Of a stretch of 43,713 nt of DNA, positions 1 through 43,713 are shown in pieces. Positions within the stretch are counted from its first letter, which is position 1, and every line of letters starts with the position of its first letter. The stretch is taken from positions 1 to 43,713 of IMG/VR virus record IMGVR_UViG_3300022921_001805; one strand, 5' to 3'. The notes beneath the pieces were generated by a model. It saw nothing but the letters and a program-made list of their open reading frames with translations, was not told where the DNA came from and did no database searches. Source of the stretch: a virus. Made by a program: the position numbers and the translations under genes.

Positions 1-765
1 ACGAGTTTCATCTCTATCTTCAGTTATGTAAATTCCATCAAGTACATACTGTCTTACATCTATACCAGCTTTCCTTGCGATAAAAGATGCCATCATTGCA
101 AAAGTATCTTCTGAACCATATCCTCCAAATTCTTCGGGAATACCAATTTTATCCCAATACTCTTTTGAATATAGAGTATGCATTCCACAGCCAAACTTAA
201 AAGTGTTTAATAGTTTTAAATCAACACTATCTACCTGTTGTTCAAATGTTTTATCCCATAAAGTTAAATCTTTAAACTGACTAAACTCTTCATTCTTAAA
301 ATCAGGATGAACTATATAGTCCCAACTAGCATCCCACCATCGAGGAATGTTCGGTGATATTACAAATGGACCAGATAATCTTTCTGCAGCCATTAATTGA
401 ATTTTGAGTAATTGTTCGTGTACTGCGATATCAGGGTCAACGAAAATAAATTGGTCATAATCCATTTTAATCACATCACGTTTTTGTTGAGTTGTTCCCC
501 ATAAAGAATCATCTACTACAATTTGAAGATATGAGCGAACATCTTTAACTGCTTTGGTAAACCTATCAATGAAGTATTGTTGTTTTAATTCACTATCATC
601 CCAATTAGTCAATTTTGGATTTAAATTCAAAGTAACATATAATGTAACATCATCTTTACTTGGGTCTAAGTATTTGAATGTGTGTATATAATACTTCATG
701 AACCGTTCAAACATTTCTAATTCTAACGGCATTACATGAGTACATATTAGAGTTCTTCGATTCAT
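1..765 (-). CDS. Glycosyltransferase-like protein, 3' end cut by window edge
   Basis: The reading frame opens at an ATG (763-765) that overlaps the stop of the gene before it (TAATG) and stays open for 255 codons to the window edge, so the C-terminus is missing. It starts MNRRTLICTHVMPLELEMFE. A hydrophobic strand followed by an acidic DxD-type motif (FIFVDPDIAV, about residues 106-115) and a later GYGSEDTFAM segment fit a GT-A-fold glycosyltransferase: DxD for metal/nucleotide-sugar binding, the second acidic segment near the acceptor site. It is the last gene visible in the glycan operon. The exact family and sugar cannot be read from the sequence. The glycosyltransferase assignment is inferred from the motif layout and the neighbours. 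Confidence 0.6.
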   Translation of the reverse strand, partial: MNRRTLICTHVMPLELEMFERFMKYYIHTFKYLDPSKDDVTLYVTLNLNPKLTNWDDSELKQQYFIDRFTKAVKDVRSYLQIVVDDSLWGTTQQKRDVIKMDYDQFIFVDPDIAVHEQLLKIQLMAAERLSGPFVISPNIPRWWDASWDYIVHPDFKNEEFSQFKDLTLWDKTFEQQVDSVDLKLLNTFKFGCGMHTLYSKEYWDKIGIPEEFGGYGSEDTFAMMASFIARKAGIDVRQYVLDGIYITEDRDETR

Positions 766-2000
766 TAAAATATATTTTTAAAGTGTGGTCGAATCATATC
801 AATTGGCTCTAACTTAATAATATCAATTTGGAAAATATCCCAATTAAATGAACCAATCTCATCAGTTTCTTCTATAATAAATGGTAATTGTTTAATAAAC
901 TCAGTAAAGTGCTGATTTGTTAATTTGGTAGCATCAAATGAAATGAGTATGTTGTTGTTCTTTTCATTATCATATGGTTTAACTCTATCAGTTATATCAT
1001 ATTCTGATTTTTCATTTTCAGCATCAACATATCCTCTATAATCACAATCTACGTAAATGGTATCACACCAAGGTTCTAAGATGGATAAGATTTGAGTATT
1101 ACAATTTTTTACAATGAAACCAGTATCGTATCTTTTAGGAACGATTGGCATCATCAATTCATCATGCAATACATCAGTATGCCATTTTCTCCACCACTCT
1201 CTGAATTTGTTTTGTCTGAGGATAGTGTATTCTTCAGAATCTTTTGGTTTGTACCAAATTGTACCATCGGGTAATGGAATCTCCTTTTCAATTTCAATTC
1301 CATCTTTGAACCTACTACCTCTACAAGTCATATGATATACAAATGCATCTCTACTTTGAATCAATTCATATCCATTTAGGTGAAATCTATTAAAGATATC
1401 AGAATCTTCCAACTCCATTGGTGCGAATAAGAAATCGTGGCCACCAATAGAAACGAAATCTTCTTTGTACATCATCCAAGGTGCAAAGATACCTTTGGTA
1501 ATTCTATCTTTATTTTCTTCTTCTTTTTGTGATACAAAGTTTAGGAAGTTTTCTTTTTGTTCTGAGAACTCATCTACTTCTAATCCGAAGTTTTGTACAT
1601 ATTTTTCAGGACCGGGTGGATGTAGTGGTGGTTCAATGCGAGTTGCTGAAACTACACTCATAGGTTTTAGTTGTTTCAACATATTCTGAACATAGTTTGG
1701 GGTTACCACCATATCTGAGTGTAGAATAGATACGATTGGTGTTTTTGCTAGTTTGAATCCAACATCATATAATACTGTATGTCCAACTCTATCAGGTCCT
1801 TCGTTTCTATAAGTGATTATATTATCTCTACCCTCTGAGTATTCAATAATCCAATCCCAACTATTATCATCGGATGCATCATCTAAAATTACCACATCAT
1901 GTGAATCACCATAGTGTTCTTCGATTGAACCTACGGCTTGTTGTAGGTATGGTAGATTACTTCTACAAGGTATTACAAATGTTATTCTTTGGTTATTCAT
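765..2000 (-). CDS. GT2-family glycosyltransferase with extra C-terminal domain
   Basis: The 411-residue product begins with a classic GT2 N-terminus, ITFVIPCRSNLPYLQQAVGS. It has a DD pair at residues 40-41 (nucleotide binding), an HSD motif in the DxD position (94-96), and a downstream GGHDFLFAPMELEDSDIF segment with the usual acidic acceptor-side residues. GT2 enzymes use a nucleotide sugar and invert at the anomeric carbon. After about residue 285 there is a roughly 125-residue region that is not part of the GT2 fold and that I do not recognise. Both ends overlap neighbouring genes by one base (TAATG), which points to translational coupling inside the glycan operon. Donor and acceptor are unknown. 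Confidence 0.82.
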   Translation of the reverse strand: MNNQRITFVIPCRSNLPYLQQAVGSIEEHYGDSHDVVILDDASDDNSWDWIIEYSEGRDNIITYRNEGPDRVGHTVLYDVGFKLAKTPIVSILHSDMVVTPNYVQNMLKQLKPMSVVSATRIEPPLHPPGPEKYVQNFGLEVDEFSEQKENFLNFVSQKEEENKDRITKGIFAPWMMYKEDFVSIGGHDFLFAPMELEDSDIFNRFHLNGYELIQSRDAFVYHMTCRGSRFKDGIEIEKEIPLPDGTIWYKPKDSEEYTILRQNKFREWWRKWHTDVLHDELMMPIVPKRYDTGFIVKNCNTQILSILEPWCDTIYVDCDYRGYVDAENEKSEYDITDRVKPYDNEKNNNILISFDATKLTNQHFTEFIKQLPFIIEETDEIGSFNWDIFQIDIIKLEPIDMIRPHFKNIF

Positions 2001-2806
2001 TACTTACAATAATCTATTGGTTTTGGAAAATGTTTATCTAAATCAGAAATATTATTAATTTCTAAATTGTTAATAAATCTATGAATACTATTATGATTTT
2101 TATTATGGTCATGATGTGTGTTGTTATAAAAAGTTTTAAACCCATATTTGTAAACCAAAATATTAAATAAACTTTGGTCAACTGTATGGTGTATGGTTAC
2201 AATGGGTGTACCATTAATATCTACATCAGTTATTAAATGAGACCATTCTCGTATAAATTTTCTATTGATTTCATTATTTTTAAAGCAATACCAAGATGCC
2301 AACATATGTTTGTGAAGTAATATATTAGGTAGGTATTTTTCACTTTCAGGCCACACTAACTTCCATACATCTTGATTTGATAAACAACCAAAACTATTGT
2401 GAGCAAAATCATTTCCATGTGAACCACAAATATGACCATTATAATCTATATAATCAAAGAACCTATCTAAAGTTTCGGTAAAAGGTTCTCTAAAATATGC
2501 AGAACTATCGGTGTAGTAAATATAATCACCTTCATCTATCTTATCTAATAAATCATTTGCAAACAAGGCTTTATATGCACAAAAATATCCATCGCGTGGC
2601 CACTTTGTTTTAATACTCGGAAAGTGTTTAATTTTATAAAACCATGATTGCTCTTTCATGGATTCTAAACTATGAGAATGTATAACAACTTCTCTTTTTG
2701 TTTTTGATTGTATAGAATCAATTAACATTTTTTGAGTATCCGCATAAGGTAACCCCGTAGTTCTACTTATACCAGTTGCAAATGTTATGTAATGTATTTT
2801 TCCCAT
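2000..2806 (-). CDS. Glycosyltransferase-like protein
   Basis: A 268-residue protein. It has an N-terminal strand (IHYITFATG), a DxS/DxD-like motif in a hydrophobic context (DYIYYTDSSAYF, residues 94-105) and a later SFGCLSNQDVW segment. This layout resembles small GT-A enzymes in which the Asp residues hold the metal and nucleotide sugar. A run of His/Asn residues follows near residues 230-245. The ATG is one base from the preceding stop (TAAATG) and the stop overlaps the next ATG, so it is part of the tightly coupled glycan operon. The family could not be named with certainty. Glycosyltransferase is the best reading from motif and neighbourhood. Confidence 0.5.
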   Translation of the reverse strand: MGKIHYITFATGISRTTGLPYADTQKMLIDSIQSKTKREVVIHSHSLESMKEQSWFYKIKHFPSIKTKWPRDGYFCAYKALFANDLLDKIDEGDYIYYTDSSAYFREPFTETLDRFFDYIDYNGHICGSHGNDFAHNSFGCLSNQDVWKLVWPESEKYLPNILLHKHMLASWYCFKNNEINRKFIREWSHLITDVDINGTPIVTIHHTVDQSLFNILVYKYGFKTFYNNTHHDHNKNHNSIHRFINNLEINNISDLDKHFPKPIDYCK

Positions 2807-3547
2807 TTATTTTTTAAAAGCGTAATTAAATTTTTTTAAATCTTCACTCCATAATTTTGTAAGACTTTCAACTTGGTCATGTCTATATGCTTGAAACCAT
2901 GGTAATGGTGGTTTTGAGTTTGTTTTGTTAATAGCGGTTTTTGATTTATTTGTTATAGGAACATTTATCTCCTTTGAAAATTGTTCCAATTCTTCATTTA
3001 AATTTTCAAATCTAAAAATTATAGAATTTTCATCTATTAACCAATTACCATTTACATCTTTTAACTGAGAAAATAAAGATTCTTTAAATGCAGGAATATG
3101 ATAGTTATCATCTTTTAAATATATATCCACATATTCCTGAAATTTATCTATGGTAGAAGAATATGGATTACCCAAACCATGTATTGATTTTCCCTTAGCC
3201 CAATCAAATGAATACATACTGTATAACATATCAAATGGGTTTCTAACAATTGAAACTAATATATCATCTTCTTCAATTACAAAAGTTCGTACATCAACCC
3301 AATCATTAGAATTTATATTTCGATAATTAATCCAAGATTCATATCCTCTTATTTTAGTTGGATAATTCCAAGCGTGAGTTACACTCGTTATTACTGCATC
3401 TTCATTTTGATACTTAATCTTTTTATAATCAGTTATATCGTTTTGAGAAACACCTTTAAACATTTTAGTGTATCCTTCACCACAAAAATTAAGTTCAAAA
3501 AATGATGAACCTGTCTTTGGTATTTTTATAAATTTTAATTGCTTCAC
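2807..3547 (-). CDS. Sulfotransferase family protein (PAPS-dependent type)
   Basis: Cytosolic-type sulfotransferases move a sulfate group from PAPS to a hydroxyl or amino group, here probably on a glycan. Two PAPS-binding signatures are visible: the 5'-phosphosulfate loop PKTGSS at residues 10-15, right after strand beta-1 (KFIKI), and the 3'-phosphate motif VRNPFDMLYSMYS at 101-113 with R102 and S110. The length, 246 residues, fits single-domain sulfotransferases. A RFENL segment near residue 180 is also typical of the family. The start is GTG, overlapping the preceding stop as TAGTG, the only such junction here. The gene lies between a glycosyltransferase-like gene and a methyltransferase, which suggests glycan sulfation. 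No gene for PAPS synthesis is in the window, so donor would come from the host. Confidence 0.75.
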   Translation of the reverse strand: MKQLKFIKIPKTGSSFFELNFCGEGYTKMFKGVSQNDITDYKKIKYQNEDAVITSVTHAWNYPTKIRGYESWINYRNINSNDWVDVRTFVIEEDDILVSIVRNPFDMLYSMYSFDWAKGKSIHGLGNPYSSTIDKFQEYVDIYLKDDNYHIPAFKESLFSQLKDVNGNWLIDENSIIFRFENLNEELEQFSKEINVPITNKSKTAINKTNSKPPLPWFQAYRHDQVESLTKLWSEDLKKFNYAFKK

Positions 3548-4125
3548 TATTTTAATCGTCTTATTTCGATGATAACATCATCAAATCTACCCTTTGCTTT
3601 TCTTAAATCATAACATTTGAATTCGTATTCATCTGATGAAAAATTCGATTCAATGTTTTCTTTAATTTCTTCTACGTAATTAAAATCAAAAATATCTTCA
3701 ATTATTAACAAACCACCAATTTTTAATTTCGAAAAATATTTTACTGAAGAGTATAATTGACTTGCTAGTGTATGAGGACCATCATCTATAATGAAATCAA
3801 AATAATTATCTTCAAAATTTGATACCCCCTGTTTTGTGTATGCATCTTCCCATAAAACAGTATAACCATTTGCATCTATGAAGGGTTTGGATTTGGTATT
3901 TATATCCATACCTATAATTTCTGCATTGATAAACCAATCGTTCCAAAACTTTATAGATTTTCCATCTAAAACACCTATCTCTAAAATCTTTATATCTTCG
4001 TTACGAATATTACTAAAAATATTAGTATAGTAATTTTGAATATAAGAATGATAGGTACCTTTATCAGTTTGAGCAGATTCTAATATTGTATTAAAATAGT
4101 TAGATAATGTCATTTTATTTTCCAT
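3547..4125 (-). CDS. SAM-dependent methyltransferase, sugar-O-methyltransferase-like
   Basis: Class I methyltransferase fold. Motif I is ILEIGVLDGKS (residues 47-57) and binds SAM. An acidic end of strand 2 is seen in MDIN (73-76). DFIIDDGPHTLASQ (110-123) is the metal-binding DDG-H motif of the MycE/CmcI-like group, whose members methylate sugar hydroxyls or related substrates. The length is 192 residues, short for the group. The first ATG overlaps the upstream gene by 11 bases. An ATG four codons later (position 4113) would start directly after the upstream stop (TAAAATG) and is equally plausible. Its place beside a sulfotransferase and a sugar nucleotidyltransferase suggests that it O-methylates a glycan. 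The exact position methylated is unknown. Confidence 0.72.
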   Translation of the reverse strand: MENKMTLSNYFNTILESAQTDKGTYHSYIQNYYTNIFSNIRNEDIKILEIGVLDGKSIKFWNDWFINAEIIGMDINTKSKPFIDANGYTVLWEDAYTKQGVSNFEDNYFDFIIDDGPHTLASQLYSSVKYFSKLKIGGLLIIEDIFDFNYVEEIKENIESNFSSDEYEFKCYDLRKAKGRFDDVIIEIRRLK

Positions 4126-5482
4126 AATTTTCTAAATAATAAGTTAAATCTTCAGGTGTACCCAATCCCCACATTTTTGGAATATCAAATGTTCTGATTT
4201 CTTTACCACCTTCTATTGCTTGATTGAATACAGGACAAACATAGAACTCGTTATTTACTCTGATATCTTTCTCAATCATTTCTTCTGCGTATTTCACAAA
4301 ATCAGAACCATGTTTCCAATAGTAATATCCTACCGTTGCAATATCTGAAATCGGATTCTTTTCAGCAACTTCAGTTACTAATCCACTTTCATCTACTTTA
4401 GCAAAACTCCATTTAGGGTGAGTTGCTCTAAATGATACAATTCCACCATCTGCATCAGTTTCATTCATCTTGTACATAAACTCAGTTGAATCCCATTCTA
4501 CGAATTGGTCTGAGTTAGCAAAGAAAAGAGGATTATCATTATCAATATATTCTTTTGCTAAAAGTGCAGTACAAGCAGCACCTTCGGTTAATCCATCTAC
4601 CTCAACAATCTTACAATTGGGTGCAATTAGATTTAGAAGTGTATCTAAGTTGTATTTTTCTCTATGTTCTTTCTGAACTACGAAGATAAAATTTGCATCG
4701 ATACCCAAATTCTCTACTACCAATTGAATCATTGGTTTACCTTTCACATCGATTAGTGGTTTTGGGAATGTATATCCTGCTTGTTGAAATCTACTTCCAG
4801 CTCCTGCCATTGGGATAAGTACATTCATTTTCTTATCCTCCCATTTTAAGTTGTTGTTTGTGTTTCCCATTTCTATTTCAGTTAATTTTTTAAATATATT
4901 TGTGTAAGTTACTTCAGTTGGATTTTTTACTCTCAGCACATGAGCTTTTGAACGATTGGCTGCAAGTAATCCATAAGGTGAATCTTCTACGATTAAGGTT
5001 TCTTCAGGTAAACATCCCATCTTTGAGATTGCTCTCCAATACATTTCTGGATGTGGTTTGGAGTTTTGTACATCTTCGTTTGAGATAATGTAATCCATAA
5101 ACTCCATAATACCCAACTTTGAAAGTACAGTCAATACTGTTTTTCTGATTGAGTTTGAACACACTGCTATTTTGTATCCATCCTCAACTAATGCGTTCAT
5201 TACCGATTGTAAAGTTTGGTTTGGTTTTAACTCTTTCAGTTTTTGTAAAGTTAGTTTTTGTTTACCTTCCCAAATCTCTCTATGTAATTCAGTTGGTAAT
5301 CCTTTTCTCTCACTCAACATCTCTAACTTCTGATTGGTTTTTAATCCATCGTAAGTTGATAGGTGTTCAGCCCAACTGATTGCATATTGTTCACCCAATG
5401 CTTCGTTGAGTGCATCATAGTGGATGTTCTTCGCTTCAACCAGCACACCATCCAAATCAAATATTACTAATTTTATACTCAT
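4115..5482 (-). CDS. Fusion: HAD phosphatase + sugar-1-phosphate nucleotidyltransferase
   Basis: A single 455-residue ORF with two enzymes. Residues 1 to about 205 are a HAD hydrolase of the beta-phosphoglucomutase/phosphatase type: catalytic D9 and D11 in DLDGV, AVCSNS at 106-111, the SKPHPE lysine near 142 and VEDSPYG at 165-171. After a short polar linker (about 206-218), residues 219-455 are a nucleotidyltransferase: MNVLIPMAGAGSRF with the GxGxR nucleotide loop, then FPKPLIDVKGKP. The pair would remove or shift a phosphate and then activate the sugar-1-phosphate with an NTP to make a nucleotide-sugar donor. Both active sites look intact. Which sugar is used is not readable. It lies inside the glycan operon and overlaps both neighbours by a few bases. 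Confidence 0.85.
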   Translation of the reverse strand: MSIKLVIFDLDGVLVEAKNIHYDALNEALGEQYAISWAEHLSTYDGLKTNQKLEMLSERKGLPTELHREIWEGKQKLTLQKLKELKPNQTLQSVMNALVEDGYKIAVCSNSIRKTVLTVLSKLGIMEFMDYIISNEDVQNSKPHPEMYWRAISKMGCLPEETLIVEDSPYGLLAANRSKAHVLRVKNPTEVTYTNIFKKLTEIEMGNTNNNLKWEDKKMNVLIPMAGAGSRFQQAGYTFPKPLIDVKGKPMIQLVVENLGIDANFIFVVQKEHREKYNLDTLLNLIAPNCKIVEVDGLTEGAACTALLAKEYIDNDNPLFFANSDQFVEWDSTEFMYKMNETDADGGIVSFRATHPKWSFAKVDESGLVTEVAEKNPISDIATVGYYYWKHGSDFVKYAEEMIEKDIRVNNEFYVCPVFNQAIEGGKEIRTFDIPKMWGLGTPEDLTYYLENYGK

Positions 5483-6174
5483 ACTATTCCTCTTTCAAAT
5501 GGGTTTATTCCATACTCTTTAAACATTGTATCCAATTCTTTGGTATATTCATTCATGTTCCATTTACCCTTTACAATTGCAGTTGCAACGTAAGGATATA
5601 TCATACTATCATAGTGAAGAAGACCTCGTTTTGCTTCGCCTCCAATTTTAGCTATGTAATTAGTACCTATCATAGGTACTCTTTTTTCAAATTCCCAAAT
5701 ATTAAGAGGTTCATTTTGTTGAATCAAATTAATCAGAGTATTTGTTTTTATAATGGTGGGTTGAATACTAAATTTTGAATATTCATTCGCTATGAGTGTA
5801 TTATCAAATTCTGAAACTTTATCGATTCCTCGAATATAATTCATTTTAATACTATCTACGATATCAGATTCAACATACTCACCATATTTGTTAAGTAGTT
5901 CTTTATTGACCTGATTATATAAAATCATATCCTCGTGTTGAAATAATATGGTTTCATTTTTAAAATGAGATAATATTTCCATCAATCTATCAGTATAAAT
6001 TTTTGAATCATCGTATTCAATAAATTCATAGTTATTAGGTATGATATCTATTTTTTGGTTACATGCAACAATTACTCGTTGGTTTGGTAAGTATTTTTCT
6101 ATTTGAGCAAATAAAATTTTACAAACGTCTTCGTAATCACTATGTGTATATACTAATAATGGAATTTTAATCAT
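5479..6174 (-). CDS. Putative glycosyltransferase, unassigned family
   Basis: A 231-residue protein starting IKIPLLVYTHSDYEDVCKIL. It has an ILFQHEDMILY segment (around residue 97) in which a hydrophobic strand ends in His-Glu-Asp, resembling a degenerate DxD motif. A later GGEAKRGLLHYDSMIYPYVA segment is near the C-terminus. It is small and soluble with no signal peptide or membrane segment. Start and stop both overlap neighbours as ATGA, so translation is coupled within the operon. Glycosyltransferase function is inferred from context and the weak motif. It could equally be an accessory protein. Confidence 0.4.
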   Translation of the reverse strand: MIKIPLLVYTHSDYEDVCKILFAQIEKYLPNQRVIVACNQKIDIIPNNYEFIEYDDSKIYTDRLMEILSHFKNETILFQHEDMILYNQVNKELLNKYGEYVESDIVDSIKMNYIRGIDKVSEFDNTLIANEYSKFSIQPTIIKTNTLINLIQQNEPLNIWEFEKRVPMIGTNYIAKIGGEAKRGLLHYDSMIYPYVATAIVKGKWNMNEYTKELDTMFKEYGINPFERGIV

Positions 6175-6794
6175 AATTTATAGTTATTTTTTACATTTGG
6201 TAAAATACTATTAAGATATAACCTACCATTAGTTTCAGATGATAATTTTTTCTGTCTTTTTGTCCAAATTATATCATTATCAATAGTTAAACTATTTCCC
6301 ACAAAATTAATATCGGTTATATCATTTTCTAATATTCTTTTTGTAATTGCATATTCTGGATATGGTACATTAATATCGATATTTTCAAAAATATCTACTA
6401 AAATATCAACATCACCTTCAATAAAATAATCCGTAAAATATCCATGTAAGTGATTCATAAATGCAAGAAAGTTGATAGATTCTAACTTTAACAGTTTTAA
6501 AAACTCAGATGAATTGGTAGGATACATATCTTCTCTCCACTTAATGACCCTTGTAAATCCAAGTTCTTTAGCTTTTAAGATGCCATTTAGAGATGATATT
6601 TTTTGTAGGTTCAAATTTTGTACTCCACGATTGGTTGGTATTTTATTAAGAACTACAATATCTGATGTGGAATAGCATGAAGTATCCGAACCCTCCCATG
6701 TTGAATATACAATAGGAATATTTTTCCAATGTTTTTTTATATTTAAAACATTAGTAAAGTTTGTTGGGCCTTGAACTACTACACATCTATTCAT
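6171..6794 (-). CDS. WavE-like glycan biosynthesis protein
   Basis: The N-terminus (CVVVQGPTNFTNVLNIKKHW, then IPIVYSTWEGSD) has the pattern of the WavE lipopolysaccharide-synthesis family: a VxQGP opening, a helix, then a strand ending STWEG. RVIKWREDMYPTN follows as in that family. I place the start at the ATG that overlaps the upstream stop (TAATG, 6794), giving 207 residues. An ATG four codons upstream (6806) lies inside the preceding gene and would add MYIL. WavE-type proteins are presumed glycosyltransferases for LPS core or O-antigen. Here the gene sits with other glycosyltransferases in a phage. Substrate unknown. Confidence 0.65.
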   Translation of the reverse strand: MNRCVVVQGPTNFTNVLNIKKHWKNIPIVYSTWEGSDTSCYSTSDIVVLNKIPTNRGVQNLNLQKISSLNGILKAKELGFTRVIKWREDMYPTNSSEFLKLLKLESINFLAFMNHLHGYFTDYFIEGDVDILVDIFENIDINVPYPEYAITKRILENDITDINFVGNSLTIDNDIIWTKRQKKLSSETNGRLYLNSILPNVKNNYKL

Positions 6795-7498
6795 TAGAAT
6801 ATACAATTTTTATTATAATATCGTGAAGTTGAATACGCAAATTCTCGTATAGGTTTACCATGTACAAATTCAGAGATTGCCGAACCCATATCTACATACT
6901 GATTGTGGGGATTTATTCTCCACAGTATATCGATTATGATTTCTGACAAAGGTCCTGCAGAGATTACAAATAATTCTCCTTTAATATCTTTATAATAATC
7001 TACAATAGATTGTCTAAACTCATCTCTAAGTTGTTCATAGAACTCAATACAGTTATCAGGAATAGGTAAGTGGGTCTTCACTTCCATTGGAAATCTTCTA
7101 ATATCAGTTCTTTCATTTGATATTAAATTTATTGGAGTTTTTAGGTGTTTAAAAAATTGCATAAAATCCGAGTAGTTTCCATTTACAAAGATATTGGAAA
7201 ATGTAACATTCTCAGTTTTAGTTTTCATTAAATCTAACAAATACTCCTTTCCACTTAAATCACAACATTGACAAGATATACCAAAATAGACATTATCATC
7301 AACTAATGTTAAACATTCTAATAAATCTTTTCCAAGAGTTGTCAAATAGTTGGGAGATATCCAATTATCTGCTCCGTTTTTTTGTCTACCTTGCATTATT
7401 GCAATTTCACCATCTGCAAATCTACTTAAAGCAAAAGGTTTGGTAGAATTTATAAGTTCTACTACTTCTATAAAATCTTGTTTAAAATCCTGCTTCAT
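6794..7498 (-). CDS. DUF1792/GT-D-like glycosyltransferase
   Basis: A 234-residue protein with FALSRFADGEIAIMQG near residues 22-37. The S-R-F-x-D-G-E signature is typical of the DUF1792 domain, described as the GT-D glycosyltransferase fold. The glutamate/aspartate pair binds metal and donor. NLISNERTD and LFVISAGPLSEIIID segments in the second half fit a Rossmann-like sheet. The gene overlaps the previous one by 17 bases, and its stop forms TAATG with the next start. The GT-D family was first characterised in glycosylation of a bacterial serine-rich adhesin. Here it adds a further fold type to the glycan operon. Assignment is by motif recall only. Confidence 0.55.
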   Translation of the reverse strand: MKQDFKQDFIEVVELINSTKPFALSRFADGEIAIMQGRQKNGADNWISPNYLTTLGKDLLECLTLVDDNVYFGISCQCCDLSGKEYLLDLMKTKTENVTFSNIFVNGNYSDFMQFFKHLKTPINLISNERTDIRRFPMEVKTHLPIPDNCIEFYEQLRDEFRQSIVDYYKDIKGELFVISAGPLSEIIIDILWRINPHNQYVDMGSAISEFVHGKPIREFAYSTSRYYNKNCIF

Positions 7499-8486
7499 CT
7501 CTTAATATCTTTAATACTTTCTCTGAAGTGTATCCATCCCCATAAGGACAAGATTCACTAATATACGGATTTTCTATGAGTTTTCCAAACAATTCACTTA
7601 GTTCTTTTGGTTCATAACATAAGTGCAAATGTCCTGTACTAATACCTTCGGGTCTTTCAGTTGTTTTTCTACATACAATTACCTTCTTATTGAAAAATGA
7701 ACCTTCCTCTTGCAATCCACCACTATCTGAAATGATTAGATTGGATTTGATTAGAGTGTTAATCATATGTTTATGTTCCATTGGTCCTACAACAGTTACA
7801 TTCTTCAAAATGTGTCTATGTTTCTTTACATTTGGGTTTGGGTGAATTGGTAATACAAATGTGTAGTGTGGATATTCAACTGCAAGTTTTTCAATCTCCT
7901 CAAACCATCTATCCATCCAATGGTGATTTTCCCTACGATGTAAAGTAATCAAAATAATATTTTCCATTGTAGGTTTTGGAAAATCTACTAAATTATCCAA
8001 TACTGAATTACCCACCACATGAATATCACCATGTACCTGTTCATCTCTCAAATTTTGTGCTGATAATTCAGTTGGTGTAAAGTTTACATCTGAAATTCTA
8101 GCAATCATCTGTCTATACCCTTCTTCGGGATATGGGTGTTTCAAATCACCACTTCTTAATCCTGCTTCTAAATAATAGATTGGAATCTGTCTATTGAATG
8201 CAGATAAAGCACATCCAAACGCAGAACCCGTATCACCTTGAACTAATATACCTTTAAAATTACCCTCAGGAAATTGTAACATACAATCCGAAATAATAGA
8301 ATCCAATCTATTATTAGTTGTAGTCATATTGATTTGGTAATCAACTTCTATATCTTTCAACAAATCAGGATGTTGACCTGTGAATAGAAGTTTATATTCC
8401 CAAAAATCCATAAGTTTAATTAATGGTTTAATCTTTAACCATTCGGGTCTAGTCCCAAAACATAATAATATTGGTTTATTTTTCAT
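7482..8486 (-). CDS. wecB: UDP-N-acetylglucosamine 2-epimerase
   Basis: Converts UDP-GlcNAc to UDP-ManNAc, a donor for O-antigens, teichoic-acid linkage and capsules. Family motifs are complete: GTRPEWLKIKPLI (11-23), VQGDT (82-86), YYLEAGLRSGD (104-114), PYPEEGYRQ (118-126), LHRRENH (182-188), SDSGGLQEEG (253-262) and RKTTERPEG (273-281). Catalytic acidic and histidine positions appear kept. At 334 residues it is somewhat shorter than the usual 370-380. It overlaps both neighbours by 11-17 bases. This is the clearest nucleotide-sugar enzyme in the cluster and suggests the glycan contains ManNAc or a derivative. Hydrolysing epimerases (NeuC type) share these motifs and cannot be excluded. Confidence 0.88.
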   Translation of the reverse strand: MKNKPILLCFGTRPEWLKIKPLIKLMDFWEYKLLFTGQHPDLLKDIEVDYQINMTTTNNRLDSIISDCMLQFPEGNFKGILVQGDTGSAFGCALSAFNRQIPIYYLEAGLRSGDLKHPYPEEGYRQMIARISDVNFTPTELSAQNLRDEQVHGDIHVVGNSVLDNLVDFPKPTMENIILITLHRRENHHWMDRWFEEIEKLAVEYPHYTFVLPIHPNPNVKKHRHILKNVTVVGPMEHKHMINTLIKSNLIISDSGGLQEEGSFFNKKVIVCRKTTERPEGISTGHLHLCYEPKELSELFGKLIENPYISESCPYGDGYTSEKVLKILRDEAGF

Positions 8487-9246
8487 TTAACAATTTCCAA
8501 CCTTTAATTCGCTGTTCTCTAAAATACTGATTCATTAAATGTTTGGATGGTGTACCATCTAAACCCTGCTGATTTGATTCCCATATAGAATTCTCATCTC
8601 CCCCATATTTTCCACCCTTTAGACTTCCCCACAGTTCCATATCATCCGATGGATGTGGTGGTACGATTGTAGGAATACCGGCATATTTTTGTAACATATA
8701 AGAGAAATGCATATCTTCACCACATATATTATATTTTGGGTCAGGTAATTCTCTAACTAAATACGATAACCATTCTTTTTTAAAGAACCAACTATGTCCA
8801 ACAAAATCAACTTGAACAGGTTCGTGATGATTTCCCCTCGTTGGCCAACCCACTCGAACGTATGGTTCAAAATACGAAGATTCTTGCGGTGGTCTTGGTT
8901 GGGGGTATATTAAACCAACAGTTCCCAATAATCCCTCATGTGTTTTCATTGTTTCTAAACAATTTTCTATCCATCTACGACCAGGAATCGTATCATCATC
9001 AAATACTACTACATAAGGATTTATTGAATTCATAGCAAAGTAGAATCTTGCCCAAACCCCAAAGTTGTAATTACAATACGCAACAGGTATTTCACCCCCA
9101 ATATCATAATTTAATAAATCATTATCACCAGGATTATTATACCACAATAAAATTTCAGTAGGTGGTACACTTTGATTTTTAAGTGCATCTAATTGCTCAT
9201 CGAGATTTTTACCTCGCTTATAACCATTTAATATTGCTGTAACCAT
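8476..9246 (-). CDS. GT2-like glycosyltransferase
   Basis: A 256-residue GT-A enzyme. It starts VTAILNGYKRGKNLDEQLDA with a GT2-type helix after the first strand. ILLWYNNPGDND follows at about 32-43. The metal/nucleotide-sugar motif is DDD at residues 83-85 in YVVVFDDDTIPGRRW. A GHSWFFKKEWL segment and a CGEDMHFSYMLQKY segment supply acceptor-side acidic residues (GED). No membrane segment. The start forms TAATG with the stop of the large fusion gene before it. Donor and acceptor are unknown. Assignment to GT2-type glycosyltransferases is well supported by the motif order. Confidence 0.8.
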   Translation of the reverse strand: MVTAILNGYKRGKNLDEQLDALKNQSVPPTEILLWYNNPGDNDLLNYDIGGEIPVAYCNYNFGVWARFYFAMNSINPYVVVFDDDTIPGRRWIENCLETMKTHEGLLGTVGLIYPQPRPPQESSYFEPYVRVGWPTRGNHHEPVQVDFVGHSWFFKKEWLSYLVRELPDPKYNICGEDMHFSYMLQKYAGIPTIVPPHPSDDMELWGSLKGGKYGGDENSIWESNQQGLDGTPSKHLMNQYFREQRIKGWKLLNEK

Positions 9247-11534
9247 TATTTAATTCCGTTTATCATTCCATATTCATCAAAGGTTGGAGGCGAACCCCAC
9301 TTTGATATCCATTTTTTCATATTATCTTGTTCAGCTTTCATTTGTCTTTCTGAACTTCTACCATCATTTTCTTCTAATCTATGAGAACCCCTTGCACCAA
9401 AGTGCCAGATTAAAGATGTAGTTGGTAAAATAAACTCAAATCCATTTTGTAACATTCGTAGGAATAAATCCATATCATCATAAGATGCAGGTGCGAATAG
9501 TGGGTCATTACCTCCTATTTCATCCCAATCTTTTTTTCTAATTAATGCACTTACACCTTCACCCTTTGGGATTTCAAAATCGTTCATTTCAGTAAACTCT
9601 TTAGCAAATTCATCAAAAGCATCTGAGTTAAAATCATAGTGATATGCTCCAAACGCATCCTGAGGTACTACTACAGTACCTTGTCTACTTTCTGAATTGG
9701 TAAACATCTTAGGTTCTACTCTATGAGAATTAACCCACATCTTTTTGTACGGATACTTATCAAATACATCAAATAATGCTTTATCCCAATTAGGAGTTAC
9801 ATAGAAATCTGAATGTAGGAACATAATGTACTCAGTTTCTACTCTATCAGCACAAAAGTTCATTCCACCACCAATACCCTTTGGGTTATCATTTTTATCG
9901 ATGTAGTATTCTAAGTTGTATCTTTCAGAGTTTTCCTTCAACCATTCATCGGTTCCATCATTACAATTTTCTGCATGAATGATAAATGGAGCATCTTTAA
10001 AATAAGAGTTCTTACGAACACTATCTACTGCTATTTTTAGATATTCTAAGTTATTAAACGTAGAAATACAAAATGTAAGAGGAGGAGTTTCTAATACCTG
10101 TTTATTCCATTCACTTTTTAGATATTCACCATCAATCAATCGTAAATCATTTGCACCATCTCCCCAAATAATTTGAGTTAGTGAGTAAATGTTTTCAAAT
10201 GGCACTTTTCGTAATGAACCTATATCAATAATTTTAAAATCAGAAAAATCATTTTTGATTAGAATATTATTCGGTGATACATCTTCAAACGAAACACCCA
10301 ACTCATTAGAAATTTGAGTGTGTTTTGAAATCACATCGTTATAGAATTGTACTGCAGTTTCTCTATCTGAGAAATGTTGATGAAATTTATCTCTCAATTC
10401 AAATGCATAATCTCTTTCGTAAAAATTGTTTGCAGATTTGATAATCAAAGGATAATAATCTGAATGGTATTCAGTAATAATGATATCCGTTGTTATCTTG
10501 AATGTTTTTACTATTTTATTCTCTTCAGTTTGTGTATAATCTAATATTCGATTAACTAAACTTTCATCAGAAACTATGCTCGAATCTATCCATGGGTCAT
10601 GTCTTTTGATTACAAAAAAACTTTTAGTTTCTCCATTCACTTCACATCCATCCCATACCTCATATGCTCTTCGGGGTTTATCAACATGAGTTGATTGAAT
10701 CGGGGTAATATTGCTTGGAGAAATTTCAATTTGACCAGTTCCCTTTACATAGATTTCTTCTACTCGTATCTTACCATCCATTATAATATAATCTTCATTA
10801 AAGTTAAACGTATGAGTACCAATAAGTTTAGGGTACCAATCTGCTTCAATTTCATGTACAATCTTTTCGGTGTAGTTATTGTTATCATCAAATTCAACCG
10901 ATTTAAAAACCAAACCTCCACCATATAATTTAGTGTTATTTTGAACAGGTCTTATCAGTTTACCTTCCCATTCAAACATCTTACCTGCTGGTCTTGAGTT
11001 AGTTACAGTTTGTGCACCAACTACTTTCCAATCTCCTAATAAAGTATCAGACGTAAAAATAGTTAACTTGTTATCCAAATCAATACCAGAAGTTGTAAAT
11101 AAGAAGTACTTACCATCACGTTGAATTATTTCAATATCTGAAGTTCTTACATTTTCTGCTATTATTTTTGAAGGTACCCATTTGTTTGGAAACTCTTTTG
11201 CTTCATATAGAATAATCTTACCCGAATCACCTGTTTCAGGAATCATATAAATTTTACCATCGTCTTCAAATACATTTGGAAATGATAAGTGAAATGGTTC
11301 TTCTATAATTTTAGTAGGAGTTGTAATAGATAAATCATCATTAATAATACTATAAGATATGACACCTTTTTTGTAATCATATTCTTCAAAAAATAAATAA
11401 TTTACACCATTATGTTTATACACAAATGGGTCTGCATAATAAGTTCCAACAGGTGAATTAATTGATACATAATCAGTAGTATCAAATAAATCTTCGCCTC
11501 TTTTCTTTATTCCAATAAACCACTTATTTTTCAT
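9246..11534 (-). CDS. Three-part fusion: beta-propeller-like, kinase-like and GT2 domains
   Basis: A 762-residue multidomain protein. Residues 1 to about 290 resemble the five-bladed propeller found at the N-terminus of glucosamine inositolphosphorylceramide transferases and glycosidase-like enzymes: repeated short blades with YYADPFVY (32-39), YLFFEEY (46-52), FPNVFEDDGKIYMIPETG (85-102) and RPAG (181-184). Residues about 300-460 carry a kinase-like core: EDVSPNNILI (417-426, similar to the HxDxxPxN loop) and IIDIGS (435-440, DxG-like). Residues about 484-762 are a GT2 glycosyltransferase starting PPLTFCISTFNNLEYLK, with HSD at 574-576. The protein could phosphorylate and glycosylate one acceptor in succession. 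The GT2 part is firm. The other two are fold-level guesses. Confidence 0.72.
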   Translation of the reverse strand: MKNKWFIGIKKRGEDLFDTTDYVSINSPVGTYYADPFVYKHNGVNYLFFEEYDYKKGVISYSIINDDLSITTPTKIIEEPFHLSFPNVFEDDGKIYMIPETGDSGKIILYEAKEFPNKWVPSKIIAENVRTSDIEIIQRDGKYFLFTTSGIDLDNKLTIFTSDTLLGDWKVVGAQTVTNSRPAGKMFEWEGKLIRPVQNNTKLYGGGLVFKSVEFDDNNNYTEKIVHEIEADWYPKLIGTHTFNFNEDYIIMDGKIRVEEIYVKGTGQIEISPSNITPIQSTHVDKPRRAYEVWDGCEVNGETKSFFVIKRHDPWIDSSIVSDESLVNRILDYTQTEENKIVKTFKITTDIIITEYHSDYYPLIIKSANNFYERDYAFELRDKFHQHFSDRETAVQFYNDVISKHTQISNELGVSFEDVSPNNILIKNDFSDFKIIDIGSLRKVPFENIYSLTQIIWGDGANDLRLIDGEYLKSEWNKQVLETPPLTFCISTFNNLEYLKIAVDSVRKNSYFKDAPFIIHAENCNDGTDEWLKENSERYNLEYYIDKNDNPKGIGGGMNFCADRVETEYIMFLHSDFYVTPNWDKALFDVFDKYPYKKMWVNSHRVEPKMFTNSESRQGTVVVPQDAFGAYHYDFNSDAFDEFAKEFTEMNDFEIPKGEGVSALIRKKDWDEIGGNDPLFAPASYDDMDLFLRMLQNGFEFILPTTSLIWHFGARGSHRLEENDGRSSERQMKAEQDNMKKWISKWGSPPTFDEYGMINGIK

Positions 11535-12162
11535 TTTGTATAACTAATTTTCTTTTATATCCTTCTTTAGCAACTACATAGGGAAGTTGTGAATCGGGAT
11601 TATCTTTTACTTCTTGTGGAACATACAACCATTTGTAAGCCATTTTATCTTTGTATTGTTCTCTATTTTTAATCAAATCAACCCACGTACCTCGATAACC
11701 TGCTCCGAAATCAACCCATTTTACTTCTGAGTGATTGATGTAATGTTTTATCAAATTAAACCACATATACTTTGCCATATATCGATGGTTTGTAGTTTCT
11801 TTGTTATATAGAGGTGGATGACAATAAACATATTCACCAAATCGTTCAACAAAATGAATTGATAAAATAGTATTATCTTCCGTATATGCTGCAAACAAAT
11901 CAATAACACCTAATTGATTCAAACTATGAATGTGTTGTGGTGGAAATCCCCATTGTCTTTTTTCACCACGAATTAATTGCTGTTGCCAGAGTACCATGAA
12001 GAAATAAACTATTTCTGCATCATACTGAATTAAATCGTAAGTTAAATCATTATTGTGTTTAACAGTATATTTGTAGTTCTTCTTACCAGTTGTAGCAAGA
12101 GAACTAATGTATTCTTCAAAACTCGATACATTCGTGTTTATTAGAAAAGGAGTTTCCATCAT
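11524..12162 (-). CDS. GNAT/FemAB-like acyltransferase
   Basis: A 212-residue protein with the pattern of the CelD/FemAB branch of the GNAT fold. IDLFAAYTEDNTILSIHFVERFG (about 108-130) looks like the central strands that carry the acyl donor site. A helix (YMAKYMWFNLIKHY) follows. VKWVDFGAGYRGTW and YKWLYVP form the C-terminal strands, as in proteins that add acyl or aminoacyl groups to sugars. The first ATG overlaps the preceding stop (ATGA), and a second ATG follows directly. Located between a GT8-like enzyme and the large fusion, it probably acylates an amino sugar in the glycan. Family recognition is moderate and the substrate unknown. Confidence 0.5.
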   Translation of the reverse strand: MMETPFLINTNVSSFEEYISSLATTGKKNYKYTVKHNNDLTYDLIQYDAEIVYFFMVLWQQQLIRGEKRQWGFPPQHIHSLNQLGVIDLFAAYTEDNTILSIHFVERFGEYVYCHPPLYNKETTNHRYMAKYMWFNLIKHYINHSEVKWVDFGAGYRGTWVDLIKNREQYKDKMAYKWLYVPQEVKDNPDSQLPYVVAKEGYKRKLVIQNEK

Positions 12163-13109
12163 TGATTATATAATTTTTGAAGAGCATCAGAACAACCTTC
12201 TGCTAATCTCAAAAAATCTCTAATAGTAAAATCCATTCTAAAGTTTTTGTAATGAATATGGATTGATTCTCCGATGTTATCTTCTATATCTAATCTATCA
12301 TTCATTATGGTTCCTCGTAACTTATCACCTGCAAGTGGAATCATACCAGCGTTTACATTCATGTGTGCATCCAAATCTTCTAAGAACAAACCATCATCAC
12401 AACCCATATAACCATACAATTCCAAATCTTTCTGAATTGCAGTTGGTTTATGACCACATCCTGCATAATGCATCATATAGATATCTTGAATTTTATCTAC
12501 TTCAGCATCTTGTAGAGATTTTCCTCTATATCCGTCTGCCCAAATTCGAGTAAAATGCCATCTTGCTGGAAGTTCGGTTGGTTGTAATCCCGATTTACCG
12601 ATTGCCCAATTCATGTGTCCCATTTCGCCTCCCCACTGTCCTACAACATAAGGTGGTTTCCAAAACTCCATCATTTTTTCAAGATGAATTCTATCTGCCA
12701 AAATGATACCCGAACTCCAATAGTATTCGAATAAATCCTTTAACCCATCCATTGAAAGTTGGGTTTGGTTTTCTACCATCCAATCATACCAAATATCATA
12801 CGTGTTTCCATATCTAAGGTATAATTCTCCTTTTTCAAATTCTTGAAAAATATCAGGAGTATTTTTATGGATGATTACATCTGCATCCATGTAAAGAAAT
12901 CTTTCATGACCTGATTGTAAAAAGTGTTCGATTGCAGATATTAAATTAAAATGACCAGTTGGATATTCAGGACGAAATACCTCTTCACCTAAAACATAAT
13001 ATTCAGCATCAATAGATTCTGCGTAATGTTTTTGTGATGGAATACAATATTCTGCATAATCTTCTGCTTCCTTTCCTACTACGATTGTGTATATTGCGTT
13101 CTTTTTCAT
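12159..13109 (-). CDS. GT8-like glycosyltransferase
   Basis: A 316-residue retaining-type GT-A enzyme by motif. AIYTIVVGKEAEDYAEYCIP at the N-terminus is followed by a SAIEHFLQSGHERFLYMDADVIIHK stretch, with DAD at residues 75-77 as the metal-binding DxD. EYYWSSGIILADR (about 128-140) is the acceptor-side segment, and a late YMMHYAGCGHKP segment carries the His often seen binding metal in GT8. No membrane anchor. It is coupled to the GNAT-like gene by an ATGA overlap and separated from the upstream gene by one base. The sugar donor is unknown. Confidence 0.72.
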   Translation of the reverse strand: MKKNAIYTIVVGKEAEDYAEYCIPSQKHYAESIDAEYYVLGEEVFRPEYPTGHFNLISAIEHFLQSGHERFLYMDADVIIHKNTPDIFQEFEKGELYLRYGNTYDIWYDWMVENQTQLSMDGLKDLFEYYWSSGIILADRIHLEKMMEFWKPPYVVGQWGGEMGHMNWAIGKSGLQPTELPARWHFTRIWADGYRGKSLQDAEVDKIQDIYMMHYAGCGHKPTAIQKDLELYGYMGCDDGLFLEDLDAHMNVNAGMIPLAGDKLRGTIMNDRLDIEDNIGESIHIHYKNFRMDFTIRDFLRLAEGCSDALQKLYNQ

Positions 13110-13110
13110 C

Positions 13111-13743
13111 TTAATAATCTTTAAAAGTTATGTAATCATTAAATAAATTTTTTACATCACCACTCATAACTTTCTGATGAATAGTATCCGTAACTTTGTA
13201 GAAAATCATATCCATTAATCGATATACTTTGTCAGAATCTACCTTATCAATTAACTCTAAAATTCTTGCTTCGTATCTATCAGTTGTTTTTCTCTTATCA
13301 AAAATACAATGACAAACTAAATGAACCAATTCATCATTTGGATGTAGGTGGTTGATATACACATCCGTTACTTCAACTCTATTATCTAATGCACTTCTCG
13401 TTAATCTTTTATCTATATTAACAAATGCAACGTTGTTTGCAACACTTCTATAATACATTCCTGTCATAATATCAAAGTGAACATCCAATTCTTGATGTTT
13501 GAAATGAATATGTGGTTGTGCACCATACAAACAAGGGGAATTATCCTGATATATTTGGTAGTTTATTGGTTTTACTGTATCTACCACATCTTTGATATAA
13601 ATGGTTGGAATTAAAACATCAATATCATTTTCAATCGAAGATTCGGTTGGAATCAAATCTAAATTTCGTAAAGTAGAAAATCTTCCATTTGTAACCTCAT
13701 TGATGATTTTAAATGTTTCTTTAATTAAGATATCTTTAGTCAT
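13111..13743 (-). CDS. Minimal nucleotidyltransferase-like protein
   Basis: A 210-residue protein. Residues 39-46 (NDIDVLIP) and a later strand VHFDIMTG give the D-x-D ... D arrangement of the DNA polymerase-beta-type nucleotidyltransferase superfamily. An all-helical C-terminal part (DELVHLVCHCIFDKRKTTDRYEARIL) resembles the helical half of aminoglycoside-type or MNT nucleotidyltransferases. A GxS pair, usual just before the first Asp, is not obvious. The true chemistry (nucleotidyl transfer to a small molecule, protein or glycan) is not readable. It overlaps the gene before it by eight bases. Context suggests a role in glycan assembly. Family assignment is tentative. Confidence 0.45.
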   Translation of the reverse strand: MTKDILIKETFKIINEVTNGRFSTLRNLDLIPTESSIENDIDVLIPTIYIKDVVDTVKPINYQIYQDNSPCLYGAQPHIHFKHQELDVHFDIMTGMYYRSVANNVAFVNIDKRLTRSALDNRVEVTDVYINHLHPNDELVHLVCHCIFDKRKTTDRYEARILELIDKVDSDKVYRLMDMIFYKVTDTIHQKVMSGDVKNLFNDYITFKDY

Positions 13744-13954
13744 CGTATGAAGTTATTTTTTTATATTCAATCATTTTATTTGCACTATTGACAACATGAG
13801 ATGCGAACTGAGTAAATTCTTCAGGTTTCATTTCTATTCTAAGTGCATCATTTTGTAAGTGAATTATCGGACCATCATTTAGTTCAATTTCTAAATAACC
13901 TAATGCCTGGTCTTTGAATTCTACTCTTGCTAATTCTTTTTGTATTACTCCCAT
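13736..13954 (-). CDS. Small conserved-looking phage protein, unknown
   Basis: A 72-residue acidic protein with no domain I recognise. It reads as alternating beta strands (LARVEFKDQALGYLEIEL, then GPIIHLQNDALRIEM) and a C-terminal helix (EEFTQFASHVVNSANKM). No Cys pairs, signal peptide or membrane segment. It follows a GT2 gene after two bases and overlaps the nucleotidyltransferase-like gene, so it is expressed with the glycan operon. Codon use and spacing look like the neighbours, and it is very likely a real gene. Confidence 0.6.
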   Translation of the reverse strand: MGVIQKELARVEFKDQALGYLEIELNDGPIIHLQNDALRIEMKPEEFTQFASHVVNSANKMIEYKKITSYDD

Positions 13955-13956
13955 AA

Positions 13957-14586
13957 TTAAAGTGTTTCGTAGTATTCGTTTTGTTTTTCTTGTCTTTTAA
14001 TATCTTTTGGATGATATAGAGAAAACACCTCTTCTTGAGGTAATACCGTAAGAGTATTATACCCTTTGATTCTTTCATGCACTTTACCTTCCCATTCAAT
14101 CTCTGAAGTTCTACGATAGATTCGTGTCTGAACATCTGGCCAGTTTACCCAACCCTGTTCGTTTACATTCCATCTCCATTTGTTAATATGTTCCTGTGTT
14201 AATCCTTCTACTGTATTGATTCTTGGTACAAAGAACAAATCTACATCTTTATTTGCTTCCAATAATTCGTGCATATTCTCAATCAAATATTCATGCGGAA
14301 TTTCATCAGCATCGATTTGGAAAATAAAGATACCCTTTGCGGTTTCTTTTAAATTATTCTTAAATGAAGCAAAATCATCATTGAGTGGAAATCCAACCAC
14401 TCTAATATTTTGATGAAGTGTATTGACTATATTTAAATAATCTTGAACATCTTTAGTAACACCATCTTCATCGTATTGAATTAAAATCTCATCATCCGGT
14501 TGAATTCTCGGATGAAGAAAGTTTACTAACCTCGTAATCTCTTCTATTTCGTTGCAAACTGTGATTGCGTATGTAACATTAAGCAT
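13957..14586 (-). CDS. GT2-family glycosyltransferase
   Basis: A 209-residue small GT2 enzyme. The start VTYAITVCNEIEEITRLVNF is the first strand and helix. DDEILIQYDEDG (31-42) is the nucleotide-binding segment. IFIFQIDADEIPH (86-98) holds DADE at 92-95, the metal-binding motif in the form seen in GT2 enzymes of the WaaE/SunS group. A late RIYRRTSEIEWEGKVHERI segment is the acceptor-side element typical of that group (W...G.VHE). The WaaE-type enzymes add glucose or heptose to LPS core. The real substrate here is unknown. It overlaps the gene before it by eight bases. Confidence 0.82.
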   Translation of the reverse strand: MLNVTYAITVCNEIEEITRLVNFLHPRIQPDDEILIQYDEDGVTKDVQDYLNIVNTLHQNIRVVGFPLNDDFASFKNNLKETAKGIFIFQIDADEIPHEYLIENMHELLEANKDVDLFFVPRINTVEGLTQEHINKWRWNVNEQGWVNWPDVQTRIYRRTSEIEWEGKVHERIKGYNTLTVLPQEEVFSLYHPKDIKRQEKQNEYYETL

Positions 14587-15061
14587 AATATCTTTCTAAT
14601 ATTTCTTTCTTAAAATAAACTTTACTCACATATTTAATACCATCTAAGTTGTAAGTTCTAAATGGTATTTGTGGTTTTTTAAGTAATGCAGAGTTTTTTA
14701 TATGTGCTTTATAAATTCTATCACCCGATATATCTATTGATGGGGCTAACTCTGATAATAATACAAGTTCTTTATCTTCATTTAAAACTTCTTTATCAGT
14801 AATAATTTTCTTTCCCCATTCAAAAAAATACTGAGGTTTTAAATCAGATAATTTTAATCCATAAATTACCTTTTTATATACACCAGTAACAAAAATTAAT
14901 GTTTCATCAACTCCCTTTAAAGAACGTGTTTTACCATCAGAGTACTTATAGGTAGAAATTCGATAGACATCATTTGGTTGTATCATCATTCTTGAAATTC
15001 GTTCTTCTTTTTGAATAAATTGTCTGTATTGTCTACTAAAATTTTGTTTTTGTTCAGCCAT
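14579..15061 (-). CDS. Unknown protein between glycosyltransferase genes
   Basis: A 160-residue basic protein, not recognised. The N-terminus is helical and charged (QNFSRQYRQFIQKEER). A beta-rich middle follows (DVYRISTYKYSDGKTRSLKG, ETLIFVTGVYKKVIYGLKL), which could be an SH3-like or OB-like barrel. The C-terminal part reads GIKYVSKVYFKKEILERYY. No enzyme motif was found. The ATG forms TAATG with the preceding GT4 gene. Its basic beta-barrel look resembles small phage nucleic-acid- or scaffold-binding proteins more than a glycan enzyme. That is only an impression. Confidence 0.55.
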   Translation of the reverse strand: MAEQKQNFSRQYRQFIQKEERISRMMIQPNDVYRISTYKYSDGKTRSLKGVDETLIFVTGVYKKVIYGLKLSDLKPQYFFEWGKKIITDKEVLNEDKELVLLSELAPSIDISGDRIYKAHIKNSALLKKPQIPFRTYNLDGIKYVSKVYFKKEILERYYA

Positions 15062-16401
15062 TACAATTTAGTTAGTTTTGGTAATTTAAGTTCGGGTTTT
15101 TCAGGTTGTTTATTTAATTTAGGTAACTTGAGTTTATTTTCTCCCAATTTAGGTAAATTAAATGCTTTTTGTACAGGAATATTTCCTGTATATTTGTCCA
15201 TAATTTTACCAAGTTCTTCTGTCATTTTTTCCATCGTAAAGTTATTTACAATGTTAGTTCTTAATCCTGATGCTTTTTGTAAGAACGAATCATATTCATT
15301 GAATACCTGATAAAGTTTATTTGCTGCATTTGAGTAATTTACAGTAAACCATTTTGATTCTTTAATTAAAAACTTATCTTGAGCAGAACTATCAATATCA
15401 GTTAATTGACCATCGAGAAAAACTGTATGTTGCTCGGGTAAGAAATCTACATGACCACTCCACTTAGAAACCAAGATTGGTTTACCTGTTGTTGCAAACT
15501 CTGCAAGTGGTCTACCATATCCTTCACCTTTAGTAAATGATACCATTGCCTTTACTTTTGGGTGATTGTAAAGTTCTGCCATTTCAGTATCTTTTAAATC
15601 ACCATGTAATAAATAAATTGGTGGTATATCACTACCCAAATCTTTAATTATATTTTCAATTTTTTCTCGTGTAGTTTCTCTATCCATTACTGAGAATCCT
15701 GCATGAGATGTTTTTAGGATAAGACCTGGTCTTTTATCTTTTGGTAAGTACTTAAAGACAGTTGCAAAAGTTTTGATTACCATACCAACATCCTTTCTAT
15801 CCTGGCCCAAGTTTCCTTTTAGCCAATGACCCACAAATAAGAAATTAAAATCAGTTTCAATACCTTCTAACACATCTATTTCTGATTTTGAATAGTTGAT
15901 ATAAGTGTCAATATCTACCCCCTCAAAAAGAACTTCAACAGGTTTTTGAGTTTTAAAAACGTTAATCACTTCACCGGTTTGCTTGTTTTGTTCCTGAAAT
16001 TGGGTTTTATCAAAAAGAGATTTAGTAAATTGTGAAGGTACGAGAATTAAATCCATTTTATTTGCACCATCAATAAACTCTTTTGGAATTACGGTTGTTT
16101 CCACCCCTGCAGTGATACCAATATTAAAGTTACCCTTTGGTTCAAATTCGTTAGCAACTGACATCTGAATAAAGATATCCGGTTTTCTACTAACTTGAGT
16201 AGCAACGTTTGCTAACATTTTTTGTCCAAATTCAGTACTTGGGTCTGCTTGGTTTTGTGGAGTGTTTCCCCAACGAGTTGGTACAATTTTTACATCGTAC
16301 TTATCTAAATCAAATAAACTTCTAAGGATATCTCTTGCATGGTCTCCGTAGCCACTTCGGGTAAATACAGGTGCTTGATATACTAATAAAGGTTTGCTCA
16401 T
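15061..16401 (-). CDS. GT4-family glycosyltransferase with LPKL-repeat tail
   Basis: A 446-residue GT-B enzyme. The N-terminal domain starts LLVYQAPVFTRSGYGDHARD, with the glycine-rich SGYG acceptor loop. The C-terminal donor domain has LFVGHW, a helix, then MVSFTKGEGYGRPLAEFATTGKPILVS, the E-x7-E-type motif of GT4 retaining transferases. After about residue 413 there is a 33-residue tail with (N/K)LPKL repeated three times and rich in Lys/Pro, outside the GT-B fold. The start uses the recurrent context AAGTTATG. It is paired with another GT4 two genes upstream. Confidence 0.85.
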   Translation of the reverse strand: MSKPLLVYQAPVFTRSGYGDHARDILRSLFDLDKYDVKIVPTRWGNTPQNQADPSTEFGQKMLANVATQVSRKPDIFIQMSVANEFEPKGNFNIGITAGVETTVIPKEFIDGANKMDLILVPSQFTKSLFDKTQFQEQNKQTGEVINVFKTQKPVEVLFEGVDIDTYINYSKSEIDVLEGIETDFNFLFVGHWLKGNLGQDRKDVGMVIKTFATVFKYLPKDKRPGLILKTSHAGFSVMDRETTREKIENIIKDLGSDIPPIYLLHGDLKDTEMAELYNHPKVKAMVSFTKGEGYGRPLAEFATTGKPILVSKWSGHVDFLPEQHTVFLDGQLTDIDSSAQDKFLIKESKWFTVNYSNAANKLYQVFNEYDSFLQKASGLRTNIVNNFTMEKMTEELGKIMDKYTGNIPVQKAFNLPKLGENKLKLPKLNKQPEKPELKLPKLTKL

Positions 16402-16407
16402 AACTTC

Positions 16408-16728
16408 TTATCTTTTATATGCGGTAATATTTATAATTTGGTAATTTTCGTTGAAAGTGATTACATCCATAATCTCCAACTTTTCTTCACCAATTGTGAT
16501 TGTAATTTCGTTAAAGGTTTTATTATTGGAATGATGGATAGTATGTACATCTAAAGTAAAATCTAAATCAAACAACCCAGCGTTTGCATTTAGTACTTCT
16601 TCTCTACCTTTGATATTAATATCCCAATCAACTAAGTGAATATCTGAAGAATATAGATGCGATAATCCCTTTATATCTTTGTTCTTAAATCTATCAAAAT
16701 AATCTTGTGATTTTTTAATATACATCAT
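16408..16728 (-). CDS. SnoaL/NTF2-like small protein
   Basis: I start this at the ATG directly after the preceding stop (TAAGATG, 16728), giving 106 residues. A longer frame upstream would run inside the GT4 gene. The product (SQDYFDRFKNKDIKGLSHLY, then DIHLVDWDINIKGREEVLNA, later strands LDVHTIHHSN and EKLEIMDVITFNENYQIINI) has the helix-helix-strand pattern and length of the NTF2-like cone fold used by SnoaL-type isomerases and many binding proteins. The GREEV segment is typical. It could be a small-molecule enzyme acting on a sugar intermediate or a binding protein. It lies between two GT4 genes. Confidence 0.65.
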   Translation of the reverse strand: MMYIKKSQDYFDRFKNKDIKGLSHLYSSDIHLVDWDINIKGREEVLNANAGLFDLDFTLDVHTIHHSNNKTFNEITITIGEEKLEIMDVITFNENYQIINITAYKR

Positions 16729-16729
16729 C

Positions 16730-18112
16730 TTATGCAATTTTAAATAATTCGTATCTTCTGCGAGGTTTCCAATTTTCAAAAGTAGTTTCAATACCATTGA
16801 TAAGTTGTTGACACATATTTTCTGAATTTAATCCCATATCTTCAATAAATGCTCTTCTACCTTCCAGCCCATTTTCTTTTAGGGTTTCTTTCGGGGTGTT
16901 ATACATTTCTTCCATTGCATCAGTTAAATCATGAATATCAACCTTGTCATCCCAAATGTAAGGAGTTGGTACCGAACCTGTCAATGATTGTACTCTACTC
17001 CACACAGGTCTACACCATACACCATGCTCTACTTTACCTTCCCAATCTCTCCATCTATGAAGTGAACCAATCTCAATGTAATCTTCAGCGGTTAGATACT
17101 CACCATCTTTTTTGAATCCAGCTTGGTCTTGTAATCCACCTGTTACATTGATAATGATTGGTGTTCCTGCCATAACTGATTCTGCCGTTGTTAAACCAAA
17201 TCCTTCATTACCGGCAATGTTAATTGTACAATCAACCATATTATAAAGTTGATTTAATTGTTCAGTATTTAATTTATTGGTTGAGAAAATTACATTACAA
17301 CCTGGTGCAAGAGTTTCTACAACCGTTGGTAAATCGGTACCATTATTATCTTTTGGTGTTGTGTGCATCAAAAGTGCAACTTTATTTGCTTTTTCTTTTC
17401 CGATTCTGTCACAAAATTCTTTAAATGCCATAATCACATCCGCTGGTTGTTTTCTACGAATGTTACGATTTGACCAGAAGAATACGAAATCATATTCATT
17501 ACCTACGAGTAGTTTACTTTTTAATTCTGAATCTACATCTACTGGTTTGAATTCTTCAGGATTAATTCCATGTGGTACATAAGATACTTGCCAATCTGAG
17601 TGAGGTTTCCAAGTTGGTTTATCAGTTCTCTTAGTTAATCGAGAAACAATACCATAAGTTTGACGAGAGATTGCACCTAACCAATCACAACTTTCATAAT
17701 AATTTCTATTATAAAGTGGGTCAGGTAAATCATCCCAAATAGTATAATAAAGAATTGGACAATTTTCTCTGATTTCATGCTCCATTTCATATAACCATGT
17801 CCAATAACGAGGGTCCGTGAAGTGAAGAATCGCATCAGGTTGTTCCTGATTCATTAGTTGTCTTAACAAATTTTGGTCACCGTACCCAGTCCAAGGTAAG
17901 ATTTTTACATTAGCATCTTCTACACCTGTTCTTTTCTGAATATCTTGTGATAAATCAAGAACTTTACCTTTATCGGGATGGTTAATTGCTGCTCCTACTT
18001 GATACCAATCATATTTGTGGACGGTACCCATTACCAATGCTTTACTCATAGTAGCGATACCACTACTCATTCTCATGTCATCTGAAAGGAGAAGGATTTT
18101 CTTTTTACTCAT
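16730..18112 (-). CDS. GT4-family glycosyltransferase
   Basis: A 460-residue GT-B enzyme. The N-terminal half has KILLLSDDMRMSSGIATMSK with the acceptor-side glycine loop, and AILHFTDPRYW. The donor half has FVFFWSNRNIRRKQP (start of the GT4 C-terminal domain) and INIAGNEGFGLTTAESVMAG, the E-x7-E motif, followed by TPIIINVTGGLQDQ. Retaining transfer from a nucleotide sugar is expected. The start lies in the recurrent AATAAGTTATGAG context. It is the first glycosyltransferase of the operon in transcription order, just after a small ribbon-helix-helix-like gene. Confidence 0.85.
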   Translation of the reverse strand: MSKKKILLLSDDMRMSSGIATMSKALVMGTVHKYDWYQVGAAINHPDKGKVLDLSQDIQKRTGVEDANVKILPWTGYGDQNLLRQLMNQEQPDAILHFTDPRYWTWLYEMEHEIRENCPILYYTIWDDLPDPLYNRNYYESCDWLGAISRQTYGIVSRLTKRTDKPTWKPHSDWQVSYVPHGINPEEFKPVDVDSELKSKLLVGNEYDFVFFWSNRNIRRKQPADVIMAFKEFCDRIGKEKANKVALLMHTTPKDNNGTDLPTVVETLAPGCNVIFSTNKLNTEQLNQLYNMVDCTINIAGNEGFGLTTAESVMAGTPIIINVTGGLQDQAGFKKDGEYLTAEDYIEIGSLHRWRDWEGKVEHGVWCRPVWSRVQSLTGSVPTPYIWDDKVDIHDLTDAMEEMYNTPKETLKENGLEGRRAFIEDMGLNSENMCQQLINGIETTFENWKPRRRYELFKIA

Positions 18113-18132
18113 AACTTATTATCAATAACTTT

Positions 18133-18324
18133 TTAAAATTGTGAACCACTACATTGTAGTGCGGTATATTCATTCATTTCTTGTCTGAATTCTAAATCGG
18201 AAACGTATCTTTCAACTGTTCTATTAACTATCTTTTGTAGTGTAACATTTGATTCGAACGAAACTTGTTTAAAATTTGAATATACATCCTTTAAAATTTT
18301 TACGGTTGTTAGTTTTGTTTCCAT
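18133..18324 (-). CDS. Small ribbon-helix-helix-like protein
   Basis: A 63-residue protein: a short N-terminal strand (KLTTVKILKDVYSNF) followed by two helices (FESNVTLQKIVNRTVERYVS, then FRQEMNEY). This is the length and layout of Arc/MetJ-type ribbon-helix-helix DNA-binding proteins, in which paired N-terminal strands enter the major groove. A Cys (CSGSQF) is near the C-terminus. It is the first gene of the glycan operon, so it might regulate it, but that is inference. A gap of about 45 AT-rich bases with alternating TATATA precedes it. Confidence 0.5.
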   Translation of the reverse strand: METKLTTVKILKDVYSNFKQVSFESNVTLQKIVNRTVERYVSDLEFRQEMNEYTALQCSGSQF

Positions 18325-18369
18325 ATCTCATTTATATATCTTTATATATAAGTATATGGAATTATTTTT

Positions 18370-19239
18370 TTACGATGGTTTCCCATCACATAATCCTCGT
18401 TGGAGGAACTCACAAAACTTACAATTCTTATTCCGGTCTCCCGGCACCTTTGGATATGGTAAATCTCTAAACTTACCTTCATCATCAAATACCTCATCCA
18501 CAAATTCCATAAATTCTTTGTGAACTCGATTGACGGTTGGTTTACCATTTGCAGGAACGTGTCTTGAAATATAAGGAATTGGAAACGGAGCATCTTCGTA
18601 GAGTTTTCTTCTCATAATCTGATACTCTACCTTAATCTTATCCAATGGAACGTTGAATAGTTCTGAGTAGTACTTTTTGTAAATTACAATCTGAGCGTTC
18701 TTATATTTATCTGCTTTCTGATATTTGTTCCACCCCATAGTTGAGGTTTTCAAATCAATAATGATAATGGAGTTATCTGATAAATCCTTCATCACAATAT
18801 CCACAAATCCGATGAAGTGAACCCCCTCTTTTACTTTTGCATTTAAAGGAATCTCAATACCTACTAACTCAAAACCCGTCTTAGTGTAAAACTTATCAAT
18901 CTTCTTTTTGAACCACTCAATGATTCGTCTACCATCACCATAGAACTCCTCCAATTCTAACTGAGTACATATTGTGCCTTCAGTTAATTTATCATTTTCT
19001 TTGATGAATTCTTTTCTCATCCACTCTAACAACAACTTATCAGTATCAATTTCCATTGCTTGTTTCTTAGAAACACCATACATCACCGAAAGGAAATGTT
19101 GAATTGTTTCGTGAATAGCAGTTCCGAAAATTGTATAAATGTTGGCAGATGATTCTCCCAACTTATCGATGTACCTGAGTTTGTATGCTCGGGGACAGGT
19201 TGAATATAACTGATATTGTGAGAAACTTACTTTTGCCAT
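18370..19239 (-). CDS. PD-(D/E)XK nuclease with Fe-S cluster motif (Cas4/RecB-like)
   Basis: A 289-residue nuclease of the Cas4/AddB family. The N-terminus SFSQYQLYSTCPRAYKLRYI has the first cluster cysteine (C15). H43 sits in FGTAIHETIQHFL. The catalytic core is D147 (GFVDIVMKD) and D162-x-K164 in IIIIDLKTS, the D...DxK signature of this fold. The C-terminus has C273-x2-C276 and C284, completing the four-cysteine pattern that holds a 4Fe-4S cluster. It probably degrades or trims DNA ends, in recombination or host-DNA breakdown. It has its own promoter (19257-19288) and follows the clamp loader genes. Confidence 0.82.
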   Translation of the reverse strand: MAKVSFSQYQLYSTCPRAYKLRYIDKLGESSANIYTIFGTAIHETIQHFLSVMYGVSKKQAMEIDTDKLLLEWMRKEFIKENDKLTEGTICTQLELEEFYGDGRRIIEWFKKKIDKFYTKTGFELVGIEIPLNAKVKEGVHFIGFVDIVMKDLSDNSIIIIDLKTSTMGWNKYQKADKYKNAQIVIYKKYYSELFNVPLDKIKVEYQIMRRKLYEDAPFPIPYISRHVPANGKPTVNRVHKEFMEFVDEVFDDEGKFRDLPYPKVPGDRNKNCKFCEFLQRGLCDGKPS

Positions 19240-19256
19240 AATTTATTCTTAATACT

Positions 19257-19288
19257 CAAATATACGAAAAAAGTTTGAGAATATCAAA
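19257..19288 (-). promoter_or_regulatory. Bacteroidota-type promoter for the Cas4-like nuclease
   Basis: Minus strand TTTG (19285-19288), a 20-base spacer, then TATATTTG (19257-19264) preceded by TTCG. This matches the Bacteroidota -33/-7 consensus. The -7 box ends 17 bases before the ATG at 19239, and the -33 box overlaps the end of the gp62-like gene. Confidence 0.8.
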
Positions 19289-19733
19289 CTTTTAACTTTA
19301 ATTTTGTAATTTGTTTTTGTTCTATTCCATACCTTTCACACAACTTTTTAATCTCCTCTCGGCCATTACGAGTTGTATGTAAGATATCTAAGTATTCATC
19401 TCCCTCTCTAATTGAACACTCAAACTCTCTTACTATGATTTCTTGTAACCAAGTTTCGTAGTTAGTAGTTTTACTACCCTTTACATACTTTAAGTAATGT
19501 CTACCCTTAGGTATTAAATCAATCAAAGTTCGATAAAGAGTTTGAGGAGGTAGTTTCTGAACGTATGGTTGTATCTCTGCAATCAAGTCAATCCAATCGG
19601 TATTCATAGAAAGAAAACGGAATACCATGTAGTTACTCCATGTCTTTCTATCACCCTCATCCAACTTTTCCCAATACTTTGGGTCTTGTTCTCCTGTGAT
19701 TGCTTTGATATGGTCAAATAGAGATTTTGCCAT
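19284..19733 (-). CDS. 62: Clamp loader small subunit (gp62-like)
   Basis: A 149-residue protein one gene from the gp44-like ATPase. It starts SLFDHIKAITGEQDPKYWEK and continues with helices (WSNYMVFRFLSMNTDWIDLI), the pattern of T4-type gp62 proteins, where a short N-terminal motif is followed by MVNRFLSM-type helices. gp62 holds four gp44 subunits in the loader and contacts the clamp. It has no Walker motifs, as expected. The length is near the cyanophage and T4 forms (about 140-190). The ATG overlaps the upstream stop (TAATG). Confidence 0.72.
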   Translation of the reverse strand: MAKSLFDHIKAITGEQDPKYWEKLDEGDRKTWSNYMVFRFLSMNTDWIDLIAEIQPYVQKLPPQTLYRTLIDLIPKGRHYLKYVKGSKTTNYETWLQEIIVREFECSIREGDEYLDILHTTRNGREEIKKLCERYGIEQKQITKLKLKV

Positions 19734-20026
19734 TATTTTTCGTTTCTTTTCTTATCTAATTCTTCTAGTACTTTTAATTGTTCGGGAAGTAAATCTTGAA
19801 CAATTTCACCACAATTACCACAAAGGTAAACATCAATTGGGACGATAACATCCTGAGGTGTTCCTGTGATTAGTTTAGAGATTCTACGAAACTTTGCACC
19901 ATCTACAAATGTATCATATCCACATTCCCCACAAACGATGGGTCTTGATTTTCCTAAATCGATTTTAGTGTTTCCACCTTGGGTTTGTTCTCCTTGGTCA
20001 CCACCCATTCCTACTATCTTTGCCAT
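19733..20026 (-). CDS. Zinc ribbon protein, unknown role
   Basis: A 97-residue protein with two CxxC knuckles, C32-GE-C35 and C69-GN-C72, 34 residues apart, giving a four-cysteine zinc ribbon. A Gly/Gln-rich N-terminus (GMGGDQGEQTQGG) is likely disordered, and a charged helix (QLKVLEELDKKRNEK) ends the protein. It sits between the two clamp loader genes and forms TAATG overlaps with both, so it is made together with them and may bind DNA or the loader. Its function is not known. Confidence 0.65.
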   Translation of the reverse strand: MAKIVGMGGDQGEQTQGGNTKIDLGKSRPIVCGECGYDTFVDGAKFRRISKLITGTPQDVIVPIDVYLCGNCGEIVQDLLPEQLKVLEELDKKRNEK

Positions 20027-20970
20027 TATTTTAATAAATTTATAATTTGAATTATTGATGCTACGGTTGGAATTTCCTTATCCACACTCATCGCACATCT
20101 ATATTGTCCTTCTGCAAGTGTAAGGATTACATTAGCAGTATTATTTGGTGCATACTCATCTACCTTTTCATACATAATCGTGTACAAATCAGTAAAATCA
20201 GTTGCCTTACTATCTGCGATTGCCTTTCTGATATTCATATATTTGTTTCTACCATCATCGTTTGATTTTAGAATATCAATTACCTTTTGTTTGTAATCAT
20301 TTTCCAATAGGTTCTGAACATCTACTTGTAACTCACCTTTAATTGAGTTCAATTGACAAGTATTGATAATCTTACGAATATCAGGATATGATGCATCAAT
20401 GATAGGTACCAACCCTTTTGGTTCAAATGAGATTTCTTCTGCAGTTAGAATTTTAGAAACTTGTACTGCAACATCCTTCTTAGTTGGAGGGATGATTTGG
20501 AAAGTTTGACAACGAGATTGAATCGGGTCAATTACTTTTTCCACATAATTACAGGTCAAAATAAATCGACAATGTTTTGAAAAAGTTTCCATTAAGTTAC
20601 GAAGGATTGCTTGTGCATCAGGTGTCATGTAATCAAACTCATCGAGGATGATGATTTTCATACCTGAGAATCCTACGGTTGATGCAAATGATTTTACCTT
20701 ATTACGGATTGTATCAACACCTCTCTCATCCGATGCATTGATAATGATGTAATCACATTGGAGTGTATTTACAATCAACTTTGCAAGGGTAGTTTTACCT
20801 GTACCTGCTTTTCCATAAAAGAGTAAGTGTGGTACATCTTTTTGTTCAATGTAGTTCTGAACCTTTGCTTTCAAATGTTCATTTCCTACATAATCTTTTA
20901 ATGCTTTAGGTCTGTATTTTTCTACCCAAAGTGAATTGTTTACTCGTTCTTCTGATTGTTCAAAAAACAT
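20026..20970 (-). CDS. 44: Clamp loader large subunit (gp44-like AAA+ ATPase)
   Basis: AAA+ ATPase that loads the sliding clamp at primer ends, 314 residues. WVEKYRPKALKDYVGNEHLK at 15-34 is the family N-terminus. Walker A is GKAGTGKT (53-60). Walker B is IIILDEFD (106-113), with DEFD in place of the commoner DEAD. Sensor 1 is FILTCNY (136-142). The SRC motif that supplies the arginine finger is at 152-154 (QSRCQTFQI). Length and motifs match T4 gp44. Located one gene from gp62 and upstream of nothing but a four-base gap from the nucleosidase gene. Confidence 0.93.
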   Translation of the reverse strand: MFFEQSEERVNNSLWVEKYRPKALKDYVGNEHLKAKVQNYIEQKDVPHLLFYGKAGTGKTTLAKLIVNTLQCDYIIINASDERGVDTIRNKVKSFASTVGFSGMKIIILDEFDYMTPDAQAILRNLMETFSKHCRFILTCNYVEKVIDPIQSRCQTFQIIPPTKKDVAVQVSKILTAEEISFEPKGLVPIIDASYPDIRKIINTCQLNSIKGELQVDVQNLLENDYKQKVIDILKSNDDGRNKYMNIRKAIADSKATDFTDLYTIMYEKVDEYAPNNTANVILTLAEGQYRCAMSVDKEIPTVASIIQIINLLK

Positions 20971-20974
20971 ACGT

Positions 20975-21544
20975 TTATTTTATAAAGTTTTCTCTAAAAT
21001 ATTGTTCAAATTTATCAAACCCAAGTGCTGCGTTCTCTTCCCATTTATCAGGGTTACCATCATCACTCACCCATTTGTAGGATAAGAGAGGTTTAGAATA
21101 GTATTTACAAACGTGTGCAATTGCATATAGTTCCATATCCACTACATCACATTCTCGAATCATTTCCTGGTACTTTCTTGGATAATCTCCTCTACCACTA
21201 TCGTAAATCATATCAGTAGTAAAACACTTGATATCTGATTTAGAATCTAATCCAATTTCTTTTAATGGAGTAAATGGTGTTTGACCATACTCACCAAAAG
21301 GTCTTGCATCAATATCGTTATGAACGATACCTACACTTAACAACTCCCCAACTTTGTGATTCTTTAGATTACCACAAGAACCGAAATTGATTACCAATAG
21401 CGGACGATGTTCCTTTATTAGTTCCGTAGTTCTTAATGCTGAGGATATCTTTCCTACACCAGTAAAGTGTATTGGATATTCACCAATAGTTTTTCTACCA
21501 TGTTCTAATGGAGTTGCTGAAAGTAGTAGGATGTTACTCGCCAT
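20975..21544 (-). CDS. MTA/SAH nucleosidase-like protein (PNP/UDP phosphorylase superfamily)
   Basis: A 189-residue member of the nucleoside phosphorylase superfamily. GVGKISSALRTTELI (29-43) is the family helix. VINFGSCGNL (51-60) corresponds to the glycine loop. VVDMELYAIAHVC (134-146) carries the ribose-binding Met-Glu pair (M137-E138). KWVSDDGN (157-164) holds the catalytic Asp that protonates the purine N7. It is shorter than the usual 230-residue Pfs enzymes. MTA/SAH nucleosidase cleaves S-adenosylhomocysteine and methylthioadenosine to adenine. The gene overlaps adenine phosphoribosyltransferase, which uses adenine, and that favours this reading over other nucleoside phosphorylases. 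Confidence 0.68.
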   Translation of the reverse strand: MASNILLLSATPLEHGRKTIGEYPIHFTGVGKISSALRTTELIKEHRPLLVINFGSCGNLKNHKVGELLSVGIVHNDIDARPFGEYGQTPFTPLKEIGLDSKSDIKCFTTDMIYDSGRGDYPRKYQEMIRECDVVDMELYAIAHVCKYYSKPLLSYKWVSDDGNPDKWEENAALGFDKFEQYFRENFIK

Positions 21545-22031
21545 AATATACTAACGATTTTACATCATCCACATTACTAATACCAATATCAACGAGAACT
21601 ATCTTATCAATTACCTCTAATCCATTTGCTTCACAAAGAGTTTGTGCTGCTTCCATTGTACCACCTGTTGCAAGTACATCATCTACGATTACACAAGTGG
21701 CATCCTCTTCATCAAAGATTGCCATCTCTAAGTGTCCCTTTCCATATTCCAACTCATAAGGTACACTTAAGATACCTTCGTTAGGAAGTTTACCGGGTTT
21801 TCTAATTAATCGAATACCACCACCAAATTTATAAGATAGTGCAGATGCAAAGAGGAATCCTCGTGATTCTAATGCAACCCAATAATCAGGTATATCTGTC
21901 ATATTACCCATTCGTTTGATTGCTTCTTTGAATACCGTCTGATTCATTAGAAGAGGTTGAATATCTCGATAGATGATACCATCCTTCGGATAATCAGGAA
22001 TTGCTTCGATGTAGTTTCTAAAATTTATCAT
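21534..22031 (-). CDS. apt: Adenine phosphoribosyltransferase
   Basis: Converts adenine and PRPP to AMP. The 165-residue length fits the family. IPDYPKDGIIYRDIQPLL (11-28) is the Apt N-terminal signature. The substrate loop is ALESRGFLFAS (53-63). The PRPP-binding motif VIVDDVLATGGT is at 114-125. RKPGKLP (77-83) is also diagnostic. The ATG overlaps the methyltransferase stop (ATGA), and its 3' end overlaps the nucleosidase gene, so all three are likely co-translated. In a phage it would recycle adenine released by the adjacent nucleosidase into the nucleotide pool. Confidence 0.93.
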   Translation of the reverse strand: MINFRNYIEAIPDYPKDGIIYRDIQPLLMNQTVFKEAIKRMGNMTDIPDYWVALESRGFLFASALSYKFGGGIRLIRKPGKLPNEGILSVPYELEYGKGHLEMAIFDEEDATCVIVDDVLATGGTMEAAQTLCEANGLEVIDKIVLVDIGISNVDDVKSLVYYGE

Positions 22032-23662
22032 GGTTTGTGAAATACAAAAATAGGTTCGTATTTGTAAACTTTACCATTATACTCTACTGAGTTTTTGATT
22101 CCCGTTTTAGATGGGTCTAACCCAACCATTCGTGTCATCAACATTTTAAGTTTACCTTTATATTCACATCCCAACTCCTTTAAGATATCAATAGAATCTT
22201 GTTCAAGTGGATAGTAAATTGATTTACCAATTTTAATATCTGCAATATTCCACAACACATATCTATCATTTTTTAGATACTCATAGATTGTAGTTAGAGT
22301 TGGTCTAAGGAAGTTTTCTCTCCAATCTTCATACTCACCATATGCCTTGAAAGATTGATTTTCATCTTGTGAATATTGTTCACGATTAAAGTAAGGTGGT
22401 GAAGTAAACGCAATATCTAACTTACCTTTATACTTTTGGAATCGTGGATTATTCTGAATCAACTCCGAACCATCTTGGAATAATTCATAGGTATTACCTT
22501 GTTTCTCTACATCAAAAAAATTAGTAAGTTTATCTGAGAAATCATCAACACATTTATCGTTATAGAACTTAGCAACATACTCATATCGAGAAATGTTAAG
22601 TTCAGGAATAAATGTATCGGGATTTGGGTCAGTTCCTATATAATGAATTTTCTTACGAGAACTCATTGCACCAATAATTCTACCACCCCAACCACTCGAT
22701 GAATCGTAAATATGAAGTGGGTCTTCTTGTTCGATATGATTGGTATAGTTTTCGTAAATCCACTTTGCAGTTAATGCAGGAAAGTTTACCGCTGGTTGTC
22801 CACAACTTAAACGGAACACTTGAAGAATCTTTGGGAAGATTCCATCAGTTTTATCATACCAACGAATTAGGTAGTGATAGTTTTTCTTTGTACCATCTGC
22901 AAGTTCATATCCATCTTCGATATTACCTACATTAGCAAGTTGTGTATTATCTAAATACCCATTATCACGTAACTCTCGAACCTGTTCTCCTGAAAGGTAT
23001 AAATTACCAAAACCTACATATTCTGCATTAAAGGTTCCATAATTACCTAAGGTATCTTCTTTTACTTTAGCAAGTACGATACCGTAGTCTGAGTATTTAC
23101 CAACGAATATTTTTCCTTCGTGAACTTCTTTAATGAAATCATAACCCGATTGACCATTCCAAAAAGGATTTTCATCTCTTTTGTTGACAATAGAACGTGA
23201 CCAAGAATACATAGAATCTCGTTTTACTGCACGTTTCATAATCTTAACAAACTTTTCTTCAAGTTCAGGGTCACCAAAATGGTCATAGATTGATAATCCA
23301 CCATCTGCAGATTTACCAATTGAGATTTTGGTTTTTAACATCGTAGGAAAGAACTGATTTACAACGGATGCATCTTTGTTGAAGTTCTTAATGATACCTA
23401 ATGATTCTTCATCACCACTTAAATCTTTCTCCCAATAATCAGCAGGATTAGATTTAAGTTTCTTAAATGAATCAATAATACCACTTTCATCTCTACCAAT
23501 AACTGGTGGAGTACCTCTTTCATCCCATTGTTCAGTAACTTCCTTACGAAGGAGTTTAGCCCAATCCACAAACTCACCATCAGTCATTGAAAGTAACTGA
23601 TGATAAGTTGTGTTGGATTTAAACTCGGAAAATTTGCTTCGTTCGTAAAAGTACTTCGACAT
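22028..23662 (-). CDS. DNA methyltransferase-like protein with TSPPYF motif
   Basis: A 544-residue protein whose C-terminal 240 residues are a SAM-dependent methyltransferase. IYDSSSGWGGRIIGAM (318-333) is in the motif I position, YIGTDPNPD (341-349) is motif II, and LDIAFTSPPYF (415-425) is motif IV of the amino-methyltransferase type (SPPY), as used for N4-cytosine or N6-adenine. The order I before IV is that of the alpha/gamma classes. The first about 300 residues are a separate region that may recognise the target. Core segments resemble the two tandem genes at 26992-29426, so all three appear related. It is coupled to apt by ATGA. Confidence 0.72.
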   Translation of the reverse strand: MSKYFYERSKFSEFKSNTTYHQLLSMTDGEFVDWAKLLRKEVTEQWDERGTPPVIGRDESGIIDSFKKLKSNPADYWEKDLSGDEESLGIIKNFNKDASVVNQFFPTMLKTKISIGKSADGGLSIYDHFGDPELEEKFVKIMKRAVKRDSMYSWSRSIVNKRDENPFWNGQSGYDFIKEVHEGKIFVGKYSDYGIVLAKVKEDTLGNYGTFNAEYVGFGNLYLSGEQVRELRDNGYLDNTQLANVGNIEDGYELADGTKKNYHYLIRWYDKTDGIFPKILQVFRLSCGQPAVNFPALTAKWIYENYTNHIEQEDPLHIYDSSSGWGGRIIGAMSSRKKIHYIGTDPNPDTFIPELNISRYEYVAKFYNDKCVDDFSDKLTNFFDVEKQGNTYELFQDGSELIQNNPRFQKYKGKLDIAFTSPPYFNREQYSQDENQSFKAYGEYEDWRENFLRPTLTTIYEYLKNDRYVLWNIADIKIGKSIYYPLEQDSIDILKELGCEYKGKLKMLMTRMVGLDPSKTGIKNSVEYNGKVYKYEPIFVFHKP

Positions 23663-23664
23663 AA

Positions 23665-24378
23665 TTAAGATTGAGTTTCTACAAGGTAGTAGTTTGATTC
23701 ATACTCATCTACTTGGAATTGAATATGAGATAATCCCTGAGATGAGATGTTTAACGTTGCACCACTTGCCTCTTTATTTGCCACAAGGATTTCTTTGAGG
23801 TAAGTTGCTGAGAATGAGATTGGGTCTACATCACCATCACATTCACAATCTACATCGATAGAGATTCGGTTAGTATTGATATTAGAATGTCCTAATACAA
23901 TCTGACCATGATTGTTCTTACAAGTAAAGGTAAAGTTATTTTCATCAGGTAATGCACCTTTTGCACGAATGAAACGTGAGATGAATGTATCATCTAACTT
24001 AATCTTTACATTGAAAGGAGGAAGTTGTTTCAAATCAGGTACATTTGGGATAACCGAAAGGTCTGCCAACATATAGTTTACTGAAGTTGAACCATCTTTA
24101 AACTTGAGAGATACTGGTTTACCACTCACATCTGAGATAGCAAACTCGATATCACTATCAAGTACACCTAACATTTTTGTTAGTTTAGAAGTATCATAGA
24201 TACCCAATTCTGAATCTTCGAATTGAAAATCAGAAAAACTTACCGAACCTAATACTGATTTATCATCAGAAATAAAGGAAGTAGTAAGGGTGTTGTCTTT
24301 TGTTTCCCACTTAACTGATTCAACTAAACCAGCAAGATTGTACTTTTGTACGAAACGATTAATGTTACTTTTTTCCAT
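23665..24378 (-). CDS. 45: Sliding clamp (gp45-like)
   Basis: A 237-residue processivity clamp that would form a trimeric ring around DNA and tether the polymerase. The sequence has the PCNA/gp45 strand rhythm (SVKWETKDNTLTTSFIS, LGIYDTSKLTKMLGVLDSDI, a second copy near IDVDCECDGDVDPISFSATY and YLKEILVANKEA). The length matches T4 gp45 (228). It lies directly after the polymerase gene, from which it is separated by its own promoter (24410-24441). One Cys-rich stretch (DVDCECDGDVD) near residue 178 is a local oddity. Confidence 0.85.
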   Translation of the reverse strand: MEKSNINRFVQKYNLAGLVESVKWETKDNTLTTSFISDDKSVLGSVSFSDFQFEDSELGIYDTSKLTKMLGVLDSDIEFAISDVSGKPVSLKFKDGSTSVNYMLADLSVIPNVPDLKQLPPFNVKIKLDDTFISRFIRAKGALPDENNFTFTCKNNHGQIVLGHSNINTNRISIDVDCECDGDVDPISFSATYLKEILVANKEASGATLNISSQGLSHIQFQVDEYESNYYLVETQS

Positions 24379-24409
24379 AATTTACTTTTAAGATTTATTT
24401 TAAGTGTTA

Positions 24410-24441
24410 CAAATATACGAAATTATTTTGATATAAACAAA
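24410..24441 (-). promoter_or_regulatory. Bacteroidota-type promoter for gp45
   Basis: Minus strand TTTG (24438-24441), 20-base spacer, TATATTTG (24410-24417) preceded by TTCG and followed by TA. The -33 box begins immediately past the gp43 stop codon. The -7 box ends 31 bases before the gp45 ATG at 24378. Confidence 0.85.
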
Positions 24442-26955
24442 TTAGAATGAGAAAAATTTCTCTGCTACTTTTTGTTCTGAAATTACCTCTCCCCAACCGA
24501 TGGCATCAAAGAAATCTTGAAGTTTACCTTTTAGTTCTCGTTCAAAGATTTTATTGTGGTCAATATAGGTTGAAATAAACTCAATTATCTCAGGTGGGTC
24601 TTCGTAACCCGTAAATCCAACTGCATCTAATCCAAGTGGATTTGTTTTCAAATACACCCACTTAATCTTATCACCATCTCTCATCGGAGAGTATTTGTAT
24701 GGTGCATTATAATGTGAGAGTAAATCGTTATAAGATATTGCTGCTTTAACGTGTGCAGGTGTACCTTTCATCAATTCAAATAGTTGTCTTTTCTTTGGAA
24801 GATACTTACTGATATTTTTAACTGCGGAGTTTTTAGCAACATCTACAAAAGGAAGTTCTGTCATTTCTTTCTTAAAGTTATAAACTTTATCCGAAATTTG
24901 TTCTTCAGTTTCACTTCGTAGAATTGAAATTAACACATCTGCCATGATATCTTGGAATGCTTTTGGGAATGATGAGCGTTTAACATCTAACCCCTTTACA
25001 TCTAACTTGTCAACAGGTACACCATTATCTGAAATAATCCATTGAGCATATCTTTTCTTTGCTACCCACAACCCTGCTTTAGCAACATACTCCTTCTTAA
25101 TCTCTAATCGATGTTTAGTTCTATCTACATTAAAGATTTTTTCTGAAAGAATATCATAAAAATCGTTTAGATAATCTTGCATCTCACCAGCAATATCGTT
25201 TACTTTACTAGCAATTGTATCCTGGTCATCATCTTTCCAATTTGGATTACGATGGTCTAAAAGAGGTACGGCAGAGAAGAAGACGGAATCGGTATCAATG
25301 TAGATGTTAGAATCAACGTCAGTAGTTCCAAGTTCTTTATTGTACTTGATATTACCCATATCTGCAGTTGATTTAATAACTGTCTGTCCTGTTGTGGTAA
25401 CAGCCTCAGCATTATCAACATCATAAAACCTAAAGGCAGGAAGACCAAGTACACCATAAAGAGAGTTAAGTAGAATCTTCTGAACCAACTGACGTTTGTG
25501 ATAGAAAGCGTATTTTTCTTTATCTCCTGCTTTTCCATATTTCTTCATTTCATTCTTGAACTCAACCCTTTGATTGAACCAAATATCAAGAATACCAGGA
25601 ATACAACCTACGGTATCAGTTCGATAAACTACACCATTGGAAGATACTGACCATTTTTGTTCTTTTAAAACTTGCTCTATACGTTCTCGTGTGAACTCAT
25701 TTCCATTTATAGTATAAGTATCTCTTTCACCTTTTAGGAACTCCTGAGCATCCCAATTATCAATCATCCCCATTTTAGTTTCAGGGGAAATATTGAGTGT
25801 CATAATAATCGATGGATATAGTGATGTTAAATCCAAATCATATACCCAATCATACTTACCCACAATCGGGTCTTTTACATATGCACCGATGAATTTTTCC
25901 TCACCTGCTTCTTTAAGTGCTGCAAGTTTTTCTTTTCTATCCTGAGGTTTGTTTGGTGCAACTAAGTTCTTTCTACGAAGATAAGTTAACATCGCACCTT
26001 CGAGGTATTTGGAAGAATAAACAAAATCTTCATAAGGTACGTGTCCTGCGTGTGCAATACCTCGACATAAATCGATGAATTGAAGTTTTTTATCCAACTC
26101 TACCACAATCTCAACATCCACCAAGTTATACTCAATGAACTTCTCAATATCCTGATTAAATAAATCATCAAGTGAACCCTGATATTCAATCTTACCCTTA
26201 CCAACTTCTAGTCTACCAACCGTATCCAAACGATAGTTTGGTAATTCGGTATAGTTAAACTTCTTGTAAAGTGAAAGGTAATCCAAACAACTTACTCCAG
26301 CAAGAAACCATCTACTACGATATGGTGAATAGAATGCTTGACCAATTGGTGATAATCGTTTTGCTTGATTTTCTCCAAGGATTCGTTTCAAACGATTGAA
26401 TAGATACGGGATATCGAAGTAATCAATGTTCCAACCTGTAACGATGTCAGGTGCAATACCTTCGTACAAATCTAAGAACTTTCTACACATATCTCGTTCA
26501 TCAGTAAATGGTAGTACGATTGCCTTATCGGTTTTCTTTTCTACCATCTTACCACTCTTATCCATAACCAATACCCAATATTGGTTTGAGATATTATCAT
26601 GAAGACCTATTGCAGTAAGTTCGTTTTCTGCCTTTTCAGTATCAGGAAGACCAGATTCCATCTCTACCTCAATATCGAAAGTAAGTGTGGTAATCCCCTC
26701 CGATGGTAAATCTGAATCGGTATAAGTATCTACCAAAACTCGAGTAGTTTCGGGTACATCTGATTCAAACAAATCAGGGTCATCTTTCTTGAACTTGTAA
26801 ATTTTGGTTAACTTATCACCATAAATGGATTGATATTCCCCATTCATCACTTTCTCATATGCATATCGAGTATATGGAAAAGTACGATATCCAAGTTTGT
26901 CATCCCAAAGATGTACTAAGTTTTTTTCTCGTTGGTAATATACGTTTTTGTACAA
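24442..26955 (-). CDS. 43: Family B DNA polymerase (gp43-like)
   Basis: Replicative polymerase with 3'-5' proofreading, 837 residues. Exonuclease motifs: TLTFDIEVE (Exo I), GWNIDYFDIPYLF (Exo II) and YNLVDVEIV (Exo III). Polymerase motifs: motif A DLTSLYPSI, motif B KILLNSLYGVLG, motif C YIDTDSVFF, and the KKRY motif (VAKKRYAQWI) that holds template and primer. All catalytic aspartates are present, so both activities should be intact. The C-terminal end VAEKFFSF is the likely clamp-binding tail. Slightly shorter than T4 gp43 (898). It has its own promoter (26980-27011) and is followed by the clamp gene. Confidence 0.96.
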   Translation of the reverse strand: MYKNVYYQREKNLVHLWDDKLGYRTFPYTRYAYEKVMNGEYQSIYGDKLTKIYKFKKDDPDLFESDVPETTRVLVDTYTDSDLPSEGITTLTFDIEVEMESGLPDTEKAENELTAIGLHDNISNQYWVLVMDKSGKMVEKKTDKAIVLPFTDERDMCRKFLDLYEGIAPDIVTGWNIDYFDIPYLFNRLKRILGENQAKRLSPIGQAFYSPYRSRWFLAGVSCLDYLSLYKKFNYTELPNYRLDTVGRLEVGKGKIEYQGSLDDLFNQDIEKFIEYNLVDVEIVVELDKKLQFIDLCRGIAHAGHVPYEDFVYSSKYLEGAMLTYLRRKNLVAPNKPQDRKEKLAALKEAGEEKFIGAYVKDPIVGKYDWVYDLDLTSLYPSIIMTLNISPETKMGMIDNWDAQEFLKGERDTYTINGNEFTRERIEQVLKEQKWSVSSNGVVYRTDTVGCIPGILDIWFNQRVEFKNEMKKYGKAGDKEKYAFYHKRQLVQKILLNSLYGVLGLPAFRFYDVDNAEAVTTTGQTVIKSTADMGNIKYNKELGTTDVDSNIYIDTDSVFFSAVPLLDHRNPNWKDDDQDTIASKVNDIAGEMQDYLNDFYDILSEKIFNVDRTKHRLEIKKEYVAKAGLWVAKKRYAQWIISDNGVPVDKLDVKGLDVKRSSFPKAFQDIMADVLISILRSETEEQISDKVYNFKKEMTELPFVDVAKNSAVKNISKYLPKKRQLFELMKGTPAHVKAAISYNDLLSHYNAPYKYSPMRDGDKIKWVYLKTNPLGLDAVGFTGYEDPPEIIEFISTYIDHNKIFERELKGKLQDFFDAIGWGEVISEQKVAEKFFSF

Positions 26956-26979
26956 ACTATTTTATTTTTTTAATTGTTA

Positions 26980-27011
26980 CAAATATACGATTTATTTTTG
27001 AAAAATCCAAA
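26980..27011 (-). promoter_or_regulatory. Bacteroidota-type promoter for gp43
   Basis: Minus strand TTTG (27008-27011), 20-base spacer, TATATTTG (26980-26987). The -33 box lies inside the 3' end of the methyltransferase-like gene. The -7 box ends 24 bases before the polymerase ATG. Confidence 0.83.
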
Positions 27012-28197
27012 TAGGTTCTCCAAAAGCAATATCTTTTGTATTTTCAGTTTTTTCTTTCAAATGTTCATCGAAATACTCACTCTTTGCATTTCCTGCTCCA
27101 CCTGAATTAAATCGTTTAGTCATTTCCATCCCAATACAACCATAGTATTTCAAACCTTGAGAAATTAAGAAATCATTCATTGGGTTACAAATATCAAAGT
27201 AATCCTTATCTTTGGCAGAATAAACATCAGCAATGTTTACTGCAAGAATACCACCTTCTTTTAAGGTAGGTATTAATTTACCAAGTGTTTTGTGTAGAAA
27301 TTCAGTATTCCAAGTATCAATATCTTTATATCTTACCCAACTTTGAGTATCTTCATCTGAGTATCGTTCTACATCAAAGTACGGTGGTGAAGTAAATATT
27401 GTATCAAAGTAATATTCATATTGTGAATAATCCACATCTTCTGCAGGTGAACAAATCAAATCCACTTTCTTTGGTTCCTCAAAAAACGTTTGATTCTTTT
27501 TATAGAACTCAACTTGTTTTTGGTAGTTAGGATGATTCAAAGTGTTTGGGTCAATACCAACATAGTGTTTGGTAGTTTCACCACAATAGAAACCCGCCAA
27601 CCTATCTCCCCAACCTGCTGAAAAATCTAATACATTCTCTGATTTGAAATAATCGTAGAATACTTTTGCAATCGATGGTTTGAACTGAGATGCTACATAC
27701 TTTCGTAATGTGGTTGCCATTCTAATAGTTTGTAAATCTACTTTAGTTAGAACCTTTTCCAAACTCCAAAATGCTCGTACAATAGTTTTGATACCATCTA
27801 CCGTCTGCCAGGTTCTCCAACCCGATGGGGTTCTTGTCCAATCTACCTTCCATCGATTTTCAATATGGAATGGGTTTGATGCATTGTTTCCACTATTATC
27901 TCTTTTAAAGTATTTTGGAGTTAATGGATATTTTGATTTTCTTTCGTTGCGTGGGAACCACTCTTTTTCAATTAGCAAATCTCCCCATTTTACACCTTTT
28001 AGTCTACTGAGTGATTTTAAGGTTTCTTCCTCGGATATTTCAGGTATTGGGCAAGGATAGGTATGTAGACATTTTGCTAACTCATCTACTACTTCATCCT
28101 TTTCATAGGTAGTAATAATATGTTGCCACTCATCTTCTTCAATCTGAAGATAGGGTTTCATATTGTAATACTTTTTAAATACCTCTTCTATTCCCAT
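26992..28197 (-). CDS. DNA methyltransferase-like protein, tandem copy 2
   Basis: A 401-residue protein closely similar in layout to the adjacent gene at 28197-29426. Residues 1 to about 180 are a shared N-terminal domain with KGVKWGDLLIEKEWFPRNER. The catalytic part has LDFSAGWGDRL (190-200) as motif I, YVGIDPN (212-218) as motif II, and IFTSPPYFD (267-275) as motif IV, followed by GGILAVNIADVY. SPPY-type enzymes methylate exocyclic amino groups of adenine or cytosine. No TRD could be recognised, and the N-terminal domain may serve. The start overlaps the upstream stop (TAATG). The polymerase promoter begins within its last codons. Confidence 0.75.
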   Translation of the reverse strand: MGIEEVFKKYYNMKPYLQIEEDEWQHIITTYEKDEVVDELAKCLHTYPCPIPEISEEETLKSLSRLKGVKWGDLLIEKEWFPRNERKSKYPLTPKYFKRDNSGNNASNPFHIENRWKVDWTRTPSGWRTWQTVDGIKTIVRAFWSLEKVLTKVDLQTIRMATTLRKYVASQFKPSIAKVFYDYFKSENVLDFSAGWGDRLAGFYCGETTKHYVGIDPNTLNHPNYQKQVEFYKKNQTFFEEPKKVDLICSPAEDVDYSQYEYYFDTIFTSPPYFDVERYSDEDTQSWVRYKDIDTWNTEFLHKTLGKLIPTLKEGGILAVNIADVYSAKDKDYFDICNPMNDFLISQGLKYYGCIGMEMTKRFNSGGAGNAKSEYFDEHLKEKTENTKDIAFGEPIWIFQK

Positions 28198-29426
28198 TAC
28201 TTTTCAAATATCCATATTGGTTCCCCGAACGCAACTGATTTATTTTGTTCTGCACTTTCCATCATTTCTTCACTCCAATTGTGGATTCCTGTTTCTCGTG
28301 CAGTTCCTGCTCCCCCACTATTGGGTCTTTTTGCCATTTCCATACCAATGCATCCTTTGTACTTCATTCCTTGTGAAGTTAAGAAATCGCACATTGGATT
28401 TACAATAGCAAGATTTGTTCTCTCCTTACCATTGTTTGAATATACATCTGAAATATTGATTGCCATAATTCCACCCTCTTTTAATGTTGGAATCATTTTA
28501 CCCAATGCAGTATGTAAGAAGTGCTCGTTCCATACATCAATGTTTTTATACCTTACCCAACTTTGAGTGTTATCGTGGGAGTATTTCTCCACATTAAAGT
28601 AAGGAGGTGAAGTAAATATTAAATCTACTTGATTATGGTATGGAGTGTAATCAAAATCTTCAGCAGGAATTTGGTGCATTTCTACTTCTCGAGTATGTTC
28701 AAAGAATCCGTTGTTTGATTCGTAGAAATCCACTTGTTCTTGATAAATTGGATGATTTTCCTTTCGTGGGTCTAACCCAATATACCTCTTTCCTGTTTCT
28801 GAAGTATAGAATCCACATAATCTATCACCCCAGCCCATTGAGAAATCAATAATAGTTTCTGCCTTGAAGTAATCATATAAAGCTTTTGCAACCGATGGTT
28901 TGAATTGTGCTGCAGTGTACTTTCTAAGTGATAAACAAGTTCGAAGAGTTTTACGATTTATTTCTTCTAATCCTAAGGTGAAATAAGGTCCCATTAAAGT
29001 TTTCATAAACTTAGGATTACCCCATGTCGTAACTGGTCCTGGTCCTTGAGAACCATCTACTGACCAACGATTTGCCTGTTGAAAGAAATCAGATGCTCGG
29101 TTACCTACGTTGTATCTTTTGAAGTACATCATCTTACCTTCATATTCCAACGTATAACGTAAATTTTCTGCCTTTCGAGGGAACCATTGACCATCAACGA
29201 GAAGTTCGTTCCATCGTACTCCTTTGAGTTTCTGATAATCCTCTCGTGCCAGTTCTATGGTTGTTTCTCGTAGGGGAAGTTCGTATGTCATACAAACATC
29301 AGCAAGTTTTTCACTAGCCTCTTCACGTGTCCAATTATCCTTTATATATTGAAGTGATTCCCTATCTATTTCTAAATAGGGAACCATTCCTTTAAATTGT
29401 TCGAAATAATCTTCTCCTTCGTACAT
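28197..29426 (-). CDS. DNA methyltransferase-like protein, tandem copy 1
   Basis: A 409-residue paralogue of the next gene. Shared features are the N-terminal KGVRWNELLVDGQWFPRKAE segment, LRKYTAAQFKPSVAKALYDY before motif I, IIDFSMGWGDR (192-202), YIGLDPR (215-221), IFTSPPYFN (270-278), the YS-x3-TQSWVRYK segment, and GGIMAINISDVYS. The pair looks like a tandem duplication that has diverged, since similar residues run through the whole length. The reaction would be SAM-dependent amino-methylation of DNA bases, with specificity unknown. No restriction partner is next to it, so a protective or regulatory role is more likely than restriction-modification. Confidence 0.75.
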   Translation of the reverse strand: MYEGEDYFEQFKGMVPYLEIDRESLQYIKDNWTREEASEKLADVCMTYELPLRETTIELAREDYQKLKGVRWNELLVDGQWFPRKAENLRYTLEYEGKMMYFKRYNVGNRASDFFQQANRWSVDGSQGPGPVTTWGNPKFMKTLMGPYFTLGLEEINRKTLRTCLSLRKYTAAQFKPSVAKALYDYFKAETIIDFSMGWGDRLCGFYTSETGKRYIGLDPRKENHPIYQEQVDFYESNNGFFEHTREVEMHQIPAEDFDYTPYHNQVDLIFTSPPYFNVEKYSHDNTQSWVRYKNIDVWNEHFLHTALGKMIPTLKEGGIMAINISDVYSNNGKERTNLAIVNPMCDFLTSQGMKYKGCIGMEMAKRPNSGGAGTARETGIHNWSEEMMESAEQNKSVAFGEPIWIFEK

Positions 29427-31058
29427 TTACTTCTGATAAATGATTGTTGCGTTTTGGTAACCTTTAGTAGTGTAGAAATCTTTCTTGTTAACTGTTTGAA
29501 TTTTCTCAATTCCTTCAAGATTAACACGACCACCCTCTATTACTTCTTTTAGTTTACCAACTAAGTTTGATGATTCACCACCATGAACCCACGTTAATGT
29601 TTTAAATTCATGTCTTGGCATCACCAATCTGGCGATAAACTCGGTGATGTGTTCATCATCCATTCCATCTTTCTGCCACTCAAGTAAGTGTTCGTGGTTT
29701 GAATTGAAAATCAAATCGGTGTTAAAAGAATACGTAGTACACTCTCTAACAATATTATTGAGTTCAATCTTACCACCAATAATCTTCTCAGTATTAAGAA
29801 GAACCGTAGCGTGTGATGGGTTATTTTCGTCTTGTAAACAATCTACGTAATTCTGAACTTCACCATCTTCAATCTTCTTTAACATCTTTTTGGCACCCGT
29901 GTGACCCAAATCAAGTTCTTTAGCCAACCTCTTAACGTAAGCTCTTAACTCAATTGGAAACTCCATGTTAGAGAACTGATTCTTCATTCTTGCGAATGGA
30001 ACTGCTGAATCAGATGTGAGAACAAAGAACCATTTTCTATTGTTGTAGAACTCATCCCATCTACTAGTAGTAAACAACGGAACGGTAGTAATGTAAGTAC
30101 CACTAGCATCAATTACATCGATGGTTGGGAAATCTAACTTCTTAGAGTGAGTTGGGTGAATCATGTGTTGGCCACCAGCCATATTCTCCAACTTCATCAA
30201 CTTATCAGTCTGAGAAGCTCTGATTGTTTCATAACTATGTAGAGTTCCTTCATACACATCAGAACCACAATGAATTGTGTGGAGTGTTTCACCTTCAGTA
30301 TCCTCAACTTCTAACATTTGAGAGTAGTGAGTTACCGGTTCACCCGAATTACATGGAAAGTAAAATCTTTTAGTTGGAAGTGAAATTGGTTCTTCACCTT
30401 CAACATGAAGTTCATACTTTAATTTCTTACCAGTTCTGAACTGATATCTCATTGATGCGAAATCAACCAATCCGTAAAAATCAGGTCTTAATCGTGTTCC
30501 CTTGAAAAGGAGAGATTTATTAAACCATCCGTTGAATGATTTTCCAAGACCATGTTCATTCAAATATTCTTCCTTTGAAACTTCGTAAATACTAACTTTT
30601 AATGATTGTAGTTTTACAAAATCGGAAGGGGTTACTTCTGATGTTTCTAACCCATTTGGAAATCCATATTCGAATTTCGCTATTCTAAACTTTCTATCAG
30701 GAGTTACATAACCAACTATATCGTTAGTACTAAAGTTATGAGTTGAAACCGAACCACCCATCTCAGCTAAACCGCTGGATTCACTTCTATTTCTCTCCTC
30801 GTTGTTTCTCTTTTTCTTATCGATAAATCCGTAGATAAATCTTTCATCGGTACAAGAACCACCTTGTTGTCCTCTAATGATAGACCATCTACCATTAGAA
30901 TCTTTTAGTAACTTATTTATAACGGAGTTACCACCATAACCAATGGAGTTATCATCCCACTCCATTAGGAAGTTTTGACCATCGAATCCATGTTCTAATG
31001 GTTGACCTTGTAGAGCCCAAATCATGTTCTCACAGTCATGTTGTTTTATTAACTTCAT
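29427..31058 (-). CDS. Large unknown protein with its own promoter
   Basis: A 543-residue soluble protein that I do not recognise. The N-terminal third has Gly-rich stretches (LEHGFDGQNFLMEWDDNSIG, NGRWSIIRGQQGGSC). The middle is beta-rich, with a run around YFPCNSGEPVTHYSQMLEVED. The C-terminal part is mixed, with a short helical region RAYVKRLAKELDLGHTGAKKM. No signal peptide, membrane segment or complete nucleotide-binding motif was found. It stands directly downstream of a promoter (31093-31124), and the two methyltransferase-like genes follow it without a gap (one intergenic base or none), so all three are probably one transcript. A role with the methyltransferases, for example in target choice or modification, is possible but unproven. 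Confidence 0.75.
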   Translation of the reverse strand: MKLIKQHDCENMIWALQGQPLEHGFDGQNFLMEWDDNSIGYGGNSVINKLLKDSNGRWSIIRGQQGGSCTDERFIYGFIDKKKRNNEERNRSESSGLAEMGGSVSTHNFSTNDIVGYVTPDRKFRIAKFEYGFPNGLETSEVTPSDFVKLQSLKVSIYEVSKEEYLNEHGLGKSFNGWFNKSLLFKGTRLRPDFYGLVDFASMRYQFRTGKKLKYELHVEGEEPISLPTKRFYFPCNSGEPVTHYSQMLEVEDTEGETLHTIHCGSDVYEGTLHSYETIRASQTDKLMKLENMAGGQHMIHPTHSKKLDFPTIDVIDASGTYITTVPLFTTSRWDEFYNNRKWFFVLTSDSAVPFARMKNQFSNMEFPIELRAYVKRLAKELDLGHTGAKKMLKKIEDGEVQNYVDCLQDENNPSHATVLLNTEKIIGGKIELNNIVRECTTYSFNTDLIFNSNHEHLLEWQKDGMDDEHITEFIARLVMPRHEFKTLTWVHGGESSNLVGKLKEVIEGGRVNLEGIEKIQTVNKKDFYTTKGYQNATIIYQK

Positions 31059-31092
31059 ATCTTTAAATCTTTTAGGGGTTTAGAATGTTTTA

Positions 31093-31124
31093 CAAATATA
31101 ATATTTTTTTCTGAATTATCCAAG
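31093..31124 (-). promoter_or_regulatory. Bacteroidota-type promoter for the unknown/methyltransferase operon
   Basis: Minus strand CTTG (31121-31124), 20-base spacer, TATATTTG (31093-31100), followed by TA. The TTCG usually seen before the -7 box is absent here. The -33 box lies in the last codons of the small gene upstream. The -7 box ends 34 bases before the ATG at 31058. Confidence 0.75.
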
Positions 31125-31445
31125 TTTTTCTTCAATTAATTTTACCAACTCTCTAGCGAATTGTTTCGTGTTCCAAGAGTAGTATGTATCGGTTGAATTG
31201 ATATTCAAATTAATTTCAGGAACTTTCAATCGATAACCATTGTACTCACGAGTACCACCCGAAGTGTTGTATCGGTAACCTGCAGCTGAAGTCCATTTCA
31301 TACAACTCCAAGTTGTTACATCGTTTTTAATTCCTAACTCAGTTAGTAGTTCACCAACTTTGTTAAGGTTTGGCATTCTTGAATTTTCACAAATTCCGAG
31401 ATTAGCCTTCTTGACCAATCGTTCGTAAGTTTTAACGTTTTTCAT
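31116..31445 (-). CDS. Small unknown protein
   Basis: A 109-residue basic protein beginning MKNVKTYERLVKKANLGICE. I take the ATG at 31445 rather than a TTG nine codons upstream. The ATG has the same AAAGATATG context as the next gene, and its distance from the -7 box (35 bases) matches the other promoters here, whereas the TTG would be only 8 bases away. The first half is helical (LNKVGELLTELGI). The second half is aromatic- and Asn-rich (AAGYRYNTSGGTREYNGYRL) and ends with a helix (TKQFARELVKLIEEKLG). No domain recognised. Placed between the PLP enzyme and the large unknown gene. Confidence 0.65.
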   Translation of the reverse strand: MKNVKTYERLVKKANLGICENSRMPNLNKVGELLTELGIKNDVTTWSCMKWTSAAGYRYNTSGGTREYNGYRLKVPEINLNINSTDTYYSWNTKQFARELVKLIEEKLG

Positions 31446-31480
31446 ATCTTTGGGTTTAACTCTCTCACTCAATTACAGTA

Positions 31481-31512
31481 CTAACATACGAAATAAAATC
31501 GAGAAATCCAAA
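31481..31512 (-). promoter_or_regulatory. Variant Bacteroidota-type promoter
   Basis: Minus strand TTTG (31509-31512), 20-base spacer, TATGTTAG (31481-31488) preceded by TTCG. The -7 box differs from TATATTTG at two bases, so it may be weaker. It serves the 109-residue gene starting at 31445. Confidence 0.6.
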
Positions 31513-31528
31513 TTTTTATGAAACTTTT

Positions 31529-32380
31529 TTACTTTAAATTTAAAGATTTTTTGTAAGAGCCACCGATATTCCAAAAGAGAACTTTACCATCAAGGTTCTG
31601 AATGTTTTCAGTTAACCATAACCACATTTTTCTCTCCCAAAACTCATTTAAATCAAATGGCCATTCCATTACATCATCCATCATATCATCAAATGAATAT
31701 GGAGATTTATAGATGTGGATGTTATTGATATCACCTGCCTTGTTGTAATTTAAGATTTCTTTGGTAGACTCGATAGATGACATGGTAATCGTGTGTACCT
31801 GTCTTTTATTCTTTAGGATATCTTTCCACGAACTATATTGTAGGAACTCTCTAATCAATCCCGATGCAGTTACCGCACTTCCCATAGAAACTACTAAATG
31901 GTCATAATCACCCTGTTCCAATACTTCCTTCATTCTACTCTGCATATAACTTACATAGGTAGGATGATTAAACGCATAAGGTAACATCTGCCAACCATTT
32001 CTTTTTGCTTCACCTCTGAGTTTGTTCTCAAGAAGTTTCATCATATTAGGTTTCATTGGGTGAAGTTTTGCACCATTACTTTTAATGATTTCTAAAATCT
32101 CAGGTGGATATGATTTGGAGGTTGGGTATGCTGAAATAAACTCAATTCCATATTCCTTACACAATCGTGATAATACCCACCCTGTCCAACTTCCATATAC
32201 TGAAAGGTGAACTAATGGTTTATTCTTATCAATGTAATCAGATTCTAAGATTCTACGAATTCCTTCAATCTTAGCCCAACGAGGGAAATTGATACCATCA
32301 CCTACTAAATCGTCTCGTTTAACGTAGACAGTTTTTCCTTTAACTTGATACTCTTCTATTGGTGTTTGAACTAAATCCAT
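31529..32380 (-). CDS. Fold-type II PLP-dependent enzyme (ACC deaminase / D-cysteine desulfhydrase-like)
   Basis: A 283-residue member of the tryptophan-synthase-beta fold. VQTPIEEYQVKGKTVYVKRDDL (4-25) is the family N-terminus (TPLE...VYVKREDL). The Lys in FPRWAKIEG (about residue 37) is in the position of the Schiff-base lysine. SMGSAVTASGL (about 166-176) is the phosphate-binding glycine/serine loop. VLFWNIGGS near the C-terminus matches the closing segment of the desulfhydrase group. The usual substrate loop QSNHxR is replaced by YGSWTGW, so the substrate is probably not ACC or cysteine. The gene overlaps the asparagine-synthase-like gene by ten bases, which suggests a shared pathway. Confidence 0.7.
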   Translation of the reverse strand: MDLVQTPIEEYQVKGKTVYVKRDDLVGDGINFPRWAKIEGIRRILESDYIDKNKPLVHLSVYGSWTGWVLSRLCKEYGIEFISAYPTSKSYPPEILEIIKSNGAKLHPMKPNMMKLLENKLRGEAKRNGWQMLPYAFNHPTYVSYMQSRMKEVLEQGDYDHLVVSMGSAVTASGLIREFLQYSSWKDILKNKRQVHTITMSSIESTKEILNYNKAGDINNIHIYKSPYSFDDMMDDVMEWPFDLNEFWERKMWLWLTENIQNLDGKVLFWNIGGSYKKSLNLK

Positions 32381-33876
32381 CTATAAATTCCTACATTGTT
32401 ATTTGTAACTTCTTCTCTTAACTTCTTATGTGAAAACCCATGAATCTTTTTGAAGTTATCTCCAATGACATGAATCATATTTTTTCTATTATTAAAGTTA
32501 ATATTAGAATCATTCAAAATAATATCTTCAATATATTGTTTGAAGTTAGTTCCTTTTTGGAATGCTCTTTTCTCTTGGTCAAGAATCTCATCAGGTAGTT
32601 TACCTCTGAATGCGTTTGCAAGTGGTAACTTCCATTGGTTTTTATGTGCAAGATACTCATCAGTAAGATTGGTAGTATAATTTAAGAAATCAGTATCAAA
32701 GAAAGGACATCTCAATTCAATAGTACCATAATTCATAAAAATGGTGTTACCTCTGAGTAAGTTACCATAGTGTTGTTTTTCAAATAGATTTTTACGAACA
32801 TCACTCCAATCAGGTTTTTTACTGAACATCCTAAATGTACCATACGAACCATACGATTCATCGGAACCTTCACCACTAAATGCAACTTTGATTCCATCTT
32901 TCGCCATTTCTTCTGCGATAAATGATTGTAAAATACCCACTTCCATTTGAACAGTAGATGGATACTCAATCACACTAATTGATTCCATGAATCGTTGTTT
33001 AATAATTTCTTCATCGCGAGGTACAAATACCTCTACCAATTCTACACCAATTGCATCGGCACATACTCGTGCCTTTTGTAAATCCTTTGATTCTTGGTCA
33101 AATGCGATAGTGTATGCTTTGATATCAGGAATTCGTTGAGCTAATAGATAAGTAATAATCGCTGAATCAATACCTCCACTTAATGAAGTTGCGATTGGTA
33201 CATCAGAAATCAATCTTTTATCAACTGCACTTTCCAACAACTTAAAAGTAGTTTCTCCAACCTCTTCATGTGAAGTTACTTTAGTTGGTTCATTAGAAAA
33301 CTTAAAGTAGAAATCCTTATGTATTGTAAATTCATCAGTTGCTAAATCAATCTCAATTAAAGTGTTCTTAGGAACTATCTTTACATCATTGATACCTTCT
33401 TGTGTTTGGATTGCTTTAATCTCACTAGCAATGATGTATTTGTTGGTGCTGTGGATATAAAGTGGAATCTTACCTACCCAATCACGTGAAAGAGTTAGTT
33501 TATCCCCATCATAGATTACAAAAGAGAACATTCCGTTTAATCGTTGTAATTCACCTTCTTTATATAAGAATAAGATAATTTCTGAATCTGAATTAGATTT
33601 GAATTCATATCCTCGGTCTTCATACTCTTTTCGAAGTTCGGGATAATTCCAAATCTCACCATTAACCACTAACCAAATTCCATCGTACTCCATAGGTTGA
33701 TTACCTGATTTGGATAAATCATTAATGGAAAGACGATTGTGTCCTAAAACTATCTTTTTATCGTGTACCTGAAATTCATTAATACCTCGATAATCCTTAC
33801 CACGATGCTCAATTGCATCTAACATCACATTTACATCTGATGTATTATAACCTATGGTTGCAACGATGCCACACAT
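32371..33876 (-). CDS. asnB: Asparagine synthase-like glutamine amidotransferase
   Basis: A 501-residue two-domain enzyme. The glutaminase domain begins MCGIVATIGY with the N-terminal nucleophile C2, then GHNRLSI (45-51) and NGEIWNY (72-78), the residues that bind glutamine. The synthetase domain has the PP-loop SLSGGIDSA at 231-239, which activates the carboxylate with ATP, and FSGEGSDESYGSY further on. AsnB uses ammonia from glutamine to make an amide, classically asparagine, but the family also amidates other acids. The length is below typical bacterial AsnB (550-630). It sits between a TS-fold enzyme (one-base gap) and a PLP enzyme (overlap), an unusual setting for plain asparagine synthesis. 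Confidence 0.88.
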   Translation of the reverse strand: MCGIVATIGYNTSDVNVMLDAIEHRGKDYRGINEFQVHDKKIVLGHNRLSINDLSKSGNQPMEYDGIWLVVNGEIWNYPELRKEYEDRGYEFKSNSDSEIILFLYKEGELQRLNGMFSFVIYDGDKLTLSRDWVGKIPLYIHSTNKYIIASEIKAIQTQEGINDVKIVPKNTLIEIDLATDEFTIHKDFYFKFSNEPTKVTSHEEVGETTFKLLESAVDKRLISDVPIATSLSGGIDSAIITYLLAQRIPDIKAYTIAFDQESKDLQKARVCADAIGVELVEVFVPRDEEIIKQRFMESISVIEYPSTVQMEVGILQSFIAEEMAKDGIKVAFSGEGSDESYGSYGTFRMFSKKPDWSDVRKNLFEKQHYGNLLRGNTIFMNYGTIELRCPFFDTDFLNYTTNLTDEYLAHKNQWKLPLANAFRGKLPDEILDQEKRAFQKGTNFKQYIEDIILNDSNINFNNRKNMIHVIGDNFKKIHGFSHKKLREEVTNNNVGIYRWI

Positions 33877-33877
33877 A

Positions 33878-34576
33878 TTATTTGTTTAAGATTTCTAATA
33901 ACTTGATTGTTTTCTTTTTCTCATCATTCATATCACCAATATGACACGAACAAGCAAGTACACTTACTTTACCCAATTCTAATCCACTTTGTTCTGATAA
34001 GAAGTGTCCCATTTCTACCAATGCTGTATAATCTGCATATCCCGATTTCGATACTCGGTTAGAACGAATGATTGAAGTAAGGTACAATTTACCATTACGA
34101 GGTTTCAAATCAATTGCAATCATACAAGGTTGTGAATATGGATTTCGTGCATCTTTAGTAGGGTCAAAGATAATCAATTCACATCTTTTAACTGCTTTAC
34201 CCGTTGAAAGGATTTTAATCACATTCTCTACTTGATTAAATTCACCTCTCCAACTTACCATTCTACCCCAATAAGATTGATGGTAGTGGTCTTTAATAAA
34301 CTTATAATCTAAACCTTCTTCTGCTTCAAAGAAAGGATTATCTGATACCTTTGGTTCGGGTTTTAGAAAGGTTACTGTCTTAGCATAATCGATTCTATCA
34401 TCACCCATTACTTCTCTGAAGTGTCCATCAAACCAATCATCTGATTTGAATTCGGTGATTTCAGTCATCACATTGAGTTCTTCGGTTAAGTTACCTACTT
34501 TTACTCCATTTTCTAAAAGATGTTTTGATACCTTTACCCAAGCATCACCGGGAGAAGTTGCTTCTATTACTGTCAT
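33878..34576 (-). CDS. Thymidylate-synthase-fold enzyme, possibly dCMP-specific
   Basis: A 232-residue protein of the ThyA/dCMP-hydroxymethylase fold. SPGDAWVKVSKHLLENGVKV is like the N-terminus of short archaeal-type TS. HQSYWGRM (99-106) replaces YGxQWR. NQVENVIKILSTGKAVKRCE (114-133) matches the DQxxxVIxxL...RR segment. The catalytic Cys is C151 in SQPCMIAID. The phosphate-binding Arg/Ser is R171-S172. ACSCHIG (209-215) corresponds to the DAHIY segment. In an ungapped hand alignment from the RS pair, the Asn that reads uracil in thymidylate synthases is Asp here (D182), the change known from dCMP hydroxymethylases. The start uses AAGTTATG. Standard TMP synthesis is therefore not certain. 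Confidence 0.72.
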   Translation of the reverse strand: MTVIEATSPGDAWVKVSKHLLENGVKVGNLTEELNVMTEITEFKSDDWFDGHFREVMGDDRIDYAKTVTFLKPEPKVSDNPFFEAEEGLDYKFIKDHYHQSYWGRMVSWRGEFNQVENVIKILSTGKAVKRCELIIFDPTKDARNPYSQPCMIAIDLKPRNGKLYLTSIIRSNRVSKSGYADYTALVEMGHFLSEQSGLELGKVSVLACSCHIGDMNDEKKKTIKLLEILNK

Positions 34577-34583
34577 AACTTAT

Positions 34584-34784
34584 TTATAAATGTGTCCAAG
34601 TTCTATTCTTAACTATCTCCTCAATGTTCCATTTGGAAACTTTAAAGTTTCTTGCAATTACGTTAGTGGAGAATCCCTGATTATACAATTTTCTAATCTG
34701 TCTAACTTGGTCAGCAGTTAGTTTTGCTCTTGGATGGGATTCACCACGTAACCTATTACTAAAAAACCACAATTTGGAGGTCAT
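34584..34784 (-). CDS. Small helix-turn-helix protein, homing-endonuclease-type DNA-binding module
   Basis: A 66-residue protein: a short N-terminus, then GESHPRAKLTADQVRQIRKL, then GFSTNVIARNFKVSKWNIEEI and NRTWTHL. This G-E-x-H-x-x-A-K-L-T opening plus HTH and closing xTWxH is the pattern of the DNA-binding module found at one end of phage HNH homing endonucleases. No HNH or GIY-YIG catalytic residues are present, so it is either a free-standing DNA-binding protein or the remnant of a mobile endonuclease gene. It sits between thioredoxin and the TS-fold gene, a spot where homing genes often insert in T4-like phages. Confidence 0.7.
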   Translation of the reverse strand: MTSKLWFFSNRLRGESHPRAKLTADQVRQIRKLYNQGFSTNVIARNFKVSKWNIEEIVKNRTWTHL

Positions 34785-34786
34785 GT

Positions 34787-35050
34787 TTACACTAATCCGT
34801 TTAGAATATTTTCGTATGTCATTGAAGATTGTGCTCCTGTTACTTGTTGTACAATTTCTCCATTCTTTTCAATTACTACAAATGGAATCGAACGAACGTT
34901 GTACTGAGAAGCCAATTCTTGCTGTTCATCTACGTTAATATACGAAAATTTAACGGAATTTCCAAAAGTTTCTTCTAATTTTTGGAAAGTTGGTTTTAGC
35001 ATTCTGCAAGGTCCACACCAATCTGCTTCGAATTTTTTAATTTCTACCAT
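34787..35050 (-). CDS. trx: Thioredoxin
   Basis: An 87-residue thioredoxin-fold protein. The active site is W11-C12-G13-P14-C15 in FEADWCGPCRMLKP, the classic WCGPC redox site. VRSIPFVVIEKNGEI carries the cis-proline (IP). It is shorter than host thioredoxins (about 105) because the first strand and helix are missing, as in T4 and other phage forms. It follows nrdA by 17 bases and most likely reduces the C-terminal Cys pair of that enzyme. The start uses AAGTTATG. Confidence 0.9.
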   Translation of the reverse strand: MVEIKKFEADWCGPCRMLKPTFQKLEETFGNSVKFSYINVDEQQELASQYNVRSIPFVVIEKNGEIVQQVTGAQSSMTYENILNGLV

Positions 35051-35067
35051 AACTTTAATTTTAATTT

Positions 35068-36774
35068 TTATCCTTCACATGCTACACACTGTAAATCATT
35101 CAAACCAAGTTTCTTTCTTGCGAATGCTTGTGCTGAATTCATTGAGTGTTGGTAGTAAAGTGTTTTTACACCTAACTTCCATGCATCAATAAGAAGTTTG
35201 TTGATATCTTTAGTTGGCATATCAGGTGATACCATCAAATTCAATGATTGTGATTGGTCAATGTAATCTTGTCTGATTGCCGCTTGATTGATAATAGATG
35301 CTTGGTTAATTTCAGCGAAAGTTCTGAATACTTCTTTTTGTTCATCAGTTAGGAAATCTAAATGTTGAACCGAACCATCGTTTTGTTTGATACTATTCCA
35401 AGTTTCTTTATCATTTCTACCCAACTCTTCAAGTAATCTTTCTAAGATTGGGTTTTTAATTGTTACCTTTAATTTTGCCACATCTTTCACATAACAATTA
35501 GACCAAATTGGTTCGATTGATTGTGATACCTGTCCCAAAATGAATGCTGATGAAGTGGTTGGTGCAATTGCATTAAGAGTAACGTTTCTTCTACCATACC
35601 CTTTCAAGTATTCAGGTTCTCCAAACATCTTAGCAAGTTCTTCCGAGGCCTTGTATGATTTTTGTTGAATAAGTTTGAACACTTCTACGTTTAATCTTGC
35701 AGTTTCTCTTGTATCAAATGGTAATCCTTTTGATTGTAAAAGTGAATGCCACCCCAATACACCTAAACCTAATGCTCTTTGACGTTTAGCAAAGTTGTAT
35801 GCTTTCTCTAAGTAGTAGAATGCTCTTTGACCTTCTCGTGTACCATTATGTCTTAATGAATCAATCTTAGTAACAAATTCCTCGTTTACTGCATCTAAGA
35901 AGTAAGTTAGGGTTTCAACTGCATCAGTATCTTTCCACTCATCATAGTGAAGTAAGTTCATTGATGAAAGTACACATACGAATGATTCATCATCTGAGTT
36001 GTGAAGTGCAATCTCTGAACAAAGGTTTGAGTTGTAGATTTTTGCTCCCTTCTCTTTATATACATCAACCGTGTTTTTATTCATGGTATCATGGAACATA
36101 ATGTAAGGGTAACCAATCTCACCTCTTCTTTGGATTACTTTTGCCCATGCAGCTCTCTTCTCAGTATCACCTGCAATCATTGCTTCCATAAACTCATCAG
36201 TAACAGTTACAGCATGAGTTAAATCTTGAATTGGAAACCCTTCAGTTCCGATTTCTAAGAACTCCATAATATCAGGATGTTCAATTGGTAAGTATGGTGA
36301 GAATCTACCTCTACGAGTTGAACCTTGTGAAATATTATCTACTACTGATTCGAATAATTTCATAAAGTGAACTGAACCTGGTGCATGACCATTATCAGTT
36401 ACGGGTGCACCTCTATGTCTGATATTACCAAAGTAACCAGAAGTACCTCCACCCATTTTACTCATTTCACCAACTTCTGCTTGTGTGAAAAGAATTGATT
36501 CAATATTATCTGAAATGTTTGAACCGAAACATGATACAGGTAAACCTCTCACTTTTCCAAAGTTTGCCCATACAGGTGAAGAAAGGGAGTACCACCCCTT
36601 ACTCATATAATCATAGAACTTATCAGAAAATCCTGCAATACCTAAGATTTTCTCTGCATTATCTGCAATTGCTCTAACTCTTTCTAATGGTTCTTCACCT
36701 TCACTAAGATATCCTCTTTGTAAGAAGGTAATAGATTGGTCATTAATCCAATCAAATGGTTTTCTATCGCTCAT
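35068..36774 (-). CDS. nrdA: Ribonucleotide reductase class I, alpha subunit, without ATP-cone
   Basis: Reduces NDPs to dNDPs, 568 residues. Active-site residues are complete: C82 in GLPVSCFGSN and C267 in FVCVLSSMN form the redox pair. N250-L-C252-S-E254 (NLCSE) is the catalytic triad that holds the thiyl radical. The C-terminal CVACEG (563-568) is the CxxC that is re-reduced by thioredoxin. There is no N-terminal ATP-cone, and the protein begins close to the catalytic barrel. That fits the ATP-cone being carried by the beta subunit encoded just upstream. Twelve bases separate it from nrdB. Confidence 0.93.
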   Translation of the reverse strand: MSDRKPFDWINDQSITFLQRGYLSEGEEPLERVRAIADNAEKILGIAGFSDKFYDYMSKGWYSLSSPVWANFGKVRGLPVSCFGSNISDNIESILFTQAEVGEMSKMGGGTSGYFGNIRHRGAPVTDNGHAPGSVHFMKLFESVVDNISQGSTRRGRFSPYLPIEHPDIMEFLEIGTEGFPIQDLTHAVTVTDEFMEAMIAGDTEKRAAWAKVIQRRGEIGYPYIMFHDTMNKNTVDVYKEKGAKIYNSNLCSEIALHNSDDESFVCVLSSMNLLHYDEWKDTDAVETLTYFLDAVNEEFVTKIDSLRHNGTREGQRAFYYLEKAYNFAKRQRALGLGVLGWHSLLQSKGLPFDTRETARLNVEVFKLIQQKSYKASEELAKMFGEPEYLKGYGRRNVTLNAIAPTTSSAFILGQVSQSIEPIWSNCYVKDVAKLKVTIKNPILERLLEELGRNDKETWNSIKQNDGSVQHLDFLTDEQKEVFRTFAEINQASIINQAAIRQDYIDQSQSLNLMVSPDMPTKDINKLLIDAWKLGVKTLYYQHSMNSAQAFARKKLGLNDLQCVACEG

Positions 36775-36786
36775 AATTGTAACTTT

Positions 36787-38034
36787 TTAAAATAAATCGT
36801 CTGATGTAATCGATTTTTGTTTTTTACTGTAATTGATACTTCTCTTATGGAAGAAATCGGTGTGTTTGGTAGTTAGAATTTCATCATCAAACCACTCAAT
36901 AGTTTCTAAGATTTTTTCATCAGTCTTAAAGATACTCTCGATACCGATTGCCTTTAAAGACCTGTTAAATCTATCTTTAATAAACTCTAAGGTTTGTTCT
37001 TTAGTTAAGAAATCCATATCACCTTTTTCAAAAATCCATTCTACGATTTCTGCTTCTGCATCATATGCATCAATGGTAGCATCAATAATATCTTCTACTA
37101 AATCATCAGTCCACCAATCAGGATTTTCTTTTTTGATTATGTTTACCAAATCAAACCCAAATTCGGCATGGATGTTTTCTTCTTTCGAAGTTGCCTCCAC
37201 AGCATTACTCATACCTTTCAATACATTCTTATGTTTGTTGAAAGCCATGATTACTAAAAATTGAGAGAATAGAGATACGTTTTCCACAAACATTGAGAAT
37301 AGGATTACTGATTCAAAATAATCTTTGTTCTCAACTGAACGGGCAGTATTGATTGATTTTTCTAAGTACTTAATTCTTCTACGAATTGCAGGTACTTCTA
37401 AAAGGTTCTCAAACTCCGAGTTCAATCCCAATACCTGAATTAAGTTAGAGTACGCATCAGCGTGTCTTACTTCTGATTCAGCAAAAGTTGCTCCTACTGC
37501 ACCAACTTCAGGTTTTGGCATTTTCTTGTAGATATCACCCCAAAAGTTTTTAACTGCGATTTCAATTTGTGAAATTGCCAACATAGCACGTTGTACTGCA
37601 CTTTGTTCTTTTTCATTAAGGTGAACTTTGAAATCCTGAACGTCTGAAGTAAAGTTGAATTCAGTATGCACCCAATATGAGTGTCTAATTGCATCAACAT
37701 ACTCTACCAACTCAGGGTATTCGTAAGGTTTTAACGCTACTCGTTTTTTGAAGATGTTAGGTTTGTTTTTTGAGCGATATAGGATATACTCTTTAGCAAC
37801 ATCGTTGAAACCTGCATCCATAAGACGGTTCTCAACTACATCACCAATTTCATCAACACTAACAAGTTTTTGATATTCGTATTTAAATAAACTTTGTTCA
37901 GAACTTCTTGCAATCTTTTCAGCTGCAGATAAATCAACTCTACCTACCCCCTCCATCGATTTTAGGATAGCGTTCTGAATTTTCTCTAAATCAAATAACT
38001 CTTTTTCTCCGCTTCGTTTAGTAACGTATCTCAT
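36787..38034 (-). CDS. nrdB: Ribonucleotide reductase beta subunit with N-terminal ATP-cone
   Basis: A 415-residue radical-generating subunit. Residues 1 to about 90 (RYVTKRSGEKELFDLEKIQN ... YILYRSKN) are an ATP-cone, the allosteric on/off domain normally found on NrdA. The ferritin-like part follows, with E188-x2-H191 and the radical tyrosine Y195 (ESEVRHADAY), and a second ExxH in KEENIHAEFGF. NrdB proteins with an ATP-cone have been studied from the flavobacterium Leeuwenhoekiella blandensis, where dATP drives beta-subunit tetramers. The phage enzyme likely shares this control. The gene begins eight bases after the H1-like gene. Confidence 0.93.
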   Translation of the reverse strand: MRYVTKRSGEKELFDLEKIQNAILKSMEGVGRVDLSAAEKIARSSEQSLFKYEYQKLVSVDEIGDVVENRLMDAGFNDVAKEYILYRSKNKPNIFKKRVALKPYEYPELVEYVDAIRHSYWVHTEFNFTSDVQDFKVHLNEKEQSAVQRAMLAISQIEIAVKNFWGDIYKKMPKPEVGAVGATFAESEVRHADAYSNLIQVLGLNSEFENLLEVPAIRRRIKYLEKSINTARSVENKDYFESVILFSMFVENVSLFSQFLVIMAFNKHKNVLKGMSNAVEATSKEENIHAEFGFDLVNIIKKENPDWWTDDLVEDIIDATIDAYDAEAEIVEWIFEKGDMDFLTKEQTLEFIKDRFNRSLKAIGIESIFKTDEKILETIEWFDDEILTTKHTDFFHKRSINYSKKQKSITSDDLF

Positions 38035-38042
38035 ATGGTCTC

Positions 38043-38213
38043 TTATTTACTCTCTTCGACAGATGCTTTTCTATAATCCGTAACTAATTTTTTAATTTCT
38101 CCGATTGCCTTTCTAGCTCTCGATTTACCAGCCTTTGTGGTTGATTCATGATTCTCTTCAAATTCTGCGAAGAGTTCTTTAATTTGTTCGAAAAGTTCTT
38201 GTGATGTTGCCAT
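38043..38213 (-). CDS. Histone H1-like (Hc1-type) DNA-binding protein
   Basis: A 56-residue protein, MATSQELFEQIKELFAEFEE, then a charged part with KAGKSRARKAIGEIKKL and VTDYRKASVEESK. The basic KxxxxRxRKA helix and the R-K-x-S-x-E-x-S-K ending are the pattern of the short Hc1-like proteins that are common in Bacteroidota. Those bind DNA and are small, lysine-rich and mostly helical. Here it may compact phage DNA or alter host nucleoid structure. It is the first gene of the nrdB-nrdA-trx transcript, just after a hairpin-containing leader. Assignment is by motif recall. Confidence 0.65.
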   Translation of the reverse strand: MATSQELFEQIKELFAEFEENHESTTKAGKSRARKAIGEIKKLVTDYRKASVEESK

Positions 38214-38352
38214 ATTTTTTATTTTTAAAAATTATTAGATTATACCACCTCGTGTTTCGTGTGGTGATTATAACTATTGTATATATTCAAAAAAACTTTG
38301 GTGTTTTTCAAATTTCTTTTATTAAATTTTTGGGTCTGTACATTATTCAATA
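38214..38352 (-). promoter_or_regulatory. AT-rich leader with hairpin and flanking repeat before the RNR genes
   Basis: This roughly 140-base gap between gp41 and the H1-like gene is the longest non-coding stretch of the window. It holds an inverted repeat ACCAC/GTGGT (38244-38248 and 38261-38265) with a 12-base loop. A 7-base direct repeat GATTATA flanks it (38238-38244 and 38266-38272). No TATATTTG/TTTG pair with the usual spacing was found. It may be a terminator for gp41, a leader structure or an operator. Confidence 0.45.
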
Positions 38353-39711
38353 CTAACCCAAATTTTCTACATATTTTTTGTGTAGGAGTTTTCTCTCCAT
38401 CTCTTCTCCATTCTTACTTTCCTTTGTTGCAATGATACCATCTGAGGAGTTACTATTGTAAACTTCCATAATACCCACATTAGTATCCATCTTACATGGG
38501 AAAGTAATTCCATCGGGTCCAAAACGATTCTTCATAATGTGAGCACGAGCAGTGTTGTTAAGTTTATCTTTACTCTTTCTACTCAAACTCATAATGAAAT
38601 CTGCGTTCATTACCTTTGCATATGAATCTGAAATCTTATCTGCCTCGATAACCTCCGAATCAATTGCCGAACGATTAGTTTGTGATGCAGTCCAAACAGG
38701 AATTTCAAGTTCTCCACCCATACCACGAAGTTCAATATAAGTACCACCTTGCTCTTGGTACGTAGAATCAGATTTATTGGTGTATGATAAAAGAAGGTCA
38801 GCATAATCGAGGATAACTACATCGGGTGCATTACCTGCTGCTGTCATCTTCTCGATATGTGCTTGAAGTTTCTTAACCGTAATTCCTTTTGGTGGGAAAT
38901 ACTTGATTTGTAGTTTACCTGGTAACTTACTAATCTTAGTAAAAACTTCTTCTTTTTTATCAATCAACTGATTTGATGGAATCTGAGTAAAGATTGTATC
39001 ATATCGTTGTCCCACATAGTGTTCCGATAATTCGAGTGAGTAGTGAACTACCGTTTTTCCTTGTCTTATTGCTGCTGCACCGAGTGCACAAAGTACCCAT
39101 GTTTTACCAACACCCGATGGTGCAACTACTACACCCAATTCACCTGGTCCTAATCCACCATCCATTACATCGTTAAGTGCATCCCAATCCGTAGGTACCG
39201 TATTACGATTAATAATTTCAGTTCTATCTACATAATCAAGAATGTAATCGTGTCCTAAATCGGAATCGATACCAATCTTCATCGCCTTATCAACTAAATC
39301 CTTAATACTATCATAATTCCCTGCTTTAAGTAAATCAACCGAATCTATGATTGCCTGTTTCAAATTTTGGTTAATACAAAAGTTAGAAAACTCCTGTTTG
39401 ATGTAATCTAAATCTGAAGTTTCTAAGGTGTTGTATGCGGATTTAAGTTGTTCTACAATTCGTTTTTGAAATCCCGTATCATCTAACTCTGATACTTTAA
39501 CCTTAAATACATCTACGGTTGGAATCCTTCTATACTCATTGTAGTAATCTACAATCTCAGATACAATCCATTTATTAACATCTGATTCGAAGAATTTTTG
39601 ATGAATGATTTCATTCAAGTTGTCTAAAATTCTTACATCAGTTAGTAAAGAGGATATAACCTTTGTTTGAAAAGATTGTCCGTATTTTTCTAATGTATCT
39701 TGTCCTTGCAT
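38353..39711 (-). CDS. 41: Replicative DNA helicase (gp41/DnaB-like)
   Basis: A 452-residue RecA-fold hexameric helicase. The N-terminal about 150 residues are helical (primase-contact domain). Walker A is APSGVGKT (197-204), followed by helix WVLCALGAA. SLELSEHYVGQRYD (225-238) contains the catalytic Glu. Walker B is VVILDYADLL (298-307). A later Gln-containing segment WTASQTNRSA (motif H3) is typical of DnaB. It unwinds the lagging-strand side at the fork. No separate primase gene (gp61) is in the window. It has its own promoter (39737-39767). Confidence 0.93.
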   Translation of the reverse strand: MQGQDTLEKYGQSFQTKVISSLLTDVRILDNLNEIIHQKFFESDVNKWIVSEIVDYYNEYRRIPTVDVFKVKVSELDDTGFQKRIVEQLKSAYNTLETSDLDYIKQEFSNFCINQNLKQAIIDSVDLLKAGNYDSIKDLVDKAMKIGIDSDLGHDYILDYVDRTEIINRNTVPTDWDALNDVMDGGLGPGELGVVVAPSGVGKTWVLCALGAAAIRQGKTVVHYSLELSEHYVGQRYDTIFTQIPSNQLIDKKEEVFTKISKLPGKLQIKYFPPKGITVKKLQAHIEKMTAAGNAPDVVILDYADLLLSYTNKSDSTYQEQGGTYIELRGMGGELEIPVWTASQTNRSAIDSEVIEADKISDSYAKVMNADFIMSLSRKSKDKLNNTARAHIMKNRFGPDGITFPCKMDTNVGIMEVYNSNSSDGIIATKESKNGEEMERKLLHKKYVENLG

Positions 39712-39736
39712 CTAAAGTAACCTAAATTTGAGTTCA

Positions 39737-39767
39737 CAAATATACGAAATTTTTGTGAACAATCAAA
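39737..39767 (-). promoter_or_regulatory. Bacteroidota-type promoter for gp41
   Basis: Minus strand TTTG (39764-39767), 19-base spacer, TATATTTG (39737-39744) preceded by TTCG. The -33 box is just past the exonuclease stop. The -7 box ends 25 bases before the ATG at 39711. Confidence 0.82.
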
Positions 39768-39768
39768 A

Positions 39769-40815
39769 CTATTTGTTAATAATATTGGTAAATGTTGAGT
39801 GAAGCCAATCATTTATATCTCTCCAGTTCTGAAGAATTTTGTATTTGGTACCTACTCGGATGAATTGTAATTTATCAAACTCAATATCTTCCCCACTAAA
39901 CCTATCAAGAATTTGTAATTTCTTGTTGGTTGGGATGTGTAAATCTGAAAGTTCCATTATATTACGATTCATCAAGATTTGCTCTTTGTGTGCAAGAATA
40001 TCATCGTATATCTTGATTTTACCCTTCTTATCTTCACACAGTTGAAAGAACTCATCAAAACTGATGTATCTATCCTCTTCTAACTCAGGGAATCGTTTAA
40101 GGAGAGTTTTTATACCACAGCCCTTAATACCAGGAATGTTATCAGATTTATCACCATCCATTGTTCTATAAAGAAGAATGTTTTGTGGCCAGATACCAAA
40201 TTCCTCCTTTACTGCTTCTCTATCGTAAGTTTTTTTCTTTGTAGGTGAAAATACTTTTACTCTATCTGAAACTAATTGAAGGAAATCTTTATCAGTAGAT
40301 ACAATTACAACTTCTTCATCTTCTTTCAAAACTTGAGTTGTTAAGTATCCAATCACATCATCTGCTTCGATACCATCGTAAATCATCGTTTGAACGGGAA
40401 GATAATCTAAAACATCATTTAACCAAATAAATTGCTGTTTCATTGATAAACGCTCCTCTTCTTCAGTCATCATACCTTGATACTGACGGTTTACTCGGAA
40501 TCGATTCTTTGCACGATTTGCTTTATACCCTTCGTGAATCGTTTTCCTCTTCTTAGAACCGTCTTTACCATCAAAGGTAACTACTACCCTTGTTGGATTA
40601 AATTCACGAATCTGATACCCGATAGATTTGAGGGAACCAACCACCCCACCAGTATGGTCACCATCCTCATTCATAGTAGGATTAACTGTCCATGACCTGA
40701 TGAAGGTGTTGAGTCCATCAATAATTAGAACTCTACTATTCCTTTCTCGAAGGTGATTAGTTTCTCGTTCCTGTTCAACTTCGTTCAGAATGTTTTTGTA
40801 GAGGTCTTTCATCAT
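39769..40815 (-). CDS. 5'-3' exonuclease of the FEN/T4 RNase H type
   Basis: A 348-residue PIN-like nuclease that removes RNA primers and flaps on the lagging strand. Metal-binding acids: D33 (LIIDGLNTF), D82 (VVTFDGKDGS), Y146-D-x-I-E-x-D-D153, and D175/D177 in STDKDFL. The helix-three-turn-helix region GDKSDNIPGIKGCGIKTLL (221-239) is the duplex-DNA-binding part of FEN and Pol I 5'-exonucleases. The basic arch segment KKRKTIHEGYKANR (88-101) is also present. The start is an ATGATG pair overlapping the preceding stop as ATGA. Comparable to T4 rnh, though that gene's length is about 305. Confidence 0.9.
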   Translation of the reverse strand: MMKDLYKNILNEVEQERETNHLRERNSRVLIIDGLNTFIRSWTVNPTMNEDGDHTGGVVGSLKSIGYQIREFNPTRVVVTFDGKDGSKKRKTIHEGYKANRAKNRFRVNRQYQGMMTEEEERLSMKQQFIWLNDVLDYLPVQTMIYDGIEADDVIGYLTTQVLKEDEEVVIVSTDKDFLQLVSDRVKVFSPTKKKTYDREAVKEEFGIWPQNILLYRTMDGDKSDNIPGIKGCGIKTLLKRFPELEEDRYISFDEFFQLCEDKKGKIKIYDDILAHKEQILMNRNIMELSDLHIPTNKKLQILDRFSGEDIEFDKLQFIRVGTKYKILQNWRDINDWLHSTFTNIINK

Positions 40816-41066
40816 GCAGTTGTTGTAGTAGTGTATCCGTTTCCACCAACCAAACCATTATCGTTTGATAGGTATTTATCAATCGTTTTCAATCTATCAT
40901 CTGCATCTACCAACATTTGTAATGCCGATTCTGCATTTTCATAGAAATCACCAGTTGAATGGTCACCAATCCCTGCGGGATGTTTCTCCAACAACTCCAA
41001 AGTAAGGAGTGCTTTTGCTTTATCGGCTTCTGCCGATGTTCTTAACATATCTGCTAATTTACTCAT
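40812..41066 (-). CDS. Small unknown protein between uvsX and the exonuclease
   Basis: An 84-residue protein. It is largely helical (KLADMLRTSAEADKAKALLT) with a GIGDHSTGDFYENAESAL segment and a Gly/Asn/Thr-rich C-terminus (NGLVGGNGYTTTTTA) likely to be flexible. No domain recognised. It begins in the AATAAGTTATGAG context three bases after the uvsX stop and overlaps the exonuclease start by ATGA, so it is translated with these replication genes. A role with UvsX or the exonuclease is possible from position only. Confidence 0.65.
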   Translation of the reverse strand: MSKLADMLRTSAEADKAKALLTLELLEKHPAGIGDHSTGDFYENAESALQMLVDADDRLKTIDKYLSNDNGLVGGNGYTTTTTA

Positions 41067-41069
41067 AAC

Positions 41070-42197
41070 TTATTTTTCTTCTGCTCCCTCAGTATCGAGT
41101 TCCATTGAATCGATATCTAAAGTGCTTGATTTGTATTGTAAAATTGTTTCTTCACAAATCTTTTTATAGATTTGCTCTCGCAATTCTTCATTTTCACCCA
41201 TCAATGGAATGAAATCTTTTGACTGGAATTTGTGAACTTCACCTGTTTCGGTATCTACATATTCATACCATGCACCACCTTGTTTTACAAGTTTATTCTC
41301 TTTCATTACGGTTAACCATGAACCATAATTATCAATTCCTCTATCAAAATAAATTTCAAAATCTGCTGCCCTTAATGGTGGACCCATTCGATTTTTGATA
41401 ACTTGACAACGAACCTTCATACCAACAACCTTATCTTGACCAGCAACTTTTTGCTTAATCTGTCCCATGTTCTTCAATCTCAATCTAACAGAGGCATGGA
41501 AAGCTAGTGCTTTACCACCTGAAGTTGTCCATGGGTCACCAAACATAACTCCCATCTTTTGACGAAGTTGGTTAGTAAATACCAACGCAATTTTCTGTCT
41601 ACCAATCATGTTGGTAATCTTTCTCATTGCTTTGGAGATAATGATTGCTTTGTCGGTTGCATATCCATCTTTATCATAATCAGAAGAGAGTTCATTTTTA
41701 GTTGAAGCTGCTGCAACTGAATCTACAACGATGGTTACCATCTTATCTTTACTCGTGGTTCTTACCTTTTCAATAATAGTTTCTGCGAACTCAAAGATTT
41801 GTTCTACTGAATCTGCGGTTACATAAAGAAGTTTAGATACATCTACTCCAATTGCTTCTAAAAATTCTCTACTCACTGCGGTTTCAGTATCAATCATTAC
41901 CGCAACACCACCTTGCTTTTGTGTTTCAGCAAGGAGGTGTGCAGATAATAATGATTTTCCTGATTGTTCTAAACCTGTTACTTCGGTAATTCTACCAACG
42001 GGTACCCCACCATATGGACGATTAGAAATTGCAACATCTAACATTGCTGCTCCTGTTGATATCCATCCATCTACATTTGTAGGTGCACTATCATCATCAA
42101 GGAAGAATGCAACTGTTTGGTCTTTGTTGAGTTTATTCAACTCACCTGCTAGTACCGATGCTAAATCGTTACTATCATCTTGTTTCTTTTTCGCCAT
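41070..42197 (-). CDS. uvsX: UvsX/RecA-like recombinase
   Basis: A 375-residue recombinase for strand exchange and recombination-dependent replication. Walker A is GLEQSGKS (75-82), where T4 UvsX has a similar G-x4-GKS. ATP-side Glu lies in VAVMIDTETAVSREF (98-112). Walker B is VTIVVDSVAA (154-163). FTNQLRQKMG (about 211-220) contains the loop L1/L2 region Gln. SGGKALAFHASVRLRL is the typical RecA segment. The C-terminus is acidic (STLDIDSMELDTEGAEEK), as in RecA, where it tempers filament growth. Located directly after gp32, its natural partner. Confidence 0.93.
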   Translation of the reverse strand: MAKKKQDDSNDLASVLAGELNKLNKDQTVAFFLDDDSAPTNVDGWISTGAAMLDVAISNRPYGGVPVGRITEVTGLEQSGKSLLSAHLLAETQKQGGVAVMIDTETAVSREFLEAIGVDVSKLLYVTADSVEQIFEFAETIIEKVRTTSKDKMVTIVVDSVAAASTKNELSSDYDKDGYATDKAIIISKAMRKITNMIGRQKIALVFTNQLRQKMGVMFGDPWTTSGGKALAFHASVRLRLKNMGQIKQKVAGQDKVVGMKVRCQVIKNRMGPPLRAADFEIYFDRGIDNYGSWLTVMKENKLVKQGGAWYEYVDTETGEVHKFQSKDFIPLMGENEELREQIYKKICEETILQYKSSTLDIDSMELDTEGAEEK

Positions 42198-42216
42198 AAG
42201 TGTAACTTATTAAGTA

Positions 42217-43029
42217 TTATCCGTTGAATAAATCATCAAAAGCAGATGCAACGTCATCTAACTTTTTTCTATCTTCTACTGCAGGTTCAGCTGGTGTACT
42301 TACCGGAGCTGGTGTACTTGTAGAAGTTGGTGTAGTTAGAGTTTGTTCTGATACACTTTCTTCACTTTCTTCTGCAGTTGGATTTAACCATCCCTCTAAT
42401 ACATTCTTCAATTCATCGTAAGATAACTCTGAATAGATATCAGTAATATTGGTTTGACTCTCCATGAAGTTAGTTTGTACTGAACTATCTTCAGATAAAG
42501 GGGTTTGATTGGGTTTGATACGAATCGTAGTTACAGGGTAAGAAGTTCCTGCATCTTCCGCTGATACATATTCAATAGTAATATCTCTACCACTTGTTGG
42601 GTCAGTAATATCACCATAATCAGGGTCTGCGATGTATCCTAAGAGTTCTTGGTAAACAGTTTTACCGAATCCCCAAAATCTCACACCTTCATTTTCTTCA
42701 CCACGAACGATGACAGGAACGAATGTTCTCAATTTTGGTTCCATTTTCTTTGCTGCTTTCCAATCTTCTTTATCACCCATTCTCTTCAACTTATCAGCAA
42801 ACTCAACGATTGGGTCTGGTCTTCCAAATGAACTTGGAGACAAGTACGTTTTGTTGTTGATGTTGTAGTGAAAGAATAACTCGATGAAAGGATTTTCAGG
42901 AGAAAATTTGTAAGGAACGATTCTTACTTGATGTTTACCTGGAGTAGGTTTCCACAAATTGTCTTTGCGGCTAGTGTTGTTTTGTAGTTTGTTCAGTCTA
43001 CCTCTGATTGCATTTAAATCAAGTGCCAT
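42217..43029 (-). CDS. 32: Single-stranded DNA-binding protein (gp32-like)
   Basis: A 270-residue SSB. ALDLNAIRGRLNKLQNNTSR is the basic N-terminal arm for cooperativity. WKPTPGKHQVRIVPYKF and PFIELFFHYNI (aromatic strands of the OB fold) follow, then VRFWGFGKTVYQELLGYIAD. The C-terminal third is acidic and low-complexity (ESEESVSEQTLTTPTSTSTP), ending VASAFDDLFNG, like the T4 gp32 tail that binds partner proteins. The Cys/His zinc ligands of T4 gp32 are not seen. The mRNA leader from the promoter to the ATG is unusually long, about 110 bases, as expected if the protein controls its own translation. Confidence 0.88.
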   Translation of the reverse strand: MALDLNAIRGRLNKLQNNTSRKDNLWKPTPGKHQVRIVPYKFSPENPFIELFFHYNINNKTYLSPSSFGRPDPIVEFADKLKRMGDKEDWKAAKKMEPKLRTFVPVIVRGEENEGVRFWGFGKTVYQELLGYIADPDYGDITDPTSGRDITIEYVSAEDAGTSYPVTTIRIKPNQTPLSEDSSVQTNFMESQTNITDIYSELSYDELKNVLEGWLNPTAEESEESVSEQTLTTPTSTSTPAPVSTPAEPAVEDRKKLDDVASAFDDLFNG

Positions 43030-43146
43030 AATTTTTAAATTTTAAAAGTTTAATTGTTTTATTGGTTTTATTTAAGTGTCTTTCCTACACCATATATAAA
43101 TATCAAAAAACCTTATTTTTAGTGGGCTTTTGAGATTTATTTGATA
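43030..43146 (-). promoter_or_regulatory. Long AT-rich 5' leader of gp32
   Basis: From the -7 box to the ATG are 117 bases. Other genes in the window have 17-35. The last 60 bases on the minus strand are nearly all A/T (ACTTAAATAAAACC..., TTTTAAAATTTAAAAATTATG) and look unstructured. In T4, gp32 represses its own mRNA by cooperative binding to such a leader. The upstream half overlaps the 3' end of a small ORF. Confidence 0.45.
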
Positions 43147-43267
43147 CAAATATACGAAAAGTTTTCCACAATTCCAAACTCTTTTTTACTTTTTTTTCGG
43201 AGGCTGGAAATCTTCCAAAATTTCCCATTCCATCGTAATCTAAATTGTCTGAAATCATCTCTTTCAT
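43103..43267 (-). CDS. Possible 54-residue small protein
   Basis: A small ORF directly downstream of a strong promoter: MKEMISDNLDYDGMGNFGRF, then a Lys-rich part (SEKKVKKSLELWKTF) and a basic tail (KSQKPTKNKVF). An ATG four codons in (43258) would give the more usual 21-base distance to the -7 box. The gp32 promoter lies inside its 3' half. It is unlike any family I know. The upstream promoter is the main reason to call it. A non-coding leader transcript is the alternative. Confidence 0.45.
   Translation of the reverse strand: MKEMISDNLDYDGMGNFGRFPASEKKVKKSLELWKTFRIFVSNKSQKPTKNKVF
43147..43178 (-). promoter_or_regulatory. Bacteroidota-type promoter for gp32
   Basis: Minus strand TTTG (43175-43178), 20-base spacer, TATATTTG (43147-43154) preceded by TTCG. 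It is located inside the small upstream ORF and drives gp32-uvsX. Confidence 0.83.
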
Positions 43268-43279
43268 ATTTTGTTAGCA

Positions 43280-43311
43280 CAAATATACGAAAAATATTTT
43301 ACATAAACAAA
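43280..43311 (-). promoter_or_regulatory. Bacteroidota-type promoter upstream of the 54-residue ORF
   Basis: Minus strand TTTG (43308-43311), 20-base spacer, TATATTTG (43280-43287) preceded by TTCG. The -33 box sits in the T-rich tail of the terminator hairpin of the preceding gene. Confidence 0.83.
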
Positions 43312-43338
43312 TAAAGGGGAGAATTTCTTCCCCCCTTT
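43309..43338 (-). terminator. Rho-independent-type terminator
   Basis: Directly after the stop at 43341, the minus strand has AAAGGGG (43332-43338), a 12-base loop, CCCCTTT (43313-43319), then a T-rich tail ATTTGTTTATG. It would end transcription of the 81-residue gene. The next promoter's -33 box is within the tail. Confidence 0.65.
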
Positions 43339-43340
43339 GT

Positions 43341-43586
43341 TTATTCTAAGATTAGTGTGTGGCGATGATACCCATTATCGTTATAAATGATTTCACAATA
43401 ATGTCCCATATGCTTTAAAACATATTCTACATCATTTAAGATATCGGATTCTCTCTGAATATCATTTTGTAAAGTATGAGTAACATCATCATACTCAATA
43501 ATTTCAAGTGTATCTTGAACTTGAAATACTCGATGAGATGGTTCTCCTGCCAGTGCTTTATTTACTACTCTACAATAAACTTTCAT
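43341..43586 (-). CDS. Small unknown protein
   Basis: An 81-residue protein with no recognised domain: MKVYCRVVNKALAGEPSHRV, then VQDTLEIIEYDDVTHTLQND, ILNDVEYVLKHMGHYCEIIY and a His-containing end (GYHRHTLILE). It has a mixed alpha/beta look with two Cys and several His, with no clear metal pattern. The start is in the recurrent context GTAAGTTATG, and a terminator follows its stop, so it closes a transcription unit coming from outside the window. Confidence 0.65.
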   Translation of the reverse strand: MKVYCRVVNKALAGEPSHRVFQVQDTLEIIEYDDVTHTLQNDIQRESDILNDVEYVLKHMGHYCEIIYNDNGYHRHTLILE

Positions 43587-43589
43587 AAC

Positions 43590-43661
43590 TTACCACATTT
43601 GTATAGTTTCAAAAAACGCCACTTGTAGTTTACACCACAATACTCTTAACTTCTCTTTCAT
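43590..43661 (-). CDS. Possible 23-residue peptide
   Basis: A very short ORF (MKEKLRVLWCKLQVAFFETI, then QMW) that starts one base after the stop of the preceding gene (TAAGATG) and ends three bases before the next ATG. Exact fit between two genes and no other frame there suggest that it may be translated, but it is too short to judge by codon use. It is basic and amphipathic. Confidence 0.3.
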   Translation of the reverse strand: MKEKLRVLWCKLQVAFFETIQMW

Positions 43662-43662
43662 C

Positions 43663-43713
43663 TTATAGTGATACTAACATATCCAATAGTTCTTGTTGTG
43701 GGAACATATCGAA
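43663..43713 (-). CDS. C-terminal end of a gene cut by the window edge
   Basis: An open frame from the window edge to a TAA at 43663-43665 gives the last 16 residues FDMFPQQELLDMLVSL. Nothing can be said of function. It is read in the same direction as everything else. Confidence 0.5.
   Translation of the reverse strand, partial: FDMFPQQELLDMLVSL

Follow-up and report, generated by a model that had tools for sequence, protein, structure and literature searches.

A constant glycosyltransferase frame around an exchanged middle in a glycan-building operon of a T4-like Bacteroidota phage, with virion fibres as possible acceptors

The window, that is the whole 43,713-nt stretch of DNA analysed here, comes from a T4-like phage of Bacteroidota from marine and lake waters and carries a large operon of glycan-building genes at positions 1 to 18324. 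Cassettes of this kind are already known, as they are annotated in cultured phages. The original prediction that this is an undescribed system does not hold, because a cassette at the same position is annotated in the cultured phage immuto and the discussion of large glycan clusters in T4-like marine phages goes back to P-SSM2 (PMC3037559, PMC7824862). What is novel here is the anatomy of the cassette, namely a constant frame of glycosyltransferase (GT) genes around a middle that is exchanged between relatives. As to function, the reading that we favour, at about an even chance, is that the products would O-glycosylate, and also sulfate, the virion's own Ser/Thr-rich fibres in the cytoplasm.

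The predicted run of consecutive, near-gap-free genes was recovered as 22 co-oriented minus-strand ORFs, g1 to g22, spanning 18324 to 1 with a coding density of 99.8 %. Among the 21 junctions, 16 are overlapping, 4 are at 0–10 nt and one is a gap of >10 nt (20 nt); elsewhere in the window, 11 of 26 gaps exceed 10 nt. As g22 breaks off at the edge after 255 of its roughly 290 aa, the cassette runs past the window. The cassette genes and the adjoining nuclease gene are as follows; relatives are the 16 that were fully read.

Nuclease, 18370..19239, minus strand: PD-(D/E)XK (RecB-like), phrog_69 3e-23; conserved neighbour, 5' border of the cassette.
g1, 18133..18324, minus strand: 63-aa protein, ribbon-helix-helix-like by eye; usual cassette opener; ortholog in 10/16 relatives and 61/67 loci.
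g2, 16730..18112, minus strand: GT4 (GT-B) glycosyltransferase, frame gene; PF00534 6e-8; 16/16 relatives; 46.7 % identity to immuto GT.
g3, 16408..16797, minus strand: SnoaL-like small protein; PF12680 SnoaL_2 4e-7; 5/16 relatives; true start probably near 16728, past the g2 stop.
g4, 15061..16401, minus strand: GT4-like glycosyltransferase, frame gene; weak PF20706/PF00534; 16/16 relatives.
g5, 14579..15061, minus strand: fast-diverging protein adjoining the fibre-insertion site; 11/16 relatives.
g6, 13957..14586, minus strand: GT2 glycosyltransferase, frame gene; PF00535 6.7e-8; 16/16 relatives.
g7, 13736..13954, minus strand: 72-aa protein, strain-specific middle; 0/16 relatives, found only in the near-identical contig L085.
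g8, 13111..13743, minus strand: possible NTP_transf_5 nucleotidyltransferase, strain-specific middle; PF14907 2.6e-5, under the curated cut-off.
g9, 12159..13109, minus strand: probable GT-A-like transferase by eye, strain-specific middle; no Pfam match; weak phrog_28746 1.6e-4.
g10, 11524..12162, minus strand: acyltransferase-like by eye, strain-specific middle; no Pfam or PHROG match.
g11, 9246..11534, minus strand: two-part protein, N-terminal GINT1_N PF24793 3e-29 and C-terminal GT2 PF00535 3e-13.
g12, 8476..9246, minus strand: GT2 glycosyltransferase; PF00535 2.5e-5, over cut-off; 9/16 relatives.
g13, 7482..8486, minus strand: UDP-GlcNAc 2-epimerase (UDP-ManNAc supply); Epimerase_2 PF02350 1.5e-63; 9/16 relatives.
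g14, 6794..7498, minus strand: glycosyltransferase of GT-D type (DUF1792 fold), D-G-E invariant; Foldseek matches to 4pfx, 4phr and 5v4a at E 2e-5 to 2e-4, prob 1.00.
g15, 6171..6806, minus strand: WavE-like transferase, ATG start at 6794; a blastp-grouped relative matches PF07507 WavE 9e-7.
g16, 5479..6174, minus strand: probable GT-A-like transferase by eye; no Pfam match; 7/16 relatives.
g17, 4115..5482, minus strand: HAD phosphatase fused to sugar-phosphate nucleotidyltransferase; HAD_2 PF13419 1.6e-32, NTP_transferase PF00483 2.7e-11; 10/16 relatives.
g18, 3547..4125, minus strand: SAM methyltransferase-like, strain-specific; Methyltransf_24 PF13578 6e-4, under cut-off.
g19, 2807..3547, minus strand: sulfotransferase, GTG start, strain-specific; Sulfotransfer_2 PF03567 3.4e-6, over cut-off.
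g20, 2000..2806, minus strand: probable GT-A-like transferase from its sequence, strain-specific; no Pfam match.
g21, 765..2000, minus strand: GT2 glycosyltransferase, distal gene of the frame; PF00535 3e-14; 16/16 relatives.
g22, 1..765, minus strand: final cassette gene, probable GT-A-like by eye; no family match; 11/16 relatives.

The family (HMM) search proposed with the original prediction gave Pfam matches for g2, g3, g6, g11, g12, g13, g17, g19 and g21. At least seven glycosyltransferases (two GT4, four GT2 and one GT-D) are supported by Pfam or fold evidence and about five further ORFs are likely to be GT-like, so the predicted total of some twelve is plausible. However, three fold types (GT-A, GT-B and GT-D) are supported and not the predicted four or more. 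The two GT4 enzymes, g2 and g4, are encoded nearly adjacent to one another. Compared with annotated phage GTs, g4 is 44–45 % identical over about 92 % (45 % to the RfaG-like GT of immuto). In g14, residues R26, D29, G30 and E31 are invariant.

Donor synthesis was correctly foreseen and is represented by g13, in which the motifs of the non-hydrolysing type are intact by eye, and by g17. Among the predicted tailoring enzymes, the sulfotransferase stands, whereas the methyltransferase falls under the cut-off and the acyltransferase-like protein was recognized by eye. Assignment of g1, g3, g5, g7, g8 and g10 as glycan enzymes is without support. The AlphaFold model of g5 has a pLDDT of 84, yet its best PDB match has an E of 0.14, with none <0.1, and no confident family was found. 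PDB sequence searches with g14, g9, g10 and g5 returned nothing or short chance matches, the latter for g10. A search for a bacterial origin of g11 gave 0 matches in 84,980 genomes.

The T4-like affiliation predicted for the phage is confirmed by gp32, UvsX, gp41, PolB and gp44 in the window, and gp23 is found in relatives. A Bacteroidota host, also predicted, is supported by a cultured Flavobacterium relative and by the near absence of Shine–Dalgarno motifs (2/45 genes). Nothing was found that equates this lineage with the Moraphage lineage (PMC12619734), which likewise has Bacteroidota hosts.

The suggested synteny search in related phages revealed the frame. The order g2-g4-g6...g21 is kept in 16/16 relatives, including the cultured phages immuto and Mel-JY01, while the middle is exchanged, with 0 orthologs of g7–g11 and g18–g20 in the 16 fully read relatives. 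Among loci seeded with polB or the nuclease, all 22 whose flank is long enough contain g2, g4, g5 and g6, and in relatives too the cassette sits after the PD-(D/E)XK nuclease. Across close relatives the frame genes are 60–83 % identical, with order and reading frames intact.

The closest described counterpart is in Flavobacterium phage vB_FspM_immuto (MW353176, 49.1–59.9 kb), where the cassette occupies the same site after the nuclease and has the order small ORF, GT4, GT4, about 150-aa protein, GT2 ... GT2. Placement directly past the nuclease and the g2-g4-g6...g21 order are thus shared, with identities of 45–48 % for g2, g4 and g6 and 44 % for g21. However, the middle in immuto contains WecE aminotransferases, a sugar epimerase and other GTs, whereas that in the window contains the GINT1_N-GT2 protein, UDP-GlcNAc 2-epimerase, GT-D enzyme, HAD-nucleotidyltransferase and sulfotransferase. 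The 'LPS' clusters of T4-like cyanophages (P-SSM2, S-SSM7 and S-SM2; PMC3037559) likewise group many GTs and sugar-activating enzymes in enlarged T4-like genomes and vary between relatives, but are located elsewhere, near hli03 or phoH. No P-SSM2-type phage was among the matches listed in a tblastn search of g2, g4 and g11 against 50,697 phage records. In the host recognition cluster of T4-like pelagimyophages (PMC7029224), tail fibres and GTs share one hypervariable region. However, that region is larger and less ordered and its GTs are read as modifying the host O-chain, whereas here a fixed GT frame flanks the variable middle.

None of the 22 cassette proteins has a membrane segment (no hydrophobic stretch with KD19 >1.6 in g1–g22). 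Initiating polyprenyl-phosphate transferases (PF02397, Bac_transf; PF00953, Glycos_transf_4) and the Wzx flippase (PF01943, Polysacc_synt) were absent from eight larger relatives in searches that detected the positive controls, and no initiating transferase was found in the window's own cassette. An exported polysaccharide is therefore unlikely; the cassette shows neither of the features of a Wzx/Wzy or ABC-exported polysaccharide locus, an initiating transferase and a flippase or transporter.

Of 47 distinct loci of relatives, 18 have a collagen-like, Ser/Thr-rich, tail-fibre-like gene inserted between g5 and g6. It matches PF01391 (E down to 2.5e-41) and PHROG tail-fibre families, and contains runs of 17–33 G-X-Y triplets in which X-Y is mostly TS or SS. 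The insertion is one ancestral gain retained across a clade, as the g4 tree requires one gain and one loss and rules out 18 independent insertions. No Ser-rich acceptor gene lies inside the window itself, and a pattern scan through g22 found no relative that continues the present phage beyond it. In all eight fully read close-clade relatives that lack the insert, a Ser/Thr-rich protein of 796–883 aa is encoded 2.0–6.3 kb downstream of g22. Ser/Thr-rich proteins are not confined to the vicinity of the cassette, and adjacency of fibre and cassette is not exclusive, since these genomes also encode giant Ser/Thr-rich collagen-like fibres at a distance of about 40–90 kb. In immuto, which has the frame, a scan of about 70 % of the genome found Ser/Thr-rich tail proteins instead of a collagen-like one. 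With the low-complexity filter on, no named phage with the collagen-like insert was found. Six of the eight larger relatives encode APS kinase, and sulfotransferase genes occur within or near the cassettes.

Of the three products originally suggested, virion decoration gains support from this in-operon fibre gene. Directly established are the enzyme families, operon layout, frame/middle pattern, lack of membrane proteins, in-operon fibre gene of the clade and APS kinase in most larger relatives; the acceptor, the step order, the sugar identities and a fibre encoded outside the window in this phage are inferred. Nucleotide-activated sugars would be made in the host cytoplasm by the g13 epimerase and the g17 phosphatase/nucleotidyltransferase. 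Soluble GTs would then assemble an oligosaccharide stepwise, straight onto Ser/Thr of the fibre proteins, possibly in the order g2, g4 and g6, then the variable middle, then g21/g22, with later decoration by the sulfotransferase and the methyl- and acyltransferase-like enzymes. The constant frame may provide the linkage or core and the closing steps, and the exchanged middle a strain-specific chain, in the fashion of O-antigen loci.

By analogy, the DUF1792 fold of g14 may also favour fibre O-glycosylation. A DUF1792 enzyme takes part when the serine-rich adhesin Fap1 is O-glycosylated step by step in the cytosol, where soluble GTs build a glycan on a Ser-rich protein of the same locus (PMC5207161), and g14 supplies the GT-D enzyme typical of such serine-rich-repeat loci. 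However, the Fap1 locus serves a bacterial adhesin and has accessory Sec export and an initiating GtfA/GtfB (Gtf1/Gtf2) O-GlcNAc transferase complex, whereas the phage acceptor is a presumed one. Fibril clusters of the Mimivirus group (PMC9614988) are also virus-encoded and clade-specific, and decorate the fibrils of the virion by means of GTs together with enzymes of sugar-nucleotide and sulfate metabolism. They differ in belonging to eukaryotic giant viruses, in having individual promoters and not one operon, and in that their glycans are chemically proven, whereas those of the phage cassette are predicted.

A lipid-linked glycan of the host would be just as suitable a substrate for the frame GTs, which counts against fibres as acceptors. 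The main rival is remodelling of the host surface, in which phage GTs extend or alter LPS or capsule intermediates and so prevent superinfection or binding to debris, as is the published view of the clusters of T4-like marine phages (cyanophages and pelagiphages; PMC7824862, PMC7029224) and the enzyme types match those of LPS and capsule loci (WavE and Epimerase_2; pyruvyl transferase, FkbM and GT11 in relatives). However, because the cassette and the larger relatives lack an initiating transferase, a flippase and any membrane protein, host machinery would have to be borrowed, and the in-operon fibre gene of relatives is given no role. We regard surface remodelling as less probable than fibre glycosylation, though a serious contender.

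Less probable still is a mixed or other acceptor (for example the capsid, some other protein of the phage or of the host, or a small-molecule glycoconjugate), or a cluster that is partly non-functional filler for headful packaging. 'Stuffer DNA' has been suggested for P-SSM2-type clusters (PMC3037559) and several genes (g3, g5, g7, g8 and g10) have no assignment, but filler is disfavoured by the retained identity, order and reading frames of the frame genes noted above.

It is very improbable that all the GTs, or even the conserved g2 and g4 alone, add sugars to modified bases of the phage DNA as protection from restriction: despite the T4-like context and divergent thymidylate-synthase (TS)-like, asparagine-synthase-like and PLP-enzyme-like genes in the window (31529–34576), the TS-like gene is in only 4 of the 38 polB loci whose upstream flank spans the whole 10 kb, whereas g2 and g4 are never missing where the flank suffices, full-length TS-family genes in 7/10 relatives include two inspected ones with the canonical LGLPFN motif of ordinary thymidylate synthase and not a dCMP-hydroxymethylase-type change, and, as foreseen, a cassette of >10 GTs with donor and sulfation genes far exceeds a DNA glucosyltransferase or any known DNA glycosylation. 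A search for beta-glucosyltransferase (PF09198) gave no match in eight relatives but was uninformative, as the control was likewise silent.

Large glycan clusters of marine T4-like phages were recognized about 15 years ago and their target is still disputed, with altered host LPS, protection of DNA and mere filler DNA all put forward. The conserved frame, the missing lipid-linked machinery and the in-operon Ser/Thr-rich fibre gene suggest the virion as acceptor, and immuto, on Flavobacterium sp. LMO8, offers a cultured phage in which this can be tested. More tentatively, and with somewhat less than even confidence, the T4-like phages of aquatic Bacteroidota may have a modular system devoted to O-glycosylating their collagen-like tail fibres, with fixed initiating and finishing GTs, a serotype-like exchangeable middle, PAPS-dependent sulfation and, in one clade, the acceptor in the operon. 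If true, bacteriophages would have their own equivalent of the serine-rich adhesin loci and of the fibril glycosylation seen in mimiviruses. Virion coats would then be strain-specific and perhaps sulfated, which would bear on adsorption, on the stability of the particles and on how fibres evolve.

Nearly every gene of this 43.7-kb IMG/VR virus fragment lies on the minus strand. On the right lies a T4-like replication block, comprising gp32, UvsX, a 5'-3' exonuclease, a gp41-like helicase, NrdB/NrdA, PolB, gp44, a PD-(D/E)XK nuclease and, judged from position and length, a sliding-clamp-like gene. The left 18.3 kb is a single run of 22 ORFs (g1-g22, 18324 to 1), with g22 cut by the window edge. 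The tight, gap-free operon of the original prediction is borne out, as overlaps occur at 16 of the 21 junctions, a single gap is longer than 10 nt and 99.8 % of the run is coding.

Assignments in the g1-g22 cassette (minus strand; Pfam unless stated)
g2, GT4
g3, SnoaL_2
g4, GT4, weak in Pfam, 44-45 % identical to annotated phage glycosyltransferases (GTs)
g6, g12 and g21, GT2
g8, NTP_transf_5, sub-threshold
g11, GINT1_N (N-terminal half) and GT2 (C-terminal half)
g13, Epimerase_2
g17, HAD_2 and NTP_transferase
g18, Methyltransf_24, sub-threshold
g19, Sulfotransfer_2

The Pfam search returned no match for g14. The three best PDB matches of its AlphaFold model (pLDDT 80, pTM 0.83) are the DUF1792 GT-D glycosyltransferases 4pfx, 4phr and 5v4a (E 2e-5 to 2e-4, probability 1.00). 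The R-x-x-D-G-E motif of g14 is conserved without exception in 13 homologues. g15 groups with proteins one of which passes WavE, and g9, g16, g20 and g22 look GT-A-like by eye only. Of the roughly twelve GTs of at least four fold types originally proposed, seven are supported and about twelve remain plausible, but three folds rather than four were shown.

Further genes were noted in the replication block.

20975-22031 (-), phosphoribosyltransferase-like and nucleoside-phosphorylase-like genes between a methyltransferase-like gene and gp44, by eye a salvage pair
22028-23662, 26992-28197 and 28197-29426 (-), three paralogous DNA-methyltransferase-like proteins flanking PolB (phrog_12517/phrog_498, weak PF01555, TSPPYF motif)
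31529-34576 (-), PLP-enzyme-like protein, asparagine-synthase-like amidotransferase and divergent thymidylate synthase (TS)-like protein adjoining NrdA, possibly a nucleotide-modification set

Three related methyltransferase-like copies around a polymerase are unusual, and such paralogues are common to many relatives; the 31529-34576 trio occurs in just a few of the 38 polB loci whose upstream flank is complete. PolB matches of about 3.5 kb, against 2.5 kb, in some relatives (L061 10001-13525, L062 9040-12564 and L067 10001-13557) suggest that an intein, an intron or a homing-endonuclease gene has inserted into the polymerase gene.

The locus was read in 14 metagenomic relatives (contigs of 41-274 kb) and two cultured phages. 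g2, g4, g6 and g21 were present in all 16, in the same order and downstream of the same nuclease, while g17 was found in ten, g5 and g22 each in 11, and g12, g13 and g14 each in nine. No orthologue of g7-g11 or g18-g20 was found in the 16; a separate locus comparison showed that some loci have the C-terminal portion of g11 and that one near-identical contig has g7-g10. Among polB- or nuclease-seeded loci, used to avoid ascertainment on GTs, g2, g4, g5 and g6 were in all 22 with sufficient downstream sequence. In relatives the middle holds genes for different glycan enzymes (GT11, NAD-dependent epimerase, FkbM methyltransferases, PfkB kinase, pyruvyl transferase and another GT-D). In its constant ends and exchanged centre, the cassette resembles an O-antigen locus.

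One of the cultured phages, Mel-JY01 (L082, PP395634), is recorded from the cyanobacterium Microcystis. Its PolB is 53 % identical to the window's lineage, marine cyanophages reaching only about 33 %, and its g2 orthologue has been annotated as two separate ORFs; the recorded host or the gene call should be verified.

The cluster had been put forward as the best candidate for an undescribed system. This cannot stand, as the cultured Flavobacterium phage vB_FspM_immuto (MW353176) carries a homologous cassette and glycan clusters of T4-like phages have been on record since 2010 (PMC3037559). In the open-access PMC texts searched, we found no description of the fixed frame, of a collagen-like fibre within the operon or of the combination of GT-D and sulfation genes.

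We favour, at about even odds, a reading in which the cassette O-glycosylates virion fibres step by step in the cytoplasm, with sulfation. Between g5 and g6, 18 of 47 distinct loci have a candidate acceptor, an ORF of 341-1091 aa. It is 29-40 % Ser+Thr, has G-X-Y triplet runs of 17-33 (X-Y mostly TS or SS), and matches Pfam Collagen (E down to 2.5e-41) and PHROG tail fibres; a subtilisin-like protease often follows. On the g4 tree this insert requires a single gain and a single loss. L192/G007, the relative in which it was lost, has a 796-aa Ser/Thr-rich, collagen-positive protein 2.0 kb after g22, and the remaining fully read insert-free relatives of the close clade have Ser/Thr-rich proteins of 801-883 aa 2.9-6.3 kb after g22. 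Collagen-like giants also lie about 40-90 kb from the cassette in relatives, and immuto has Ser/Thr-rich tail proteins, with no collagen repeat found in the scanned part of its genome; both caution against over-reading this evidence.

In many relatives the subtilisin-like S8 protease (group c37; L156 17675-19240 and orthologues) adjoins the collagen-like fibre gene at whichever of the two locations that gene occupies, and is perhaps a fibre-processing enzyme. The giant collagen-like, Ser/Thr-rich proteins of the large relatives (G001:C1:126219-153682 and G003:C1:185836-208278; L260-L261, L274-L275), reaching about 4590 aa within a single reading frame, are probably virion fibres.

The main rival, remodelling of the host surface, is the published view of cyanophage and pelagiphage clusters (PMC7824862, PMC7029224); here we regard it as possible though somewhat doubtful. 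No cassette protein (g1-g22) has a membrane segment, and neither an initiating polyprenyl-phosphate transferase nor a Wzx flippase was found in eight relatives of 160-274 kb in which the controls were detected, making an autonomous exported polysaccharide unlikely; phage enzymes could still modify host intermediates. Attachment of the sugar to phage DNA, an option originally raised, is very improbable, since the divergent TS-like gene was found in just four of the 38 polB loci whose upstream flank is complete, and those full-length TS genes that were inspected are of the canonical type.

APS kinase in six of the eight larger relatives and the recurrence of sulfotransferases in or near the cassettes are consistent with PAPS supply for glycan sulfation. 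The proposed fibre glycosylation would be comparable in mode to that of Fap1, whose soluble cascade includes a DUF1792 GT-D enzyme (PMC5207161), and to the fibril clusters of the mimivirus group, which also contain sulfate-metabolism genes (PMC9614988).
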